The notes beneath the pieces were generated by a model. That model saw only the letters and a program-made list of their open reading frames with translations. It did not search any database and had not been told where the DNA came from. Below are positions 1 to 64,000 of a stretch of DNA of 64,000 bases, piece by piece (the first letter of the stretch is position 1; every line of letters starts with the position of its first letter). The DNA is from Branchiostoma lanceolatum (taxonomy: Eukaryota > Chordata > Leptocardii > Amphioxiformes > Branchiostomatidae): the NCBI RefSeq assembly GCF_035083965.1, contig NC_089725.1, forward strand, positions 32,429,524 through 32,493,523. The letters run 5' to 3'. A program made the translations under genes and the position numbers.

Positions 1-112
1 ATTCAGTCAGAATTGCCCTGAGGAAGGTGACAGGCGGTCGCCCTCTTTGTTATCCCTGTGAGCGACTGATTCATGGATGAAAGCGTTGACTGTCCTGTTC
101 CCTCCCCACCAG

Positions 113-3100
113 GCGTCACAGACAGCGACATCAGAGGGACGCCCTCCGCATCCCCCATGCCCCCCCTGGAGGGGCAGGAAGATGGTACGTCCTCACCAGG
201 AACCCCCTGCAGCAGAGTGGACTCTCCCTGTGTGCAGCCAGGCACCAGCACCTCAGGTGAGAAAACACATGCTGGAGATGTTCTTATTGATTGTCGGATA
301 GATCACTCGATCAATTGATTGATTGATTGATTGATACACTCAGGATAGCTAAAAATATATGAATGCATTCCTTGGACTTATTACACTTCGGGGAAGATTG
401 AGGTATATGATTGATAGTTGTTCTTAACCATGAGAAAAAAGGCCAATCCCCCCTGTAGCTTCCCTTCCAACTGCACATTACAAGCAGTTGTATATCCTAT
501 GGGGGAAACTGTTCTTTTAAGGTGTGCGGCCTCACCAGTGTGAACCCCCTGGACAGAGATGCTTGGAAGTACAGTGTGAAGACTGCTGCCCACCCCTGTG
601 TCAGGGACCCCAGCAGCAGTATCATGAAATAATGGATACTTCTACTATGCTTTACAACTTTGCTGTTCTGTCAAAAGGAAACCCCCCTGAACAGCAGCCA
701 TCTGAGGAGAAGCTGTCTCTGGAACAGCAGCAGACACAAGAACAACAGCAGTCACAGGAGCAACAGCAGTCTAAGGAACAGCAGCTATCACAGGAATAGC
801 AGCTGTCAGAAGAGATAACCCAACTGTTCTATATTCTGCCCCAGGAAACCCCCCAAGCAGAAGCTGTCTGAGCAGCAGCTATCTCTGGTACAGCAGCAAT
901 CACAGGAGCAACAGCAGTCTAAGGAACAGCAGCTTTCAGAGAAGGAGATAACCCAATTTTTCTATATTCCACCCCAGGAAACCCCCCTGAGCAGCAGTCT
1001 AAGGAACAGCAGCTGGAACAGCAGCAAACACAAGAACAACAGCAGTCTAAGGACCAGCAGCTGTCAGAGGAGGAGGTGATGGGGAAGATCCTGTCGCCCT
1101 TCGCGGGGATCGCGCCGGCCCTCGGCCCCGAGCCCACGCCGGAGAGCCTCGGCATCAAGGACTCACTCGACGAGTGTCTGAAGGTTGCCTCGGAGAAAGG
1201 TCGGTGTTTCCTGACTGTGGTCTGTTAAACTGTGCTTGCATTATATGAGAGACAAGACGACTAAACGATGCTTAGTTTTTAGGTATTGTTCGGTACTGTT
1301 TCTTGATTTGCATAAAAGCTTGAATCTTGAAAAATATTTGTAAATTTTAGATAAGAATAAGTACTTGTTTGTACTTTTGAATAAAGTTTGTCTTTTTGTG
1401 TACTAGTCTAAGGATGGAATCTGCCTTGAAATATTGGTTACCAAAAATGTGCAGCCTTATTTATGATACTGTGTGTTGATGTTTGTGTTGTGTAGAGGAA
1501 GGTACAGAAGATGAAGATGGGGAGAAAGAGGAGGGAGGAGAGCTGGACCTGACTGGCATTAACGATGAGGAGCTGGACTGGGTTTGTACATTTTGTTATG
1601 TAGATCTCATCTATATATATAACTTGCTACACGACATTGGCACAGCATTGCTACTGGTGGAAACATGTAACAATATCCAGAAAATCAATGCATGCTTCTC
1701 ATTCTACACTGTGCTTTTTGTTCTCTTTGTGTTGAAGATTTTCTAACAGTAACACCTGACAACCAGCTGAAGCATCATAGTTTTTTTATGCCTTTCAGTT
1801 CCTTTTGAATGACGAAGAGGTCAGAATAAAAACTGAGATCTGGACTGTGGCCAACGCAGACTATATCCAGAAGATGAAAGGTAAGAAGACTCTAGTCGTC
1901 AAGATATGTAGGTTGTGCATAAAGTCACTTATTACAAGGCATCATCGGTAACTGTCTCAGCATGCCCTAAAACATGTTGGCAGCTTAACTGCCCTGACTG
2001 TCTTTGATAATGATAATTGAATATCTAGACTTCACCAGAGTAACTATAACCAGATAGGGAGTCATTTGCCAGGGGAGTTTGGCCAACATGGGGTTTCATT
2101 TGCCTGCTTCAAAGGAGAAATGTTACCCTTCCCACTACTGACTCTCCTGGCCAATTATTCACCTTATTGCTGCTGAATTCTACTATCCATAACCTCTTAC
2201 GAAGGCCAGGCGGAGGCTCTGTCTGTACTGTGATCTTGTAAATCCAAGTTAATGCTTTCTGCCACTAACAGTGAAACGTGCTGTTCTACATTCCAGAGAA
2301 AGAAGAAAAAGAAGCGTTAGAAAGGGAACAGGGAATTCATAAACCTGAGCAGAAAAAGGTGAGGTTTTGTCTCCCTATACCCTGGGAGCCAGACACCGCA
2401 TATCGGCGTGCCACCGAGCACTGCACGCACGCCCAAGCTTTCCCGGCCCACCCTCCCGCTACCCCCAAAGACCGCCCCAATCTCCGCTGTAAACCCAAGC
2501 ACCGCTAGCCGAATACGGAGATTGGGGCGGGGTTGGTCTTCGGGGGCAGCGGGAGGGTGGGCCGGGAAAGCTTGGGCGCGCGTGCAGTGCAAGGTGGCGC
2601 GCCGATATACGGTGTCTGGCTCCCAGGGTAGTCTCCCTAAGGTACTGTAATGTGCTGTAAGGCACTGTAATGTGCTGTAAGGCACTGTAAGCTGTGTGCA
2701 GGAGACCAAGAGTTTTTAGGCTTCAAAACCTTCATTGTATAGAGATGAAGTCTACTTGAGACTCACCATCTGATCTGAGAATGATAAAAGATGTCGTCGT
2801 TTTACAGTAGCATATTGTATAATGTACAACATATGTATGCTATTGTAAGATTTGGCCCTGAGTTGAACCAGAAAGGATACATGTGGTGGGTTCTTTAAGG
2901 TGCTCGAGGTGTGGCTCTCCTTAAACACGGGACTTCCAGCTTTACGTCCCATCTTAGAGAACATCCCTAACCATAGCTAGGTACTCATTTTCACCTGACT
3001 TGTCTCACAGAATATAGGATTATTACTAAAACACGACACGCTAGTCCTTCACTCCTCTGACCACACTACTGTGTTTTTCCACAGAAAAGAAAGCCGAAGA

Positions 3101-6100
3101 AAAAACAGCCCATCCAAGCGAGCACCGCAGGGGAGGCCATCGAGAAGATGCTGCAAGAGAAGAAGATCTCGAGCAAGATCAACTACGACGTTCTCCGGGA
3201 CCTGAACAAGGAGACGGAGACCAAGAAGCCGCTTGATATCATCACGCCGAGCCGACTCACACCCAGCAGACTCCCGCAGCCGCTCATGTCCCCCGCCGTG
3301 CCCGCCAGGACGACGCTGAGATTACCCACGGGGGCCAGCAGTAAGAGGTGAGACCTTAGATAACCCACGGGGGGCAGCAGTAAGAGGTGAGACCTTAGAT
3401 AACCCACGGGGGGCAGCAGTAAGAGGTGAGACCTTAGATAACCCACAGGGGCCAACAGTATAAGAGGTGAGACCTTAGATAACCCACGGGGGCCAGCAGT
3501 AAGAGGTGAGACCTTAGATAATCCACGGGGGGCAGCAGTAAGAGGTGAGACCTTAGATAACCAACGGGGGGCAGCAGTAAGAGGTGAGACCTTAGATAAA
3601 CCACGGGGAGCAGCAGTAAGAGGTGAGACCTTAGATAACCCACGGGGGCCGGCAGTAAGAGGTGAGAACTTAGATAACCCACGGGGAGCAGCAGTAAGAG
3701 GTGAGACCTTAGATAACCCACGGGGGCCAGCAGTAAGAGGTGAGAACTTAGATAACCCACGGGGGGCAGCAGTAAGAGGTGAGACCTTAGATAACCCACG
3801 GGGGGCAGCAGTAAGAGGTGAGACCTTAGATAACCCACGGGGGGCAGCAGTAAGAGGTGAGACCTTAGATAACCCACGGGGAGCAGCAGTAAGAGGTGAG
3901 ACCTTAGATAACCCACGGGGGCCAGCAGTAAGAGGTGAGACCTTAGATAACCCACGGGGGGCAGCAGTAAGAGGTGAGACCTTAGATAACCCACGGGGAG
4001 CAGCAGTAAGAGGTGAGACCTTAGATAACCCACGGGGGCCAGCAGTAAGAGGTGAGAACTTAGATAACCCACGGGGGGCAGCAGTAAGAGGTGAGACCTT
4101 AGATAACCCACGGGGAGCAGCAGTAAGAGGTGAGACCTTAGATAACCCACGGGGAGCAGCAGTAAGAGGTGAGACCTTAGATAACCCACAGGGAGCAGCA
4201 GTAAGAGGTGAGACCTTAGATAACCCACGGGGGGCAGCAGTAAGAGGTGAGAACTTAGATAACCCACGGGGAGCAGCAGTAAGAGGTGAGACCTTAGATT
4301 ACCCACGGGGGGCAGCAGTAAGAGGTGAGACCTTAGATAACCCACGGGGAGCAGCAGTAAGAGGTGAGAACTTAGATAACCCACAGGGAGCAGCAGTAAG
4401 AGGTGAGAACTTAGATAACCCACGGGGGGCAGCAGTAAGAGGTGAGACCTTAGATAACCCTTGGTAAGAGTAATACTAATAGGTGAGAACACACAATCTG
4501 CAGCCACACCAATTTATTTGCTGGGTTCTCAGGCATTTTAAAACTCCAGCAAAATGGCAATATGGAAACAGAAGGCTGGGAGGAAACTTGAAGGCTGGCA
4601 GGAGTACATTCACTATATTCACATTTAGTGTTGTGTTCTTTTACAAGTGTTATGGTAATTTTGCTCATCTGTCCACCTAGAGTTGACCTGTATGCCATTT
4701 CATGAATGATTCTGTAAGGGTTTGCATGGTTTAGCTAGTTTGTCGGCTCTGTGTTCAAATATGTAACATGACTTTTTGTTGTCCTCTTTCGACAGACCTC
4801 ACCTGAAAGTTGAGGAAACAGGAGAGGTGAGACTTTTTTTAGTTGGAATATTTTTCTAAGTGCATGCTGTTACACCAGATTAGTTGACAGGTTTTCAAGG
4901 TACTATAGACCGATCCTGACTGCCCATCACAATTAGCAGTTCAACCAATGAGGGAGTGACTGCATGCTCGTCAAGTTTTTTGTTTTGGATTTCAACGTTT
5001 TGACGGAGGTGGGCGGGGCTATGGGATCGGTCTATTAGTCTGTTTGTATAGCTGATATCGTTGTTATGACACTCCTGTGTTGTCCTTTGTTTATGTTTGT
5101 TTGTTTGTTTGTTTGTTTGTTTAGAAACCTGTTGTTAAGAGACCAAAGCTGGAGGGTTCGGAGGTGGTGGTGGAGACGGGACCAGTGGAGTACGCGAAGG
5201 TGGAACCAGGTACGAACTCATAAACAAAAACAGATAAACAATCTAGGTACGTCATTATAAACAAACACAAGTAAACAATCCAGGTATGTCCTCACAAACA
5301 CATACAAACAACCCAGGTATGTCCTAATGAACAAATACAAGTAAACAACCTAGATATGTCCTTATAAATGCAAATAAACAATCCAGGGGTGCCCATCTTT
5401 AGATGGCCGTTGAACAGCAGATACATGAACATGAACAATTTAGCCATCTGTTGAGGATCAGCAGAGGGTTAAAGATGTCAGTTTTAGTAGGAATCAGCAG
5501 GTTGAGGGTTAAATATGTGATGTATCATATTACAGGTACCGCGGACCATGAGGAGGAAGCTGAGGAGGATTACTATGAGGAGGATGAACCAATCAGTGCA
5601 GCTCAGCTCATGGGGAGAACAGGTGGGTACTTATTCCATTCTCCTATTGGCTAGTCAATGAACCAATCAATGCAGCTCAGCTCATGGGGAGAACAGGTCT
5701 GTACCTTTGCCATGCTCCTATTGGCTAGTCAATGAACCAATCAGTGCAGCTCAGCTCATGGGGAGAACAGGTGGGTACTTATTCCATGCTCCTATTGGCT
5801 AGTCAATGAACCAATCAGTGCAGCTCAGCTCATGGGGAGAACAGGTCTGTACATATTCCATGCTCCTATTGGCTAGTCAATGAACCAATCAGTGCAGCTC
5901 AGCTCATGGGGAGAACAGGTCTGTACCTTTGCCATGCTCCTATTGGCTAGTCAATGAACCAATCAGTGCAGCTCAGCTCATGGGGAGAACTGGTGGGTAC
6001 TTATTCCATGCTCCTATTGGCTAGTCAATGAACCTATCAGTGCAGCTCAGCTCATGGGGAGAACTGGTGGGTACACTGTTTATACTGCAAACTTCCCTTG

Positions 6101-6680
6101 TCGACATAGTCTGTTACAAACTACATGGACACACCATGTCCTCACATGGCGTGTCTCTGGAGGTAGTTTGTTACAGCACTGTAGTGTTCCTATGTGTATT
6201 GTTTGGCTGGTTCCCTTCACAAACATGCGTGAGGCTGAGCATACATATTCACCTTGCATATTCACCTTGCATCAGCCGGTAGGTACCCTTGTCGGGTAAT
6301 GAGGCTGGTAGATTCGATATGTAGATGGCGCAGGGTATAAGCTTCCTTCCTTCCTTCATTCCTTCCTTCCTTCCTTCTTTCCTTCCTTCCTTCCTTCCTT
6401 CCTTCCTTCTTTCCGTCCTATTAAAGCGTCCTTATACATAAGCTGGAGAATTAAGACTTTCCTGTTATGAAGTACACTTAACTTGATTCAAAGTGCACCA
6501 GAATGACTTGGATTATAGCCTTTGATTACTATATCTTGTATAATCCACCAAATGATGTTTTAGTGCTTACTTCTCTGGTCTTACACATGGGGACATCACT
6601 AAATACTTTATAAACGTCTTGTTGCAGAAGTCGACCATGAGGACTATGATGACGGCTACGACATGGACGACTATGATTGA
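113..6680 (+). CDS. BRF1: BRF1, TFIIIB 90 kDa subunit, C-terminal ten exons (5' partial)
   Basis: This is the C-terminal part of the TFIIB-related subunit of RNA polymerase III initiation factor TFIIIB, a nuclear protein that bridges TBP and Pol III. Exons by GT/AG and phase: 113-256, 978-1199, 1496-1581, 1799-1880, 2297-2358, 3085-3347, 4796-4826, 5125-5209, 5536-5622, 6628-6680 (TGA). All phases agree and give about 370 residues. The reading contains the TBP-binding homology block ([14 protein letters not shown], then [15 protein letters not shown]), the conserved segment [19 protein letters not shown], and an acidic tail ending [10 protein letters not shown], in the same order as human BRF1. 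The zinc ribbon and cyclin folds would lie upstream of base 1. Exon 978-1199 starts with a Gln-rich stretch that looks lineage-specific. Three exons border tandem arrays copying their own splice junctions. I am sure of the identity; the start of exon 978 is the least certain boundary because similar acceptors lie upstream. Confidence 0.93.
640..1080 (+). repeat. Degenerate repeats of BRF1 acceptor plus Q-rich exon start
   Basis: Three related segments each carry the string GGAAACCCCCC (at about 677, 844 and 978) followed by CAG/CAA-rich sequence; the second and third are preceded by a TTCTATATT-type tract and CCCCAG. Only the third is in frame with the exon that continues to 1199. The first copy runs into TAG near 797 and the second is frameshifted, so they look like decayed duplicates of the acceptor and exon start. 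Confidence 0.6.
2378..2630. mobile_element. Foldback MITE with 9-bp target duplication
   Basis: A 253-bp element with inverted repeats of about 110 bp that begin TACCCTGGGAGCCAGACACC and end with the reverse complement. It is flanked by GTCTCCCTA at 2369-2377 and again at 2631-2639, a clear 9-bp target-site duplication. Long inverted repeats with 9-bp duplications are typical of Mutator-like non-autonomous elements. It has no coding capacity and lies in a BRF1 intron; its 5' duplication starts 10 bases after the exon end at 2358. Confidence 0.8.
2890..2998 (-). repeat. Partial tRNA-derived SINE body
   Basis: Read on the minus strand this matches the body of the SINE copies at 26115, 37788 and 46365 (segments around the AGCTTTACGTCCCATC and CCTAACCATAGCTAGGTAC strings). 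The tRNA-like head is absent, so it is a truncated copy in a BRF1 intron. Confidence 0.5.
3330..4465 (+). repeat. 39-bp minisatellite copying a BRF1 splice donor (about 29 units)
   Basis: About 29 units of 39 bp. Each contains the last bases of exon 3085-3347 (CCCACGGGGGCCAGCAGTAAGAG) with only small changes, followed by GTGAGACCTTAGATAA. Every unit therefore carries two donor-like strings, CA|GTAAGAG and AG|GTGAGA. Continuing translation past the first junction meets TGA at once (AGG TGA), so use of a downstream decoy would end the protein there. Because 39 is divisible by three, the reverse strand shows a long false reading frame. Confidence 0.93.
4905..5035. mobile_element. Possible short foldback element
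   Basis: The 131-bp segment begins ATAGACCGATCC and ends with its exact reverse complement GGATCGGTCTAT. It lies in a BRF1 intron. No clear target duplication was seen, so a short non-autonomous DNA transposon is only suggested. Confidence 0.4.
5586..6074 (+). repeat. 74-bp tandem array of a BRF1 exon end and donor (7 units)
   Basis: Seven copies with strict 74-bp spacing begin with the GAACCAATCAGTGCAGC-like string at 5586, 5660, 5734, 5808, 5882, 5956 and 6030. The first copy is the real 3' end of exon 5536-5622 with donor ACAG|GTGGGT. The other six lie in the intron and keep GGGGAGAACAG or GGGGAGAACTG followed by GTGGGTAC or GTCTGTAC. Since 74 is not a multiple of three, use of a decoy would shift the frame. 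Confidence 0.93.
6344..6416 (+). repeat. (CTTC)n microsatellite
   Basis: CCTT/CTTC repeats with a few TTTC interruptions in the last BRF1 intron. Confidence 0.9.
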
Positions 6681-6767
6681 CAGCTGTCAGCACCAAGAGG
6701 AGGGACCAATCAGCACATTCCTCCTCATACAGTAGTAGTTAACGAGGACTGGAATATCTTTTTTTGC

Positions 6768-7020
6768 CGTCAAACCTGCCCAAGAAGACCGCTCAGGGGA
6801 CCAATGAAATCTGGTCTATGTGGACAGTTGGTCACTATATAGACAGAATTCTTAATGCTTTTGTCAAAAATTATTTTAATTAATTTTATTATGTCAATGG
6901 GAAAAATTAAGGAATCGCCAAAAAGTGGCCATATTAGCCAGGTGGTCCTTATGTAGAGGTGATCACATTGGCCAGATGGTCCTTATGTAGAGGTGGTCAG
7001 GTTGTACAGGTTTGACTGTA
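6768..7020. mobile_element. Foldback element with GTCAAACCTG ends (copy 1)
   Basis: It begins CGTCAAACCTGCCCAAGAAG and ends CAGGTTTGACTG. The left half contains GGTCTATGTGGACAGTTGGTC and the right half contains repeated GGTCCTTATGTAGAGGTG. A second copy in opposite arrangement lies at 35860-36071, which supports a dispersed non-autonomous DNA transposon. Confidence 0.6.
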
Positions 7021-7360
7021 TCTATTCTCACCACAGTTCAGTCAAAATCTGATGTTTGAAAGAGCGAAGTGTACAAATGAATTTATTTATTCTTAAAGAT
7101 GTGACGTGTGTTGTTCCATACAGTTAAGGACGTACAGTTGAAATACCCCCAGATTTCGATAGAGTCAACATTTCAGCATTAGTTGTAGAAGTAACCTTTT
7201 ATTACCACAGTAAAGAGGAACAGAACATTACAGTAGGGGCAAATAAACATTTCTGCTGTCTGAATACCTAAAACTTCTCACAACAGTTCAAGGAACTACA
7301 CTATAGGGGGAAGAAGGCAATTGGATAAATACAAAAAATGTACCCATGCCTCTACCTTAC

Positions 7361-7766
7361 TAGCCTGAGTACCAACCTCCGTAGCGACCGCTGGCTCAAA
7401 AGAATTCGCTTGCTAACCACGGAGTCTGACCCTGCGCGTATCCGTCACGGCTGTCTCATTATCACGTAATGAGGGGAATTCGAGCTGCGTTCGGTGCCAT
7501 TTTTCGTTCCAAGGTGTCTCTATTGCCCTGTTCGGGTCCAGTTTTGAAAGAATCGCCATGGCAACAGTTCTTAGAACCTACCCGTTACGAAGAACAGTGT
7601 GGCATGGGGAGGAGCTTAGACGAATGGGGCCAATCAGCAAGCTCGTTCAAAATCAAAACGAATATCTGACTAACAGCCGTGACGGATATGCGCAGGGTCA
7701 GACTCCGTGGTTAGCAAGCGAATTCTTTTGAGCCAGCGGTCACTACGGAGGTTGGTACTCAGGCTA
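7361..7766. mobile_element. Foldback MITE with 94-bp inverted repeats and 9-bp duplication
   Basis: A 406-bp element whose first 94 bases (7361-7454) match the reverse complement of the last 94 (7673-7766) with about two mismatches. The ends are TAGCCTGAGTACC...GGTACTCAGGCTA. Target duplication CTACCTTAC is present at 7352-7360 and 7767-7775. The 218-bp centre has no convincing gene. It sits in the BRF1 3' UTR. Confidence 0.85.
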
Positions 7767-8366
7767 CTACCTTACAAACCTGTAGTATCAAACATATCAT
7801 TGCTTTGTGAATGACGGCTCAGCCCAGTGAATTCTCTCTTGTATTGCCCTTATGATATCGACTTATGAATATAACTTATTCTAAGGCAAGTGTTCCAAAT
7901 GTGTCCACACACAATGTTGCATATGTGCAGAGGTTGAGAACTGTGTTGTAACGTTGGGTCAAGAGCTATGTTCCCTTATGTTTGGTCTGTTTGTGTCAGA
8001 GCTGATTCCAAACCGTTGTAGAGATTTTAAATAAAAGTTTTGTTCTGCATTTTCAAAAGAAACGCTCAGGATGTGTTTTTAAGTCTTTACTTTTCAGTTT
8101 AGAGATTGAGAGAACCGGTAGAGATTCTGGGGAAATGTTTTCAAATCTTTTCTTTGGTGATGATTTTATCTACTATACCTCAAAGTTACACTCCTACTGA
8201 ACCTCCTTACTTTTCTGTTCGTTTCTACTACACACTACAATAAAAAAGGATATAAATAACACAACTTGTTAGAGTACTTTTTGTGTTCCTTTGTCTTATA
8301 CTAATCTTCTCAATGTAACTTAAACAAAACCTCGAGAAGCAATTTTTTAACCGAACGTTTCGTTAT

Positions 8367-10954
8367 CTACTGTCGCCTCTTCCTTGCCCTGCTCCCTTCT
8401 GCAGTCTTTTCTGTCTCCGATGCCCTTTTTCGTAAACCCGTTTCCTTCTCACTCTCGCCTGCTGTGTGCCAGTCTGTTCCGTCACAGACAGCGTTGCACC
8501 ACGGCACGATGGCAAAGCAGATTTCCTCACAAACGTCGCCTGCCACACGACCGGGAACTTTGATCCCATGGTCCCCTCCCTCCACCCATCGTATTTTCGC
8601 CGTCTCTCCCATGGGTCTGACGTGTTCCCTGAAAAACATCCGGACAACGTTACTCATTAGTTTTTCGAACCTTTGTTTATTCACTACCGGTAGGCATGAA
8701 AGGGGAACCTACCTACCTGTCTACAAAATATTCCAGTATTCCGACTGTTGGACCACATTTACTTTGAAATCACATGCAAATAGAAAAATTTAAAGAAACC
8801 TTGCTACAGAAACAGTGAAAAGAAATTGCTACTTAGTATATCTGTCAGGGGGGGTGCTGTTAAATTATGGCAACTTTAGCAGGCTTACCAGTTGGGTTTT
8901 TTTGTACCAATATTTCTGATTGTATGTCAGTTCTCATTGTACTCTTGAGAACCAGAAAACAAGAAACTGTGTAAAATGAGAACCAGCACGGTATCCAGCT
9001 TTAAATTTTTTTCTGTCCACTCAATGCTTGGGAGCCCATGTTCTTGATCTTCACTATTAAATCTATCATTTTATGCCTACGAAAATACAGTTTCATCAAT
9101 TTCATGTCATGAGGTTCAGATTTTTTATACGGACGGGATGAAATTTGTGTTCATCCCAACAAGAAAATTTCCAGGACAGAAGGATGGGTCCTGCAGACAG
9201 TCCTGATGATCAGAAAACAGCTTATAATAAGCACAAACAAACTGGTGAGCCTGCTAAGGGGACTACCAAACCCACCTGAGGGACCCAGCTGGGCACATGG
9301 GGTCGTTGGTGCCGCTGATGAACAGGGTTGGCACCCTGAGTCTGAAGACGTCTGTGCGGAGCTTGTCGGGCTGGCCGGGGGGGTGGAGGGGGTACGACAG
9401 GCAGATCACCCCCTTCACAAACCCGGAGGTGTCCGCAAGCGCAACACCTGGGGGGGGGGGAGGAAGTGAAAGTGATCTCAAACAAGTGTAGCTCAATGAA
9501 TGCAGTGAACGGATGAGCTAATCTTCCATAGTCATGACAGAGCAGACGTTATGTGCAGTATTTACTGGATCATTGCATCTGGGAAAAATTATTCCTTCTC
9601 TTTATACTTTTTGTACAATGAACAGTGGACCACGGCCTTGAATCTAGTTTCAAAAATAGTTTTGTAGGGTGGAATTCATCTTGGAAGCAATGGTGCTGTT
9701 TGACGAACACACACACATACCTGCAGCTGCCCTGGAGCCCATGGAACGACCTGTGAAATAAGGAGGAACTGTCATTAAAGGTTTGTCCATAATGCTGTGC
9801 CTGAAAAAAATTTGCATCAAAAACCAAAAAGGCTGCATCAGCAGAAATTTAGGACAATTACAAGTCATTAACAAGGTTAATGAGCAAAGAAAAAATATGA
9901 AGTTAAGAAACCTGATAACCAACCTCCAACGAAACAACCCTGCAGTGTAGGGGCGATCTCCTTTCGTAGATAGTCCTGAAAGATGACAATGACACGTCAA
10001 AAGACAGCAAAAACCTCCTTTACACTCCTACCACAAAATGAAATCCCCACAAAAATAGATGAATTTGTAGTGTACAAATGTACTTGTAAGCTGCAGTTAT
10101 CAGGAACACTGCTAGGTGGAGTCCCACACCTTGCAGAGGTAAGTAACCCTTCATAAATCATTGGAATTAGACTTTCTAATCTGCAGGTGACACTAAACTA
10201 GATATGCAATTGTCAGGTATCCAAACCTATGATAGCTGCCCAGTCTCTTCACAATACTGTTAATAGGAACCACTGTAAAAACCCAAAGGGGCGAGTACGC
10301 CGCTCCCGGGATTCGAACTCACGCCAATCCAATCCGCACGGCTTGGGAATTCAACGGGCTAACCACTAGGCTAAAAGGAGCGGACCAGTTAGACTGGTCA
10401 GTTAGTGGAGTTTGATCCCCTGTGATCTGGGCTGCCGGTTTCGGCGTGGCTTCGAATCTCAGTTTGGATCACTTGTTTCTACTCGCTCTTTTGATTTGTT
10501 TCACTGGTTCCCACACCGGCCCTGTGAGTAACGATCAGATCACACAGGGATGTCGTACTCGGAGACTCGGGACGAGTCTAAAAAGAAAAGGGGGAGTAGT
10601 GTAACAGTGGAGGTTCAAGCGCCTCCAACTGACCAGTCTAACTGGTCTAGACCTTATAGCCTGGTGGTTAAGGCGTGCGTGCCTGTTGCTTTATTCACCA
10701 GGCTAGATATACAGACCGGCACCCACCATGGCAGCAGTGAAGGCCCTGATCCTGTAGCCGATGTTCAGCGCCTTACAGGTGAACCTGAGGCACAGGTAAC
10801 CCGCACGTGCCAACACCTGGGCCACGCCCTGCAGGTGCGCATGGTCCAGGTCTCCCCCTGCTCCGTGGGTGAGGACCACACCATACCTGGGAGGCCCCCT
10901 GCTGGGTAGGGTCAGTACTGCAGGGAGGTGCTTCTTGTCGAATGGGATTTGAAG
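8367..10954 (-). CDS. TEX30: TEX30-like alpha/beta hydrolase, five exons
   Basis: Exons in transcript order: 10954-10727, 9975-9924, 9750-9721, 9447-9276, 8628-8367 (stop). Phases agree throughout and give 247 residues from LQIPFDKKH. Matches to remembered human TEX30 include GVVLTHGAGGDLDHAHL, LCLRFTCKALNIGYRIRAF, VGGRSMGSRAAA, GVICLSYPLHPPGQPDKLR and LFISGTNDPMC. The GRSMG elbow supplies a likely nucleophilic Ser, and the Asp of GTNDPMC and His of VEGGDHGIKV complete a plausible triad. The C-terminus is longer than in human and strongly basic (Arg/Lys-rich, ending ARKRRQ). The first exon here lacks an ATG. In human the homologous LKIPF is preceded by a few residues, so at least one upstream exon is required; the exon at 11973-12521 is the only good candidate seen. 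The substrate is not known. Confidence 0.85.
10295..10385 (-). repeat. tRNA-like sequence (SINE or tRNA pseudogene)
   Basis: The minus strand contains an A-box-like TTAGCCTAGTGGTTAGC and a B-box-like GAGTTCGAATCCC, enclosed by CCGCTCC and GGAGCGG that could pair as an acceptor stem. The spacing and a clear anticodon arm are not good enough for a functional tRNA, so a tRNA-derived repeat is more likely. It lies in an intron of the TEX30-like gene. Confidence 0.45.
10383..10648. mobile_element. Possible foldback element with ACCAGTTAGACTGGTC ends
   Basis: About 20 bp near 10383 (ACCAGTTAGACTGGTCAGTT) is exactly inverted near 10648 (AACTGACCAGTCTAACTGGT). Each end is itself partly palindromic. 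An inner pair (CCTGTGATCTG and CAGATCACACAGG) is also inverted. No target duplication was found. Confidence 0.45.
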
Positions 10955-11128
10955 CTGAAAGTACATTGAAAACCAGCGTTATCCATCATTGTTTTTATCT
11001 ACGTGTATATATCTATTGCTCCATTGTAACATTGCAAGAATGTTGCTATGTTGCTATCACAACACGAAAGCCAGTCCAGCATAAAGGGTGGTAAATGGTA
11101 ACAGTTATACAAGTGACACAGTGACGGG

Positions 11129-11233
11129 TAGCCGTGGCGACTAACGAAGGGAGCTTTTTCTTGATATTACATATACTATCCCTTTTAATATGCAATATGA
11201 AGAAAAAACTCCCTTCGTTAGTCACCACGGCTA
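11129..11233. mobile_element. 105-bp foldback MITE with 9-bp duplication
   Basis: The ends TAGCCGTGGCGACTAACGAAG and the near-perfect inverse CTTCGTTAGTCACCACGGCTA are flanked by AGTGACGGG at 11120-11128 and 11234-11242. The inverted repeats are about 33 bp. It lies between the TEX30-like exons and the upstream 183-codon exon. Confidence 0.85.
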
Positions 11234-11247
11234 AGTGACGGGCACAC

Positions 11248-11366
11248 TTATGGATTTTGAAAAAATGAGAAGTTTTCTAATAGACATTCAAACATTATTT
11301 TGGGACTTATGGATTTTGAGAAAATAAGAAGTTTTCTAATAGACATTTAAACATTATTTTGGGACG
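11248..11366 (+). repeat. Tandem duplication of about 60 bp (2 copies)
   Basis: Two adjacent copies start CTTATGGATTTTGA and end ACATTATTTTGGGA, with only a few differences. Confidence 0.85.
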
Positions 11367-11496
11367 TAGATAACACGTCTCTGTTCCATTATATGTCCCT
11401 GACTAGCACTGGGTCTATCGTGCTCTTTATTGACAACAAAGCAGGAACGTTACAATGTCGGCCAGCCTCTGCGCGAATCCCTGAATCGCCATGATG

Positions 11497-11941
11497 ATAA
11501 GAGTAGAGTAGAGTAGAGTAGAGTAGAGTAGAGTAGTGTAGAGTAGAGTAGAGTAGAGTAGAGTAGAGTAGAGTAGAGTAGTGTAGAGTAGAGTAGAGTA
11601 GAGTAGAGTAGTGTAGAGTAGAGTAGAGAAGAGTAGAGTAGAGTAGAGTAGTGTAGAGTAGAGTAGAGTAGTGTAGAGTAGAGTAGAGTAGAGTAGAGTA
11701 GAGTAGAGTAGTGTAGAGTAGAGTAGAGTAGAGTAGAGTAGAGTAGTGTAGAGTAGAGTAGAGTAGAGTAGAGTAGAGTAGAGTAGAGTAGTGTAGAGTA
11801 GAGTAGAGTAGAGTAGTGTAGAGTAGAGTAGAGTAGAGTAGAGTAGTGTAGAGTAGAGTAGAGTAGAGTAGAGTAGTGTAGAGTAGAGTAGAGTAGAGTA
11901 GAGTAGAGTAGAGTAGAGTAGAGTAGAGTAGAGTAGAGTAG
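11497..11941 (+). repeat. (GAGTA)n pentanucleotide satellite, about 445 bp
   Basis: Nearly uninterrupted GAGTA with scattered GTGTA variants. It lies about 30 bases into the intron after the probable donor of exon 11973-12521. Read on the minus strand it gives an open STLLY repeat which is not considered coding. Confidence 0.95.
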
Positions 11942-11972
11942 AATTTCCAGTTTGAAGATGAACGTTTAATAC

Positions 11973-12521
11973 CTCCTCAGGCTCACACAGCTCCCCTGAG
12001 CCGGCCATGCCAAATGTACCCATCAGGTCGAAGTCCTCCCTGCGGTCGTCCTGCCGGCAGAACTCCCTCAGCAGACTGGCGACGTCCGCCGAGTCCCTCA
12101 GCACCAGGAGCCGCTCGCCCGCCGGCCGCGTGTACACCAGCACGGGCAGGCCCGAGTCTTCCGCGAACAGGCAGGCGTTGAAGAACTCACGGCCTGCCCA
12201 GGCGATGTAAAAACCAGAGAAAATTTCGTAGGCGAAGTCGTAGTCTAGCCAACCAGAAGGAGCTTCTTTGTCGGCAGTATAAACGTTACGTGCATCTGGA
12301 AGTTGAAGCTCTTGCAGGACTCTCTGCAGCGCCTCGAGCTTTCTCCTCTCGGCGTCGCTATCCGTGCGAACCCTCAGCGTATTGAGCTTTTTCAAAGTTT
12401 CGTCTGCACCAAGGGGCTGTAGTGACATCCGCAGCCTTGGATGTATGTCGTTAGCTGCCGCTGGGACGTTGCTTCGCTCCTCATAAACCGCGTCGGTATC
12501 CTCACCAGATCTAGACGCCAT
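11973..12521 (-). CDS. Unrecognised 183-codon first exon, possibly N-terminus of the TEX30-like gene
   Basis: ATG at 12521; open for 183 codons to CCTGAGGAG|GTATTA, a plausible donor in phase 0. I do not recognise the family. The first 90 residues are polar, with a stretch from about 50 (SDAERRKLEALQRVLQELQ) that could form a helix. Residues 90-170 look globular, with SGWLDYDFAYEIFSGFYIAW, FFNACLFAEDSGLPVLVYT and a Leu-rich segment around VLRDSADVASLLREF. No signal peptide or membrane segment is evident. The phase-0 donor fits the phase-0 acceptor at 10954, so a 430-residue fusion with the hydrolase is possible; a separate gene ending elsewhere is the alternative. It is head-to-head with LGMN, ATG to ATG 444 bp. 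Continued translation past the donor only meets the pentanucleotide satellite. Confidence 0.6.
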
Positions 12522-12965
12522 TTTAACTCGAGTTTCCCGCCATCAGCGTGACCTTTGGCCTAACGCGGAAGTGAAAGTGGTCACGTGCCGGGTCAGGGGG
12601 AGGCTGTTGAGTCAGTGGGAGGCAGGTATCGTCAACAGGAGGTGCGCACTTTGTTTGCTCGCTCTTTGTTTCCCGCTGTTTGTTTTACCTGATAAACTCT
12701 ACCCACTCTCGTGTACACTCTTAACCTGTAGATATCTGCAACTGCTGTTCTCCCAGCAACGCCGATATTAAAGGAGGAAGCGAACCCGGATCTGTGAAAT
12801 ATTCGTATGTATCGAAACTCCTTCCTACAAAAACATATTTCATAATCCTTTGTTGAACCTTTACTGAAGTGGTTTCGGTTGCGTCAGCCTGTTGTTTTAG
12901 TTCCTGATCACGATCGCGCTCCTTTCTCCCGCCCGTTTCCCGCAGTGTCTGCAGGAGAAGCCGAG
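12522..12965. promoter_or_regulatory. Bidirectional promoter with ETS and CLEAR-like E-box sites
   Basis: The 444 bp between the two divergent start codons contains CGGAAGTG (12566-12573, ETS-type) and GTCACGTG (12580-12587). The latter matches eight bases of the GTCACGTGAC element recognised by TFEB-family factors in lysosomal gene promoters. As LGMN is a lysosomal protease, a CLEAR-type role is plausible. No TATA box was identified. Site function is inferred. Confidence 0.6.
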
Positions 12966-15900
12966 ATGATCGCCGTGCTCGTGATGTGTCTGCTCGGGGC
13001 CACCCTCGCCGTGCCCCCGAAGGACGGAGGGAACCACTGGGCGGTGGTGGTGGCGGGGTCCAACGGCTGGGGCAACTACAGGCACCAGGTACGAACCGCA
13101 GGAACATCTGAGCTGCATCTGGATGTAGAAGTCTTACTGTAGCGTTCTGCAGGCCTTTTGTATGATGCTTTTCTGTCTACTCGCATTTGCATTTGCCCAG
13201 CTCCTGTCAGGTCCCTAGAGACCCCTGTTGTTGTTGCCCATCTGGCTGGAGTGTCATCTGCTACTCTCCAAGCAGAGGTTGGTGGGGGAAGATCGTAACC
13301 TTTTATCATATGCCCCATTCGATGGGGGAGCGGACAAAAACACCTGGCATATGATAAAAGGTTACGATCTTCCCCCACCGACCTCTGCTTGGAGAGTAGT
13401 CATCTGCCACTAGTCCTAACTCCTAACATTTACATTTTGGAAGAAAATAAGTAGACAGTACAGACGTACAAACAAAGCTAAACAGCTGCTTGGAGATTGA
13501 GAAACGTCAGACCCAGTATTTTGTATGACCTGAGCAGAAATTATGTGGTCTAGGCAAACAACAGAGAAGACAGGATAGGAGGGTAGTCTGATTAACATTT
13601 TGTCTCAAATTGTTCCGAAGAAAAGCGATTTTGTCAACATTTCTAAATCATCAAAAACCTTGCCAGTTAAAACCAGAGATTTCAGAATGTTACTATTGGA
13701 TAGGGCATGTCCTGACAAGTCTTTTTGAACTTGAAGTTTGATGTAACGCTACACACACTCGTGCAATGACTTGCCAAATGTTGCATCATGCCTAACCTTA
13801 TGTATAACTTAAGGTCTGTACTCTAGGCTCTCTCAATCTTCGACAGAATGGATTTTAAGTTCTTTGCAATTGACTTCCTCACAGTTCAGTTCTGATCTTA
13901 AGACACTCTTAAGACAGTGTTTGTTTGCTAATCTGATTTATGAGTGCTTCACATGTCAGGTAAAAGTCTCGTGATCGTCATGGGATGTTTTTTTGGCAAG
14001 GTGTGTCATTGCCAATTGGAATGTGCCACTATTAACAACAGGGGTGTGCATTGTACAGTCAGTCTGCCTCTTGGCTTCAATGGTTTTTGGTGCAAGCTTC
14101 AATATCTATAAATGAGCAAAGTCTCGTTTGTAATGAAAGTTGACGTTGTAGATTTTGTATTCAGATAATGATATCCTGCTGGAAGCAGTTCGGAATGAGA
14201 TTTTCCTGCCTGAATGTCGCCTGGCATGGTTCCCATTGGCTCCCAGCCATTATAATTACATTGAATATGCCAGTTCTGGCTGTGCAGTGTTGTTCCTTTG
14301 TGTTCTAACCTTCAGCAATAGTTTTTCAGTACTGTGGTTTTTGGTTAGTACATGATTATTGGTATTTCAAAATTTCAGGAACTACATCAGTAAAGAGTAA
14401 AGAATGATTAAGGGATGTGGTGAACTTGTGATGTTTGTTTTCTCTGTACCGAAGAGGAAGTGAGAACATTATCACATGACTTAACTTCAAACGTTTTCAT
14501 GTCGGCAACTGGCAAAATCTATTGGATAATTGTCTCCAGAATATTTCTTCTGCCTATTACTTATTTGACATGACCTGACAGTCTGTGAAAAAGCAACTGA
14601 ATAAATCCTCATTATTCTGTTGTGCCAAGGACAAAGATTTAACCCTCAAAATGTGAACTTCAAGGTAAATAGCTTGATAATCAAACCATAATACTGAGAG
14701 GGCTTATTATTGAACCAGTTTTCAATGGGAGGTATAGAATGATAAAACTGAAGTGGTGGTTACAGTGTTATCAGGAGTGTGTAAACGATGTCTCAAAGTG
14801 GCCGCGTTGTGTGCACAGTGTCGGGGGCGATAACCCCGAGTCAGCGTTAACCACTGCTCACCTGTCCGACCTCACCTGGCGGGCGTGTCAGGTCCTTTGT
14901 TTACCCGGAGTCACGAGGGAAGGTGGCAGACGTTGCATCATGCGTCTGTCGTCCTGTTCGCCTAGTCTGGAGTCATGTGACTCATGATTGTGGTTGCACT
15001 TCCACTTCTGTCATTGTGGAGAATTGATTTAGAATACCCGGTGATTACCGGACTGGGTTCACTGACTTGTTTACATATATAGTGCACTGGTTGCCTCTAT
15101 AACAAGTATAATGTTTTCACAAGTTTTTGATTGAAATGTATTAAATGTATTCCTATGTGTCAATAATTAAGTCTGAGTTATGTAATGACCTCATCAATTC
15201 AGCTCAAACATCATACATGTAGTTGCAAAAGGGAGTTTTTGCTGAAATAAAACAAGATATACTTAAAGAAGTTAAAAATGAATTGAATCTTTGTTTGTAA
15301 AAAGATACTGGCGTAAGAAAAAATGGTTGACTTTAGAGGCCCCTAGCAACTCTTGTCAAACCGCAGTTTTTCTTTTGTTCCCGGATGTATACAGGCAACC
15401 AGTGAAAACGTGCATCACCTGCAAGGTGTACAAAACATTAGCCAAAGCCCCACATCTGCTTGGAGCTCCCACCAGTGGCTAAGTTCTGCACCAGGTTTCC
15501 TAGTTTGAGTATTCTGATGTTTACCTTCTGTTGTTGCCATGGTTACAGGCGGATGCCTGCCACGCCTATCAGATCCTGCACCGTAACGGTATCCCTGACG
15601 ACCGGATCATCGTCATGATGTACGACGACATCGCAAACAACGAGGAGTGAGTTCAAGTTCAACTGTTTGTTTGTTGTTGCTTTTTTACCTCTGTGATTGG
15701 CGGTACTGTTTTCAGTGTGTCTGTAGGTTTGTGTGTCTTTGTGTATTCACGTGCGTTGAGTAGCATAGCTGAAGAAACTATAGATGGACTAATGATATTT
15801 GGTAGGTGTGTAGGTTTTGGGAAGACGAAGGCCATGCGCCAAGGTTCACTATGGTACTGTAGCAGCAATTCCTGTTTTTGTATCTTTGTCGTGGTTGGTT

Positions 15901-18900
15901 TGGTAAATCTGTTTAAAGGACCAATCTCGACAAAGAAATATTCCATTGATTTTGTACATTTTCGAGTCGTGTGTCCAGAATGTGAAATTGCTGACCTCTT
16001 TCATGTTTTCCCCAGAAACCCGACCCCCGGTGTCATCATCAACAGGCCCAACGGCACAGATGTGTACAAGGGGGTCCCCAAGGACTACAACAGCGAGGTA
16101 CGGTCTTAGGAGCACATGCACAAGCACAATCTTACACATTTGCACATACTCACTCACACGCACACGCATGCATTTGTACATGAACACACACCAGCTAGGC
16201 ACAGATGTGAGGGAGTTACTAAAGACTACAAGAAAGAGATTGACCTTTTAACACACTCAGCTTAATTGAGTTAATTTGCTTCATTACCACTATGTCCCAT
16301 TTCATTTTGTGGTCTGTTGAAGCTTGGTTGATTCTTCCATGTAGAGTGTATCTTGACATGTTTGTGACATGTTTTAGGATGTGACTCCCGAAAACTTCCT
16401 GAATGTGCTGAAGGGAAACAAGGAGGCCATGGCAGGGATCGGGAGTGGGAAGGTTCTGCAGAGGTGAGCAGTTCATGTGTTTGTGTGTGTTTATGTGTAT
16501 GACAATTTGAACCAAGAGTTCCGCGACCTCATATCTCCATGAACTATTCTGTTCATGCAAATGACTTACACATTTACATGATATATGCTTGGTCCTAAAC
16601 ACCTTTATCTAACTTAGACATGATGCAATATTGTCAGTCCTATCATTTTCCACTTGGATGAATTATGGCACTTTTGCATTAATTATGCAAATTAGGAATT
16701 CATTTGCATAATTGGTATCTGCTGATGCTCCACTTCCCTTTAACCACATGTTACATGTATTTAAGTCTTATAATGGAAAACACTGCAAATATAGATTTTC
16801 CTCATTAGTTATGCAAATTAAGTGTTGATTAGCATAATTTGCACATCACTGTGTACATCTATGTCTATGCTACCTACATACTAAATATCATGGAAACCCG
16901 TCGTCCCTTTGTTCAGTTATTCTCCTTAGAATATTTTCACAATAACGCCACTGCAGTTCCAGAGCAAGCTGCTAGGGGGCCCAAACCTACACCACTTTTT
17001 TATTATATCACAAGCTATCTGCCACCCAAAAATCAAGACCACAGCACGTCCAGGTCAAAAGATACAAAAACGGAAGTTCTGCTGCAGTACCAAGGTCACA
17101 TACCAGGGGGCCCAAAATCGACCTTGAATTTCGGCTTCACAACACCTACGCACATACCAAATATCATCGTAATCCATCCAGAGGTTCTTGAGTTATGCTG
17201 ACTCAATAGTCTGGAAACACAAACACACACACACACACACAAACACACCAAAAACAATATCTCCATTTTTCATGGAGATAATAATTATGATCCAACAAAA
17301 AGTCATCTGAAAATTTGTCTTGGTATTCTAACAATCAAAAGCTTAGTATTCATCATTACTCTGCCAGCAGAGGTTGGTGGGGAAGATCCTGACCGTTGTA
17401 TCATATGCCCCGTTTTTCGTACGCTATATGGGGATAGCGGACGAAAAATGGCAATATGATACAACGGTCAGGATCTTCCCCACCAACCTCTGCTGGCAGA
17501 GTATTCATCATGTTATCTTTCAACACGGATGCAAAACTACGCTAAATATTGATAATCCTACACAAAAGATGGAAGGGAAAAACATTGACATCCAGGCCAT
17601 TAGACTGTTAATGACAAGATTCTGTGTTTCTCCCCAGCGGCCCAGAAGACAACGTGTTTTTGTTCTTCACCGACCACGGAGCGCCCAACCTCATAGCTTT
17701 TCCCGAGTCAGAGGTAATAAAAGCATTCAACATAACAGTTCAGCAATCAAAACAGTCATGTTCCAGTGTTCTCACCAGGATTTTTTCACAGTGTAGGGGC
17801 ATCTTTGCGTGGCAAAGCCGCATGGCAAGCGCTATAGGTGTGAGAATGAGGCAGGAATATTTTAGGGGAGTCTGGGGCATCCTCCCCCAGGAAATGTTGA
17901 ACTTTAAAACTCTCAAAGATACTATTTCCTGCAATTTGAGGGCTAAAGTTTGTAAAATAAAGCCAAAGTTTTTTACTTTTGCATCAAAACAACAGAAAAT
18001 CCCCCCTACGCTGGTTGAAACACAGCGTAGGGGCCAAAATCACAGCATAGGGGATCCAAATCACAGCGTAGGGGCCCCCTATACTCAAATGCCCTGGCGA
18101 GAACACTGTGTTCGTTTTGCTAAGCTCATGGCCTGTAACTGAAATTTCTGAAAATAATTTCATCAGGTTGGTAGAACATAGGATATTTGGAGTTTCTTTT
18201 AACACAACCAGGTAATCTCACCTGCTGGCGTTTCGGTGTCTGTCAGACACCTTCTTCAGAGCTTCTGACTGTAACTGAAATGTCATGGCAGATACCAGTA
18301 CTTGCTAGTTGATTGGCCTTTCCAAAGCTTATTATGATAATCAGGATTCTATGGGTAAATTAATCTGACCTTACCTTACCTTGCTTTACTTGACATGTTG
18401 AGCACAATACTGTAGAACGTGGTAGGGTTACTCCTCAAAAGGCTGTTATGAACACTGCTGTTTTTACCTATTGCAAACAAAACAGCTGCAGCATCTTTAC
18501 CAACGATGAGTCTTGTAAAAGTTGTTTGTTCTTCGTTTGTTTGTTTGTATTGCATACCCCGTAAACGGCCTCAAGTTGTGAATTTTGTGTTTCTCCCAGC
18601 TCCACGCCAAGGACCTGACGGATGCTCTGCAGTACATGCACGACAACAACATGTACAAGAACGTGAGTAGACTGGGCTGTCTCGACCGATATCTCACATA
18701 TTCCTATCAGGGCTCGAAATTCATCTTTGGGAATAGGTGTACTGGTGCACCCAACTCAAAAAATTGGGTGCACAGAAAGAATTTTGGGTGCACCAGATGA
18801 AATAAAGTTGAGTGTTCTTCAGAACATAATTACAAAGTCTAATGCTGCTGCCTTTCTTAAGAACTTCAATCTGTAATTCTATAGCTAACTTTAAAATTTC

Positions 18901-21900
18901 AAACAAATAATATATTAAATAAAGTACAGCAAAAAGTTATCATGCTGTTTTTTATACTTAAATTTCAAGAATATTCTGTATACTAGAGTGTACAATACTA
19001 CCTTAACCCTATAGCTTACAAAAATATCTAGGTGCACCAGTGCACCCACAGTCATAAATTAGGTGCACAGCTCCAATTTTGGGTGCACTGGGTGCACATG
19101 CACCCACTATTTCGAGCCCTGCCTATGGTGTAACAGTTGAAAATATCAAGTGAAAAAATATCACCTGTGTCTGCACCATTGCATGCTTTTTTTGTGGTGA
19201 AACAGTTGTCACTGCCTGGATGGCACCCAAGGTACTTCACCGGGGCCCCCATACTAGTACTCCCCCTTACAGACCAGGAAAGCACCCAGGCTACAGTTGT
19301 TCTTCTGCATGCAACAATGTAATGTCGTGGGTGTCTTGAAAGCGTCTTTGCTTCTCATTTCCGCAAATGTAATGACTGAAAACTTCCACTGTTAAAAAAA
19401 AAATGGATGATGGCTGCAAAGGAGTAACAATTTGTTTGTCTGAAGAGCAAAGAACATATTCATGATGAATACATGACTAGAACTTTGCAGAGTTTTCAGC
19501 CAGCATGCTGTTATTTAGTATGTGGTTGAAGGTCGAATGACATGCCCCCCTCCCCCCTACAGCTGGTGTTCTATCTGGAGGCCTGTGAGTCCGGCTCCAT
19601 GTTCCACCACCACCTGCCAAAGGACATCAACAGTAAGTCTCACATCGTCAGGCTTTGGCCTTTAGATCACCGACAGTCTTACTACTGGTTAAGCAAACAG
19701 ATTTAACATTTTGTTTTACCAGACAAAGGAAAGAAGCCCTAATGCACATGGAGGTTTGTTTGTGGGAGATTACCACTCTTTCACTACCTTTTGTAGGAGC
19801 CACAAAAACTTAATATTCATCATCGGAATCATTATCATTCTTAACAGTTATCCCTACCCATTTGCAAAAAAGGGAAATTTGGGGGGGAGAAGAGAGGATA
19901 TACTGGTTTCTTCCATAAGGTCAAGTTTGTGTTGTCGAACCAGAGTTATGAATTATGTTCCTTGTTGTACCTTTTTTGCAGTTTTTGCAACCAGCGCTGC
20001 GAATCCCCACGAGTCGTCGTACGCCTGTTACTTTGACGAGAAGCGAGAGACGTACCTGGGCGACCTCTACAGCGTGAAGTGGATGGAGGACTCAGACACG
20101 GTCAGTTAGTTCTGCCGGTGTCACAACTCTCAAAATCACATTTAGCAGTAGAGTGAACATGTTACTGTAACATGTAACGTTAGGGAGGATTTGAGTGGAG
20201 ATCAAATAACTTTGTTAGATGCACCAAAGTCTGACCTCACCTGACCTACGCCAACGGCTTTCAAAGTTTGCAACTACAGGTTACGTTTGTTAACTCCTGT
20301 TTAACTGGTGGACGTTTTGCTGTACATGATTCCAATTTTATGTTTTAGAACTCTTACACCAAACCAACCACCCCTTGTCCTAGTCTTAAGTTCAATGTGC
20401 AGTGTGAGAGTGCAAATAATTATTGGTGTAAATTGAGAGTGACCTTGAGGAAAGTTTTGTTATCATGCATTTGGTGCAAGGTCGTATGGCTCCAAGGATG
20501 TCAGGTTGAAAGGTCGAAGGTGACTGGTGTTTGTTGTTGACAGGAGGACCTGAAGAAGGAGACTCTGCAGCGGCAGTTCAAGATCGTGCGGCATGAGACG
20601 AACACGAGCCACGTGCGCGAGTACGGAGACATGGTGAGGGAAACAGCTCCCTGGGCATTGTTGTTTTACCAACCCAAGCAACCCTGTTTGAATTATTTGA
20701 ATCATTTGCATGATGTACAAAATGACTAATAAACTTGTGGATGTACCGACTGATAAGTATCTAATGCCAGCTCAGAAGAGGACTAGAAATAGTCATGCTT
20801 TTAAGTACAAGAGATATCAGCCAAGGATTGATGTGTTCAAAAATTCGTATTTTCCGAGAACCATAGTAGAATGGAACTCGTTGTCATCAAGTACCGTAGG
20901 AGCATCTTCACTAAGTAGCTGTAAAGAACGGTTACAGTCAGATATGCAAAGACTAGGTGTAACAGACCGTTCGGTGTAATATAACCAGCTGCTGCCGCGC
21001 CGCGTGCCTGCGAAGCTGGTGTTTTACGCCTAATGGCGGTTGTACCGGCTATATAGATACAGATACAGATACAGATTATGTCTGTATGGACCTGTTGTTT
21101 CTCGCTAGATTTCAATGAATGGCCAATTACATACGGAGACATGGTGAGGGAAACAGTTCCCGAGTGCAGCAATTCTAAATTTAGCTTGAAAGTTTGTCTG
21201 AAGCAAAGTTGAAGTGTAATCTCCAACACAAAAATTAGACTTACCCAATTTTTTAATGTCCAACTCCAGTCTTTGTCGAGAAATGAGCAATCCACCGCTT
21301 CTGTGATGTACCGTTATGCAGATAGAACGCGTGACTCAGTGAGCAGTGGATCATAAGTTCATGGTGCCCCCTGTCCAGTTTTTGTGTAGGAAATTATAGT
21401 TTAAATTTACTTCAGAATTCTGAATTTTTATAGATATGTACTTATAATGTAGCAATGTAGTTGAGGGTCCCTAAAAAGCAGACATTGAAAGATTGGTAGT
21501 TGACATGTAGAAATGACCACCTATGAAACATCTTGTTTCCCTCCAGAGTATGAAGAACATGACGCTGCTGCAGTTCCAGGGAGGCAAGATGGACGTGCCA
21601 CTCACCCCCCTCCCACCCTACCCTCAAGTGCCTGTGAGTGCACATATTCCTCTGACACACCAATAAAATACTAGAATGTGATGTGCACACATTTCTCTGC
21701 CACAACAATACTAGACTGTGATGCGCACACGTTTCTCTGACACACTAATACTAGGGTGTGATGTGTACACGTTTCTCTGATGCACCGATATTGGTCCTAA
21801 CCTGTTCACATGTTTCTCTTACACACCAATACTACAGTGTGACTTGTGGTATTGCAGCGTTCTTGTGAAGAGTTAGTTCTTCTGGGTCAGGCTGAGATAA

Positions 21901-23808
21901 TCTATCAGAGGATTGACCAAGACAAATTAAAGTCAACTTTCTACTTTATCCGTTGAAAGTTAGCTTAATCCGAGAGATATCTTTTTAGCTGAACACAGTA
22001 TGACATAAATAGATACTACAGAGATTACATATTTAGAAACTTTACTGTAATTTAAAACCAGTAACCAGCTAAAATCTCAACTATAGAAAGCAATGATTTC
22101 AAACATGAATTTGTCATCATCAGTGGTTTACCGTGTTCCGCCTGTGTTCGGCAGTTTGACGCTGTTCCCGCGCCCGAGGTGAAGCTCGCCGTCCTTCAGC
22201 GTCGTCTCAAGGTCGCCAGGACGGATGAGGAGAGGTCAGAGATCACCGACCTGATCAAGCAGGAGTTCGCCGTAAGTCTGTTAAAGTTTCAGCTTCACTT
22301 AATTTCTTTAACCAGGAAAGGTATACTCAGGCCATTTTCACCTGTTTTTCAGGAACAATAAACAAAGTTTGACTTGTTTCTGAGCTACAATCATGCTAGC
22401 AAAGCCCAGAAATCAGCTAAGATAGGGGACTTGCACACATTTCCATTTTTCCATACCCAAAGTTGTCATTCCTGATGTCACCAAACAGAATTATTTATTG
22501 GTTTCCAAAGTTTTCTGCACACAACGAGTAACAATACCTAGCCGACATTTCAGTGACTACTGTCTGTCAGCTTCCTCCGGGCAGTACTAACTGGTTCTAC
22601 TTTGCACTGCAACTAGATGTCACTGCTGCAGTGTGAAGAATGTGCTCCCAAACGTGACTGAGTTCAGGACTGGAGTAGATCTATATTCACTGTCTGATAA
22701 GCCTATCCTCGTTTTCAGGATCGGCAGATGATCCGTGACACGGTAGAGACCATCGTGCGGAAGGCGGCGTTTGATGAGGACCAGGCGGACCGCATGCTGA
22801 AGGACCGCACCCGGGACCTGACGGCCCACGACTGCTACAAGCGCGCCGTCTCGCACTTCCGCCGCCGCTGCTTTACATTCAACGTGGTACGTTCTGGCTC
22901 ACATTCTAGCTGAAAGTTCATGTTTCATGTATGATTTTGGCTGGCACAATCACTCACGCAAGGGTTAGACATGCTTCCACATTAAGTAATCTCAACAAGT
23001 AGTTGATTGGGCGTCAGAAGGATGACAAGTCTTAATCAGAAATCATCAGTAATCTGAAAATTAAAGTAATTATTGGCGAGTACAAGACCTGCTTTATTTT
23101 TCATGGGAAAATGAATGTTAGGGATGAAATTGCCCGATGATATGTTGTGTTCCTTGCATTTGGTGTGACTTTGAACTTGCCGTCCCTCCAGTATGAGCAC
23201 GCCCTGCGTCACCTGTACACCCTGGTCAACCTGTGTGAGGAGGGGCTGCCTGTGGACAGGTGAGTGTGTGTCTGTCTGTCTGTACACCTGTGCATGTTCA
23301 GGTGGACAGGTGAGTGTGTGTCTGTACACCTGTGCATGTTCAGGTATCACACCTGTGTGTGGACAGGTGAGTGTGTGTCTGTTGGTACATGTATCACATA
23401 ACAGGTAAAACTCTTTGCTAGAGTTGCCAAACCTTGCAATTTAATCCTCTCCGCTGTTGTTACACTCACTATCCAGTTTGTCTTTACAAGCAAAAATAAC
23501 CAATTCGTTCATCATTCATTCAAATGGTACTGTTTAGCAGCTTACATAAGAATTGGTCTGACAATGAGCTATCTGTGCAGTAAACTTACCACTGTAGCTC
23601 ACCACTAATTGTTCCACATTGCCACCCTTGCCCAACAACATTTTTTTCCCCACAAAAACTCTCATTGCTGTGAAACATTGGTGAATGTACAAGTTGCGGA
23701 AGCATCCATTTCTGCAGATAGGGGTGCGAGTATTGATGTTTTTGTTATTCTGCCCCCCACCCCAGGATCACAGGGGTCATGGACCAGGTCTGCATCGCTC
23801 GGAACTGA
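12966..23808 (+). CDS. LGMN: Legumain (asparaginyl endopeptidase), complete, 14 exons
   Basis: Lysosomal cysteine protease of clan CD family C13, cleaving after Asn. Exons: 12966-13088, 15549-15646, 16016-16097, 16378-16463, 17638-17713, 18600-18662, 19563-19632, 19982-20100, 20544-20633, 21547-21633, 22155-22271, 22719-22886, 23192-23259, 23766-23808 (TGA). All phases agree and give 429 residues (human 433). Residues 1-15 are a signal peptide ([14 protein letters not shown] core). Catalytic residues are present: Asn37 in [12 protein letters not shown], His143 in FFTDHG and Cys184 in [10 protein letters not shown]-terminal prodomain follows, with Cys-containing [15 protein letters not shown] and DQVCIARN. 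Two human features are missing: the RGD integrin motif (here LKGNKEA) and the Asn at the main auto-activation site (here [11 protein letters not shown], which still has Asp). NTS and NMT sequons may be glycosylated. Introns carry several foldback elements and a LINE fragment, and three donors border self-copy repeats. Confidence 0.97.
13262..13398. mobile_element. 137-bp foldback MITE with 9-bp duplication (family shared with 17357)
   Basis: The left arm TACTCTCCAAGCAGAGGTTG and the right arm are inverted over about 53 bp with one or two mismatches. Symmetric ends TACTCTCC...GGAGAGTA are flanked by GTCATCTGC at 13253-13261 and 13399-13407. It lies in LGMN intron 1. The arms resemble those of the element at 17357-17502. 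Confidence 0.87.
16532..17280. mobile_element. Possible AT-rich non-autonomous element
   Basis: The block opens with TATCTCCATGAA and closes with TTTTTCATGGAGATA. Inside are several ATGCAAATTA/GCATAATTTGC inverted motifs, and a (CA)n run sits near the right end. Translation gives no clear domain. The boundaries are tentative; it fills most of LGMN intron 4. Confidence 0.35.
17357..17502. mobile_element. Foldback MITE, second member of the TACTCT family
   Basis: The arms TACTCTGCCAGCAGAGGTTG and the inverse match perfectly for about 50 bp. A target duplication of at least 8-9 bp (ATTCATCAT at 17348-17356 and 17503-17511) can be read. Its precise length is ambiguous because the flank AGTA resembles the element end. 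It lies in LGMN intron 4. Confidence 0.8.
17764..18108. mobile_element. 345-bp element with CAGTGTTCTC ends and 5-bp duplication
   Basis: The ends are CAGTGTTCTCACCAGG and CCTGGCGAGAACACTG, flanked by TGTTC at 17759-17763 and 18109-18113. The interior has repeated CAGCGTAGGGG strings. CAG...CTG ends suggest a hAT-like element; hAT elements usually make 8-bp duplications, but 5-bp subgroups are known. It lies in LGMN intron 5. Confidence 0.7.
18200..18275. repeat. Short dispersed-repeat fragment around GGTGTCTGTCAGACACC
   Basis: Contains CTGGCGTTTCGGTGTCTGTC and a palindrome, wording seen in the tails of many animal retroelements. Only a weak assignment is possible. Confidence 0.3.
18718..19121. 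mobile_element. 404-bp element with CAGGGCTCGAAAT ends and 5-bp duplication
   Basis: The ends CAGGGCTCGAAAT and ATTTCGAGCCCTG are flanked by CCTAT at 18713-18717 and 19122-19126. The interior is dominated by GGTGCAC/GTGCACC motifs near both ends, which could fold. It resembles a hAT-like non-autonomous element and lies in LGMN intron 6, 0.6 kb from the element at 17764. Confidence 0.72.
20705..21090 (+). mobile_element. 3' fragment of a non-LTR retrotransposon (CR1/Crack-like)
   Basis: An 89-codon reading at 20710-20979 contains [18 protein letters not shown] and VEWNSLSSS, characteristic of the C-terminal end of LINE reverse-transcriptase polyproteins. It is followed by a GC-rich tail (CTGCCGCGCCGCG) and a (GATACA)n run. 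It is 5'-truncated, as usual for LINE insertions, and lies in LGMN intron 9. Confidence 0.75.
21130..21345. repeat. Second copy of LGMN exon 9 donor region, followed by dispersed repeat
   Basis: TACGGAGACATGGTGAGGGA, the exon 9 end with its donor (real copy at 20622-20641), is present again near 21134. From about 21180 the sequence matches 48611-48760 in DAAM1 (TCCAACACAAAAATT, CCAACTCCAGTCTTTGTC, GTTATGCAGATAGAAC). Confidence 0.7.
21634..21850 (+). repeat. About five repeats starting at LGMN exon 10 donor
   Basis: Units of 35-47 bp begin at the donor itself (GTGAGTGCACATATTCCTCT). Later units start GTGATGTGCACACATTTCTC, GTGATGCGCACACGTTTCTC, GTGATGTGTACACGTTTCTC and GTTCACATGTTTCTC, each ending near AATACTAG or a variant. 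Confidence 0.75.
23250..23375 (+). repeat. Three copies of LGMN exon 13 end plus donor
   Basis: GTGGACAGGTGAGTGTGTGT occurs at about 23252 (true junction), 23302 and 23359, separated by CACCTGTGCATGTTCAG-type spacers. Confidence 0.85.
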
Positions 23809-24554
23809 GGGCACTTGGTTTCAAGGTCGCTGAAGGTCAATGTTGGATACACAGCACACCGTGTTTCGGATTTCACTGGAAAGTCTTTGCTTATGATCAT
23901 GATCACTTTTAACATGTATGAAGAGCTTGGGATGGAGTGTACCACATAAATTTTGATTTTAAGAGAATGCTTCAATTTTTGATAATGATTACTGTAAAGG
24001 ATTGCTTCAACTTTTAAGATGTTTTTAGATACATATCAAGAGCTTATAGTTATACTAATTGATTAGCAGATGGTTTAATTATATGATCACTATTGATAGT
24101 TATCACAGTATACTTACATATTTCGATCAAAGTCTGATGATCACTACTTTAGTAATGATATCGCTGCAGAGAATGAGAAATTTTTGTTTCTGGTGATTGT
24201 ATTTTATGCCATATCTGGTGCAACATGTTATACCACTTCACTTCAGCTGTAGAGTTAACGTTACATTTCTCAAACCATCTGTGGAAAGCCTTATGTGTTT
24301 GCAAGATGCTAAGAGTTGGTTTTATGAGATGTTATAAAAGAGTTTTAACACTGTCAACTTTTCCATGGAGCTGCAGGCAAAGGCTGGGTTTACACATGTA
24401 TGCATTTTTGGGTCGACTAAGGACTGTGCAGGGAGAACCCTAAGCCACTCAAGTACCATTTTCTAGTAGGAAAGCTTTACCTGAGCAGCCCAAAGCTCCA
24501 CACACACAGCCCCGAGTCTACTCCGAAAACGTGTGTGTCAACTGGACCAAAGTT

Positions 24555-25120
24555 GGGCATTCAGGAGCTGTAGCTTGAGTGTTCAGGAGCTGTAGCTTGA
24601 GTGTTCAGGAGCTGTAGCTTGAGCGTTCAGGAGCTGTAGACTTGAGTGTTCAGGAGCTGTAGCTTGAGTGTTCAGGAGCTGTAGACTTGAGTGTTCAGGA
24701 GCTGTAGCTTGAGTGTCCAGGAGCTGTAGCTTGAGTGTTCAGGAGCTGTAGACTTGAGTGTCCAGGAGCTGTAGCTTGAGTGTCCAGGAGCTGTAGACTT
24801 GAGTGTTCAGGAGCTGTAGCTTGAGTGTCCAGGAGCTGTAGACTTGAGTGTCCAGGAGCTGTAGACTTGAGTGTCCAGGAGCTGTAGCTTGAGTGTTCAG
24901 GAGCTGTAGCTTGAGTGTTCAGGAGCTGTAGCTTGAGTGTTCAGGAGCTGTAGCTTGAGTGTTCAGGAGCTGTAGCTTGAGTGTCCAGGAGCTGTAGCTT
25001 GAGTGTTCAGGAGCTGTTGCTTGAGTGTTCAGGAGCTGTAGCTTGAGTGTCCAGGAGCTGTAGACTTGAGTGTTCAGGAGCTGTAGCTTGAGTGTTCAGG
25101 AGCTGTAGACTTGGGCGTTC
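24555..25120 (+). repeat. 22-24 bp minisatellite (about 25 units)
   Basis: Units of GTTCAGGAGCTGTAGCTTGA type, with TCC/TTC and GTAG/GTAGAC variants. It lies downstream of LGMN with no gene nearby. No unique spacers are present, so it is not a CRISPR array. Confidence 0.95.
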
Positions 25121-25390
25121 GTCTTTCAAAGAGCTGTTCTACTTAAACAAGACTGTGTTTATGTCACATTTTAGACAGATTGTAAGGAAGTAAATACAAA
25201 CATTTGATAAGAGTTTTTATATCGATTTCAATCTAATCTTCATGTGGCAGAAATTATACTTGATGAAGGAAATGAACCTGTTAGTTACTGTCTGCAAGAA
25301 TACATAAAAATTACACCGAGTCGTTGTCCCTGCCTCCTATTTAATAGCAGGAAGTCCTGTCTGGTGTGTAGCTAGTGCACAGAGAGAATT

Positions 25391-25789
25391 ATGTTAAGCT
25401 TCAACAAAGACGCAGAGCGACAAATACCAATAGCAATGGGCGACAAATACTCGAAGGAGGTAAGAGATTTGCTGTACGAGCCTCGAACTTATGTAACGTC
25501 ACTACGACATTTTTATTGTTCTATTTGGCTCAAAATAACCAGTTATGAAAATAGTAGAACAAATAATAAATGTAATTTACTGCACCTTTCTGTACCATTG
25601 CCGTTTTTTTTCACAAACGGCAACTGGACGAAACGAACAGGAAAGCCAAAATAAGTCCGTTGGAATTGTCTTCTCTGCTGGAACGCCCCCAAGCGGACTA
25701 TTGTAGAACGACATGACCTCTCAGCCATGGACAGCGAGATCAGCACCACGGTCAGAGCCAGCCGTCTCCTGTTCGTCATAGGAAAATAA
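25391..25789 (+). CDS. Possible two-exon gene encoding a 54-residue protein
   Basis: Candidate exons are 25391-25459 (ATG; ends AAGGAG|GTAAGA, a strong donor, phase 0) and 25694-25789 (acceptor GCCCCCAAG|CGG, TAA). The joined reading is 23 + 31 residues. It starts MLSFNKDAERQIPIAMGDKY and ends with HDLSAMDSEISTTVRASRLL followed by a short hydrophobic LFVIGK end. AATAAA overlaps the stop (25785-25790), rather close for a poly(A) signal. I do not recognise the product, the acceptor is only moderate, and no other support is visible, so this may be chance. Confidence 0.25.
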
Positions 25790-26114
25790 AAGTTGAAACC
25801 ATTCAAACCCCCTGATACGCAGTAGATATTAGTGCTGGGTTCTTAGCTACACAATCAATTAGGTTTCATCTTCCAACGCTTCCGACCACCTTCCCCTTGT
25901 CTTCATAAACTCGCCGAATGGTTACGGAACCGTCGGCAGGTAATATCCAGACAGTTGTGCAGCTAAGACCCCAGTATATGTTGGTTTACCAACCTTATGA
26001 CAAATAATCAAAGGACCAGCTAAACAAGTTGCGTAACAGTCAACAGATGTTTATGGCTCCAGTGTGCACCCAGATGTCAGTGGCAGTGCCAACCAATCAG
26101 ATCACAACCAATAA

Positions 26115-26345
26115 AAGGTTCTTGGTTTGAATGCCCCGTTGGCGTTGTACCCTTGGGAAAGGCACTTAACACGAATTTTCTCACTTCACCCCGGTGAATA
26201 TGAGTACCTAGCTACGGTTAGGGACGTATCTTAGATAGGACGGTGAATGGAGGTACCGTGTTTGAAGAGAGCCACACCTCGAGCATGTAAAAGAATCCAC
26301 CACAATTATAGAAAAGAGTAGGGTCCCTTGCCGGTGTGAGGGGAT
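26115..26345 (+). repeat. tRNA-derived SINE copy
   Basis: Contains a degenerate B-box (GGTTTGAATGCCC) followed by the shared SINE body ACCCTTGGGAAAGGCACTTA and CTCACTTCACCCCGGTG, as in the better copy at 37788. The 5' tRNA-like part is weak. It is intergenic, between LGMN and the mitochondrial-like gene. Confidence 0.6.
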
Positions 26346-26604
26346 CACATAAAATCTGTTATGAATACATGGTCGCGCTTTCAAAATCTCAAAATATTTC
26401 TTCTTTTCTCAAGCTTTTTATATGTTATGCGTATCAGAACAAAAGGTTCAATTTTGTTTTTGCCCGCCATCCCACTGTCTTTGTGACGCGGGTTCTCGAA
26501 CAATGACGCCGACGGGAGACGTTCCATAGAGACGCGGCGGAACAATCAACAGAACGCTTCAGATGCCAGCAAAGTCGGACGGACTGTAGTTCATCTCCGA
26601 AAAA

Positions 26605-28896
26605 ATGGCATCCTTCGGCAAGCTATTCAGCCGCTGCCTGGCCCTGTCATCGCAGGTGCTGCCCACTACCCGCCGCCTGCACATGGCGGCCGGGCCCGGC
26701 TGGGACGTCATAACGGTACAACTTCTCTCTGCTTTTAATTCACCTTTCCTCGGGTAAACTTTTGTTGTGATGACAGCTTCAAAGTTCTACTTCAGCACCG
26801 TTATCTTGCGTTCTAACATTGACTTTCACACATTGGATGTTGTTTATTGGCCATTAATATATGTTGTCTGCCACCCTGCTCAAAGTTGGTCGGGGTAAAA
26901 CTTTTCTGAGGTTTTGTTGAAAGTTTTTGTTTTTGTCGTAGTGCTTGCCTTTGATTAGCGGTTGATCTCGAAATCTAGCAACATGCAATATTGTACCAAT
27001 TGTTGCTTCGCTCTTGTCTTACATTTAGAAACTTCGGCTGTTTTTGTCGTGTTTTTCGCTTTCTTGTTTGGACTACTCGTATTCTTACCATCCGTAATCC
27101 ATCTATTCTTTCGTAGATACTCGACTCACAAATCTAACCTACTTGTGATCTGAGCACGTACGCTTATGAAGTGTCGGTATGCACATTCTGTGTCTACAGA
27201 AACAACGCCAACCCTGTGTTCTAATCTACTCTATGTCTCATTGTGGAACCGCCCTTCTGTTGTTCTTCCAAAGGATGTTGATATTTATTGGCATTGTTGT
27301 TGTCCCTTTTCGCCTGAAGGGCCTGGGCAAGATGGCCCGCCAGCTGCCGACCGAGGACCCCCCGAGCCCCGCCCGCACCGCCGGCACAGGAGTCTCCCTG
27401 AACAGTGTCATTCTTCAGGTACGTCTGGCTGTCACAAATACACCTTTATGTGTGTACATGTGTTTGTTTGTTTGTTTGTTTATGTATTTTTTTGTAGAGC
27501 ATGACTGGGAAACCGCATCAAGGCGTGACACATTGGGTTTGTACTTTGGAAATTACAGTACAAGCTGAACACGACATGTTTGATCCCTTCATGCCAGGAC
27601 GTACCGTCACTCTTATTTGTTTGTTTCAACCTTTGTTTATTCATGATAAGCTCAAAAGCAGGCAGGCCGCTTTTCATTGAGGTCATGAGGGAAGAGGTAA
27701 GGGTCAGATACAATATAACAGAGATACACAGTCATTTGAGTCCTAATAACTCTATCAACATACATCAATATACATTTCTACAACATACAACACTTATCGA
27801 TAAGTGTGGTGGATTCTTAAACTTCCTCGAGTTGCTTGCGGCTTTTCCCAAACATTGGACCGATGGTACACATCATGCGACTACGATTCCAGAGTTTTCA
27901 AACTCGCTTTTACTATCTAAAAACCTCTGTAGAGTGGAACTCGCCACGCACGGTAGGGGCATCTTTATCAACGTTAGCTAGCTTTGAACAGGAGTCAATA
28001 TGCTGAGGTGAAGTCTGGCAGGTTGTTCTATGTGACATGACCAGCCGCTAGCTGACAAGCTGGTGCGTTACGTTGAGCCGCTGACGATCAAAACGGGAGA
28101 TACTTTCGTTTTTGGAAGAAGCAAAATCACCGGAAAAAGTGAAAGCGGAACGGCTAAACTCGGTCAGCTAGGATGACATCACAGTCGAACGGCCATGCAC
28201 TGTTCTAGAACACGCGCAGTTTAAACAGCGCTGTCGACGGAGAGCGCTTCCCTGGGAAAACTAGCAGAACGTTGGCGAGCTATTCCGTGAAATCGTTTTG
28301 CTTAAAAACAGCGTTATAACAAGAATGACTGTCTCTTATCAAGTGGAGTCTCCAAGCAGATGTTTGGCCCGGTTTGCCTGCACGCCTGTTTAGGCGCTAT
28401 GATCGTCTCTCAAGTGGGGTGCGTTTCTCTCTGCCTCTCTCTCTTCTACTATAGACAGACAAAAGACGCACCTAAAGACGCCTACAGCGAGCCGATACCG
28501 GGCAGCTGCTATACAAGTAAAAAACGAGTCCAAATCGTTGATAGTGAACATGAAGCAGGTTTTACAGCAGCCGTTTCCGTGTCTTTACAGGCCGCCATGG
28601 AGGACACCGAGGCACTAAACACCCACCACCCGTCCGCCGCAGCACTCCGGCTGCTGGAACACGCAGATGCCTTCTCCTCCCCGGACCCCGGGGCCGACAA
28701 CCTGCGCCTCAAGGTGAGGCGTGTGCCTGTGTGTTGACGGGTTAAGATAGCCATAGGAGTTTGGAAAAACTCTGATTTTGAAAAATCTCGTCAGCTTTAA
28801 AGGCATATGTTTCTATATTCTTATTTTCGTCCACTCTCTCTCTGTTTCTCTCCCTCATCCATCCATCCATTTGTTCGTTCTCTTTCTATTTTTTTT

Positions 28897-28967
<71 letters not shown>

Positions 28968-29015
28968 CTCTCTTTCTTTCTTTCTTTCTTTTTTCCTTTC
29001 TTTCCTTCTTTCTCA

Positions 29016-29055
<40 letters not shown>

Positions 29056-29241
29056 TATTTCTTTCTTTCTTCATGACTTTGTTCATTTGGTCCTTTCCTT
29101 CCTCCTTCTTTTTCAAATCCCTTGTCTCCCCAGCCCAGTCCTCACGCCTGTTCCCCTCCCCAGATCCAGGTCTCCCGGCAGTACGGTCTCCCCACCAGCG
29201 TCTGGAGCTTCCGGAACGGAAAGCTGGTCAACACCAACTAG
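26605..29241 (+). CDS. Unrecognised 136-residue protein, probably mitochondrial, four exons
   Basis: Exons 26605-26715, 27320-27418, 28591-28713 and 29164-29241 (TAG) all join in phase 0 with clean GT/AG sites. The first 26 residues (starting MASFGKLFSRCLALSSQ, then TTRRLHM) are Arg-rich and lack acidic residues, like a mitochondrial presequence. The middle is Pro/Thr-rich (QLPTEDPPSPARTAGTG), then comes a helical-looking stretch (HPSAAALRLLEHADAF). The end is compact and looks conserved (QVSRQYGLPTSVWSFRNGK, then LVNTN). I do not recognise the family. The coding look comes from codon-biased GC-rich exons in AT-rich introns. Intron 3 carries (TTTC)n and (TC)n tracts immediately upstream of the last exon. 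Exon 2 or 3 could be alternative. Confidence 0.6.
28882..29055 (+). repeat. (TTTC)n and (TC)n microsatellites
   Basis: Long TTTC run, then mixed CTTT, then (TC)n, about 110 bp before the last exon of the 136-residue gene. The run adds a large pyrimidine tract upstream of the acceptor. Confidence 0.95.
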
Positions 29242-29849
29242 CTTCAACAACAGCACACTGCAGGGAGGGGGCAACTTTCATCATGTCTTTACATCTGTCT
29301 TTACATGTAGTAGCTGTCTATATACGTATGTACGAACATTTGTAGGTCTGTTAGCCCTTTTTAGATGATACTATTCTTGCCTCTTGGCAAAACTGTCTTT
29401 CAAGGGGTATGTGTCCCAACGAGGCCACTATAAACTGCCCCCATTTCTATGATGTACTATCCTCTATGGAGACAATATAGAATCTGTAGAGTTATCAGAC
29501 ATTATCTTATCACAACCAAGCACAAGGGTCTCGCCCAAAGGCTTTAAACTCAAAAAGGGGGGGGGGTTGCCTTCAAATTTGTAGTAGAGGATAAACAAAG
29601 TCTCTACTTTACTGTAATGATAGCTTAAGGGTGCTGTCTCATGTGTGCGACAGTATAACGCTAGTGTCACAGTGTAGTACTAGAATTAGTTTCAGTCAGG
29701 ATAGATCTACATTTAGTTATCCCCCTTTTCAATAGCGTTTATCATTGGCAGACTGAATATCACAGTATTTTTGCAGGACGGGTGAAAACTTAGCAGTTTG
29801 TTTATTTTTCATGCATGATTTGTCGATATTGATAAAAGCGTTGACTGAG

Positions 29850-29975
29850 GGTGGACCAAACCCGGCGGAAACCGAACTCGTCTTCAGCCGTTTGTCTCCC
29901 CAGTCAGGAGTAATGACGGACCAACAACGGTACAACGGACAGATACTCCGCCTGGTGTGGTGGTGGCTATCTTTA
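29850..29975 (+). repeat. Copy 1 of an inverted dispersed pair
   Basis: GTCTCCCCAGTCAGGA, ACAACGGTACAACGGA and ACTCCGCCT occur in this order. The same order is found on the minus strand at 31785-31905. Confidence 0.7.
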
Positions 29976-30179
29976 CCGTTAATTCACATATTCTAAAGTG
30001 GATTAACTTTTTAAGAATAGGTTTTACAATGTTTTCTGTAAAACGACTGTATATTTTAGGATATAATATTCTAAAATTTTCTTAAATAAGCAATTCAATT
30101 TTGATGAGTGAAACACGATGGAAATGTTGAATTTAAATAATTTTTGTGTGATCCACTTGTGTACAGTCGGGCTGTGTAC

Positions 30180-30520
30180 CTAAAAATTTTCAGGTCCAGA
30201 CCTGGACCTAAACAAGTTAGGGCAATCATCTTTGAGCTACCAATATAGCCCTTTTTTGTAAAAGTAAAAGTACATATGTATTTCTAAATTGATGTCTATT
30301 CTAAATTGTCCTCTCGGTAGTAGGATATAGAAATTTTCATTGCAAAACAATAGTTTTCCTGATTTTCATTGGCTAATTTGGTCAAATGTATACTTTGAGA
30401 CGGTATCTACCGTCTTTTGATTTAAAACTGGTATCCACTCGTGCTTTAATTCGTTCAGGTCCGGACCTGTAGTGTACCCAAACAATTCTCCAAGTACACG
30501 TGCAGCTACAGGTACACAGC
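30180..30520. repeat. AT-rich intergenic stretch with GGTCCGGACCT-type palindromes
   Basis: CAGGTCCAGACCTGGACCT near 30191 and CAGGTCCGGACCTG near 30458 are palindromic. They could be the two ends of a foldback element, but no target duplication was seen. Confidence 0.3.
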
Positions 30521-31099
30521 CCTGTTACTTTGCAAACCCTCGTGTGCCACTCGTCTTCCCAAACGGGCCCGCTAAAAAAAGGGGGGGGGGGTCTCAAGGT
30601 GTCAGTCGGCTGTTCCAAATTAGGCCCTCCTCCAGGTTGGTTCGAGGCTCCGAGCTGCGGACAACAGTCAGACATTGGGCTCCAAAGTCGGTCTGTTGTC
30701 TGCTGTGTCTCTTCTATCCCCTCTTCTATCTCCTACCCTCCTCAGTCTGATTATCCTGTCTCTTCTACTCTCTATCTTCTATTCTGTAAGCCCCTCTAGC
30801 TGATGTTTGTGTATCTTCTATCCCCTACCCTCCTCGGGCTGTATACGTATCTTCAATAAGTCCTACCTTTTTTTTAAGTCTGTTTCCGGGCCATTCTAGC
30901 CCCTTTCCTCCCCTTTCTGCTGTTGATATGCGTCTTTTAACGTTATCTTCCAATGTCTGCTTTTGTCGTGTGTCTTTTATCATATAAAGTTTTCTCTTTA
31001 TTTTGCCCCTTTTATCTTTTATCATCCTTTGTCTGCTGTTTGAGTGTGTTTTCTATTTTCTATTCTTCTCAGTCTGTTTTTTGTCTCTTCTACCCTTCA

Positions 31100-31375
31100 C
31101 AGCACGACACACACAGATACACAAACTCGCACACGCATACACACACACATACATACAAAGCTAACACACAAGACAGTACACACTACACATCACACACGCA
31201 CATACACACACACAAAAACACACACACAGACTCGCACACGCACACACACGCACGCACACACACACACAGCTAACACATACACACAGCTAACACACACATA
31301 CAGAAGACAGTACACACTACACAGCACACACGCATACACACACACACACACACACACGCACACACAGGGCACACA
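31100..31375 (+). repeat. (CA)n-rich microsatellite
   Basis: ACACAC tracts with interspersed AGCTAACACA and AGTACACACTACACA units. Confidence 0.95.
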
Positions 31376-31784
31376 TCACACAGGGCACACACCACTGTTT
31401 CTTTCTTTTTTTGTTTCTTTGTCTTTTTTGTTTGTTGTCGAGGCCTCGAGGCAACTCAGGGGAGGACAACGACAACCAACTTCACAGCTGACAGACCTGC
31501 GGCCAGGCGAGCCCTTCGGGAGGACTAGTGACGCACCGGGGTTGTGATGACCTTTGTGTGGTTACAACAGCCCCATCTAGCTGTTACTTAAAGCAACCTG
31601 ATGTAATGATGACTACTGAACATTGCGACTTTTTAAGCTCTAGATATTATCACTTTTTTTTTATTGTGTTTACTTGCATGACAGTATTGTCTCCCATTTT
31701 AAAGTAGGATACCTTTAGGTAGTTTTATCTCTTCAAAATATAAAAAGAAAGTAAAAGTAATAAAACAACAGAAATTGCCAGTGA

Positions 31785-31905
31785 CACAGTAGGCGGAGTG
31801 TTTCTCCGTTGTACCGTTGTTGATCTGCCATTCATCCTGACTGGGGAGACGAGAGACTGAGGAGGGGTTCGGTCTCCGCTGGGTTCGGTTCGTCCCGTGT
31901 CTACA
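31785..31905 (-). repeat. Copy 2 of the inverted dispersed pair
   Basis: The minus strand shares GTCTCCCCAGTCAGGA, ACAACGGTACAACGGA and ACTCCGCCT with 29850-29975, about 1.9 kb away in opposite orientation. Neither copy holds a shared reading frame. Confidence 0.7.
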
Positions 31906-31922
31906 TTATTCTCAAACGTCAC

Positions 31923-32325
31923 ATCTTGTACGAGAGTGAGTAAATGCTGGTTTTCTCTCCAGTCCTGTAATTTTACCTTATTACATCGTTTCTAATGAAG
32001 AAGTAACTTTATGTAAAGTCACCTGATGTTATTTTATCAAAATTTATCCATTTAGTGAATACATCCCTTTTCTTCTTACATTACCTTGCAGTTAAAGAAA
32101 TTATACAATGCATTATTCATAAACATCTAATCTTGTACGAGAGTAATTATAAGTAAATGCTGGTTTTCTCACCAGTCCTGAGATGGTACCTTATTATTTC
32201 ATTTCTGATAAAGATGTAACTTTATATATAGTCGCCAGGGTTTATTTCATCAAAATCCATCCATTTAGAGAATACATCACTTTTCTTCTTACATTACATT
32301 GCAGTTGAAGAAACTATACAATGTA
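31923..32325 (+). repeat. Tandem duplication of about 205 bp
   Basis: Two adjacent diverged copies start TCTTGTACGAGAGT and continue TAAATGCTGGTTTTCTC and CCATTTAG..GAATACATC, ending near ATACAATG. Confidence 0.8.
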
Positions 32326-33779
32326 TATTTCCTCAAACGACGCACAATAGATGATACAATGTGTTGTATGTTTCCATCTACCTTTGACTGTAACTATCTG
32401 TATAATTTGGTAACTCTATATTTGTACAAGAACAGGACGTGCTGTCACGAGTAGCTGTACTTTTTAAGTTACTCACAAGGAGACACTTTTGTGTGAATAA
32501 AACATGATATTCGCTCTATCATATATTTTTATATTTGATTCCGAGGTCATTATTGTGGGGGCATTTTTTGCCATATATGATATTGATATTGATAAAGATA
32601 AAAAGAAATGAGCTGATAAATATATGTTCTTTATCTTTATATGATATATGATATATAATATATGTTATTTTACAATAACCCCTTTGTCATCCCTCCAAAT
32701 ATTTGGTTTCACCCGCCCAACTGTAAAATGATACAACACTCAGCTGTTGTGTTCAGGTTGCCTCATGACATCGAAAGGTAGTGACATTACAAAAACGCAA
32801 GGAACATTGCAACAAAGTATCATCCCTGTATTAAGCCCCAACAACACATAATGTGAAAGATGTCAACTGCATAAAGGCTCATGCCATTGTTTTAGAAAAG
32901 AGGCACGAGAGAAACTAAACGTAGTGCATTTATTGATTATCAAAAGACTTAAAACTGTTTCTGTCATTCCATTTGAAATAACACGTGACATAGCTGATCT
33001 GAACAGTTTCTTCAGTTATCAACTCCCTCTGCTGACAACTCCCTCACTACCAAAAATAATTCTTATTTTTCTTGTTTCTGCTTATAAGCAGGAAAAAATT
33101 CTTAGAGGAAAACTTTCTGTGTTTAAGAAAAACATTTTGTCCACGAGTTTTTTCTTAAGTTAGAAAATGTGTCTTAAAATAACAAGAAAAATAACATTGA
33201 AGTCAATAAAAACAAGAGACTTGTGCTATTGTGACTTGTACGCCCACCTCCCTTTGTTAATACTATTTTTGGGTGTCAATTTGACTTCTTTGTCTTTCTC
33301 TAGCTTATCTATGTGGAAAACTACTTTTTGACCAACCTGCCCTCGAATTTTTCAGCAGGATCTTGCCGTATCTCTATGAACCATTCCCTATTCCTGCTTA
33401 AGACTGAGTTTTAAAGTGCGCTCGCTGCGCTGTCAGCAGCATTTTACTCTTACCATGGGTACCACTTTAGGCATGTGTAGCTTCATCGTTTTACAGCTCC
33501 TCGTTCAATGTGGATGTCTTTATTGGGTGGGGGTGGGGGGGTTTCGGGGCTTAACCAATGAGATTTTGTCGAGATGTTGTTGCCAATACTACCCCTTTCT
33601 TCACAGCCAACACAGATGATTTAGTATCGAATAAATTCAATTTCGTGCATTCTATTCAGGTTTATATGATAAAAAAAAAACGTACATCGGGCATATCACT
33701 TTAACCAAAGGTATAAGAAGAGCACCAAACAACTGTTTCGGAAACGTCAAAATGGTAATTAAAGATCTTTTGTACTTCT

Positions 33780-33930
33780 AATCCAATCTGGTAGGTGGCG
33801 CTGCTCATAGAGCGAGATGTAGACGACCTTTCTTGACGCGTTGCTAGGTAACGTACACCGGAAGTTTGTCGTCTTCATCAGCCGGATTATTTTGCTGCTT
33901 TAAGATCAGTTTAGTCGTAGAAAACATGTC
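33780..33930 (+). promoter_or_regulatory. Promoter-like segment with X-box-like and ETS sites
   Basis: GTTGCTAGGTAAC (33840-33852) resembles the RFX X-box inverted half-site pattern, and ACCGGAAGT (33857-33865) is a strong ETS-type site 5 bp later. An ATG follows at 33926 but opens only nine codons, and I could not build a gene from it. Confidence 0.35.
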
Positions 33931-34162
33931 AGTTTGGATGGGAAGCTTCATGTAACGTTACGTTATAAATTAAGTCTATGTTTCGTCCGAAAATCTACCC
34001 CGTTACAGGGCGCAGTGATCGGAAGCCGTATTCCGGCCGAAAATGTCATTTTGAGCTCGCAGCCTTGTTGGGCGAGTCCGTTTCCTGCTGTGTGTCGCTG
34101 GGTCAAATCTAGAGGATAAGTTAGAGTGGAGTGTGCTTCTTCGCGGTAAAGAGGAAACAAAT

Positions 34163-34386
34163 GAGGGCCTGCATGGGGGGGTGGGGGTGGTCCCGACAAC
34201 GCTCTACGCTAAATTCGGAGGGCCGGCTACGTAATACGCTAAATTCAGAAAGCCTCCCTACGCTCTACGCTAAATTCAGAAAGCCCCCCCCTACGCTCTA
34301 CGCTAAATTATGGAGTGGTCGGCAACGCTCTACGTAAAATTAAAACGGCCGATTACGCTCTACGTAAAAGGGGCATGCAGGCCCTC
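34163..34386. mobile_element. 224-bp element with 6-bp duplication and internal subrepeats
   Basis: The ends GAGGGCCTGCATG...CATGCAGGCCCTC are flanked by ACAAAT at 34157-34162 and 34387-34392. The interior holds about five TACGCTCTACG(C/T)(T/A)AAAT units. No coding capacity. Confidence 0.75.
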
Positions 34387-34502
34387 ACAAATTTCTTACT
34401 GTGGATCTTCATAACAAAAAGAAGACAAAGAATGTGCACAAACCAAGAATTTTAATTGATTGCACCACATTTCAGGATGTGGTACCTCGTGTAAACGTGC
34501 AT

Positions 34503-35175
34503 GTGTCGACAAAGCTACATGCGACTGACAACCTCTACAGGCTGGGTACATGTAAGCTACATGCGACTGACAACCTCTACAGGCCGGGTACATGTAGGGC
34601 TACATGCGACTGACAACCTCTACAGGCTGGGTACATGTAAGCTACATGCGACTGACAACCTCTACAGGCCGGGTACATGTAGGGCTACATGCGACTGACA
34701 ACCTCTACAGGCCGGGTACATGTGTAATGTACATGCGACTGACAACCTCTACAGGCCAGGTACATGTAGGGCTACATGCGACTGACCACCTCTACAGGCC
34801 GGGTACATGTAGGGCTACATGCAACTGACAACCTCTACAGGCCGGGTACATGTAGGGCTACATGCGACTGACAACCTCTACAGGCCGGGTACATGTAGGG
34901 CTACATGCGACTGACAACCTCTACAGGCTGGGTACATGTAGGGCTACATGCAACTGACAACCTCTACAGGCCGGGTACATGTGTAATGTACATGCGACTG
35001 ACAACCTCTACAGGCCGGGTACATGTAGGGCTACATGCGACTGACAACCTCTACAGGCCGGGTACATGTAGGGCTACATGCGACTGACAACCTCTACAGG
35101 CTGGGTACATGTAGGGCTACATGCGACTGACCACCTCTACAGGCCAGTTACATGTAGGGCTACATGCGACTGACA
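34503..35175 (+). repeat. About 43-bp minisatellite (about 15 units)
   Basis: Units of GCTACATGCGACTGACAACC followed by TCTACAGGCCGGGTACATGT. Each unit includes the palindrome GTACATGTAC or a near form. Copies are very similar, implying recent amplification. Translation in several frames is an artefact. Confidence 0.95.
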
Positions 35176-37138
35176 GACAATTCTAACCCTTCGGCCGGGA
35201 TCCTACAGAATTCCACAAAATTTGAGAACTACAACGTCCTTAAAACATAACGTCCTCATTACATTCATTTTTTGCTATCGATTCGAAATTCAATGTACAA
35301 TTAAACAATTAGGCTATCATACAATTTTTTCAGTCATAAATAAAACATATCGATACGGGGTGTAGAATTACCAAAATAGAGACAAATTTGTCGAGTTACC
35401 ATGATTGTAGCAGAGAGGACAACTACGATTGTAGAATGTGTAGACAGCCGACAAGGCCGGGTGTACAGCATACAGTAACAACATCCACACACTACTTGGT
35501 CACAAGACGTATGGAGCAATGCTCTACCACAGGCCTGAGAGTACACTTACACTTCCAACGTTAAATTGTGTGCAACAGCAAAATTAATGTGGGAATAACT
35601 TTCACATCTGGGGGTTGAAGGCACCTTAGACACAGCGCAGAAATCTGTTGCACAAGTGATTAGCATGAAGTGAAAACCATAACAACAGCACCAACAGGCC
35701 TTGATTTGCAGCCAACCCCTTTCTAGTATCCCAGATCTGAATGGTCGGATCCAGATATGTTGGTTTTCGTGCATCATAAGAATGTATAAAACGTTTTGAA
35801 ACTACAGTGGTATTGCAGTTTGAGCTGCGTTTGGTATAGCATTGTGCTGACTGAAAATAACAGTCAAACCTGTGCAAGTGACCACCTCTACATAAGGACC
35901 ACCTGGCCAATGTGGCCACTTTTAGATGGTCCCTATATAAGGCTTACATATTTTCCCCATTGACACAAGCATCAAGAATCCTGTCTATTGTGACCACTTG
36001 TCTATTGTGACCACCTTATAGACCAGATTTTAACAGTCCCTTGGGTGGTCTTCTTGGGCAGGTTTGACTGTACACATCCTTGCTACACATCGGCGGATCA
36101 GAGTACAACGTGAGCAGTGTCTGGTAGAAACACCTGAGAGAGAACGTATCTCTGGGTCTGAAGCATCGAAGGTTTGTCGGGAAAACATTCAAAACAACAT
36201 TGTCAGAGTCTCCATTTTTCCTATTTATGTACACGGGCAACTCAATATTACAGGGAAGTCTTGGACCTCAACAATTCATAACATTATCATTAATCATTCT
36301 CTGCCGTTATAAGGCAAAAACACAGAATTCTTCCGTCGTAAGCACCGTTGCTTCCAGACAGGAATACAATTGTAACAAGAACTCAAGCAAATTGGCAGAG
36401 AATATCAACGGGCTTGAGGTGAACGAGTGCTTTTCACTGGTTTGTAGAGCTACAAAACTGTTCTCAGAATTCTTCTGAATTGCAAGTCTATTCAGACAGG
36501 AAGAACTGCCATGTCCTTCTCTCAGATCTATCCACATTTTTCACACAGAGACACAGACTATAGAGCTAAAATTTCCACCTGTGATACTTTGCAGAAAGTA
36601 GCATGTCGGCACAACAACAAACAGAACTAAAACGGTTCAAGCAAAACTAACAGCAAAGACACTATCGCAACTGAATAAAGCAATTTTTTATCATTATTCG
36701 TGAAATGCACAATAAATTACGGCAGAACGCACACTGCAGATCGGAGAGTGCAGAAATGTCCCATGTCTCACACATCACATGACGTAAGTAGAGTGTTAGT
36801 TTTCACATCTGTTTCCCAACATTTAATATACATTGTACAAAATGTGCAATTCAAAAATTGCGATATATTTCTCCTCCATTTTCGTTTTCCACCATTGAAA
36901 AAATCACCAGTTCAATCCTCAGCAAGCTTGCCGGCAGTGGCGTCCCGTCTCCCTGTCGGGTTTTCGCTTTTTTTTTTCTTCTACGATTTTCACTGGATGG
37001 ACAGAAGGCTTGGAGACGAAGACGCAAAGGGCAAGGCAGTCTTTGTGAAGGGTCGTTGACCTCAGGGTCATTGACCTCAAGGTCGTTGACCTCAAGGTTG
37101 TTGACCTGTGTTGTCGACCTCAGGGTCGTCGACCCGGC
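35176..37138. other. Intergenic and probable DAAM1 3' UTR sequence
   Basis: No supportable gene was found apart from the repeat at 35860. The segment next to 37138 is the likely 3' UTR of DAAM1 on the minus strand. It includes about 85 bp (37035-37125) of short GGTCGTTGACCTCA-type repeats rich in TGACCT half-sites. I could not place the poly(A) site. Confidence 0.4.
35860..36071. mobile_element. Foldback element with CAGTCAAACCTG ends (copy 2)
   Basis: Begins ACAGTCAAACCTGTGCAAGT, contains GACCACCTCTACATAAGGAC and GGTGGTCTTCTTGGGC, and ends CAGGTTTGACTGT. It is the inverted counterpart of 6768-7020. Confidence 0.65.
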
Positions 37139-40100
37139 CTACATTGCAGTATATTTGGATATGGCTGGTTTGCTGGACACGCGCTCCCTGCTGAACTCGC
37201 GTTTCGTGGACTCGTCCTTGCCGTTCCCGTTCTGCTGGCTGCCGCCCGGGCGCCGCCGGTTCCGCTTCAGCTTGGCCACCTCCTTGTCGAAGACGTCGCC
37301 GGAGCGCAGGGCCACGATGAGCTCGTCGAACTCGCCGGTGTCCTTGTGGCCGTCCTTGCCGCCGTCCTTGCCGCCCTTCCCCTTCTTTCCGCCCTGCTCC
37401 TTCAGCTTCCGCTGCTTCTCCTTCTCCTTCTGCTCACGAAGCTGGAACACAAGACGGCAACGTAAGGAACAACACAAGACAGCGACGGTTTCTTCTTGCT
37501 TTTCATTTGTTTGTATCACGTAACAATTAAAACCTTATTCTGTGTTGTGAAAAAAAAACACCCTGAAAGTGCACCATCATTTAGAGAACAGGCCCAATGG
37601 GGAATCAACGACGTTGAGAAGTAGAAGCCAAGAAACAACTGTTACAATGTACAGATCGGTGTCTCAGTCACCCTGCCCTGCACTAAGTGTCCATGACTCT
37701 TCCGTTCTGTCCTAGGCTTCAGCAAAAAATGATCTGATCTGACATGGACCTACTGCTCGGACACGAGCGATTGTGGACGAAATAATAGGGTCGTGTGGCG
37801 CAACGGCAGAGCGTTCCACTCAGAACCAAGAGGTCCCGAGTTCGAATCCTGTCATGTCACCGATCTTGTGCCCTTGGGAAAGGCTCTTTACACGACTTTC
37901 CTCACTCCACCCAGGTGTAAATGGGTACCTGACTTCGGTTGGGGAAGGTCGTATCGAGGTCACCTGGTGGCGCCGAATGCCAGCCGCCCAGACCCTTGCG
38001 ACAGGTCCACAAAATGCAAGTGTGGATAAGATATTATATATGTTGTGTATTGTGTGAAACCTGTAATACCCTGCATCAATTCAGCACTAATAGGCTGCCA
38101 TTGCGGGTAATTTCTGACCAATAAAAACCATTATTATTATTATAATAACAAAAGTACAGGATCTGCAGCCCCACCTCCTGCTCTCTCTTGGCCCTCCTCT
38201 CCTCCTCCAGCCGTTTCCTCCGCAGGTTCTCGTTGTCCTCCCGAGCCTCCCCGAACGACGTCAGGAACGAGTTGAAGACCCGGAAGAACTCGTCCGGCTG
38301 GATCTTGCCCTGCTCCTCCCCGAAGTGCTTCACGGCGCGATCGTACTGTAGGGAGGGACATAGTCTTCGTTACACACTCAAATGGATATGGGAATGGATA
38401 ACAATTTTGATTTGTTTTCTTTGGCGTTCTTACATTGTATATCATGTTTTAATGTAACATATGTTTTGGCGGCTTTGCTATAGCTCACGTATACTAGTAT
38501 CTAGCCAAGCACACCGGGTCACCCCTACTCTTCTCAACAGATGTGTTGGGTTCTATTACATGCAAAGGTTTGACGTTTGAGGCTTACGCCTGAAGTTCCC
38601 TCATTGGCTTTACGTCAGCATCTGAAATTTGACTCAAAGACAAAACATAGGAAGACTAGTAGTACACAAGACCTGGTGCAGTCTTCGGTTCTATTCGACT
38701 GTAACCAGGGCAACGTCCTCTGACCTTGGCCTTGGCGTCCTTGTAGGTGTCCTCCAGCTCGTTGAAGGTGAAGGTCGCCACGGTGATGAAGTCGCCCATG
38801 ACGGAGACAAACTTGTCTCCCCGGTCCGTCACGCGGTTACGGTGGAACTCCAGCTCCTGGGGGTCAAAGGTTACAGTAACGGGGTCAGAATTCTGTAATT
38901 CTTGGAAGATGACAAAAATTATTTTCTATAAAACTGAAAACTATGATTTTCGTTTTATCATAGAAGATTAAGCTTTGTCTTCTTCCAAGATGAATAAAGG
39001 AAAATCACAATTTTCTATTTTGAATGACACCCATCAGGATTGGACCAAATTGAGATATCAGACATTGGTAAAACCAAAACATACCTCATTACCTGCCATG
39101 AAACTGTCATGAAGTGAAATAGGTACATCCCAATTTTGTTCTTTCTGAACACACAGTTACATCAGAGCTATTTCTAACAACCTAACAATCTACATTCAGG
39201 CATCAGACAATATCATTAATCGACTGGCCATAAAATATCAACACACAGTTCAAAGCTGCAGGAAAATCTCCTGCCCGACTACAGGGGCTACAGAACTACT
39301 GCAGAGTCTGCAGCAGGGCTGCGTCATGCTGCAGGCCTGGCTGCGTCATGCAGGGGACGAACTGCAGCACTTCTCTAGGGTAGGGCTCTACATGGGGGTT
39401 TAGCCAAGCCATGCCATGCTGAGGCATCACTGGGGGGTTGCCCATGTCTAGTACCGGAGAACACTGGCCACTTTCAGACGGGAAAGATAATTTCCGATCA
39501 CTGTAAATTCATATACTTTCAGGGTTATTTTATTTCATGGGTGGAGGGAAAAGGAGGCTTTCGAAGTGTTTTATTTGCCACTTTGAAAAAGTGTGTTTGA
39601 GAGATCTCTAGTGTAGCACCCCCAGGTTTGCGCAGTTTAGATACACAGGAGTGCATTATACTGGGGGACGTCGCAATGGAGACCCCTTTGGACAGATTTA
39701 TAAGGTTATATGTGATCCGGCAGAATTGTATTACCGGTAGAAGATGTTACAGAAATATTTGACAAAAAAATTTCTTTATATTCCCAATGTTGAGTATCTT
39801 TCCAGTTTGGAGTGACCAGTGTCAGTAAACACACGCATGGCAGACAACAGTACGCAGCCAAGTTGTACTGAAAATAGACACGTTTGTTATTAATGTTAGT
39901 GGCGGGCGGGCGGTTATTCGGGAGGCACGGGGAACCTCGTACGAGTTTGTCTCTCCTGCTGACACGGCGGCGCTGCACCCCGATCTCCTGTGGGACAAAC
40001 ACCGACACAAACATGGGACAACAGAACACAACCTGCGCCTGTACGGGATGGCTCTGTCTTGATCAGGGCGTTTCTGTGTCTCAGAATGAGCCGAATCCTT

Positions 40101-43100
40101 CTGCAGCAATCTGTTGATTTAAAGAAGTGGTTCTAAAGCCTCGAAGCAGAGGTTTGGCTCCAGCAGCTGGTTTTTTATGCGTTTTTGTCTGGCTTTCTAT
40201 TTTGTCCCGTTTTCTGTGCGTCCGGCGGACCTCTGCTTGGAGTCAGTGCAAAAGCCTGTCACACAGCACAAAAATCGAACAGCCGGAGAGTCTGAGAGCT
40301 GCAAATGACGTTTTGGGCTGTAATATGTCAAGTGAGTGCTCGATCATCGCACGGCTTTCGCAGGAATTGGTTTATGTTTGCAGGTCATTAGCACCGTTAA
40401 ATATGATAGGCTAAATTTGGAGTAAAAATGTGCGCAATCCTCTGTCGATTTCATAATGGGCGACCTTTTGGCAATTAACAAAAATGACAGAAGCTTGTCT
40501 ACTGTGTTACAGGGGCTTTAGGAACCAAATGAATTACTTCGTCCTGTTGAACTGAAATTGGTTTGTGACATTTCTTTGCAACATGTTTGTTGCAAGACTT
40601 AGTGGTTTTGTCACAATGTTGCATGGAATGAGATTTTGTGTGTTGTAAAGGGAGGTGAAGTACACAGGGAGTCCGTCTTGTTCTTTTGTGAAACATGCAG
40701 GTTTGAAAACTGGTGGCTGATTTTGTTAAAGTGTGACCAAACTTGTGCAGGGTCTGTGCCATTGGGTGTTGACAGAGTTTACGAATGAGAGTGCAGTTAT
40801 ATCAGTGATTTGGTGGGTGATTCTTGTGCGAACCTACACAAGACAGAGCTATCGTCAATACTACATCGTTACAAAGGAAAACAAAATCTTACAAACAAAT
40901 CTTAAAATGTACAGAAAAACTTAAACAGAAAATAAGATAAATCAAAGAAATTGTGAAACAGAAAATGACGCTTAAGTGCAGATAGGGTAACTTCCAGAGA
41001 AATGTAATTGTGAAAACAAGTCTCAAACTGAACATGCATGATTGTGACTAGTGAGGTCAGATGTACCCAGGAATCCATACAGACGATGCATAGTAAGATG
41101 AATAGTCCACGTTCATACAAGTTCACTGAGGATATGTGTACGAAGCTGCAGCTGTTTCTCACCTTTTCCAACTCCTTCAGCCCGGCACGTAAGATCCCCA
41201 TGTCCTCCTCCACGTCCTTGATACTGGGAGAAACAGAGAAACAACTATGACATTTCTCCTTCTCTCCCTCTCTTATTCACTTCCTCATTGAATCGTTCAT
41301 TTACTCGGGAACTCACTAAATAAACTTGAGACTTTCCCAATGACTTGCTCACTCACTCACTCACTCTCACTTACCCACTCTCACTCACTTACCCACTCTC
41401 GCTCACTTACCCACTCTCACTCACTTACCCACTCTCACTCACTTACCCACTCTCACGCTCACTCACTCACCCACTCAGACACTCACTCACCACTCACCAC
41501 TCACCCACTCACTCAACCACTCACTCAGACACTCACTCACTCACTCACCCACTCACTCACTCACTTACTCACTCAGACACTCACTCACTCACCCACTCAC
41601 TCACTCACTCAGACACTCACTCACCCACTCACTCACTCACCCACTCACTCACTCACTCACTCACCCACTCACTCAACCACTCACTCACTCACTCACTCAG
41701 ACACTCACTCACTCACTCAGACACTCACTCACTCACCACTCACTCACTCACTCACTCACTCTCACTCACTCACTCACTCAACCACTCACTCACTGAGTCA
41801 CTCACTCACTCAGACACTCACCACTCATTCACTCACTTACTCACTCAGACACTCACCCACTTACTCACCCACTCACTCACTCACCCACTCACACACTGAC
41901 TCACTCACTCACTCACTCGTTCCTCTGACTCTTGCTCGTTTACACACAGAGGGAAGCTTGACTGTGTTCCCACCTGACTTTGGAGGCCTCCTTACAGTTG
42001 CTGATGTCGTTGTCCAGTTTGAGCACGTCCGGGAACTTCCTCTCGATCACCTCCAGCATGTAGTGCAGCAGGGTGATGTTCCTGTGGGGAGTAAGGAGAA
42101 AACAGCTTTTATATCATTACCACAACCAGTTATCTGTTACATGTATACTTGTAGTATGTCAGGGTAAAGACTGCAATTAGATACTAGTGATATAGAGTCA
42201 TTGATTCCCCCTCAAAATTAGCCTTTGTCAACAAAGACTCTGATTTGGATCTCTACTGGTAGCATCACCAAGAGTACTGGTAGAATCGCTGACTGTACTG
42301 GTAGAAATTCTATGGGCCCTTGTACGCTGCTACAAATGTGATCTATAATAACAAGCATGATTTTTATTACTTACACAAATGAAAGTTGGGTCAATTCTCT
42401 ACCTGTAATCTTACAATTTTTTCTGTAAGCTCCAAGTCAGAGATGAGAATCTGAAGTCCTACTAAGTGCGTCACAAACCAAGGGTGTTTATGAAATCATC
42501 AGAGGCACGGACCTGTCGATGCTGGACTTTGTGTCGACGATCTTGTTGAGGCTGGAAAGTTTGAAGCCGTAGGCGTTTCCCCGCTGGCCCCGGTTCATGT
42601 AGTTCCCGAACGCCAGGACCACCTCCAGAACCCGCTTCAGCCGCTTACTTCTCACAACCTCCTTAGATGCTACAAGTAAAGCTGGGAAGGAGCAGAGAAA
42701 TCTTTTACTTCACAACTTTTTAGACAAGTAAAGCCGAGAAGGAGCAAAATTTCTTAGGTAATGTTTTACTTCTTACAACTTCCTTAGATGCTACAAGTAA
42801 AGCTGGGAAGAAGCAGAGAATTCTTCTACTTCTCACAACTTCCTTAGACGCTACAAGTAAAGCTGGGAAAATGGACAGTAGCAATTGGCATTAAGGCTAT
42901 GAAGTACATTTGTAGTTAACTAGCATACATGGTTACTACATGTACGTACCACAGAAATCAAATGTACCACAAAAAGGTTCTTTAGAGTTACTATTGTTAA
43001 TACCATTAGGAGACTTTTAATACCTTCTATTCTGGGCTTCACTTCTCCGACTCTCTCCTGGAATTTCTTCTTGAAGAATAAGGCCTTCAGTCTCTGTTCA

Positions 43101-46100
43101 TAATGTACAATTCTGCAGGAAAATAAACAAGATAATATCAGACAGTATATCAATTAACTATCATGGATGATTCTGGAAAACCATTGGAGTCAGTGGACAA
43201 AGAGGTGGAGTTACAGGCAGCCGTGGTCGTGACCGAGACACAATCTTCATCTGATAAATGTTCAACCACAACCATCAGTGCTGAGGACAGGAGCCAGGGA
43301 GCCCTGGGAGGTACTGGTAATATTCCTCAAAGATGAGTTACTGTAGATGACATACATGTAGTACTTTAAATCTTTAAATATTCTTGGCACTTCAAGATTT
43401 TCGTATTACTTCTCCACCGCCAACTGTGTACAGGCGCCAGTATTTTGGTCATGTTGCTACCAATGTGTTCAACCGCAAACACTCGAATTTCACCATTCTG
43501 CAAAATCTAAGTGATGTGAACCTAAACGAATTTTCAGCATGAGAAAGAAGGAGATGATGTATAATGAGGAGGTCCTTACTTGCTCATCTCGTAGAGGAAG
43601 CTGTCGGCGCGCGCCATCTGGTCGATCTCGTGTTTGTGCTCCTCCAGAAGGTCCGTCTCCTCCTTCGTGGGGACGAACTTCAGAAGCTGTCGGGGAAACA
43701 AACAGGTCAGCATGAGCAAAGAACTGTTACAGTAGTACTAAAGTCTGGTAATGTCACACAAACACTGATTTGGCTTGAAGATCCAATAGTGCTTTCTTCC
43801 CAATCTCTGCAACCTGCCTTGGAGCTACCAAAGAAGGATGATCAGTCTACAAATGTCATGAAGTAAAGGGAAGTATGCCACACAACAACCTGTAGATTTT
43901 AGGATGACAGCCTGCTTTGAAAGACTGTGCAGTGAGTTGGTCCTGACCTATTCGACCATGTCCTTGGGCAGCTCGTCAGCCTTCTTGACTTACAAACACA
44001 CCCACACCCACGCACGTGCACACCCAGAGACACACGCACACCGACACGTACACACACAAACACACACACACAGGCACACACACACATACACACAGACGTT
44101 ACCTGCTCCACCATGTCCTTGGGCAGCTCATCAGCCTTGTCCACGGACACACACACACGCACACACACATGCACACACACACATAGACACACACACAAAC
44201 ACACACACAGACAGACACACACACACACAGACAGACACACACACACACAGAGGTTACCTGCTCATCCATGTCCTTGGGCAGCTTGTCGGCCTTGTCCACG
44301 TACACACACACACGCGCACACACACATAGACACACACACAAACACACACGCGCACACACACACGCACGCACACACACACAGACAGACAGACGTTACCTGC
44401 TCGACCATGTCCTTGGGCAGCTCGTCGGCCTTGTCCACAAACACACTCACATAAACACACACACATGCACACACACACGCACACACAGACAGACGTTACC
44501 TGCTCCACCATGTCCTTGGGCAGCTCATCGGCCTTGTCCACGGACAGCACGGCCTTGGCGATCTCCTCGTTGGTCATCTTGAGCTTGGACAGCAGGATGG
44601 TGCAGTTCTGGGCGCGGCGACCCTCGATCACCGACAGCTCCTTCACGCGCGTCTTGATGGTCAGGTCCTCCACATCCTCCTCTTTCTGTAAGACACCACA
44701 CACAACACTTAAGACATCCAGTAAGACCCCTGGAGAAAGATGCCTTTCCCATTTCTTATGTAGTTTACCATAATGATATAATAAGTTTTGGTGTAAAAGT
44801 CTTCACTGATATATGTATATGAGTTTGAAACTTCACTACTGAATGTTTTGAAATGTTGACTGTGAAAGTATCACTGCACACATATACATTTGAAGTCAGG
44901 CCTAATTTGAAGACTCAGGTGGTTGTTTTGAACCTAAATACCACTTAGAAAAAACAGCGTGTTTGAGAGATCTCTAGTGCAGCACCTCACAGCATAGATC
45001 TGCAAGTGCATTATACTGGGGGATGTTGCATTGGAGATCTCTTTAGACACGTTTTTTCACGGTGGCAAATATATGTGACTTGGCAGAATTATGTTAGTAG
45101 AAGTTAGAGCAACTTCCTAACAAAATTTCAATTTAACCCAGTTCTGATTTACAAGGGGATCCATTTAGTCTATTGCTACCAACTGATATGTTAACCTTTA
45201 GCATGCCAAGCAAACTGCACAATTTTTATAATTCACACTTTGCCCACAGCAAGCTAAAGGTTAACCATATCATTTTTGTAAGTGAGTGCTACGATGCTTA
45301 GTGGTGTAATGCCCTTGTCATGGGGACGTGTTTACAACGTGGAGAATGTACTAAATGTAGCCTGGAATCCACTGGATGGGATATATAGTGACTGCTGGAA
45401 GTGGACTGAAGAGAACAAGACTGGATTCCAGGCTAGAACTAATGCTGGTCACTTTAGATCCGGAAAGGCAGCAGAAATTTGGAATTTGAACACACATATA
45501 TATCTTAAAAACCAATAATCTCAGTTACTACAAACGCTGAGGCAGAAATAAACTCAAGATTCTGTCATTTTGGAAGTGTTTGTTTTTGCATTTTTCGTGG
45601 TGATCTCTTCACCACAAATTTATGACACCACGATGTTCAAATGTGCTTCTCGCTGTAACTCTGTACAGTAACTCTCTACTGATTTTCCAAGTTCAAAGTG
45701 ACCATTGTTTTAAGGTGAGTGTGAAGAGAATGTAGATGACGGTGACTCCTGCGTCTATGTGAGGTGTGAGGGGGTGACGTTTAGTTATCATATTGTGTTG
45801 TCTGGCTCTGGATTATTGTGTGAGGAAGTGAAGCAACAGTTTAGTTGTCTGGTTCTGGATTATACCATTCCATGTCTCCGAGGGTCCTCCGCCAGACCGC
45901 CTCTCTGCTGAACAGAATAACACAGACATGCCGTCACCGAATCGTTTGTATGTTTTGCATAACTGGTAAACATGCCAGTTTTTCTGAACAGTGTAAGTAC
46001 AAGCTGCATAAGGCTGCACTGCACGCCAGGAAGGACTCCTACTCTCTTCGATAAGTGTGGAGGAATTTTAATGTGCTTAAGGTGTCACAGTGGCTATCCT

Positions 46101-49100
46101 CAAATAGCATCGCTGCGAAGCTGGTGTGTTATACCCTCCACCAGGCCTTCCTACGGGGGTATGAACCGTAGAATTCGGCAAAAAGGGAATAATTGGCCAG
46201 GAGAGTCAGTCCACAGTAAGGTTAATATTTCCTACTCGGCTGGTCATCCCCTTTGGTAGCCAAACTCCCCTGGCAAATTATTATCCTTTTTTTAGCCAGT
46301 GAAGTCAGCCTGGTATAGAGACTAGGCGTGTTACGCCAAAGAGAGGTTTTACCGGCAATACAGAAACATATGACCTCCGGCTTTACGTCCAATCCAAGAG
46401 GACCTCCCTAACCAAAGCTAGGGGCTAATTTTTGAGTAAAGTGAGGAAATAGGTGTAAAGTGCCTTTCCTAAGGGCACAACATTGGGGCCTGCTACTGCC
46501 AGGGATTCAAACCCAGAACCTTTAGATTCTAAGTCAACAGCTCTGACCACAAGACCACCGTGCCACCATTAGACACACAAGACAAGGTTGAGAAGTTTCC
46601 ACAGAGAAAGACTGGTCCTACCTGGTCCCATGACAGGCCCTGGGAAGCGTGAGAGGTGAGGAAAGAAAAGTCTAGGGCATGAATGACTCGACAGGCAGCG
46701 AAGCGCCCAGAGCAGTGCTGCGTACCAGTACAGTATCTCAAAGTTATTTCATTTAGTCACTGACGAAAGATAGCAGAAGCTGTCTGAAACCGCTGTTTCA
46801 AAATTGTAGATTTTTGTTGCTTGAGGAAATTTTTGTTGTTGTATCTCAACAATCGTTTAGGTACAGGTCCAATATGCATGACCATCAATGTACCTGAATA
46901 CACAGTTTACTTTCAAATTGTCGAGTTGTTTAGGCACAGGCACAGACCTGTACCTGTACCTAATCCTTTGTACCTTGTCGAAAAGCGGCCATATTATGGC
47001 CGAACAAGCATTCGAAGTAAAATAAAGGCTTTGACTTGACTTGACTTGACTTTGTACCAGTACCTGAACCAGTGCCTGTACCTTTACCTCTACTTGTACT
47101 TGTACCTTATGTTACGTTTAGGTCCGCAGCACTATCCCAGAGAGGTGGGCACACACAGTAAGTACATGTACACAAAGGCAGGAAGACAATCATGGACACG
47201 TGCGGCGTGTGAAACACTTTTGGACTAAGTTGCACACTGGACAGCCTGGAATTTAAGTTAGCTTGTCCAATGCCAATTTAGGTTGGGTGAAACACCTCTA
47301 CAACTATAGAAGTTATGGATGGTGTGTGAAACTTAGTCACGGCACATTTTAGCAACAGGTTTTAATTTGAGACCTCCAAAAATTGTACTGCTGAAAACTT
47401 TGGAAAATTGAAAACTTTTTGAATTTTAAGACAGCATCCTACAGTATTTCACACACTGACACATGTAAGCAAGAACAGGAATTCCTTTACAACAAGAATG
47501 TACAACAATAAGATGACATCAGCAGTCAAGGAGCTCAGAGTATCTTCAAGAAAAAAAAGTCAAATCAAAGTCATAGAAGCAAAGAGCAAACGCATCTTAG
47601 AAACTGGTAACAGGTTTAGATGACCAAAGCAGAAGCTATGATATGGAGAAAGCTACAAGGAACTTACAGGAGGACCTTTAAGAAGGTAGACTTTCTTAAT
47701 GTTTTGTTTAATTCTGTCTCATTTCACTTCTAAAAAAATCTGTCCCATTTCTTGTGGTCTTGTCCCCCTTACTTATCACTCTAGACAGACCCACCACAAG
47801 AAAAGCACCTTTCCTACATTAGATTTAGAGTACAATGTATATGTTTGCCTGCAGTACCTGTGGCTTTTGGTAGGCGGAGAAGGTCTTGTCGAACTCTTGC
47901 AGGTCCATCACTTTGTGAACCTGTGGAAAACAAACAGTACATTTCATTAGTCCAAAAACACAGCAACCATTTACACATGAACAGAAGATACAATTTGTAT
48001 GGGCAACTTGTTAATTTTAGATTAAATTGCAGAAGATGGGCAGAAATACAGAAATAATGATGAGAAATACAGACCTGAGAATCGTCCAACTCTGTCCAAA
48101 CTGTCCCGGCCACTTTCATCTGAAACAGAACAGACCAAAATTGTAGTACTACATAGAAAAAAAAGGAAATGTCAGCAATTCTGTAAAGACCTAACAGCAC
48201 AATCAAGGAGTGTTGATTTCTAAACAAACACAGCTAACATGAATTGAGCTGAATCTGCACTTCTTAAAGTGACAAAACCAACATGTAACACAACTTCTGG
48301 CGCATTTCTTAATATTTCTTCAGTATTGAAATTCATCAGTATGCTTTGAATATCTACTGTTTTTCATGGAAGTGAAAATTAATTGTCGCAAAAACTGCAA
48401 CCCCTTTCAGTAAGGATCTTGAGGAGAACTTACTTCCGACAGCTTGACCCAGTTGAAGGACTTGAGGGCTTGTGAAGGTTTCGGCGCTGCTTTGCGTCGA
48501 GGCACGGCTGCCCCAGGGAGTGGAGGGGCGCCAGGTGGGGGTGGGGCACCTGGGGATGACAGGCAGTTTTCAATTAGATTGAAATCTGCTGGGAAACATA
48601 CTCTTCTGGAGCAAAGTTGAGCAGTAATATCCAACACAAAAATTGGACTTACTCAAATTTTTGACTGTCCAACTCCAGTCTTTGTCAAGAAATGAGCGAT
48701 ACATCGCGTCTGTGACATCAAGTTATGCAGATAGAACATGTGACTCAGTGAGCAGTGCAGAAAGTCTATGGAGGCCCCCGTCTCTGCTAAGGGATGGTCA
48801 TAAGGCCTTGATGCAACTTATGACACACTGCTCACCAAGTCATGTGTTCGGTCTGCATAACGTGACCTCACAGAAGCGGTAGACTGCTCATTCTTGGATG
48901 AAGTCCAATTTTTGTGTTGGAAATTACAGGAAATTCAGGCTCATACTGTAGAGAAGTTGGCTGGCATCTACATGTATTACATATTTCAAGTAATGCAATA
49001 CAAAGTAGAAACATGACTTTTTGTTATACTGTATGTCTCAGACATGTCTAAGACTCCAACTGCTTACCTGGAGGAGGAGGGGGCCCCATGCCGGGAGGGG

Positions 49101-52100
49101 GTGGGGGAGGGGGTGGTCCGATTCCCCCGGGAGGTGGGGGAGGAGGGGGTGGCCCCCCCATGGGTGGGGGAGGGGGTATGGGAGCTGGACCCACGGTAGC
49201 TTTGGTATCGTCTGGAACGCTTCCGCCGTGGACGAGTCCGATCAGGCGTTCCTTCTCACCCCTCTCCTTCTCTGCCTGGAAACAAAAGGAGAGGCAAGGA
49301 GGTAAGAAACTATTCCTAAATTCTTATTGTGCAGGTGTGTTCTGTAGTAGCCTCTTTAAGATATCGCATTCGTCCCAAAGACATGTGAAAATCCAGACAA
49401 ATGTATGTTTCGCAAGATTCGACTGTCTATGAAACTTGAGCATAATGTGGGTGTCGTTGGTTTACAAACATAACTGAGCTGAGAGGACAGTCAACTGTAA
49501 CAGTATTGTCAAATTGAAGGAAAGGGACTTTTTGGGCTCCTGATGTGCTTTCCATTTTTACCTTTGCAATTAGAGAGTTAGAATTATGATACTTTTTGAC
49601 AAGACAAACTCAGCATGCTTAGGTTTATGCTGTTGTAGTTGATTAATGTTTGATACCCCACCCGAACTGCGGGTAGAACTAGAGGCGCACTTTTCAGGCA
49701 GGACAGATCAAGCTGCCAAACTTAACATCGCAGCAAGCCCCAAACTACAGGCCACTACATGGCACAGGTTACACTGCAAATCAGCAATAGAGAGTCACCT
49801 GCTATAGCAGAACACACAGGCTTACAGATGCTACGGAGACTGACTGTTAGAGCCGCTGTCACACATTCAGGACCATCCCACGACTTTGCTCCCAACCACT
49901 CCACAACCAAGGTTGGTGCTGGGCTAGGAGTAGCCTGGAATCCATCCTATTCTGGCTCCAGTTTGCTACTCTGATTGTATTCAAACAGAAGAAGACTTTC
50001 GGGACTCTGATTTTTTTTACAAATTTACAGTCGGCGCAGACTACTTTTAAAGACCAGTAGCCAACCTCGCCTACCAACTCCCACCTATATGACCTAATAA
50101 TGCTCATGGCTAACTTCCAACAGGGGTCTGGAGAAGGTCAGGAGGCCCTGGTCGGTCTGCTGTGTGTGACAGGGGCTGAAGACTAGTGTTAGTGGTGGTG
50201 TTACATGTTCTACAGTGCACCTACAGTGCTGCATGCCACTCAGTGAGTAGGAAACTACCCCAACCTCCCACCATTTCTCGGGCACACCAGCAGGAAAGCT
50301 CAGCTGCAAAGTCTGGTGGGAGGTTGGAACTACAGAGGGGGTTCACGAGTTGGGGGGGGGGGGGGGGGGGGTGGCTGTTGTGGGAGGTGCAGAAACCAAG
50401 CAAGCCAGACGTCGGCACTCATGCAGGATGGGAGGGGGGTACCCGGGCCTGGGTCGTGGGGAGGCATTGAGCTGGGTTTCTTCCAGGGAACTCTTGACCA
50501 GTAGGAATATTCTGTCACTATGTCTGCAGGGAAATGTGAACCACAGAACTGGCCTGGAGAATGCATGTGCAATGTACCAGTCGGGACACGCAGGCAGCAG
50601 TAGTTCCTGCAGTACAGCCCTGATCTTTTAGAGCGTGTGCTTATGTTTCAGGTTTCCATGTTTCTTTCCATCAACGAATCCCTTTGACAGTTTGTACATC
50701 CCCCTTTCCTAGTTCCAATATTCATCTCTGAGTCAGTCAAAAAATAACTATCCTCCCTATCTATACCAGTTTCATTTCATTTCATGTGCAGATATATAGT
50801 TTGTATGTTTTCTTTTTCCTGTAGCTTTGTGTTCCGTTATGTTATCGTTTTCACATTGCTTCTGATGTCCTCTTTGCCAGGTCATGTTTTATGGGGAGAA
50901 GGCCTCGACAAAGCAGTACTTGCTTTTGCCCTACCCTCCCAAAATACTATTAATGCATTTACTTTCATGGGGACTTTATTTCGCGGCAGGACATTTTCAT
51001 TTGGTTTGAAGTTCGATGTTGAAATAAGCTGCCTTACAGTAGAACTACAAAACACATATTTGAAGTGTTATGATTTTGCAGCAAGAGGTCACTGCGAAAA
51101 GATCTACTAAAAGTACATCTGAAATAAGTAGACTGAAGACCCAGCTCAATGTCGTTGCCATGGCGCCAGCCCGGGGGCGGGGTTTAAAGGTTAAAGGGCA
51201 TGCAAGGCTGAAACGGAAGCACTGACTGTTGCCCGCAGCTCATTGAGTTTCCCTGAGAGCTCAGTGACCTTTGCCCTCTCATGGGCGAGCTCCTCCTGCA
51301 CCGACGCCAGCTTGTCCTTCATCTTGTTCAGGGTGCTCATCATCTCCTCCTGCAAACAAACAAACAAACAAACAAACAAACAAATAAACAAAATAGGCAT
51401 GGAAATGTGCTCACATTATCGCCTGCCATTAAAACACAAGGTAAACATCAGATTCAACATGCATAAACTTAAGATGAACCCTTCAAACGTTTGCGGGACA
51501 TCAGTATGAACTACATACATAGCATCAGCGGTGGCGGAGCTGCTGATCAAACATGGTGCCAACCTAGAGGCAAGGAGTGCTGAAAGTAGCAATAACCCTA
51601 CCCTTAGTTCTCCCAACTTGACATGTATCTGGACTAAAAAAACTCAATAAAGAAGACATGAAACAGACAAATTTTCCTTCATTGTGCATCACTATCTGAG
51701 CCTGTAATTCATCACCAATGCTCATTAAAGCAGTGAAAACATGAAAGGTTTGTTGTCTCTTGGTTAGTCTCTCTAAAGCTGTTGCAGTACCTTCTCCTGT
51801 ATCTTGGCCTCACACTCCCTCTCCTTCTTCTCCAGCTGAGACGTGAGCTCCTCCCTCTCCTGCTGCATCGTCTGGGCCTGCGCCTTCCACTGCTTGATCT
51901 CATTCTCGTTCACGATCCTGGGGAATAGTTCCCATTTAAAACATGTAAGTACAGGCAACACTGCTTCATCTTGTTCTTGAACAACAACAACATGTCTGAG
52001 AACCAAAAATTCAAAATAGTTTTGAGTGGTCGACGAGTTACTTGCTAAACCCTTTCCTGTGCATTTCCAACTTCAAAGTTACCTGTGGCATGCTATGTTA

Positions 52101-55100
52101 CAACCATACCATACCACTTCGGTGCATGGGGGAGACCTGTAGTGTGCTGAGGGTTAAGTAGAACAGCTAAAGGTCCCGTACATACATTGGTGTACACAGA
52201 AGGCCAACACCATAATAGACGGCTAAACCATGTTCCAACACAACAAGATATAAACTGATACAGATGCAGACTTCCAGGCAACTTTGACCCACTCCTGAAG
52301 TCAGACATATAGTTGTTGTTTTGGAACACAGCTTTGCTATCTGTGATGTGAACCACCGACACAGATAAACGTTTGTGCTACCATCCCACGTCACTGACAC
52401 ACCATAGGGATGGGAGAGGTTGGGGGCTTAACGCACATGTCAATGTCAACCAACAGGCCCTCTTCACGCAATGAACTGACATCTGGTTCCCATGCACATC
52501 CTAGGGGTTCGCCGGGCTGCAAACTTTAAAGTGGATGAAACATGAGTGGAAAGAAATCATACATCACAGTCAACAGGTTGAACTCGGGAAAATGGAAAGG
52601 GGGTACTGTACGAAGAGGGGAGAGTATGGGAGAACAGAAAGAAGATTTGTCTACCTGCCCAGAGCGAGAGGATCATTACACAGTCTGCAGACGGAGGGAG
52701 GGAAGGAAGGAAGAGTGGCAAAAGGAAAGCACAGACGGGAAAACACAGGAAACAACAAAACATGAAACATGACTATTGAGACAATTATGAGCAAAAAATG
52801 GCTCTGTGCTTCAAGGAGAGTCTCCAAAACAAAATTATCTAGTGTTGATACATGACTAGAAAAACAGCAGCCATCAGGCTTCTTTGAACAGACAAGGGGG
52901 CGGTACAAACTTTGCTACTTTGACCCCCTCCTTGAGTCACATGACTAAAGGAGTAGTCTACTTGTCCTTTTCTACATTGTTGGACTCCAACTTCAAGCAA
53001 AATTTTCATCTAGACAAGTATCAAACTGATGTTGAGACACTGACATCAAACATGCGCAGATAGCAGCATGACAAATTTAGAGCAACTTTTCTTAAACTGA
53101 AGTTGAACCATACATAACAACAGTCTCAGGAGGACAGTTTGAGAAGGTACCATGAACAGAAATCTATTACATAACTCTGACCCCAACACAGAAAGAAATG
53201 TGGGAAACATCAGCACACATGAAGTATGAAAACCGTGGTGCTGACTTACATCTCGACCAGTTGGCTGACGTTGATGTTCTTGAGTGGCGCGACGTCGGGG
53301 TCCATGCCATTCTCCTGGACAACGATCTGCTGTAGGATGCGGTCCACCAGCTCCCAGTACTCGGGACTGCCATGCCTGTCCACTGTATAACACACATAAC
53401 ACATGTTAGCTAAGGATATAGCTAACACACAAGCTCCCAGTACTCCGGACTGCCATGCCTGTCCACTGTACAACACATTTATACACACATAACACGTGTT
53501 AGCTAACCCTACAGCTAACCCCACAGCTAACTCACCAGCTGCCAGTACACAGGACTGTCCACTTTGGGAGCACACGATAGGTTAGTAAGGTAAGGTAACC
53601 TGAACCTGTAACCCAATGTAACCAAAGATTGGTCATTCCAACCTGAAGAAGGCTATAGTAGGAATACTGTGTAGGAAGGAACATTGTTTGGACATTGTTT
53701 AGTCTTCAACAATAATGAACACTCATGCTGCTGTCAGCATCGTGCTAATCATTAGGTACTGATAACGTCTTAACTTAATCTTTAAGAAGGGAGACAGTCT
53801 TGACTTACGCGGCAGCAGGAGCAGATGTTGGAGGAGTGACAGGAAGTGAGGGTACGCCGCCGTGTGGTTCAGCTTCTTCTTCAACAGGTCGAACATGCTG
53901 CCGGCGCTGCGCGAGTCCACATGGACCTGACGGACAAAAACATAAGGTTTTCAACAAACATTTCAATTTGTAAAATACAAAATACATCAAGCAACTGGAT
54001 AAAGTAAGGTGTAATCTTCCTTGATCTATCTCGTTTCAGTTTTACAATTGCACAGTTCCATCACACTGTAGCAGGAAAAGTTTCCCCTGATCTTTCCAAC
54101 AAGTACAACAAACACAGCTCAACCACCACCCTTTACAGGTAGCTTTAATCTATGACAGAGTGAACTACAATATATAATAGTAAAGATAAAAATGAACTGA
54201 TTATTTTTTTGTTTGATATACTTCTTTTAATTTGTCTTTAACCTTTAATCTTTACCAAAACCGATGAAACAAACCGATCCAGTTCTTAGACTAATGAAAA
54301 CATGCTATGAAAGTTCCAGGTATTTTCTTTCCTTACCACATCAAATCTCTTTGCAAGTTCCTGTTCATCCTCAGTTCTGATCAGTTCAAAGAAGTCTATG
54401 TGCCTGCAGGGAAGCAAAAAACATACAGGAGAGTCAGGCATCAGCTAATAACACAGGAACATAAGATAGCAGCTTCTCAGGAAACCAATTGGTTTTGGCA
54501 ATCTTGACTGTCCTGTCACTATCATATCAGATAGAACTGAAGCACTGTTACAGTAGTTTCTACCAGACTAACCACACCGGCTATAGGGAGAATATTTGCC
54601 AGGGTTTCATTTGCGGGCGAAAAGTGATCTTCACCATGTACTGATTCCTACTGTTGCAATTTGACAAAATAAATAGATTCTACTGGCATATTATTTCCTT
54701 TTTCTGCTGAATTCTACGATCCATACACCCGTAGGAGGGCCGGGTGGAGGCTACTGTTACCGTACTATTTCTTGTATAAATTATGACAAATACTTCGACT
54801 CTGGAAAGACACTAAAATCTGTAGCTGTGAGTGTCATGACAGAAATACATGACTTTGTCAACATGGGAGACTTGATTTGACATTCAGCTAGAATTTGGAA
54901 TATGAAAACATTAAGTTCCAAATTCCCAGTGTCTTCCAAATGTGGCCAGTGTCGGCTGCATGTCATTCTGGTAGAAATGTTATATAATGTTCAAGCAGTT
55001 TTTTTTTTCGACCTATCTGAACAAAATGCCAAACCAGAGAATTGGATAAGTGTGGCCTAGTTAAAGAAACAGGCCCAGTACAGCAGTACAAGGCAGTTCT

Positions 55101-58100
55101 AAGAACCCCTCGGGATGACAGGCTGACACACAGTTTACTCTAATGTTTCCACACAGTCGACTGTGTTTAAAAAACAGAATAGCTGAGAAGGAACGTTATA
55201 TCAACAGGAGAGGAAAACAGGGAATTGACATTTTGACAGGTCATACTGGCCGCATAGACAAGCATTTTGGCATATCAATTCAATCATCTTAAACCACTTG
55301 CTGCTTCAAATTTGATATTTACTTGTTACAATACTGTCTGGTTATTTTAAATTTGGAAGGACAGACCGTAAGATCAGATTTGGTGACAACAAAAGTTTAA
55401 ACTTGATGCAATCCAAGGGTACTCTATTTCTTAACCTATCTGAGACTGCATTTTCACAAGTCTTACTTAATATCTAATATTCTATGATGGGTACCTTACC
55501 TATCTAAGATTGCATTTTCATGAGTCTTACCTATCTAAGATTTCATTTTCATGAGTCCGTAGCTTGTCTATGATGGGTTCCTTACCTATCTAAGATTGCA
55601 TTTTCATAAGTCTTACTTATCTAATATTCTAAGATGGGTTCCTTATCCTTACCTATCTAAGATTGCATTTTCACAAGTCTTATACATGTATTATACATAT
55701 CCAATATTTTAAGATGGCCCTTAACTATCTAAGATTGCATTTTCATGAGTCCGTAGCTTGTCTATGATGGGTTCCTTACCTATCTAAGATTGCATTTTCA
55801 TGAGTCCGTAGCTTGTCTATGATGGGTTGGATGCCCAGCATCAGAAACTCGTAGCGCAAGTGGACCCTGAATTCCAGGCTCTCCTGCGATAAGAAATAAA
55901 TACATCAATTAAATACATGGTATAAATGAATCTTCTGCTTCTTTATATAGGTCACACCAAGTTAGTTTATCGGTTCTCTGATTTAGAAAAACAATGATGC
56001 TGTACTGAAATATCCACATGAAAACAGAGTCTGAGGGGAAAGTCTGAACCTTGGCACACACAGTTATACTTCAAGTACATTGTACATATAGCCAGATTCA
56101 AGTTTTCCACCCAGCCCTCTGTTTTCATATTTACCAGTTGCTAAATTTCACCTTAATATTTCAAAGAACCAAGCAAATAAATTGGTGTGGCCTCAGCAAA
56201 AGAAAATACAGTAAACCAGGATCAAAGCTAGCCTCAAACTTTTCTATGCAAAGAAAAACTCACCTGTTCGGAAAATGAACCTCAAACAAAGCCGTACACC
56301 ACAGAGGAGAGATACTATTGCAGTTTCCGGATCATTAACACATCCTCTACCTAAAGGCTACTATAGACACCTAACCCTGAGCCGGGACTTCGGTACAACA
56401 ATCCTGAGTTATTCCCAGCAGGTGGCCATGAAGGAAACTGAAGAAACCAGGAATTTCGAGGTAACACATTTATCTAAGCATCCATGAAGACATCTGAGAG
56501 ACACACCGGTAGCTCTGGGGGTCGCACCGACCTACAGCTTACCACTCGTTTACCTTTGTGGCTGAGGGAACATGTGGTGACCTTTATGTAAGGTTCTACA
56601 TTATATCTTATATAAGCTAATATATATATGTATATTATAAAGAGAGAGAGCTTTATGTAATCTATATATCTCTTACATTAAAGCTATCTCTTACATAAGC
56701 TGTAATGTAACATGATATATAGGGGAGAGATCATGATCTTTACCCCATATAAGATCACGAACAACAGCGAACAGTAAGCTTTTCCATTCTGCAAGATTGC
56801 CATCCCTACCCTAATATATATAATAATTGTATAATATTACATCTTACATGAGAGATAGATACACAGATATCTATCCATATATTATCTTATGTAATACCGG
56901 TGATTGTCACACCTGGGCAACACATGCTCTCCTTACAAGTGTTATAGGTTAAGCTGATTCGGAAGCAAAACTAGTAAAATATGACGAATGCTGAGTCATC
57001 ACTTGCACAAGATCTGCTTGTGAGTGTGCCTTTTCCGAAGGAAAAAATGAATCGATTTCGGACCCTAGCAGGTTCTAACGGAACTGCAGAGGGTGATGAA
57101 TGGGATGCTCACCTTACAAGCACCATATCTGAACAAGGTTAAATTTCGGAACCCTAGCGGCTCAATTGGAACTGCAGGAGATGATAAACAGCATGCTGAC
57201 CTCACCAGCACAATATCTACCAAGCCTTTTTGCAAGGAACAAATTATACAATTTTTTTACCCCTAGCAGCTTCTCTGCTGCTGCAGGAGTTAATGAAATC
57301 ACCTCACCAGTACCATATTTGAGCGTGGCTTGATTTCAGACCCCTAGTGGCTTCCCTAGGAACTGCAGGGGTTGGTGTACTCACCTCACCAGCACCATAT
57401 CTGAGCATGGTGTTAATGAAGAACCCCTAGTGACCCTGATGTGAACTGCAGGGGTGTGTGTACTCACCTCACCAGCACCATATCTGAGCATGGCGTTAAT
57501 GAAGGACCCCTAGCGACCCTGATGTGAACTGCAGGGGTTGGTGTACTCACCTCACCAGCACCATATCTGAGCATGGCGTTAATGAAGGACCCCTAGCAAC
57601 CCTGATGTGAACTGCAGGGGTGTGTGTACTCACCTCACCAGCACCATATCTGAGCATGGCGTTAATGAAGGACATGATGGCTGTTTTCAGGTTGACCTCC
57701 TCCCTGTACACCCCCGTACTGCGGTCCAGGTCATGGATCAGCGACTGACGGAAAGAGACAGGAAAATATGCGTCAAATAAAAGAGGTGGTGAAATCATGC
57801 ACAAGTATAACTTAAAAGTTCCTCTGTGTTGGTTGAAATCATTCTGAAGCTGAGTTGAATTGTAATATAATTTCCTACACAGTAATTGGACCCAAATTTT
57901 GGGCTTATCAAGGAATGAGACGGTAAAAAAATTAGGTAACTGCAGTTTATTGGGTGTCCAATTCCTTGATGAAGACTCCAGTTGGACAGCCCAAAATTTG
58001 GGTCCAATTGCAGTGTAGAAAATTATGGTTCATCTCTGCTTCAAAACACTACTACAGTTGAAGGGCAGTCATGCAGACCAAAGACCAAGGGAAAGAAAAA

Positions 58101-61100
58101 GACAGCACAACAACATAGAAAATTGCAGTTAACAAACAAGAAAAAAAATCAAACAGGGCTGAAAATGTCAACTTTAAAACAGCAAAAAGGATCCAAAGCC
58201 CTGAAACGGCTCTCCTTAGTCTTTACCTCTCTTGGTCCCAGCCTTGAGCGTCGGTGAAAGAGCGGCAAGTCATGGAAGAGGGACTGGTCACCAGATCACA
58301 CACACACACATACACACATACATACAGGAGAGTAGGAGTACAGAAGGGCTTCAGAATTTAGAAATTAGATGTTCCAGTGTCTGCCAAACTATACTGAAGA
58401 ATGGTGAGAATGAAGTAGAAAGTATCGTGCACAAGCACACATACAAACAGAAGAGCTTCAGAAGTACTCCACAGTTTGAATGGAGCCTGCCATACACTAC
58501 AGAAGTAAGCCACAGTTAGAGTGCTGTGATGCCTGCCACATACAACTGAAGAATGCTGACACTTAAGTAGAAGTTTCCATTAAAAACTGAATCACTTGTA
58601 TAATGTACAGCCGGCGTGGGAATACATGACAAGTACATGAGATAATACAACAGGAATGTGGAAGCCAAGACATAACACTTTCCTCCAATAGGGGAGACCT
58701 GCATGTACGTCACACACATGAGACAGAGTTTTCACTGATAGAGAAAACAACAAGGGGACCTTGGAGGGTTCACATAGTTCCCACCAGAACTCTTTAAATT
58801 TAATCTGATCATGAATTTGGAATTCACAAAAGACACTGTGGATTTAGGGGACAGGTTTAACTTTGAGGTGAATATCTGTGTAGGAATGTTATTGCTATAT
58901 TATTATCTTTATTACGCCAGCAATAAAGATATTGACGTATTACAGGGAGAAGGATGCTTTACTTTCAGGCTTCATCAGATTTTCTTTAGATCCCATTTTT
59001 TTTCCAAATTCAATGTGATCAGTGCCTTTATAGAGTGAGGTGAAGAAATGAATAAATAGAAGGATGGATGGACGGTACATTTTGTTTGTAATGCAAAAAC
59101 CACCCCCTGGCAGCCAAGCGGCTGAATGACAAGGTTTGGATACAGGGTAATAACCAACTTGAAGCTCTGTGTGCTTCAATGCAGGTTCGTGTGTCTCCTA
59201 TTGGGTCAGTGAGTCGAGCTGGTCTCAATTATGATGTTTCTGACTTAGGGAGAGAAGATGTTGTCACAGTCCTATTCATGGATTTGTATGTTGTGTTTTG
59301 TATACTATTTATTGGCAATGAAACAATTCATTACACTAGGCCAGCCAAGGCAGCTCTCACTGGTAATGGCTGACCCACCAAAAATGCATAACCACCACTT
59401 AGGTCAGTGCCCAGAGGTTGCCTCTCAACCTCGTACTGAGTTGAAGAAAAGACTTGTTAACCAACTCATTAAGGAAACGGTCTGTACCTGAAATCTTGTC
59501 CTCTCGGCGGAGTAGTTCTGGTAGTGCAGCATGGCCTCCAGCACCTTCTTGTGCCCCCCCTCCACCAGGCACACGGCCCCCAGGATCTCCAGCACAGCCA
59601 CCTTCGTCTTGATGTTCTCGCAGCTCAGACTCTGCGCGATGATGTTGATGCTGCTGTGGTGGGCCAGCACATGGGACCTGCCATGCTGTAAACAAACAAA
59701 CAAACAAATAAATAAATAAACAATTTCAACACACATTACAGCTCAGGCTCTGCGCGATGATGTTGATGCTGCTGTGGTGGGCCAGCACATGGGACCTGCC
59801 ATGCTGTAAACAAACAAATAAATAAATAAACAAATAAATAAATAAACAATTTCAACACACATTACAGCTCAGGCTCTGCGCGATGATGTTGATGCTGCTG
59901 TGGTGGGCCAGCACATGGGACCTGCCATGCTGTAAACAAACAAATAAATAAATAAACAAATAAATAAATAAACAATTTCAACACACATTACAGCTCAGGC
60001 TCTGCGCGATGATGTTGATGCTGCTGTGGTGGGCCAGCACATGGGACCTGCCATGCTGTAAACAAACAAATAAATAAATAAACAAATAAATAAATAAACA
60101 ATTTCAACACACATTACAGCTCAGGCTCTGCGCGATGATGTTGATGCTGCTGTGGTGCGCCAGCACATGGGACCTGCCATGCTGTACACAAACAAACAAG
60201 CAAACAATACATGAATAAACAATTTCAACACACATTACAGCAATCTGACACATGGCCATGGGACCAGTGCCATGGTACAAACAGACGACAAACAAGAAAT
60301 TCAAGAACTCATACCTTCATGAAATATTTTGATTTATTTTTTTAACTTCTTGTTTTATTTGTTAGGCCATGTTGATTCAATTATATGGATGACATCAATG
60401 TACACATCAATTTTTGTCTGATTCCAAAAACAAAGGAGTTTTCGTCCATACCGTAAATCGGTTTTCATAGAAGTAAAAAATCAACAATTTCAACACACAG
60501 AAAAACACTTAACTATCACTAAAGTTAATGGACATGCGCACAAAGCCCAGTTTGCATGTCCACCATTTTTTCTTGTTATTATTTTTGGGGAATTTTTTCC
60601 TGGTGAAATCTTTGGTCAATTTTGGCCAGTTTTCGCGCAGCGAGACCAGACATGTGTTAACTTTTCAAATCCAGAAAGAAATTGTGACCTTTGACCTTTG
60701 TTGTGGTATAGAATTGCATCATTTGGGAATGGGTTTTCCCCTACTAGACCAGCGATTCCCAGCTGCAGGGGGTAAGATCAGGGTTTGTTTACGTTCAAAC
60801 ACGTCTAGTGCGTTAGAATGCAGGAGTCGAATCCCGGCTTTTTCCAAAAACGGCAACTAGACATGTTAAGCTGTCCAGTGGATGGAAGTTTTTGGACATT
60901 GAAATACTATTAAGTGTACTTTGAAGCCTGTTTTTGATCCCTGTTTTGTACATAATCTGATGGATGCCTGTTCAGCTACTCCCTCCCCTAAACACTAGCA
61001 CATTAATATGGGACCTGCCATGCAGTAAGGAACATATACGGTAGGGGGCTCTTCATGCATGTAGATAGCAACAGGCCGATTTGAAATTGTCATGAATAAA

Positions 61101-62574
61101 CAAAGGTTAAAAAAAAACAGAGAAACAAACCAACGTACTGAGTTGTTCATGAGCGCCTTGATGCAGCCGATGATGGAGGTGTGGATTCTGCTCTCAGACG
61201 TCTCGTAGTCCATACTCTGCAGGAAGTTCAGCAGGCACGACAGCCCGTCCAGCTCGATGAACCTGTGCACGAACCTACGGAGGAACACACATCGTCATGA
61301 CAACCAGCTCGATAAACATGTGCACGAACCTACGGAGGAACTAACATCGTCATGACAGCCCGTCCAACTCGATGAACCTGTGCACGAACCTACAGAGGAA
61401 CTAACATCGTCATGACAACCAGCTCGTAAACCTGTGCACGAACCTACGGAGGAACAAACATCGTCATGACAACCAGCTCGATAAACCTGTGCACGAACCT
61501 ACGGAGGAACACACATCGTCATGACAACCAGCTCGATAAACCTGTACACGAACCTACGGAAGGAACACACATCGTCATGACAACCAGCTCGATAAACCTG
61601 TGCACGAACCTACGGAGGAACACATCGCCATGACAACCGACGGAGGAACACATAAAGCGGGATGTTTTTTCTATAATTTTTTTGGGGGGGGTACTTCTTT
61701 TGCGTTCTCTTTTATCGATATCTCCGTAAAGTTCATCATTCATATATTCAGGTTTCCCAGAGGCACCAGTACTTCCTATGATCCTGACCATTCGTCAACC
61801 CGACAATCAATACAACATAACCTGATACAGTCATGCCCGGGGGCAAGTCCAGCATGAACATCAGATGGTCAGCTAATGGCAGGAAGGGATATTACAGTGT
61901 CCACATAAATCAAATATACTTTTTAATCCATTTTGCTGCCATCAAGGCACCACATTTGCCGTGGAAACGGTCCAGAACGACATCATAAACGCCTTTAGAA
62001 GCGGCGGGGCGAACGTCTGGCACAAATGAAGCTTCTGATCTAATTTCTGATGCGCTCAATGGATTCCAATAAAACCAGTATGATCAAGTCATAATTGAGG
62101 TGGTTCCTGGCAGTGTAACTCTCTATGGAAGCTCATCTGCACCAAGGGAGTGATGACATATTGGCTATGGTTTGCGCCACAAAAAGATTAGCTGTTGTGA
62201 ACCCATAATGTCTTAACCGTGTACCAAGAAAACTGATGAACTGTCACTGAACACCTAAAATAAGTTTTACCACATGTACAGAACAAGCCTGTAATTCACT
62301 CTATCTAGTGTTACTCACTAGATCGGGAAAACGGAGGGACTGAGAGAGTGAGAGAGAGGAGCAAGAGCAAGAGAGGGAGTGAGAGATCAAGGAGAAAGAG
62401 TTTACTAGGTGAAAGAGTGAGTAAGTGAAAGAGTGAGTAAGTGAAAGAGTGAGTAAGTGAAAGAGTGAGTAAGTGAAAGAGTTACCTCATCGGCTGTGTC
62501 CTGAGCGCCGTCTTGAGACTGTCGGCCAGGTTTGCTCGTACCGTCACCTCGTCATCATCGTGGGCGAAAACAAG
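37139..62574 (-). CDS. DAAM1: DAAM1, Disheveled-associated formin, 23 exons (5' partial)
   Basis: Diaphanous-related formin acting downstream of Dishevelled/Rho in planar cell polarity; it nucleates and elongates actin filaments. Exons in order: 62574-62486, 61274-61139, 59685-59488, 57744-57634, 55883-55780, 54403-54337, 53926-53809, 53382-53250, 51917-51791, 51349-51227, 49275-49068, 48549-48434, 48119-48075, 47920-47858, 44685-44500, 43686-43580, 43112-43024, 42681-42513, 42081-41974, 41223-41163, 38856-38725, 38345-38175, 37441-37139 (TAG). All phases agree: 987 residues, lacking roughly the first hundred of human DAAM1 (1078). Domains in order: GBD/DID ([40 protein letters not shown]), coiled coil ([27 protein letters not shown]), Pro-rich FH1 (49068-48434), FH2 ([40 protein letters not shown]) and DAD ([18 protein letters not shown], then basic KLKRNRRR). 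The DAD indicates normal autoinhibition. At least seven junctions border self-copy arrays. Confidence 0.97.
37788..38150 (+). repeat. tRNA-derived SINE, best copy
   Basis: The head has an A-box-like TGGCGCAACGGCAGAGC and a B-box GAGTTCGAATCC in tRNA spacing. The body CCCTTGGGAAAGGCTCTTTA, CTTTCCTCACTCCACCCAGG and GGTGGCGCCGAATGCCAGC follows, with an (ATT)n-type tail near 38130-38150. It was probably transcribed by Pol III when active. It lies in a DAAM1 intron, opposite to the gene. Confidence 0.8.
39590..39735. repeat. Dispersed repeat, copy 1
   Basis: Contains GTGTTTGAGAGATCTCTAGTG, GTGCATTATACTGGGGGA and GGCAGAATT in an order also present at 44952-45105. Inner GAGATC-type strings near the ends may be weak inverted repeats. 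Confidence 0.65.
39943..39987 (-). CDS. DAAM1: Candidate 45-nt in-frame cassette exon of DAAM1
   Basis: Between exons 41223-41163 and 38856-38725, the minus strand has a strong acceptor (TTTGTCCCACAG), 15 open codons [15 protein letters not shown] and a donor GTACGA. Both junctions are phase 0, so inclusion keeps the frame. Its wording resembles the start of the next exon ([16 protein letters not shown]), so it may be a diverged duplicate of that exon start. It would add a basic segment near the C-terminal end of FH2. No expression evidence is available. Confidence 0.3.
41342..41925 (+). repeat. (ACTC)n microsatellite, about 580 bp
   Basis: CACT/ACTC tetranucleotide with CCCA and AGAC interruptions, about 50 bp beyond the donor of DAAM1 exon 42081-41974. 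It yields false THSLTHS reading frames. Confidence 0.95.
42682..42875 (-). repeat. Three extra copies of a DAAM1 acceptor and exon start
   Basis: The segment CTTAGATGCTACAAGTAAAGCTGGGAAG at the start of exon 42681-42513 recurs near 42722, 42785 and 42845 in the upstream intron. Each copy keeps AAAG|CTGGGAA or AAAG|CCGAGAA, the acceptor on the minus strand. Confidence 0.8.
43940..44499 (-). repeat. Four decoy copies of a DAAM1 exon end, separated by (CA)n
   Basis: The exon 44685-44500 end, about 45 bp reading [12 protein letters not shown] on the minus strand followed by GTAACGTCTGTGTG, recurs near 43950, 44102, 44257 and 44396. The spacers are (CA)n tracts of 100-115 bp. Three copies retain GTAAC; the most distal one, near 43950, has lost it (CTATTCGACC). 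Confidence 0.92.
44952..45105. repeat. Dispersed repeat, copy 2
   Basis: Same order of motifs as 39590-39735 (GTGTTTGAGAGATCTCTAGTG, GTGCATTATACTGGGGGA, TATGTGACTTGGCAGAATTA). Confidence 0.65.
45866..45907 (-). CDS. DAAM1: Candidate 42-nt in-frame microexon of DAAM1 (FH2 linker)
   Basis: Between exons 47920-47858 (ending TFSAYQKPQ) and 44685-44500 (starting KEEDVEDL), the minus strand has a pyrimidine-rich acceptor (GTGTTATTCTGTTCAG), 14 open codons [14 protein letters not shown] and a donor GTATAA. Both ends are phase 0. In human DAAM1 an alternative short segment of about ten residues sits at this same place in the FH2 linker. The residues are not similar, so homology is inferred from position only. 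Confidence 0.3.
46120..46290 (-). repeat. Dispersed repeat (AATTATTGGCCAGGAGAGTC family)
   Basis: Shares GGCCAGGAGAGTC, GAATTCTACG/GTATGGAT-like and CCAGGCGGAGGCT-type strings with 2060-2230 (inverted) and 54590-54770. Confidence 0.5.
46365..46566 (-). repeat. tRNA-derived SINE copy
   Basis: On the minus strand: GGTGGCACGGTGGTCTTGTG, a B-box GGGTTTGAATCCCTGG, then CCCTTAGGAAAGGCACTTTA and CTCACTTTACTC, matching the 37788 copy. The orientation is the same as DAAM1. Confidence 0.75.
48611..48933. mobile_element. Foldback dispersed element in a DAAM1 intron
   Basis: The left part TCCAACACAAAAATTGGACT and GCAGATAGAACATGTGACTC are mirrored on the right by GAGTCATGTGTTC-like, GTCTGCATAACG and AGTCCAATTTTTGTGTTGGA. 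A left-half copy lies at 21180-21345 and a diverged relative at 57850-58040. Confidence 0.65.
50352..50372 (+). repeat. Poly-G tract of about 20 bases
   Basis: An uninterrupted G run within a G-rich stretch; could form a quadruplex on the plus strand (C-rich in the DAAM1 pre-mRNA). Confidence 0.9.
53383..53565 (-). repeat. Duplicate of a DAAM1 acceptor and exon start
   Basis: CCCAGTACTCGGGACTGCCATGCCTGTCCACTGTATAACACACATA at the 5' end of exon 53382-53250 recurs at about 53432-53490 as CCCAGTACTCCGGACTGCC and so on, with a third degenerate copy near 53535. GTTAGCTAA spacers separate them. Confidence 0.8.
54590..54770 (+). repeat. Dispersed repeat related to 2060-2230 and 46120-46290
   Basis: Contains TTTGCCAGGGTTTCATTTGC, GCTGAATTCTACGATCCATA and GGAGGGCCGGGTGGAGGCT; the equivalent strings lie at 2070, 2173 and 2203 in BRF1. 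Confidence 0.55.
55480..55779 (-). repeat. Decoy copies of a DAAM1 exon end and donor
   Basis: CTTACCTATCTAAGATTGCATTTTCATGAG at the end of exon 55883-55780 recurs near 55496, 55528, 55585, 55651 and 55725, some copies extending to GTCCGTAGCTTGTCTATGATGGG. Most keep the donor (plus strand TTACCTATCTAAG); the one near 55725 has TTAACTATCTAAG and has lost it. Confidence 0.85.
56580..56900. repeat. AT-rich palindromic stretch
   Basis: Multiple overlapping TATAT/ATATA and CTTACATAAG/CTTATATAAG palindromes with a GAGAGAGAG run. No coding signal. It lies in a DAAM1 intron. Confidence 0.5.
57105..57633 (-). repeat. Graded array of a DAAM1 exon end and donor (six decoys)
   Basis: The end of exon 57744-57634 (plus strand CTCACCTCACCAGCACCATATCTGAGCATGG) recurs at about 57547, 57464 and 57381 with 83-bp spacing, and in more diverged form at 57301, 57199 and 57109. 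Decoys near the exon are almost identical and distant ones are decayed, as if the array grew from the exon edge. Confidence 0.92.
57850..58040. repeat. Foldback repeat related to 48611-48933
   Basis: AATTGGACCCAAATTTTGGGCTTATCAAGGAATGAG and its partial inverse near 57955-58005 form a hairpin arrangement. Confidence 0.5.
59686..60235 (-). repeat. Four extra copies of a DAAM1 acceptor and exon start
   Basis: The first 64 coding bases of exon 59685-59488 (reading [19 protein letters not shown]) plus acceptor GTTTACAG recur upstream with starts near 59803, 59929, 60055 and 60181. Spacing is 118 then 126, 126 and 126 bp. The exon part stays open in all copies. Spacers are (AAAT/CAAA)n. Confidence 0.95.
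61275..61640 (-). repeat. Array of a DAAM1 acceptor and exon start (about six decoys)
   Basis: Units of 48-57 bp copy CTCGATGAACCTGTGCACGAACCTACGGAGG, the start of exon 61274-61139 with its acceptor, followed by AACACACATCGTCATGACAAC. Most keep CGAAC|CTACGGAGG. Confidence 0.93.
62340..62485 (-). repeat. GTGAAAGAGTGAGTAA repeats at a DAAM1 donor
   Basis: About four 16-bp units end exactly at the donor of exon 62574-62486 (plus strand AAAGAGTTAC|CTCAT), preceded by GAGAG-rich sequence. Here the repeat lies on the intron side without copying exon bases. Confidence 0.8.
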
Positions 62575-64000
62575 CTGCAGGGAGAACAACAGGCAATAAG
62601 GTACGGCCACACGGACACAGGCATGAACCGGAAATAACAAAAAACTCAACAAGGAGCAATGAACACTTGTCACTTCACAGATGGAAAGTACAAATATCAT
62701 AGTCGGAAGCCAATTCCAACTTATTGCAACAGTTACTGTACAATGAATTGATACAAATATCTTTTTACATATGATTTAAAAATTCAATATTGCTTTGCTC
62801 TACGGATCATTATGCATTTTTATTTAAGTCAGTTTCTTTACAGTAAATAATGCAAAAAGATTATTGTTTGAAAATTTCTGGGTTCTTTCCACCTTTGAAG
62901 TAACTGGTGTCATGAAAATCATTCAAATGAATTGCTTGCATTTTCATTTGTAGGTAAACGTTCCAGCATTTGTGACAGTAGATTTAGATTAGTACAAAGC
63001 AATACATCATCTAAAACAACAATGGCAGCCATTCAGATCACAGCCAAACATTTGCTACATATTACATACAAGTTACTAAATACATACATGTACATGTACC
63101 AGTTAGGCTATATTGTACATTACAATAAAATAAAAATTTCCTGTTTGGCAGGTCAACATCTTGTTGATTTTGGATGAAGCATGCGAAAAAAGCTACAGGG
63201 CTAATGTTTCTAATCAAAATTTTCTTTCATTTCAATGAGTCGTGCCATAAAAGGAAATAATGAAAATAGAGACATTACAATTCTTACATTCAACCACTAA
63301 GACAGCCATGCTATGGACAAAGTAAGGATAGCGGAGCGTAAAAATGTTCAAGCAGGTGTTACAGGTGTATGTACAGGTGATACAGGTGTATATGCAGGTG
63401 ATACAGGTGTGTCTACAGGTGCTACAGGTGTGTCTACAGGTGCTACAGGTGTAGCGACATGTAGGTGCGACGTTTGGTTCGCTACAGACTCACCGCAGCT
63501 GCCAAGGGCCACTTACATGTAACGAATGTCAAAACAAGAAGACAGAAGAATTAAGTACGAAGTCGGCTGCTCATCTTTAGCAATCACGATAGCATGGTAT
63601 CCATACCTATCATAGTTGCCGAGTGAGTACATGTATCTCATGTACTCACTGCAAAAAGCCATTTGCAGCCAGGATAGGTTTGGGTACCAGGCTACAATCA
63701 CAAAGGAAAGTGATCATGAAGGAAGTCCTTTGGAATGACAGTGGGTGAAAGAATGGTTACCTATTAGTAAGTTAAACAACTTTGACCCAATTTCAGAGAA
63801 AGTTGCAAAACTGTTGCTAATCTCTACTGAAGGAGAACTAGCAATCGTCAATATATCATCCAGCATTCAGGTTAGATGTTAGATTACAATCATGTATATA
63901 CTAGATATGATAAAAGGAAAAGCACGTTTGGGAAATTCAATTTTCAAACTCTCATCCAGCCCTGCAAACTGACTTAGTTTTTTTTTAAACAGCTCTGCTT
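62575..64000 (-). other. DAAM1 upstream intron (no exon recognised)
   Basis: AT-rich sequence with no exon matching the N-terminal part of DAAM1. It contains a short minisatellite of ACAGGTGTGTCTACAGGTGC type at 63350-63460. The first exons must lie beyond base 64000. Confidence 0.5.

Follow-up and report, generated by a model that had tools for sequence, protein, structure and literature searches.

The amphioxus Branchiostoma lanceolatum carries, in a stretch of 64,000 nucleotides (the window), tandem arrays that meet the exon edges of several genes. In lancelets, tandem repeats that span exon-intron boundaries have been called "mirages," a term that comes from work on Adh3, and globin cases are described in the available part of PMC3087553. 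The locus raises the question of whether splice junctions themselves have been copied here, whether this has happened more often than the general abundance of repeats would predict, and what the copies mean for the genes that carry them.

Results

Three genes were placed in the window: BRF1 and LGMN, both on the + strand, and DAAM1, on the - strand. They were identified with Pfam, with PDB matches for DAAM1 and LGMN, and with tblastn searches using human proteins. Exon edges were positioned by hand, giving a set of 86 (42 donors and 44 acceptors) from these three genes plus two edges of a hydrolase gene. A scripted check of the joined blocks (BRF1, LGMN, and three DAAM1 blocks) bore out GT-AG and an open reading frame at 77 of the 86 edges; in these blocks the intact frame is given by the exon-proximal splice sites. 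The remaining nine, seven in the last DAAM1 exons and the two in the hydrolase gene, were placed by eye and display AG or GT without a frame check. The DAAM1 exon 10 donor, further FH1 exons, upstream exons of DAAM1 and BRF1, and most hydrolase exons lie outside the set. A likely last LGMN exon (exon 14) occupies positions 23766 to 23808 (+) and is coding, including the stop; its acceptor at 23766 was found later and is excluded from the 86-edge tests.

Arrays that copy splice junctions are real. Array loci were detected with TRF and their sequence was then read directly, and the arrays named in the initial annotation were found in this way (Table 1). We counted a junction as copied if the 30-mer across it (12 exonic and 18 intronic bases) had its best copy no more than 1.5 kb away and at no more than 4 edits. 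By this strict test, 12 of the 86 edges pass with 0 to 4 edits, comprising 7 of 42 donors and 5 of 44 acceptors: the acceptor at 978 and the donors at 3347 and 5622 in BRF1; the donors at 20633 and 23259 in LGMN; and, in DAAM1, the acceptors at 61274, 59685, 53382, and 42681 and the donors at 57634, 55780, and 44500. Among the other 74 edges, 72 have no match of the 30-mer within 8 edits and two match at 8. Three further arrays abut a donor (BRF1 5209, LGMN 21633, and DAAM1 62486). The annotation had counted 13 of about 45 junctions; 12 pass, while the thirteenth, at LGMN exon 10, is a weak case and the proper denominator is about 86. All seven DAAM1 edges that it listed pass, as do the LGMN junctions of exons 9 and 13, at donors 20633 and 23259. 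The LGMN exon 10 junction fails: its array begins at the donor and has almost no exonic sequence in common with it. For BRF1, arrays do exist at all three exons that had been named by positions 978, 3085, and 5536, but 3085 and 5536 are exon starts and the arrays lie at the donors 3347 and 5622. The 12 array edges and the 74 others did not differ significantly in GC content of the exon or intron side, in CpG count, or in being donors or acceptors.

Table 1. Arrays at or next to exon edges in the window (slashes mark the junction)
Feature	Coordinates	Strand	Description
BRF1 acceptor array (978)	700..1079	+	repeat offsets 128-166 bp; Q-rich copies with ccccag/GAAACCCCCC
BRF1 donor array, exon 3085-3347	3313..4469	+	39 bp x 29; GT kept in all 28 decoys
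BRF1 array abutting donor 5209	5206..5387	+	33-70 bp offsets, ..CCAG/GTA repeated; strict test failed
BRF1 donor array, exon 5536-5622	5578..6080	+	74 bp x 6.6
LGMN exon 9 donor 20633	20617..21166	+	a single copy 510 bp away, at 21143
LGMN array abutting exon 10 donor 21633	21640..21843	+	40 bp units
LGMN exon 13 donor 23259	23243..23390	+	3 copies of GTGGACAG/GTGAGTGTGTGTCTG
DAAM1 acceptor array at 42681	42642..42880	-	about 60 bp, 4 copies
DAAM1 donor array at 44500	43940..44550	-	copies 103-155 bp apart; unit of 42 exonic bases, donor, then TG-rich; 4 copies and a decayed fifth by eye
DAAM1 acceptor array at 53382	53342..53557	-	a clear copy at 53465, plus a decayed one by eye
DAAM1 donor array at 55780	55427..55837	-	mixed 31/55 bp units, 7 copies, one TT for GT
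DAAM1 donor array at 57634	57101..57679	-	83 bp x 4 close to the exon, with three decayed copies farther out
DAAM1 acceptor array at 59685	59616..60504	-	126 bp x 5, ~66 exonic bases each
DAAM1 acceptor array at 61274	61232..61630	-	55 bp x 7
DAAM1 16-bp array, 4 bp downstream of donor 62486	62394..62482	-	unit without exonic bases

Some of these loci have peculiarities of their own. In BRF1, 978 is taken as the used acceptor by frame fit, without a basis in homology, and the array at 5209, absent from the initial annotation, shares about six exonic bases by eye. The 39-bp BRF1 array encloses an open frame of 341 codons (3442 to 4464, +); because the unit equals 13 codons, the frame recurs in every copy, and its length is no evidence of coding. 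A BRF1 intron also contains an inverted repeat (2378 to 2478 and 2530 to 2630) with 101-nt arms that are 91% complementary and spaced by 51 nt, which looks like a fold-back element. At LGMN exon 9, a LINE-like fragment recognized by eye separates the two donor copies, so the duplication would predate that insertion. Also between these copies is an open frame (20701 to 20976, +), which we take to resemble a LINE-type reverse transcriptase at its C terminus.

We also compared exon sequence alone, aligning the terminal 40 exonic bases of each edge with up to 1 kb of adjacent intron and using 25 other introns per edge and the antisense strand as controls. Own-intron scores reach 23 to 40 at 10 of the 86 edges, whereas the best of the 25 other introns never exceeds 15 and antisense never exceeds 12. 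The two LGMN donors, 20633 and 23259, score just 12 and 13 because little exon was copied there. Altogether, 15 of 86 edges beat their own 25 controls and antisense, against about 3.2 expected, and four of the 15 have no array. Strong exon echoes thus occur in an edge's own intron and in sense orientation only, among the 86 edges and 25 other introns per edge. This agrees with the earlier proposal of independent events as opposed to one dispersed family, in that exon ends have no strong copy in the 25 other introns compared. Sequence shared between arrays in different introns, as introners or another dispersed element would give, was not found, with no score above 15 of 40 in 25 introns per edge. 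Since the arrays do not resemble other introns, they are separate events.

The window holds several other features. Pieces of an alpha/beta hydrolase gene lie between BRF1 and LGMN at 8500 to 10980 (-), with a match to PF20408 (E 7e-16) and outer limits set by eye; its two tested edges have no array by the 30-mer test. The long open frame of a further gene, at 11430 to 12542 (-), runs into a 443-bp array of AGAGT pentamers. Outside the placed genes are a 43-bp array (34506 to 35183) and a 22-bp array (24549 to 25123), and an exon edge there is possible. Rfam gave no match at the gathering score, and Pfam searches of 23.3 to 36.9 kb (both strands) and 62.5 to 64 kb (- strand) gave no family above the cutoff. 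A Pfam match to Defensin_beta_2 (E 0.01) was below threshold and was set aside.

The answer to whether junctions are copied more often than expected changes with the null. Counted by position, local repeats take in 11 of 86 edges (at most 4 mismatches) or 12 of 86 (at most 5), amounting to 13 to 14% of edges, compared with 11.0 to 12.6% of intronic and 10 to 12% of nongenic 30-mers, which is no excess. Likewise, when 83 edges were circularly shifted along the gene spans, equal or more matches were obtained in 36 to 44% of 5905 shifts. These figures favor an explanation by chance and tolerance, in which a genome rich in minisatellites happens to have some that include edges, with no special link to junctions. 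However, the raw-position null is to be rejected because the decoys themselves fill the introns and so raise the background. For an array to contain an edge, the edge must already have been in the segment that was duplicated first, and later copies only fill the intron; a null in which each array is collapsed to one seed is therefore the appropriate one.

In the seed test, the 18 gene arrays in the three gene spans were each collapsed to a single seed and placed uniformly. An edge is spanned by 12 of the 18, against 2.3 to 2.6 expected (P 3e-8 to 6e-8), so that seeds on exon edges are about five times commoner in the window than uniform placement predicts. The test leaves out 11 of 29 repeat loci, ten of them outside the three gene spans and one inside, at 49090 in the proline-rich region of DAAM1; with the latter included, the count is 12 of 19 (P 4e-8). 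If every probability is doubled, P is 1e-4. Two harsher versions still show 9 of 25 against 3.0 (three cases dropped and ten hypothetical intron-only arrays added) and 9 of 16 against 3.6 (probabilities doubled and the three weakest dropped), each with a P of 0.0013. Of the six gene arrays that are free of an edge, with extents set by hand, three lie within 30 bp of one, against 0.45 expected (P 0.007). The locus list and units of the seed test were set by hand, and the hydrolase gene is outside the spans of both nulls. An excess over chance therefore holds within the window for seed duplications and not for raw positions. Chance and tolerance would fit the label of mirage but not this excess, and we regard that explanation as unlikely. 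This result depends on the seed argument and on hand-set units in one window, and the numbers describe the window and not the genome because the window was picked as odd-looking.

The initial annotation had itself raised the possibility that edge arrays are simply easier to see, in that a conserved exon half would keep old edge arrays visible longer than intronic ones. The idea is reasonable in principle; the young arrays speak against it. Among gene-span arrays that TRF scores at 90% matches or better and with a unit no shorter than 30 bp, an edge lies inside seven of eight (3319, 5584, 44353, 55495/55719, 57360, 59621, and 61249), and the eighth (62394, 16/32 bp) abuts one. Arrays this young are not made more visible by exon conservation, so visibility is not the main reason for the pattern. 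The exon-echo scores of the 86 edges leave a gap between 14.5 and 23. This suggests that arrays turn over quickly, without a long tail of decay, although individual arrays, such as that at DAAM1 57634, decay outward. We consider a detection bias quite improbable as the source of the pattern.

The arrays run into the intron, downstream of donors and upstream of acceptors, in 12 of 12 cases, just as had been noted. When a donor is duplicated, the upstream copy is the one joined to the exon, and when an acceptor is duplicated it is the downstream copy; an unchanged protein thus forces the extra copies into the intron. The polarity is dictated by geometry and is therefore uninformative about mechanism.

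The extra copies might be used as splice sites. There are 67 decoy copies across the 12 arrays, 28 of them from the single array at BRF1 3347. GT or AG is kept in 65 of the 67, and when the copies are scored with a matrix derived from the 74 array-free edges, 60 of the 67 reach at least the 10th percentile of used sites. Judged from these signals, the decoy sites that had been anticipated are present as candidates. The further suggestion that they buffer against splice mutations is not supported, because none of the 44 decoys that entered a frame test leaves the frame open: a stop would be introduced by 41 and a frame shift by 3. The test, with phases entered by hand, leaves out 22 decoys of the BRF1 3347 array and one at BRF1 978.

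In six of the 12 arrays, three of them with shortened exonic or intronic stretches, 29 of 234 exonic and 25 of 143 intronic decoy sites are variable, a difference that is not significant (P 0.18); this comparison omits three units at 57634 that have decayed and a truncated one at 5622. DAAM1 57634 is the sole array of the six with significantly fewer variable exonic sites (P 0.014). Mean divergence between decoys is lower in the exonic part in seven of nine arrays, which could reflect weak constraint or conversion with the exon. Selection on decoys is weak at most. An explanation by selected function, with the copies kept as spare splice sites, either as a buffer against mutation or to regulate splicing, can draw on the site scores and on the less diverged exonic parts, but it is opposed by the stops and frame shifts, by the lack of a significant overall difference in variable sites, and by the large share of decoys that one array supplies. 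We think it very improbable.

The initial annotation had also suggested that the arrays could be a route to intron gain or boundary sliding. Of the 12 array edges, 7 are reached by an alignment with a human or PDB homologue, and no shift appears at these: DAAM1 61274, 59685, 57634, 55780, and 44500 in comparison with the human protein, and DAAM1 42681 and LGMN 20633 in comparison with PDB entries. LGMN 23259 fits by eye after exon 14 is added. BRF1 978, 3347, and 5622 and DAAM1 53382 were left out of this check.

Discussion

Mirage minisatellites, as described in lancelets, are in our view the best explanation of these arrays, with a probability of roughly 0.8. Segments that straddle a junction have been tandemly copied, separately at each edge; the copy that touches the exon keeps the protein intact, and the others are intronic. 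We infer that the exon-proximal copy would remain the choice of the spliceosome, as expected under exon definition, and that this continued choice would leave the extra copies close to neutral. Array size may then rise and fall by unequal exchange and slippage, with outer copies decaying. The excess at edges would reflect where duplications start or survive. The simplest scheme may be exon-centered duplication in which products internal to the exon are purged and edge-spanning ones are tolerated.

Lancelets are very heterozygous, and this lends some plausibility to the idea that the arrays are assembly artifacts created from heterozygous haplotypes. According to the available part of PMC3087553, a published mirage varies from one haplotype to the other and was misassembled in the draft genome, and haplotypes of BflGb6 have 6 and 3 copies; against an artifact here stand the short units in up to 29 copies, the fact that every locus is different, and the lancelet PGBD5 repeats, which in the accessible text of PMC3902484 were confirmed by resequencing, and we give the idea hardly any credence.

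Among processes that could produce mirages at this density, we raise, tentatively and as a possibility that we do not favor, a tandem duplication that is directed at exons, with exon-marked chromatin, transcription, or R-loops as examples of what might guide it. Internal products would be selected away, and the survivors at edges would renew intron ends. If so, mirages would be the visible rim of a mutation hot spot centered on exons.

Mirages have so far been reported gene by gene, as far as the available parts of PMC3087553 and PMC3902484 go, whereas here about 1 in 7 edges is affected within 64 kb. The seed-collapsed null turns an anecdote into a measurable excess. If the excess extends genome-wide, it would suggest a duplication process tied to exon edges, and the arrays would offer a natural test of how the spliceosome chooses among up to 29 near-identical neighboring sites.

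The closest known systems are in lancelets. The available part of PMC3087553 describes mirages at either exon edge, with units of 10 to 72 bp in Adh3 and 150 to 160 bp in BflGb6, and includes BflGb9 as another mirage globin. AG or GT is present in many copies but not all, and intron gain is proposed; RT-PCR suggests that regular splicing is undisturbed in the globins, and the Adh3 data agree (PMC3087553, same part). Lancelet PGBD5 has 2 or 7 repeats of 60 bp and 3 or 6 of 108 bp that abut or overlap splice sites, and troponin C (TnC) is cited as a further case (PMC3902484, accessible text). The window resembles these lancelet mirages in that the repeat unit contains the exon-intron boundary (at 12 of 86 edges, or 10 of 86 by exon alone), both edge types are affected (7 of 42 donors and 5 of 44 acceptors), and many but not all copies keep GT or AG (65 of 67).

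More distant systems share parts of this pattern. Human genes in segmental duplications also have minisatellites at exon-intron boundaries, with units averaging about 30 bp; in the part of PMC2812944 available, these repeats change exons and can create introns, whereas no changed exon end is seen in the window where it can be judged. Intron gain through tandem genomic duplication, in which an AGGT is duplicated, is reviewed in PMC3443670 and likewise involves the copying of splice signals; in the portion available, the outcome is a new intron within an exon, formed from the stretch that was duplicated. In the window, in contrast, the copies sit in an existing intron. A single human gene, IFI6 (6-16), has a minisatellite with several splice donors that are reportedly used, and it is like the window in having an array of donor copies at an exon end. 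The available text of PMC2206037 on amphioxus huntingtin mentions tandem repeats in scaffolds and contains nothing on mirages. We recognized no genome-wide count of mirages in a literature search whose reach mostly excluded subscription papers.

By analogy with the published lancelet cases, the arrays in the window are best read as a dense set of further mirages, a phenomenon already known in these animals. They differ from the published examples in that many edges are affected in three genes of one window, here seen in the sequence of one haplotype. What is new is the density of 12 in 86 edges, the local excess under the seed-collapsed null, the recognition that nothing about mechanism can be read from the polarity, and the result that decoys, where tested, are unable to serve as spares.
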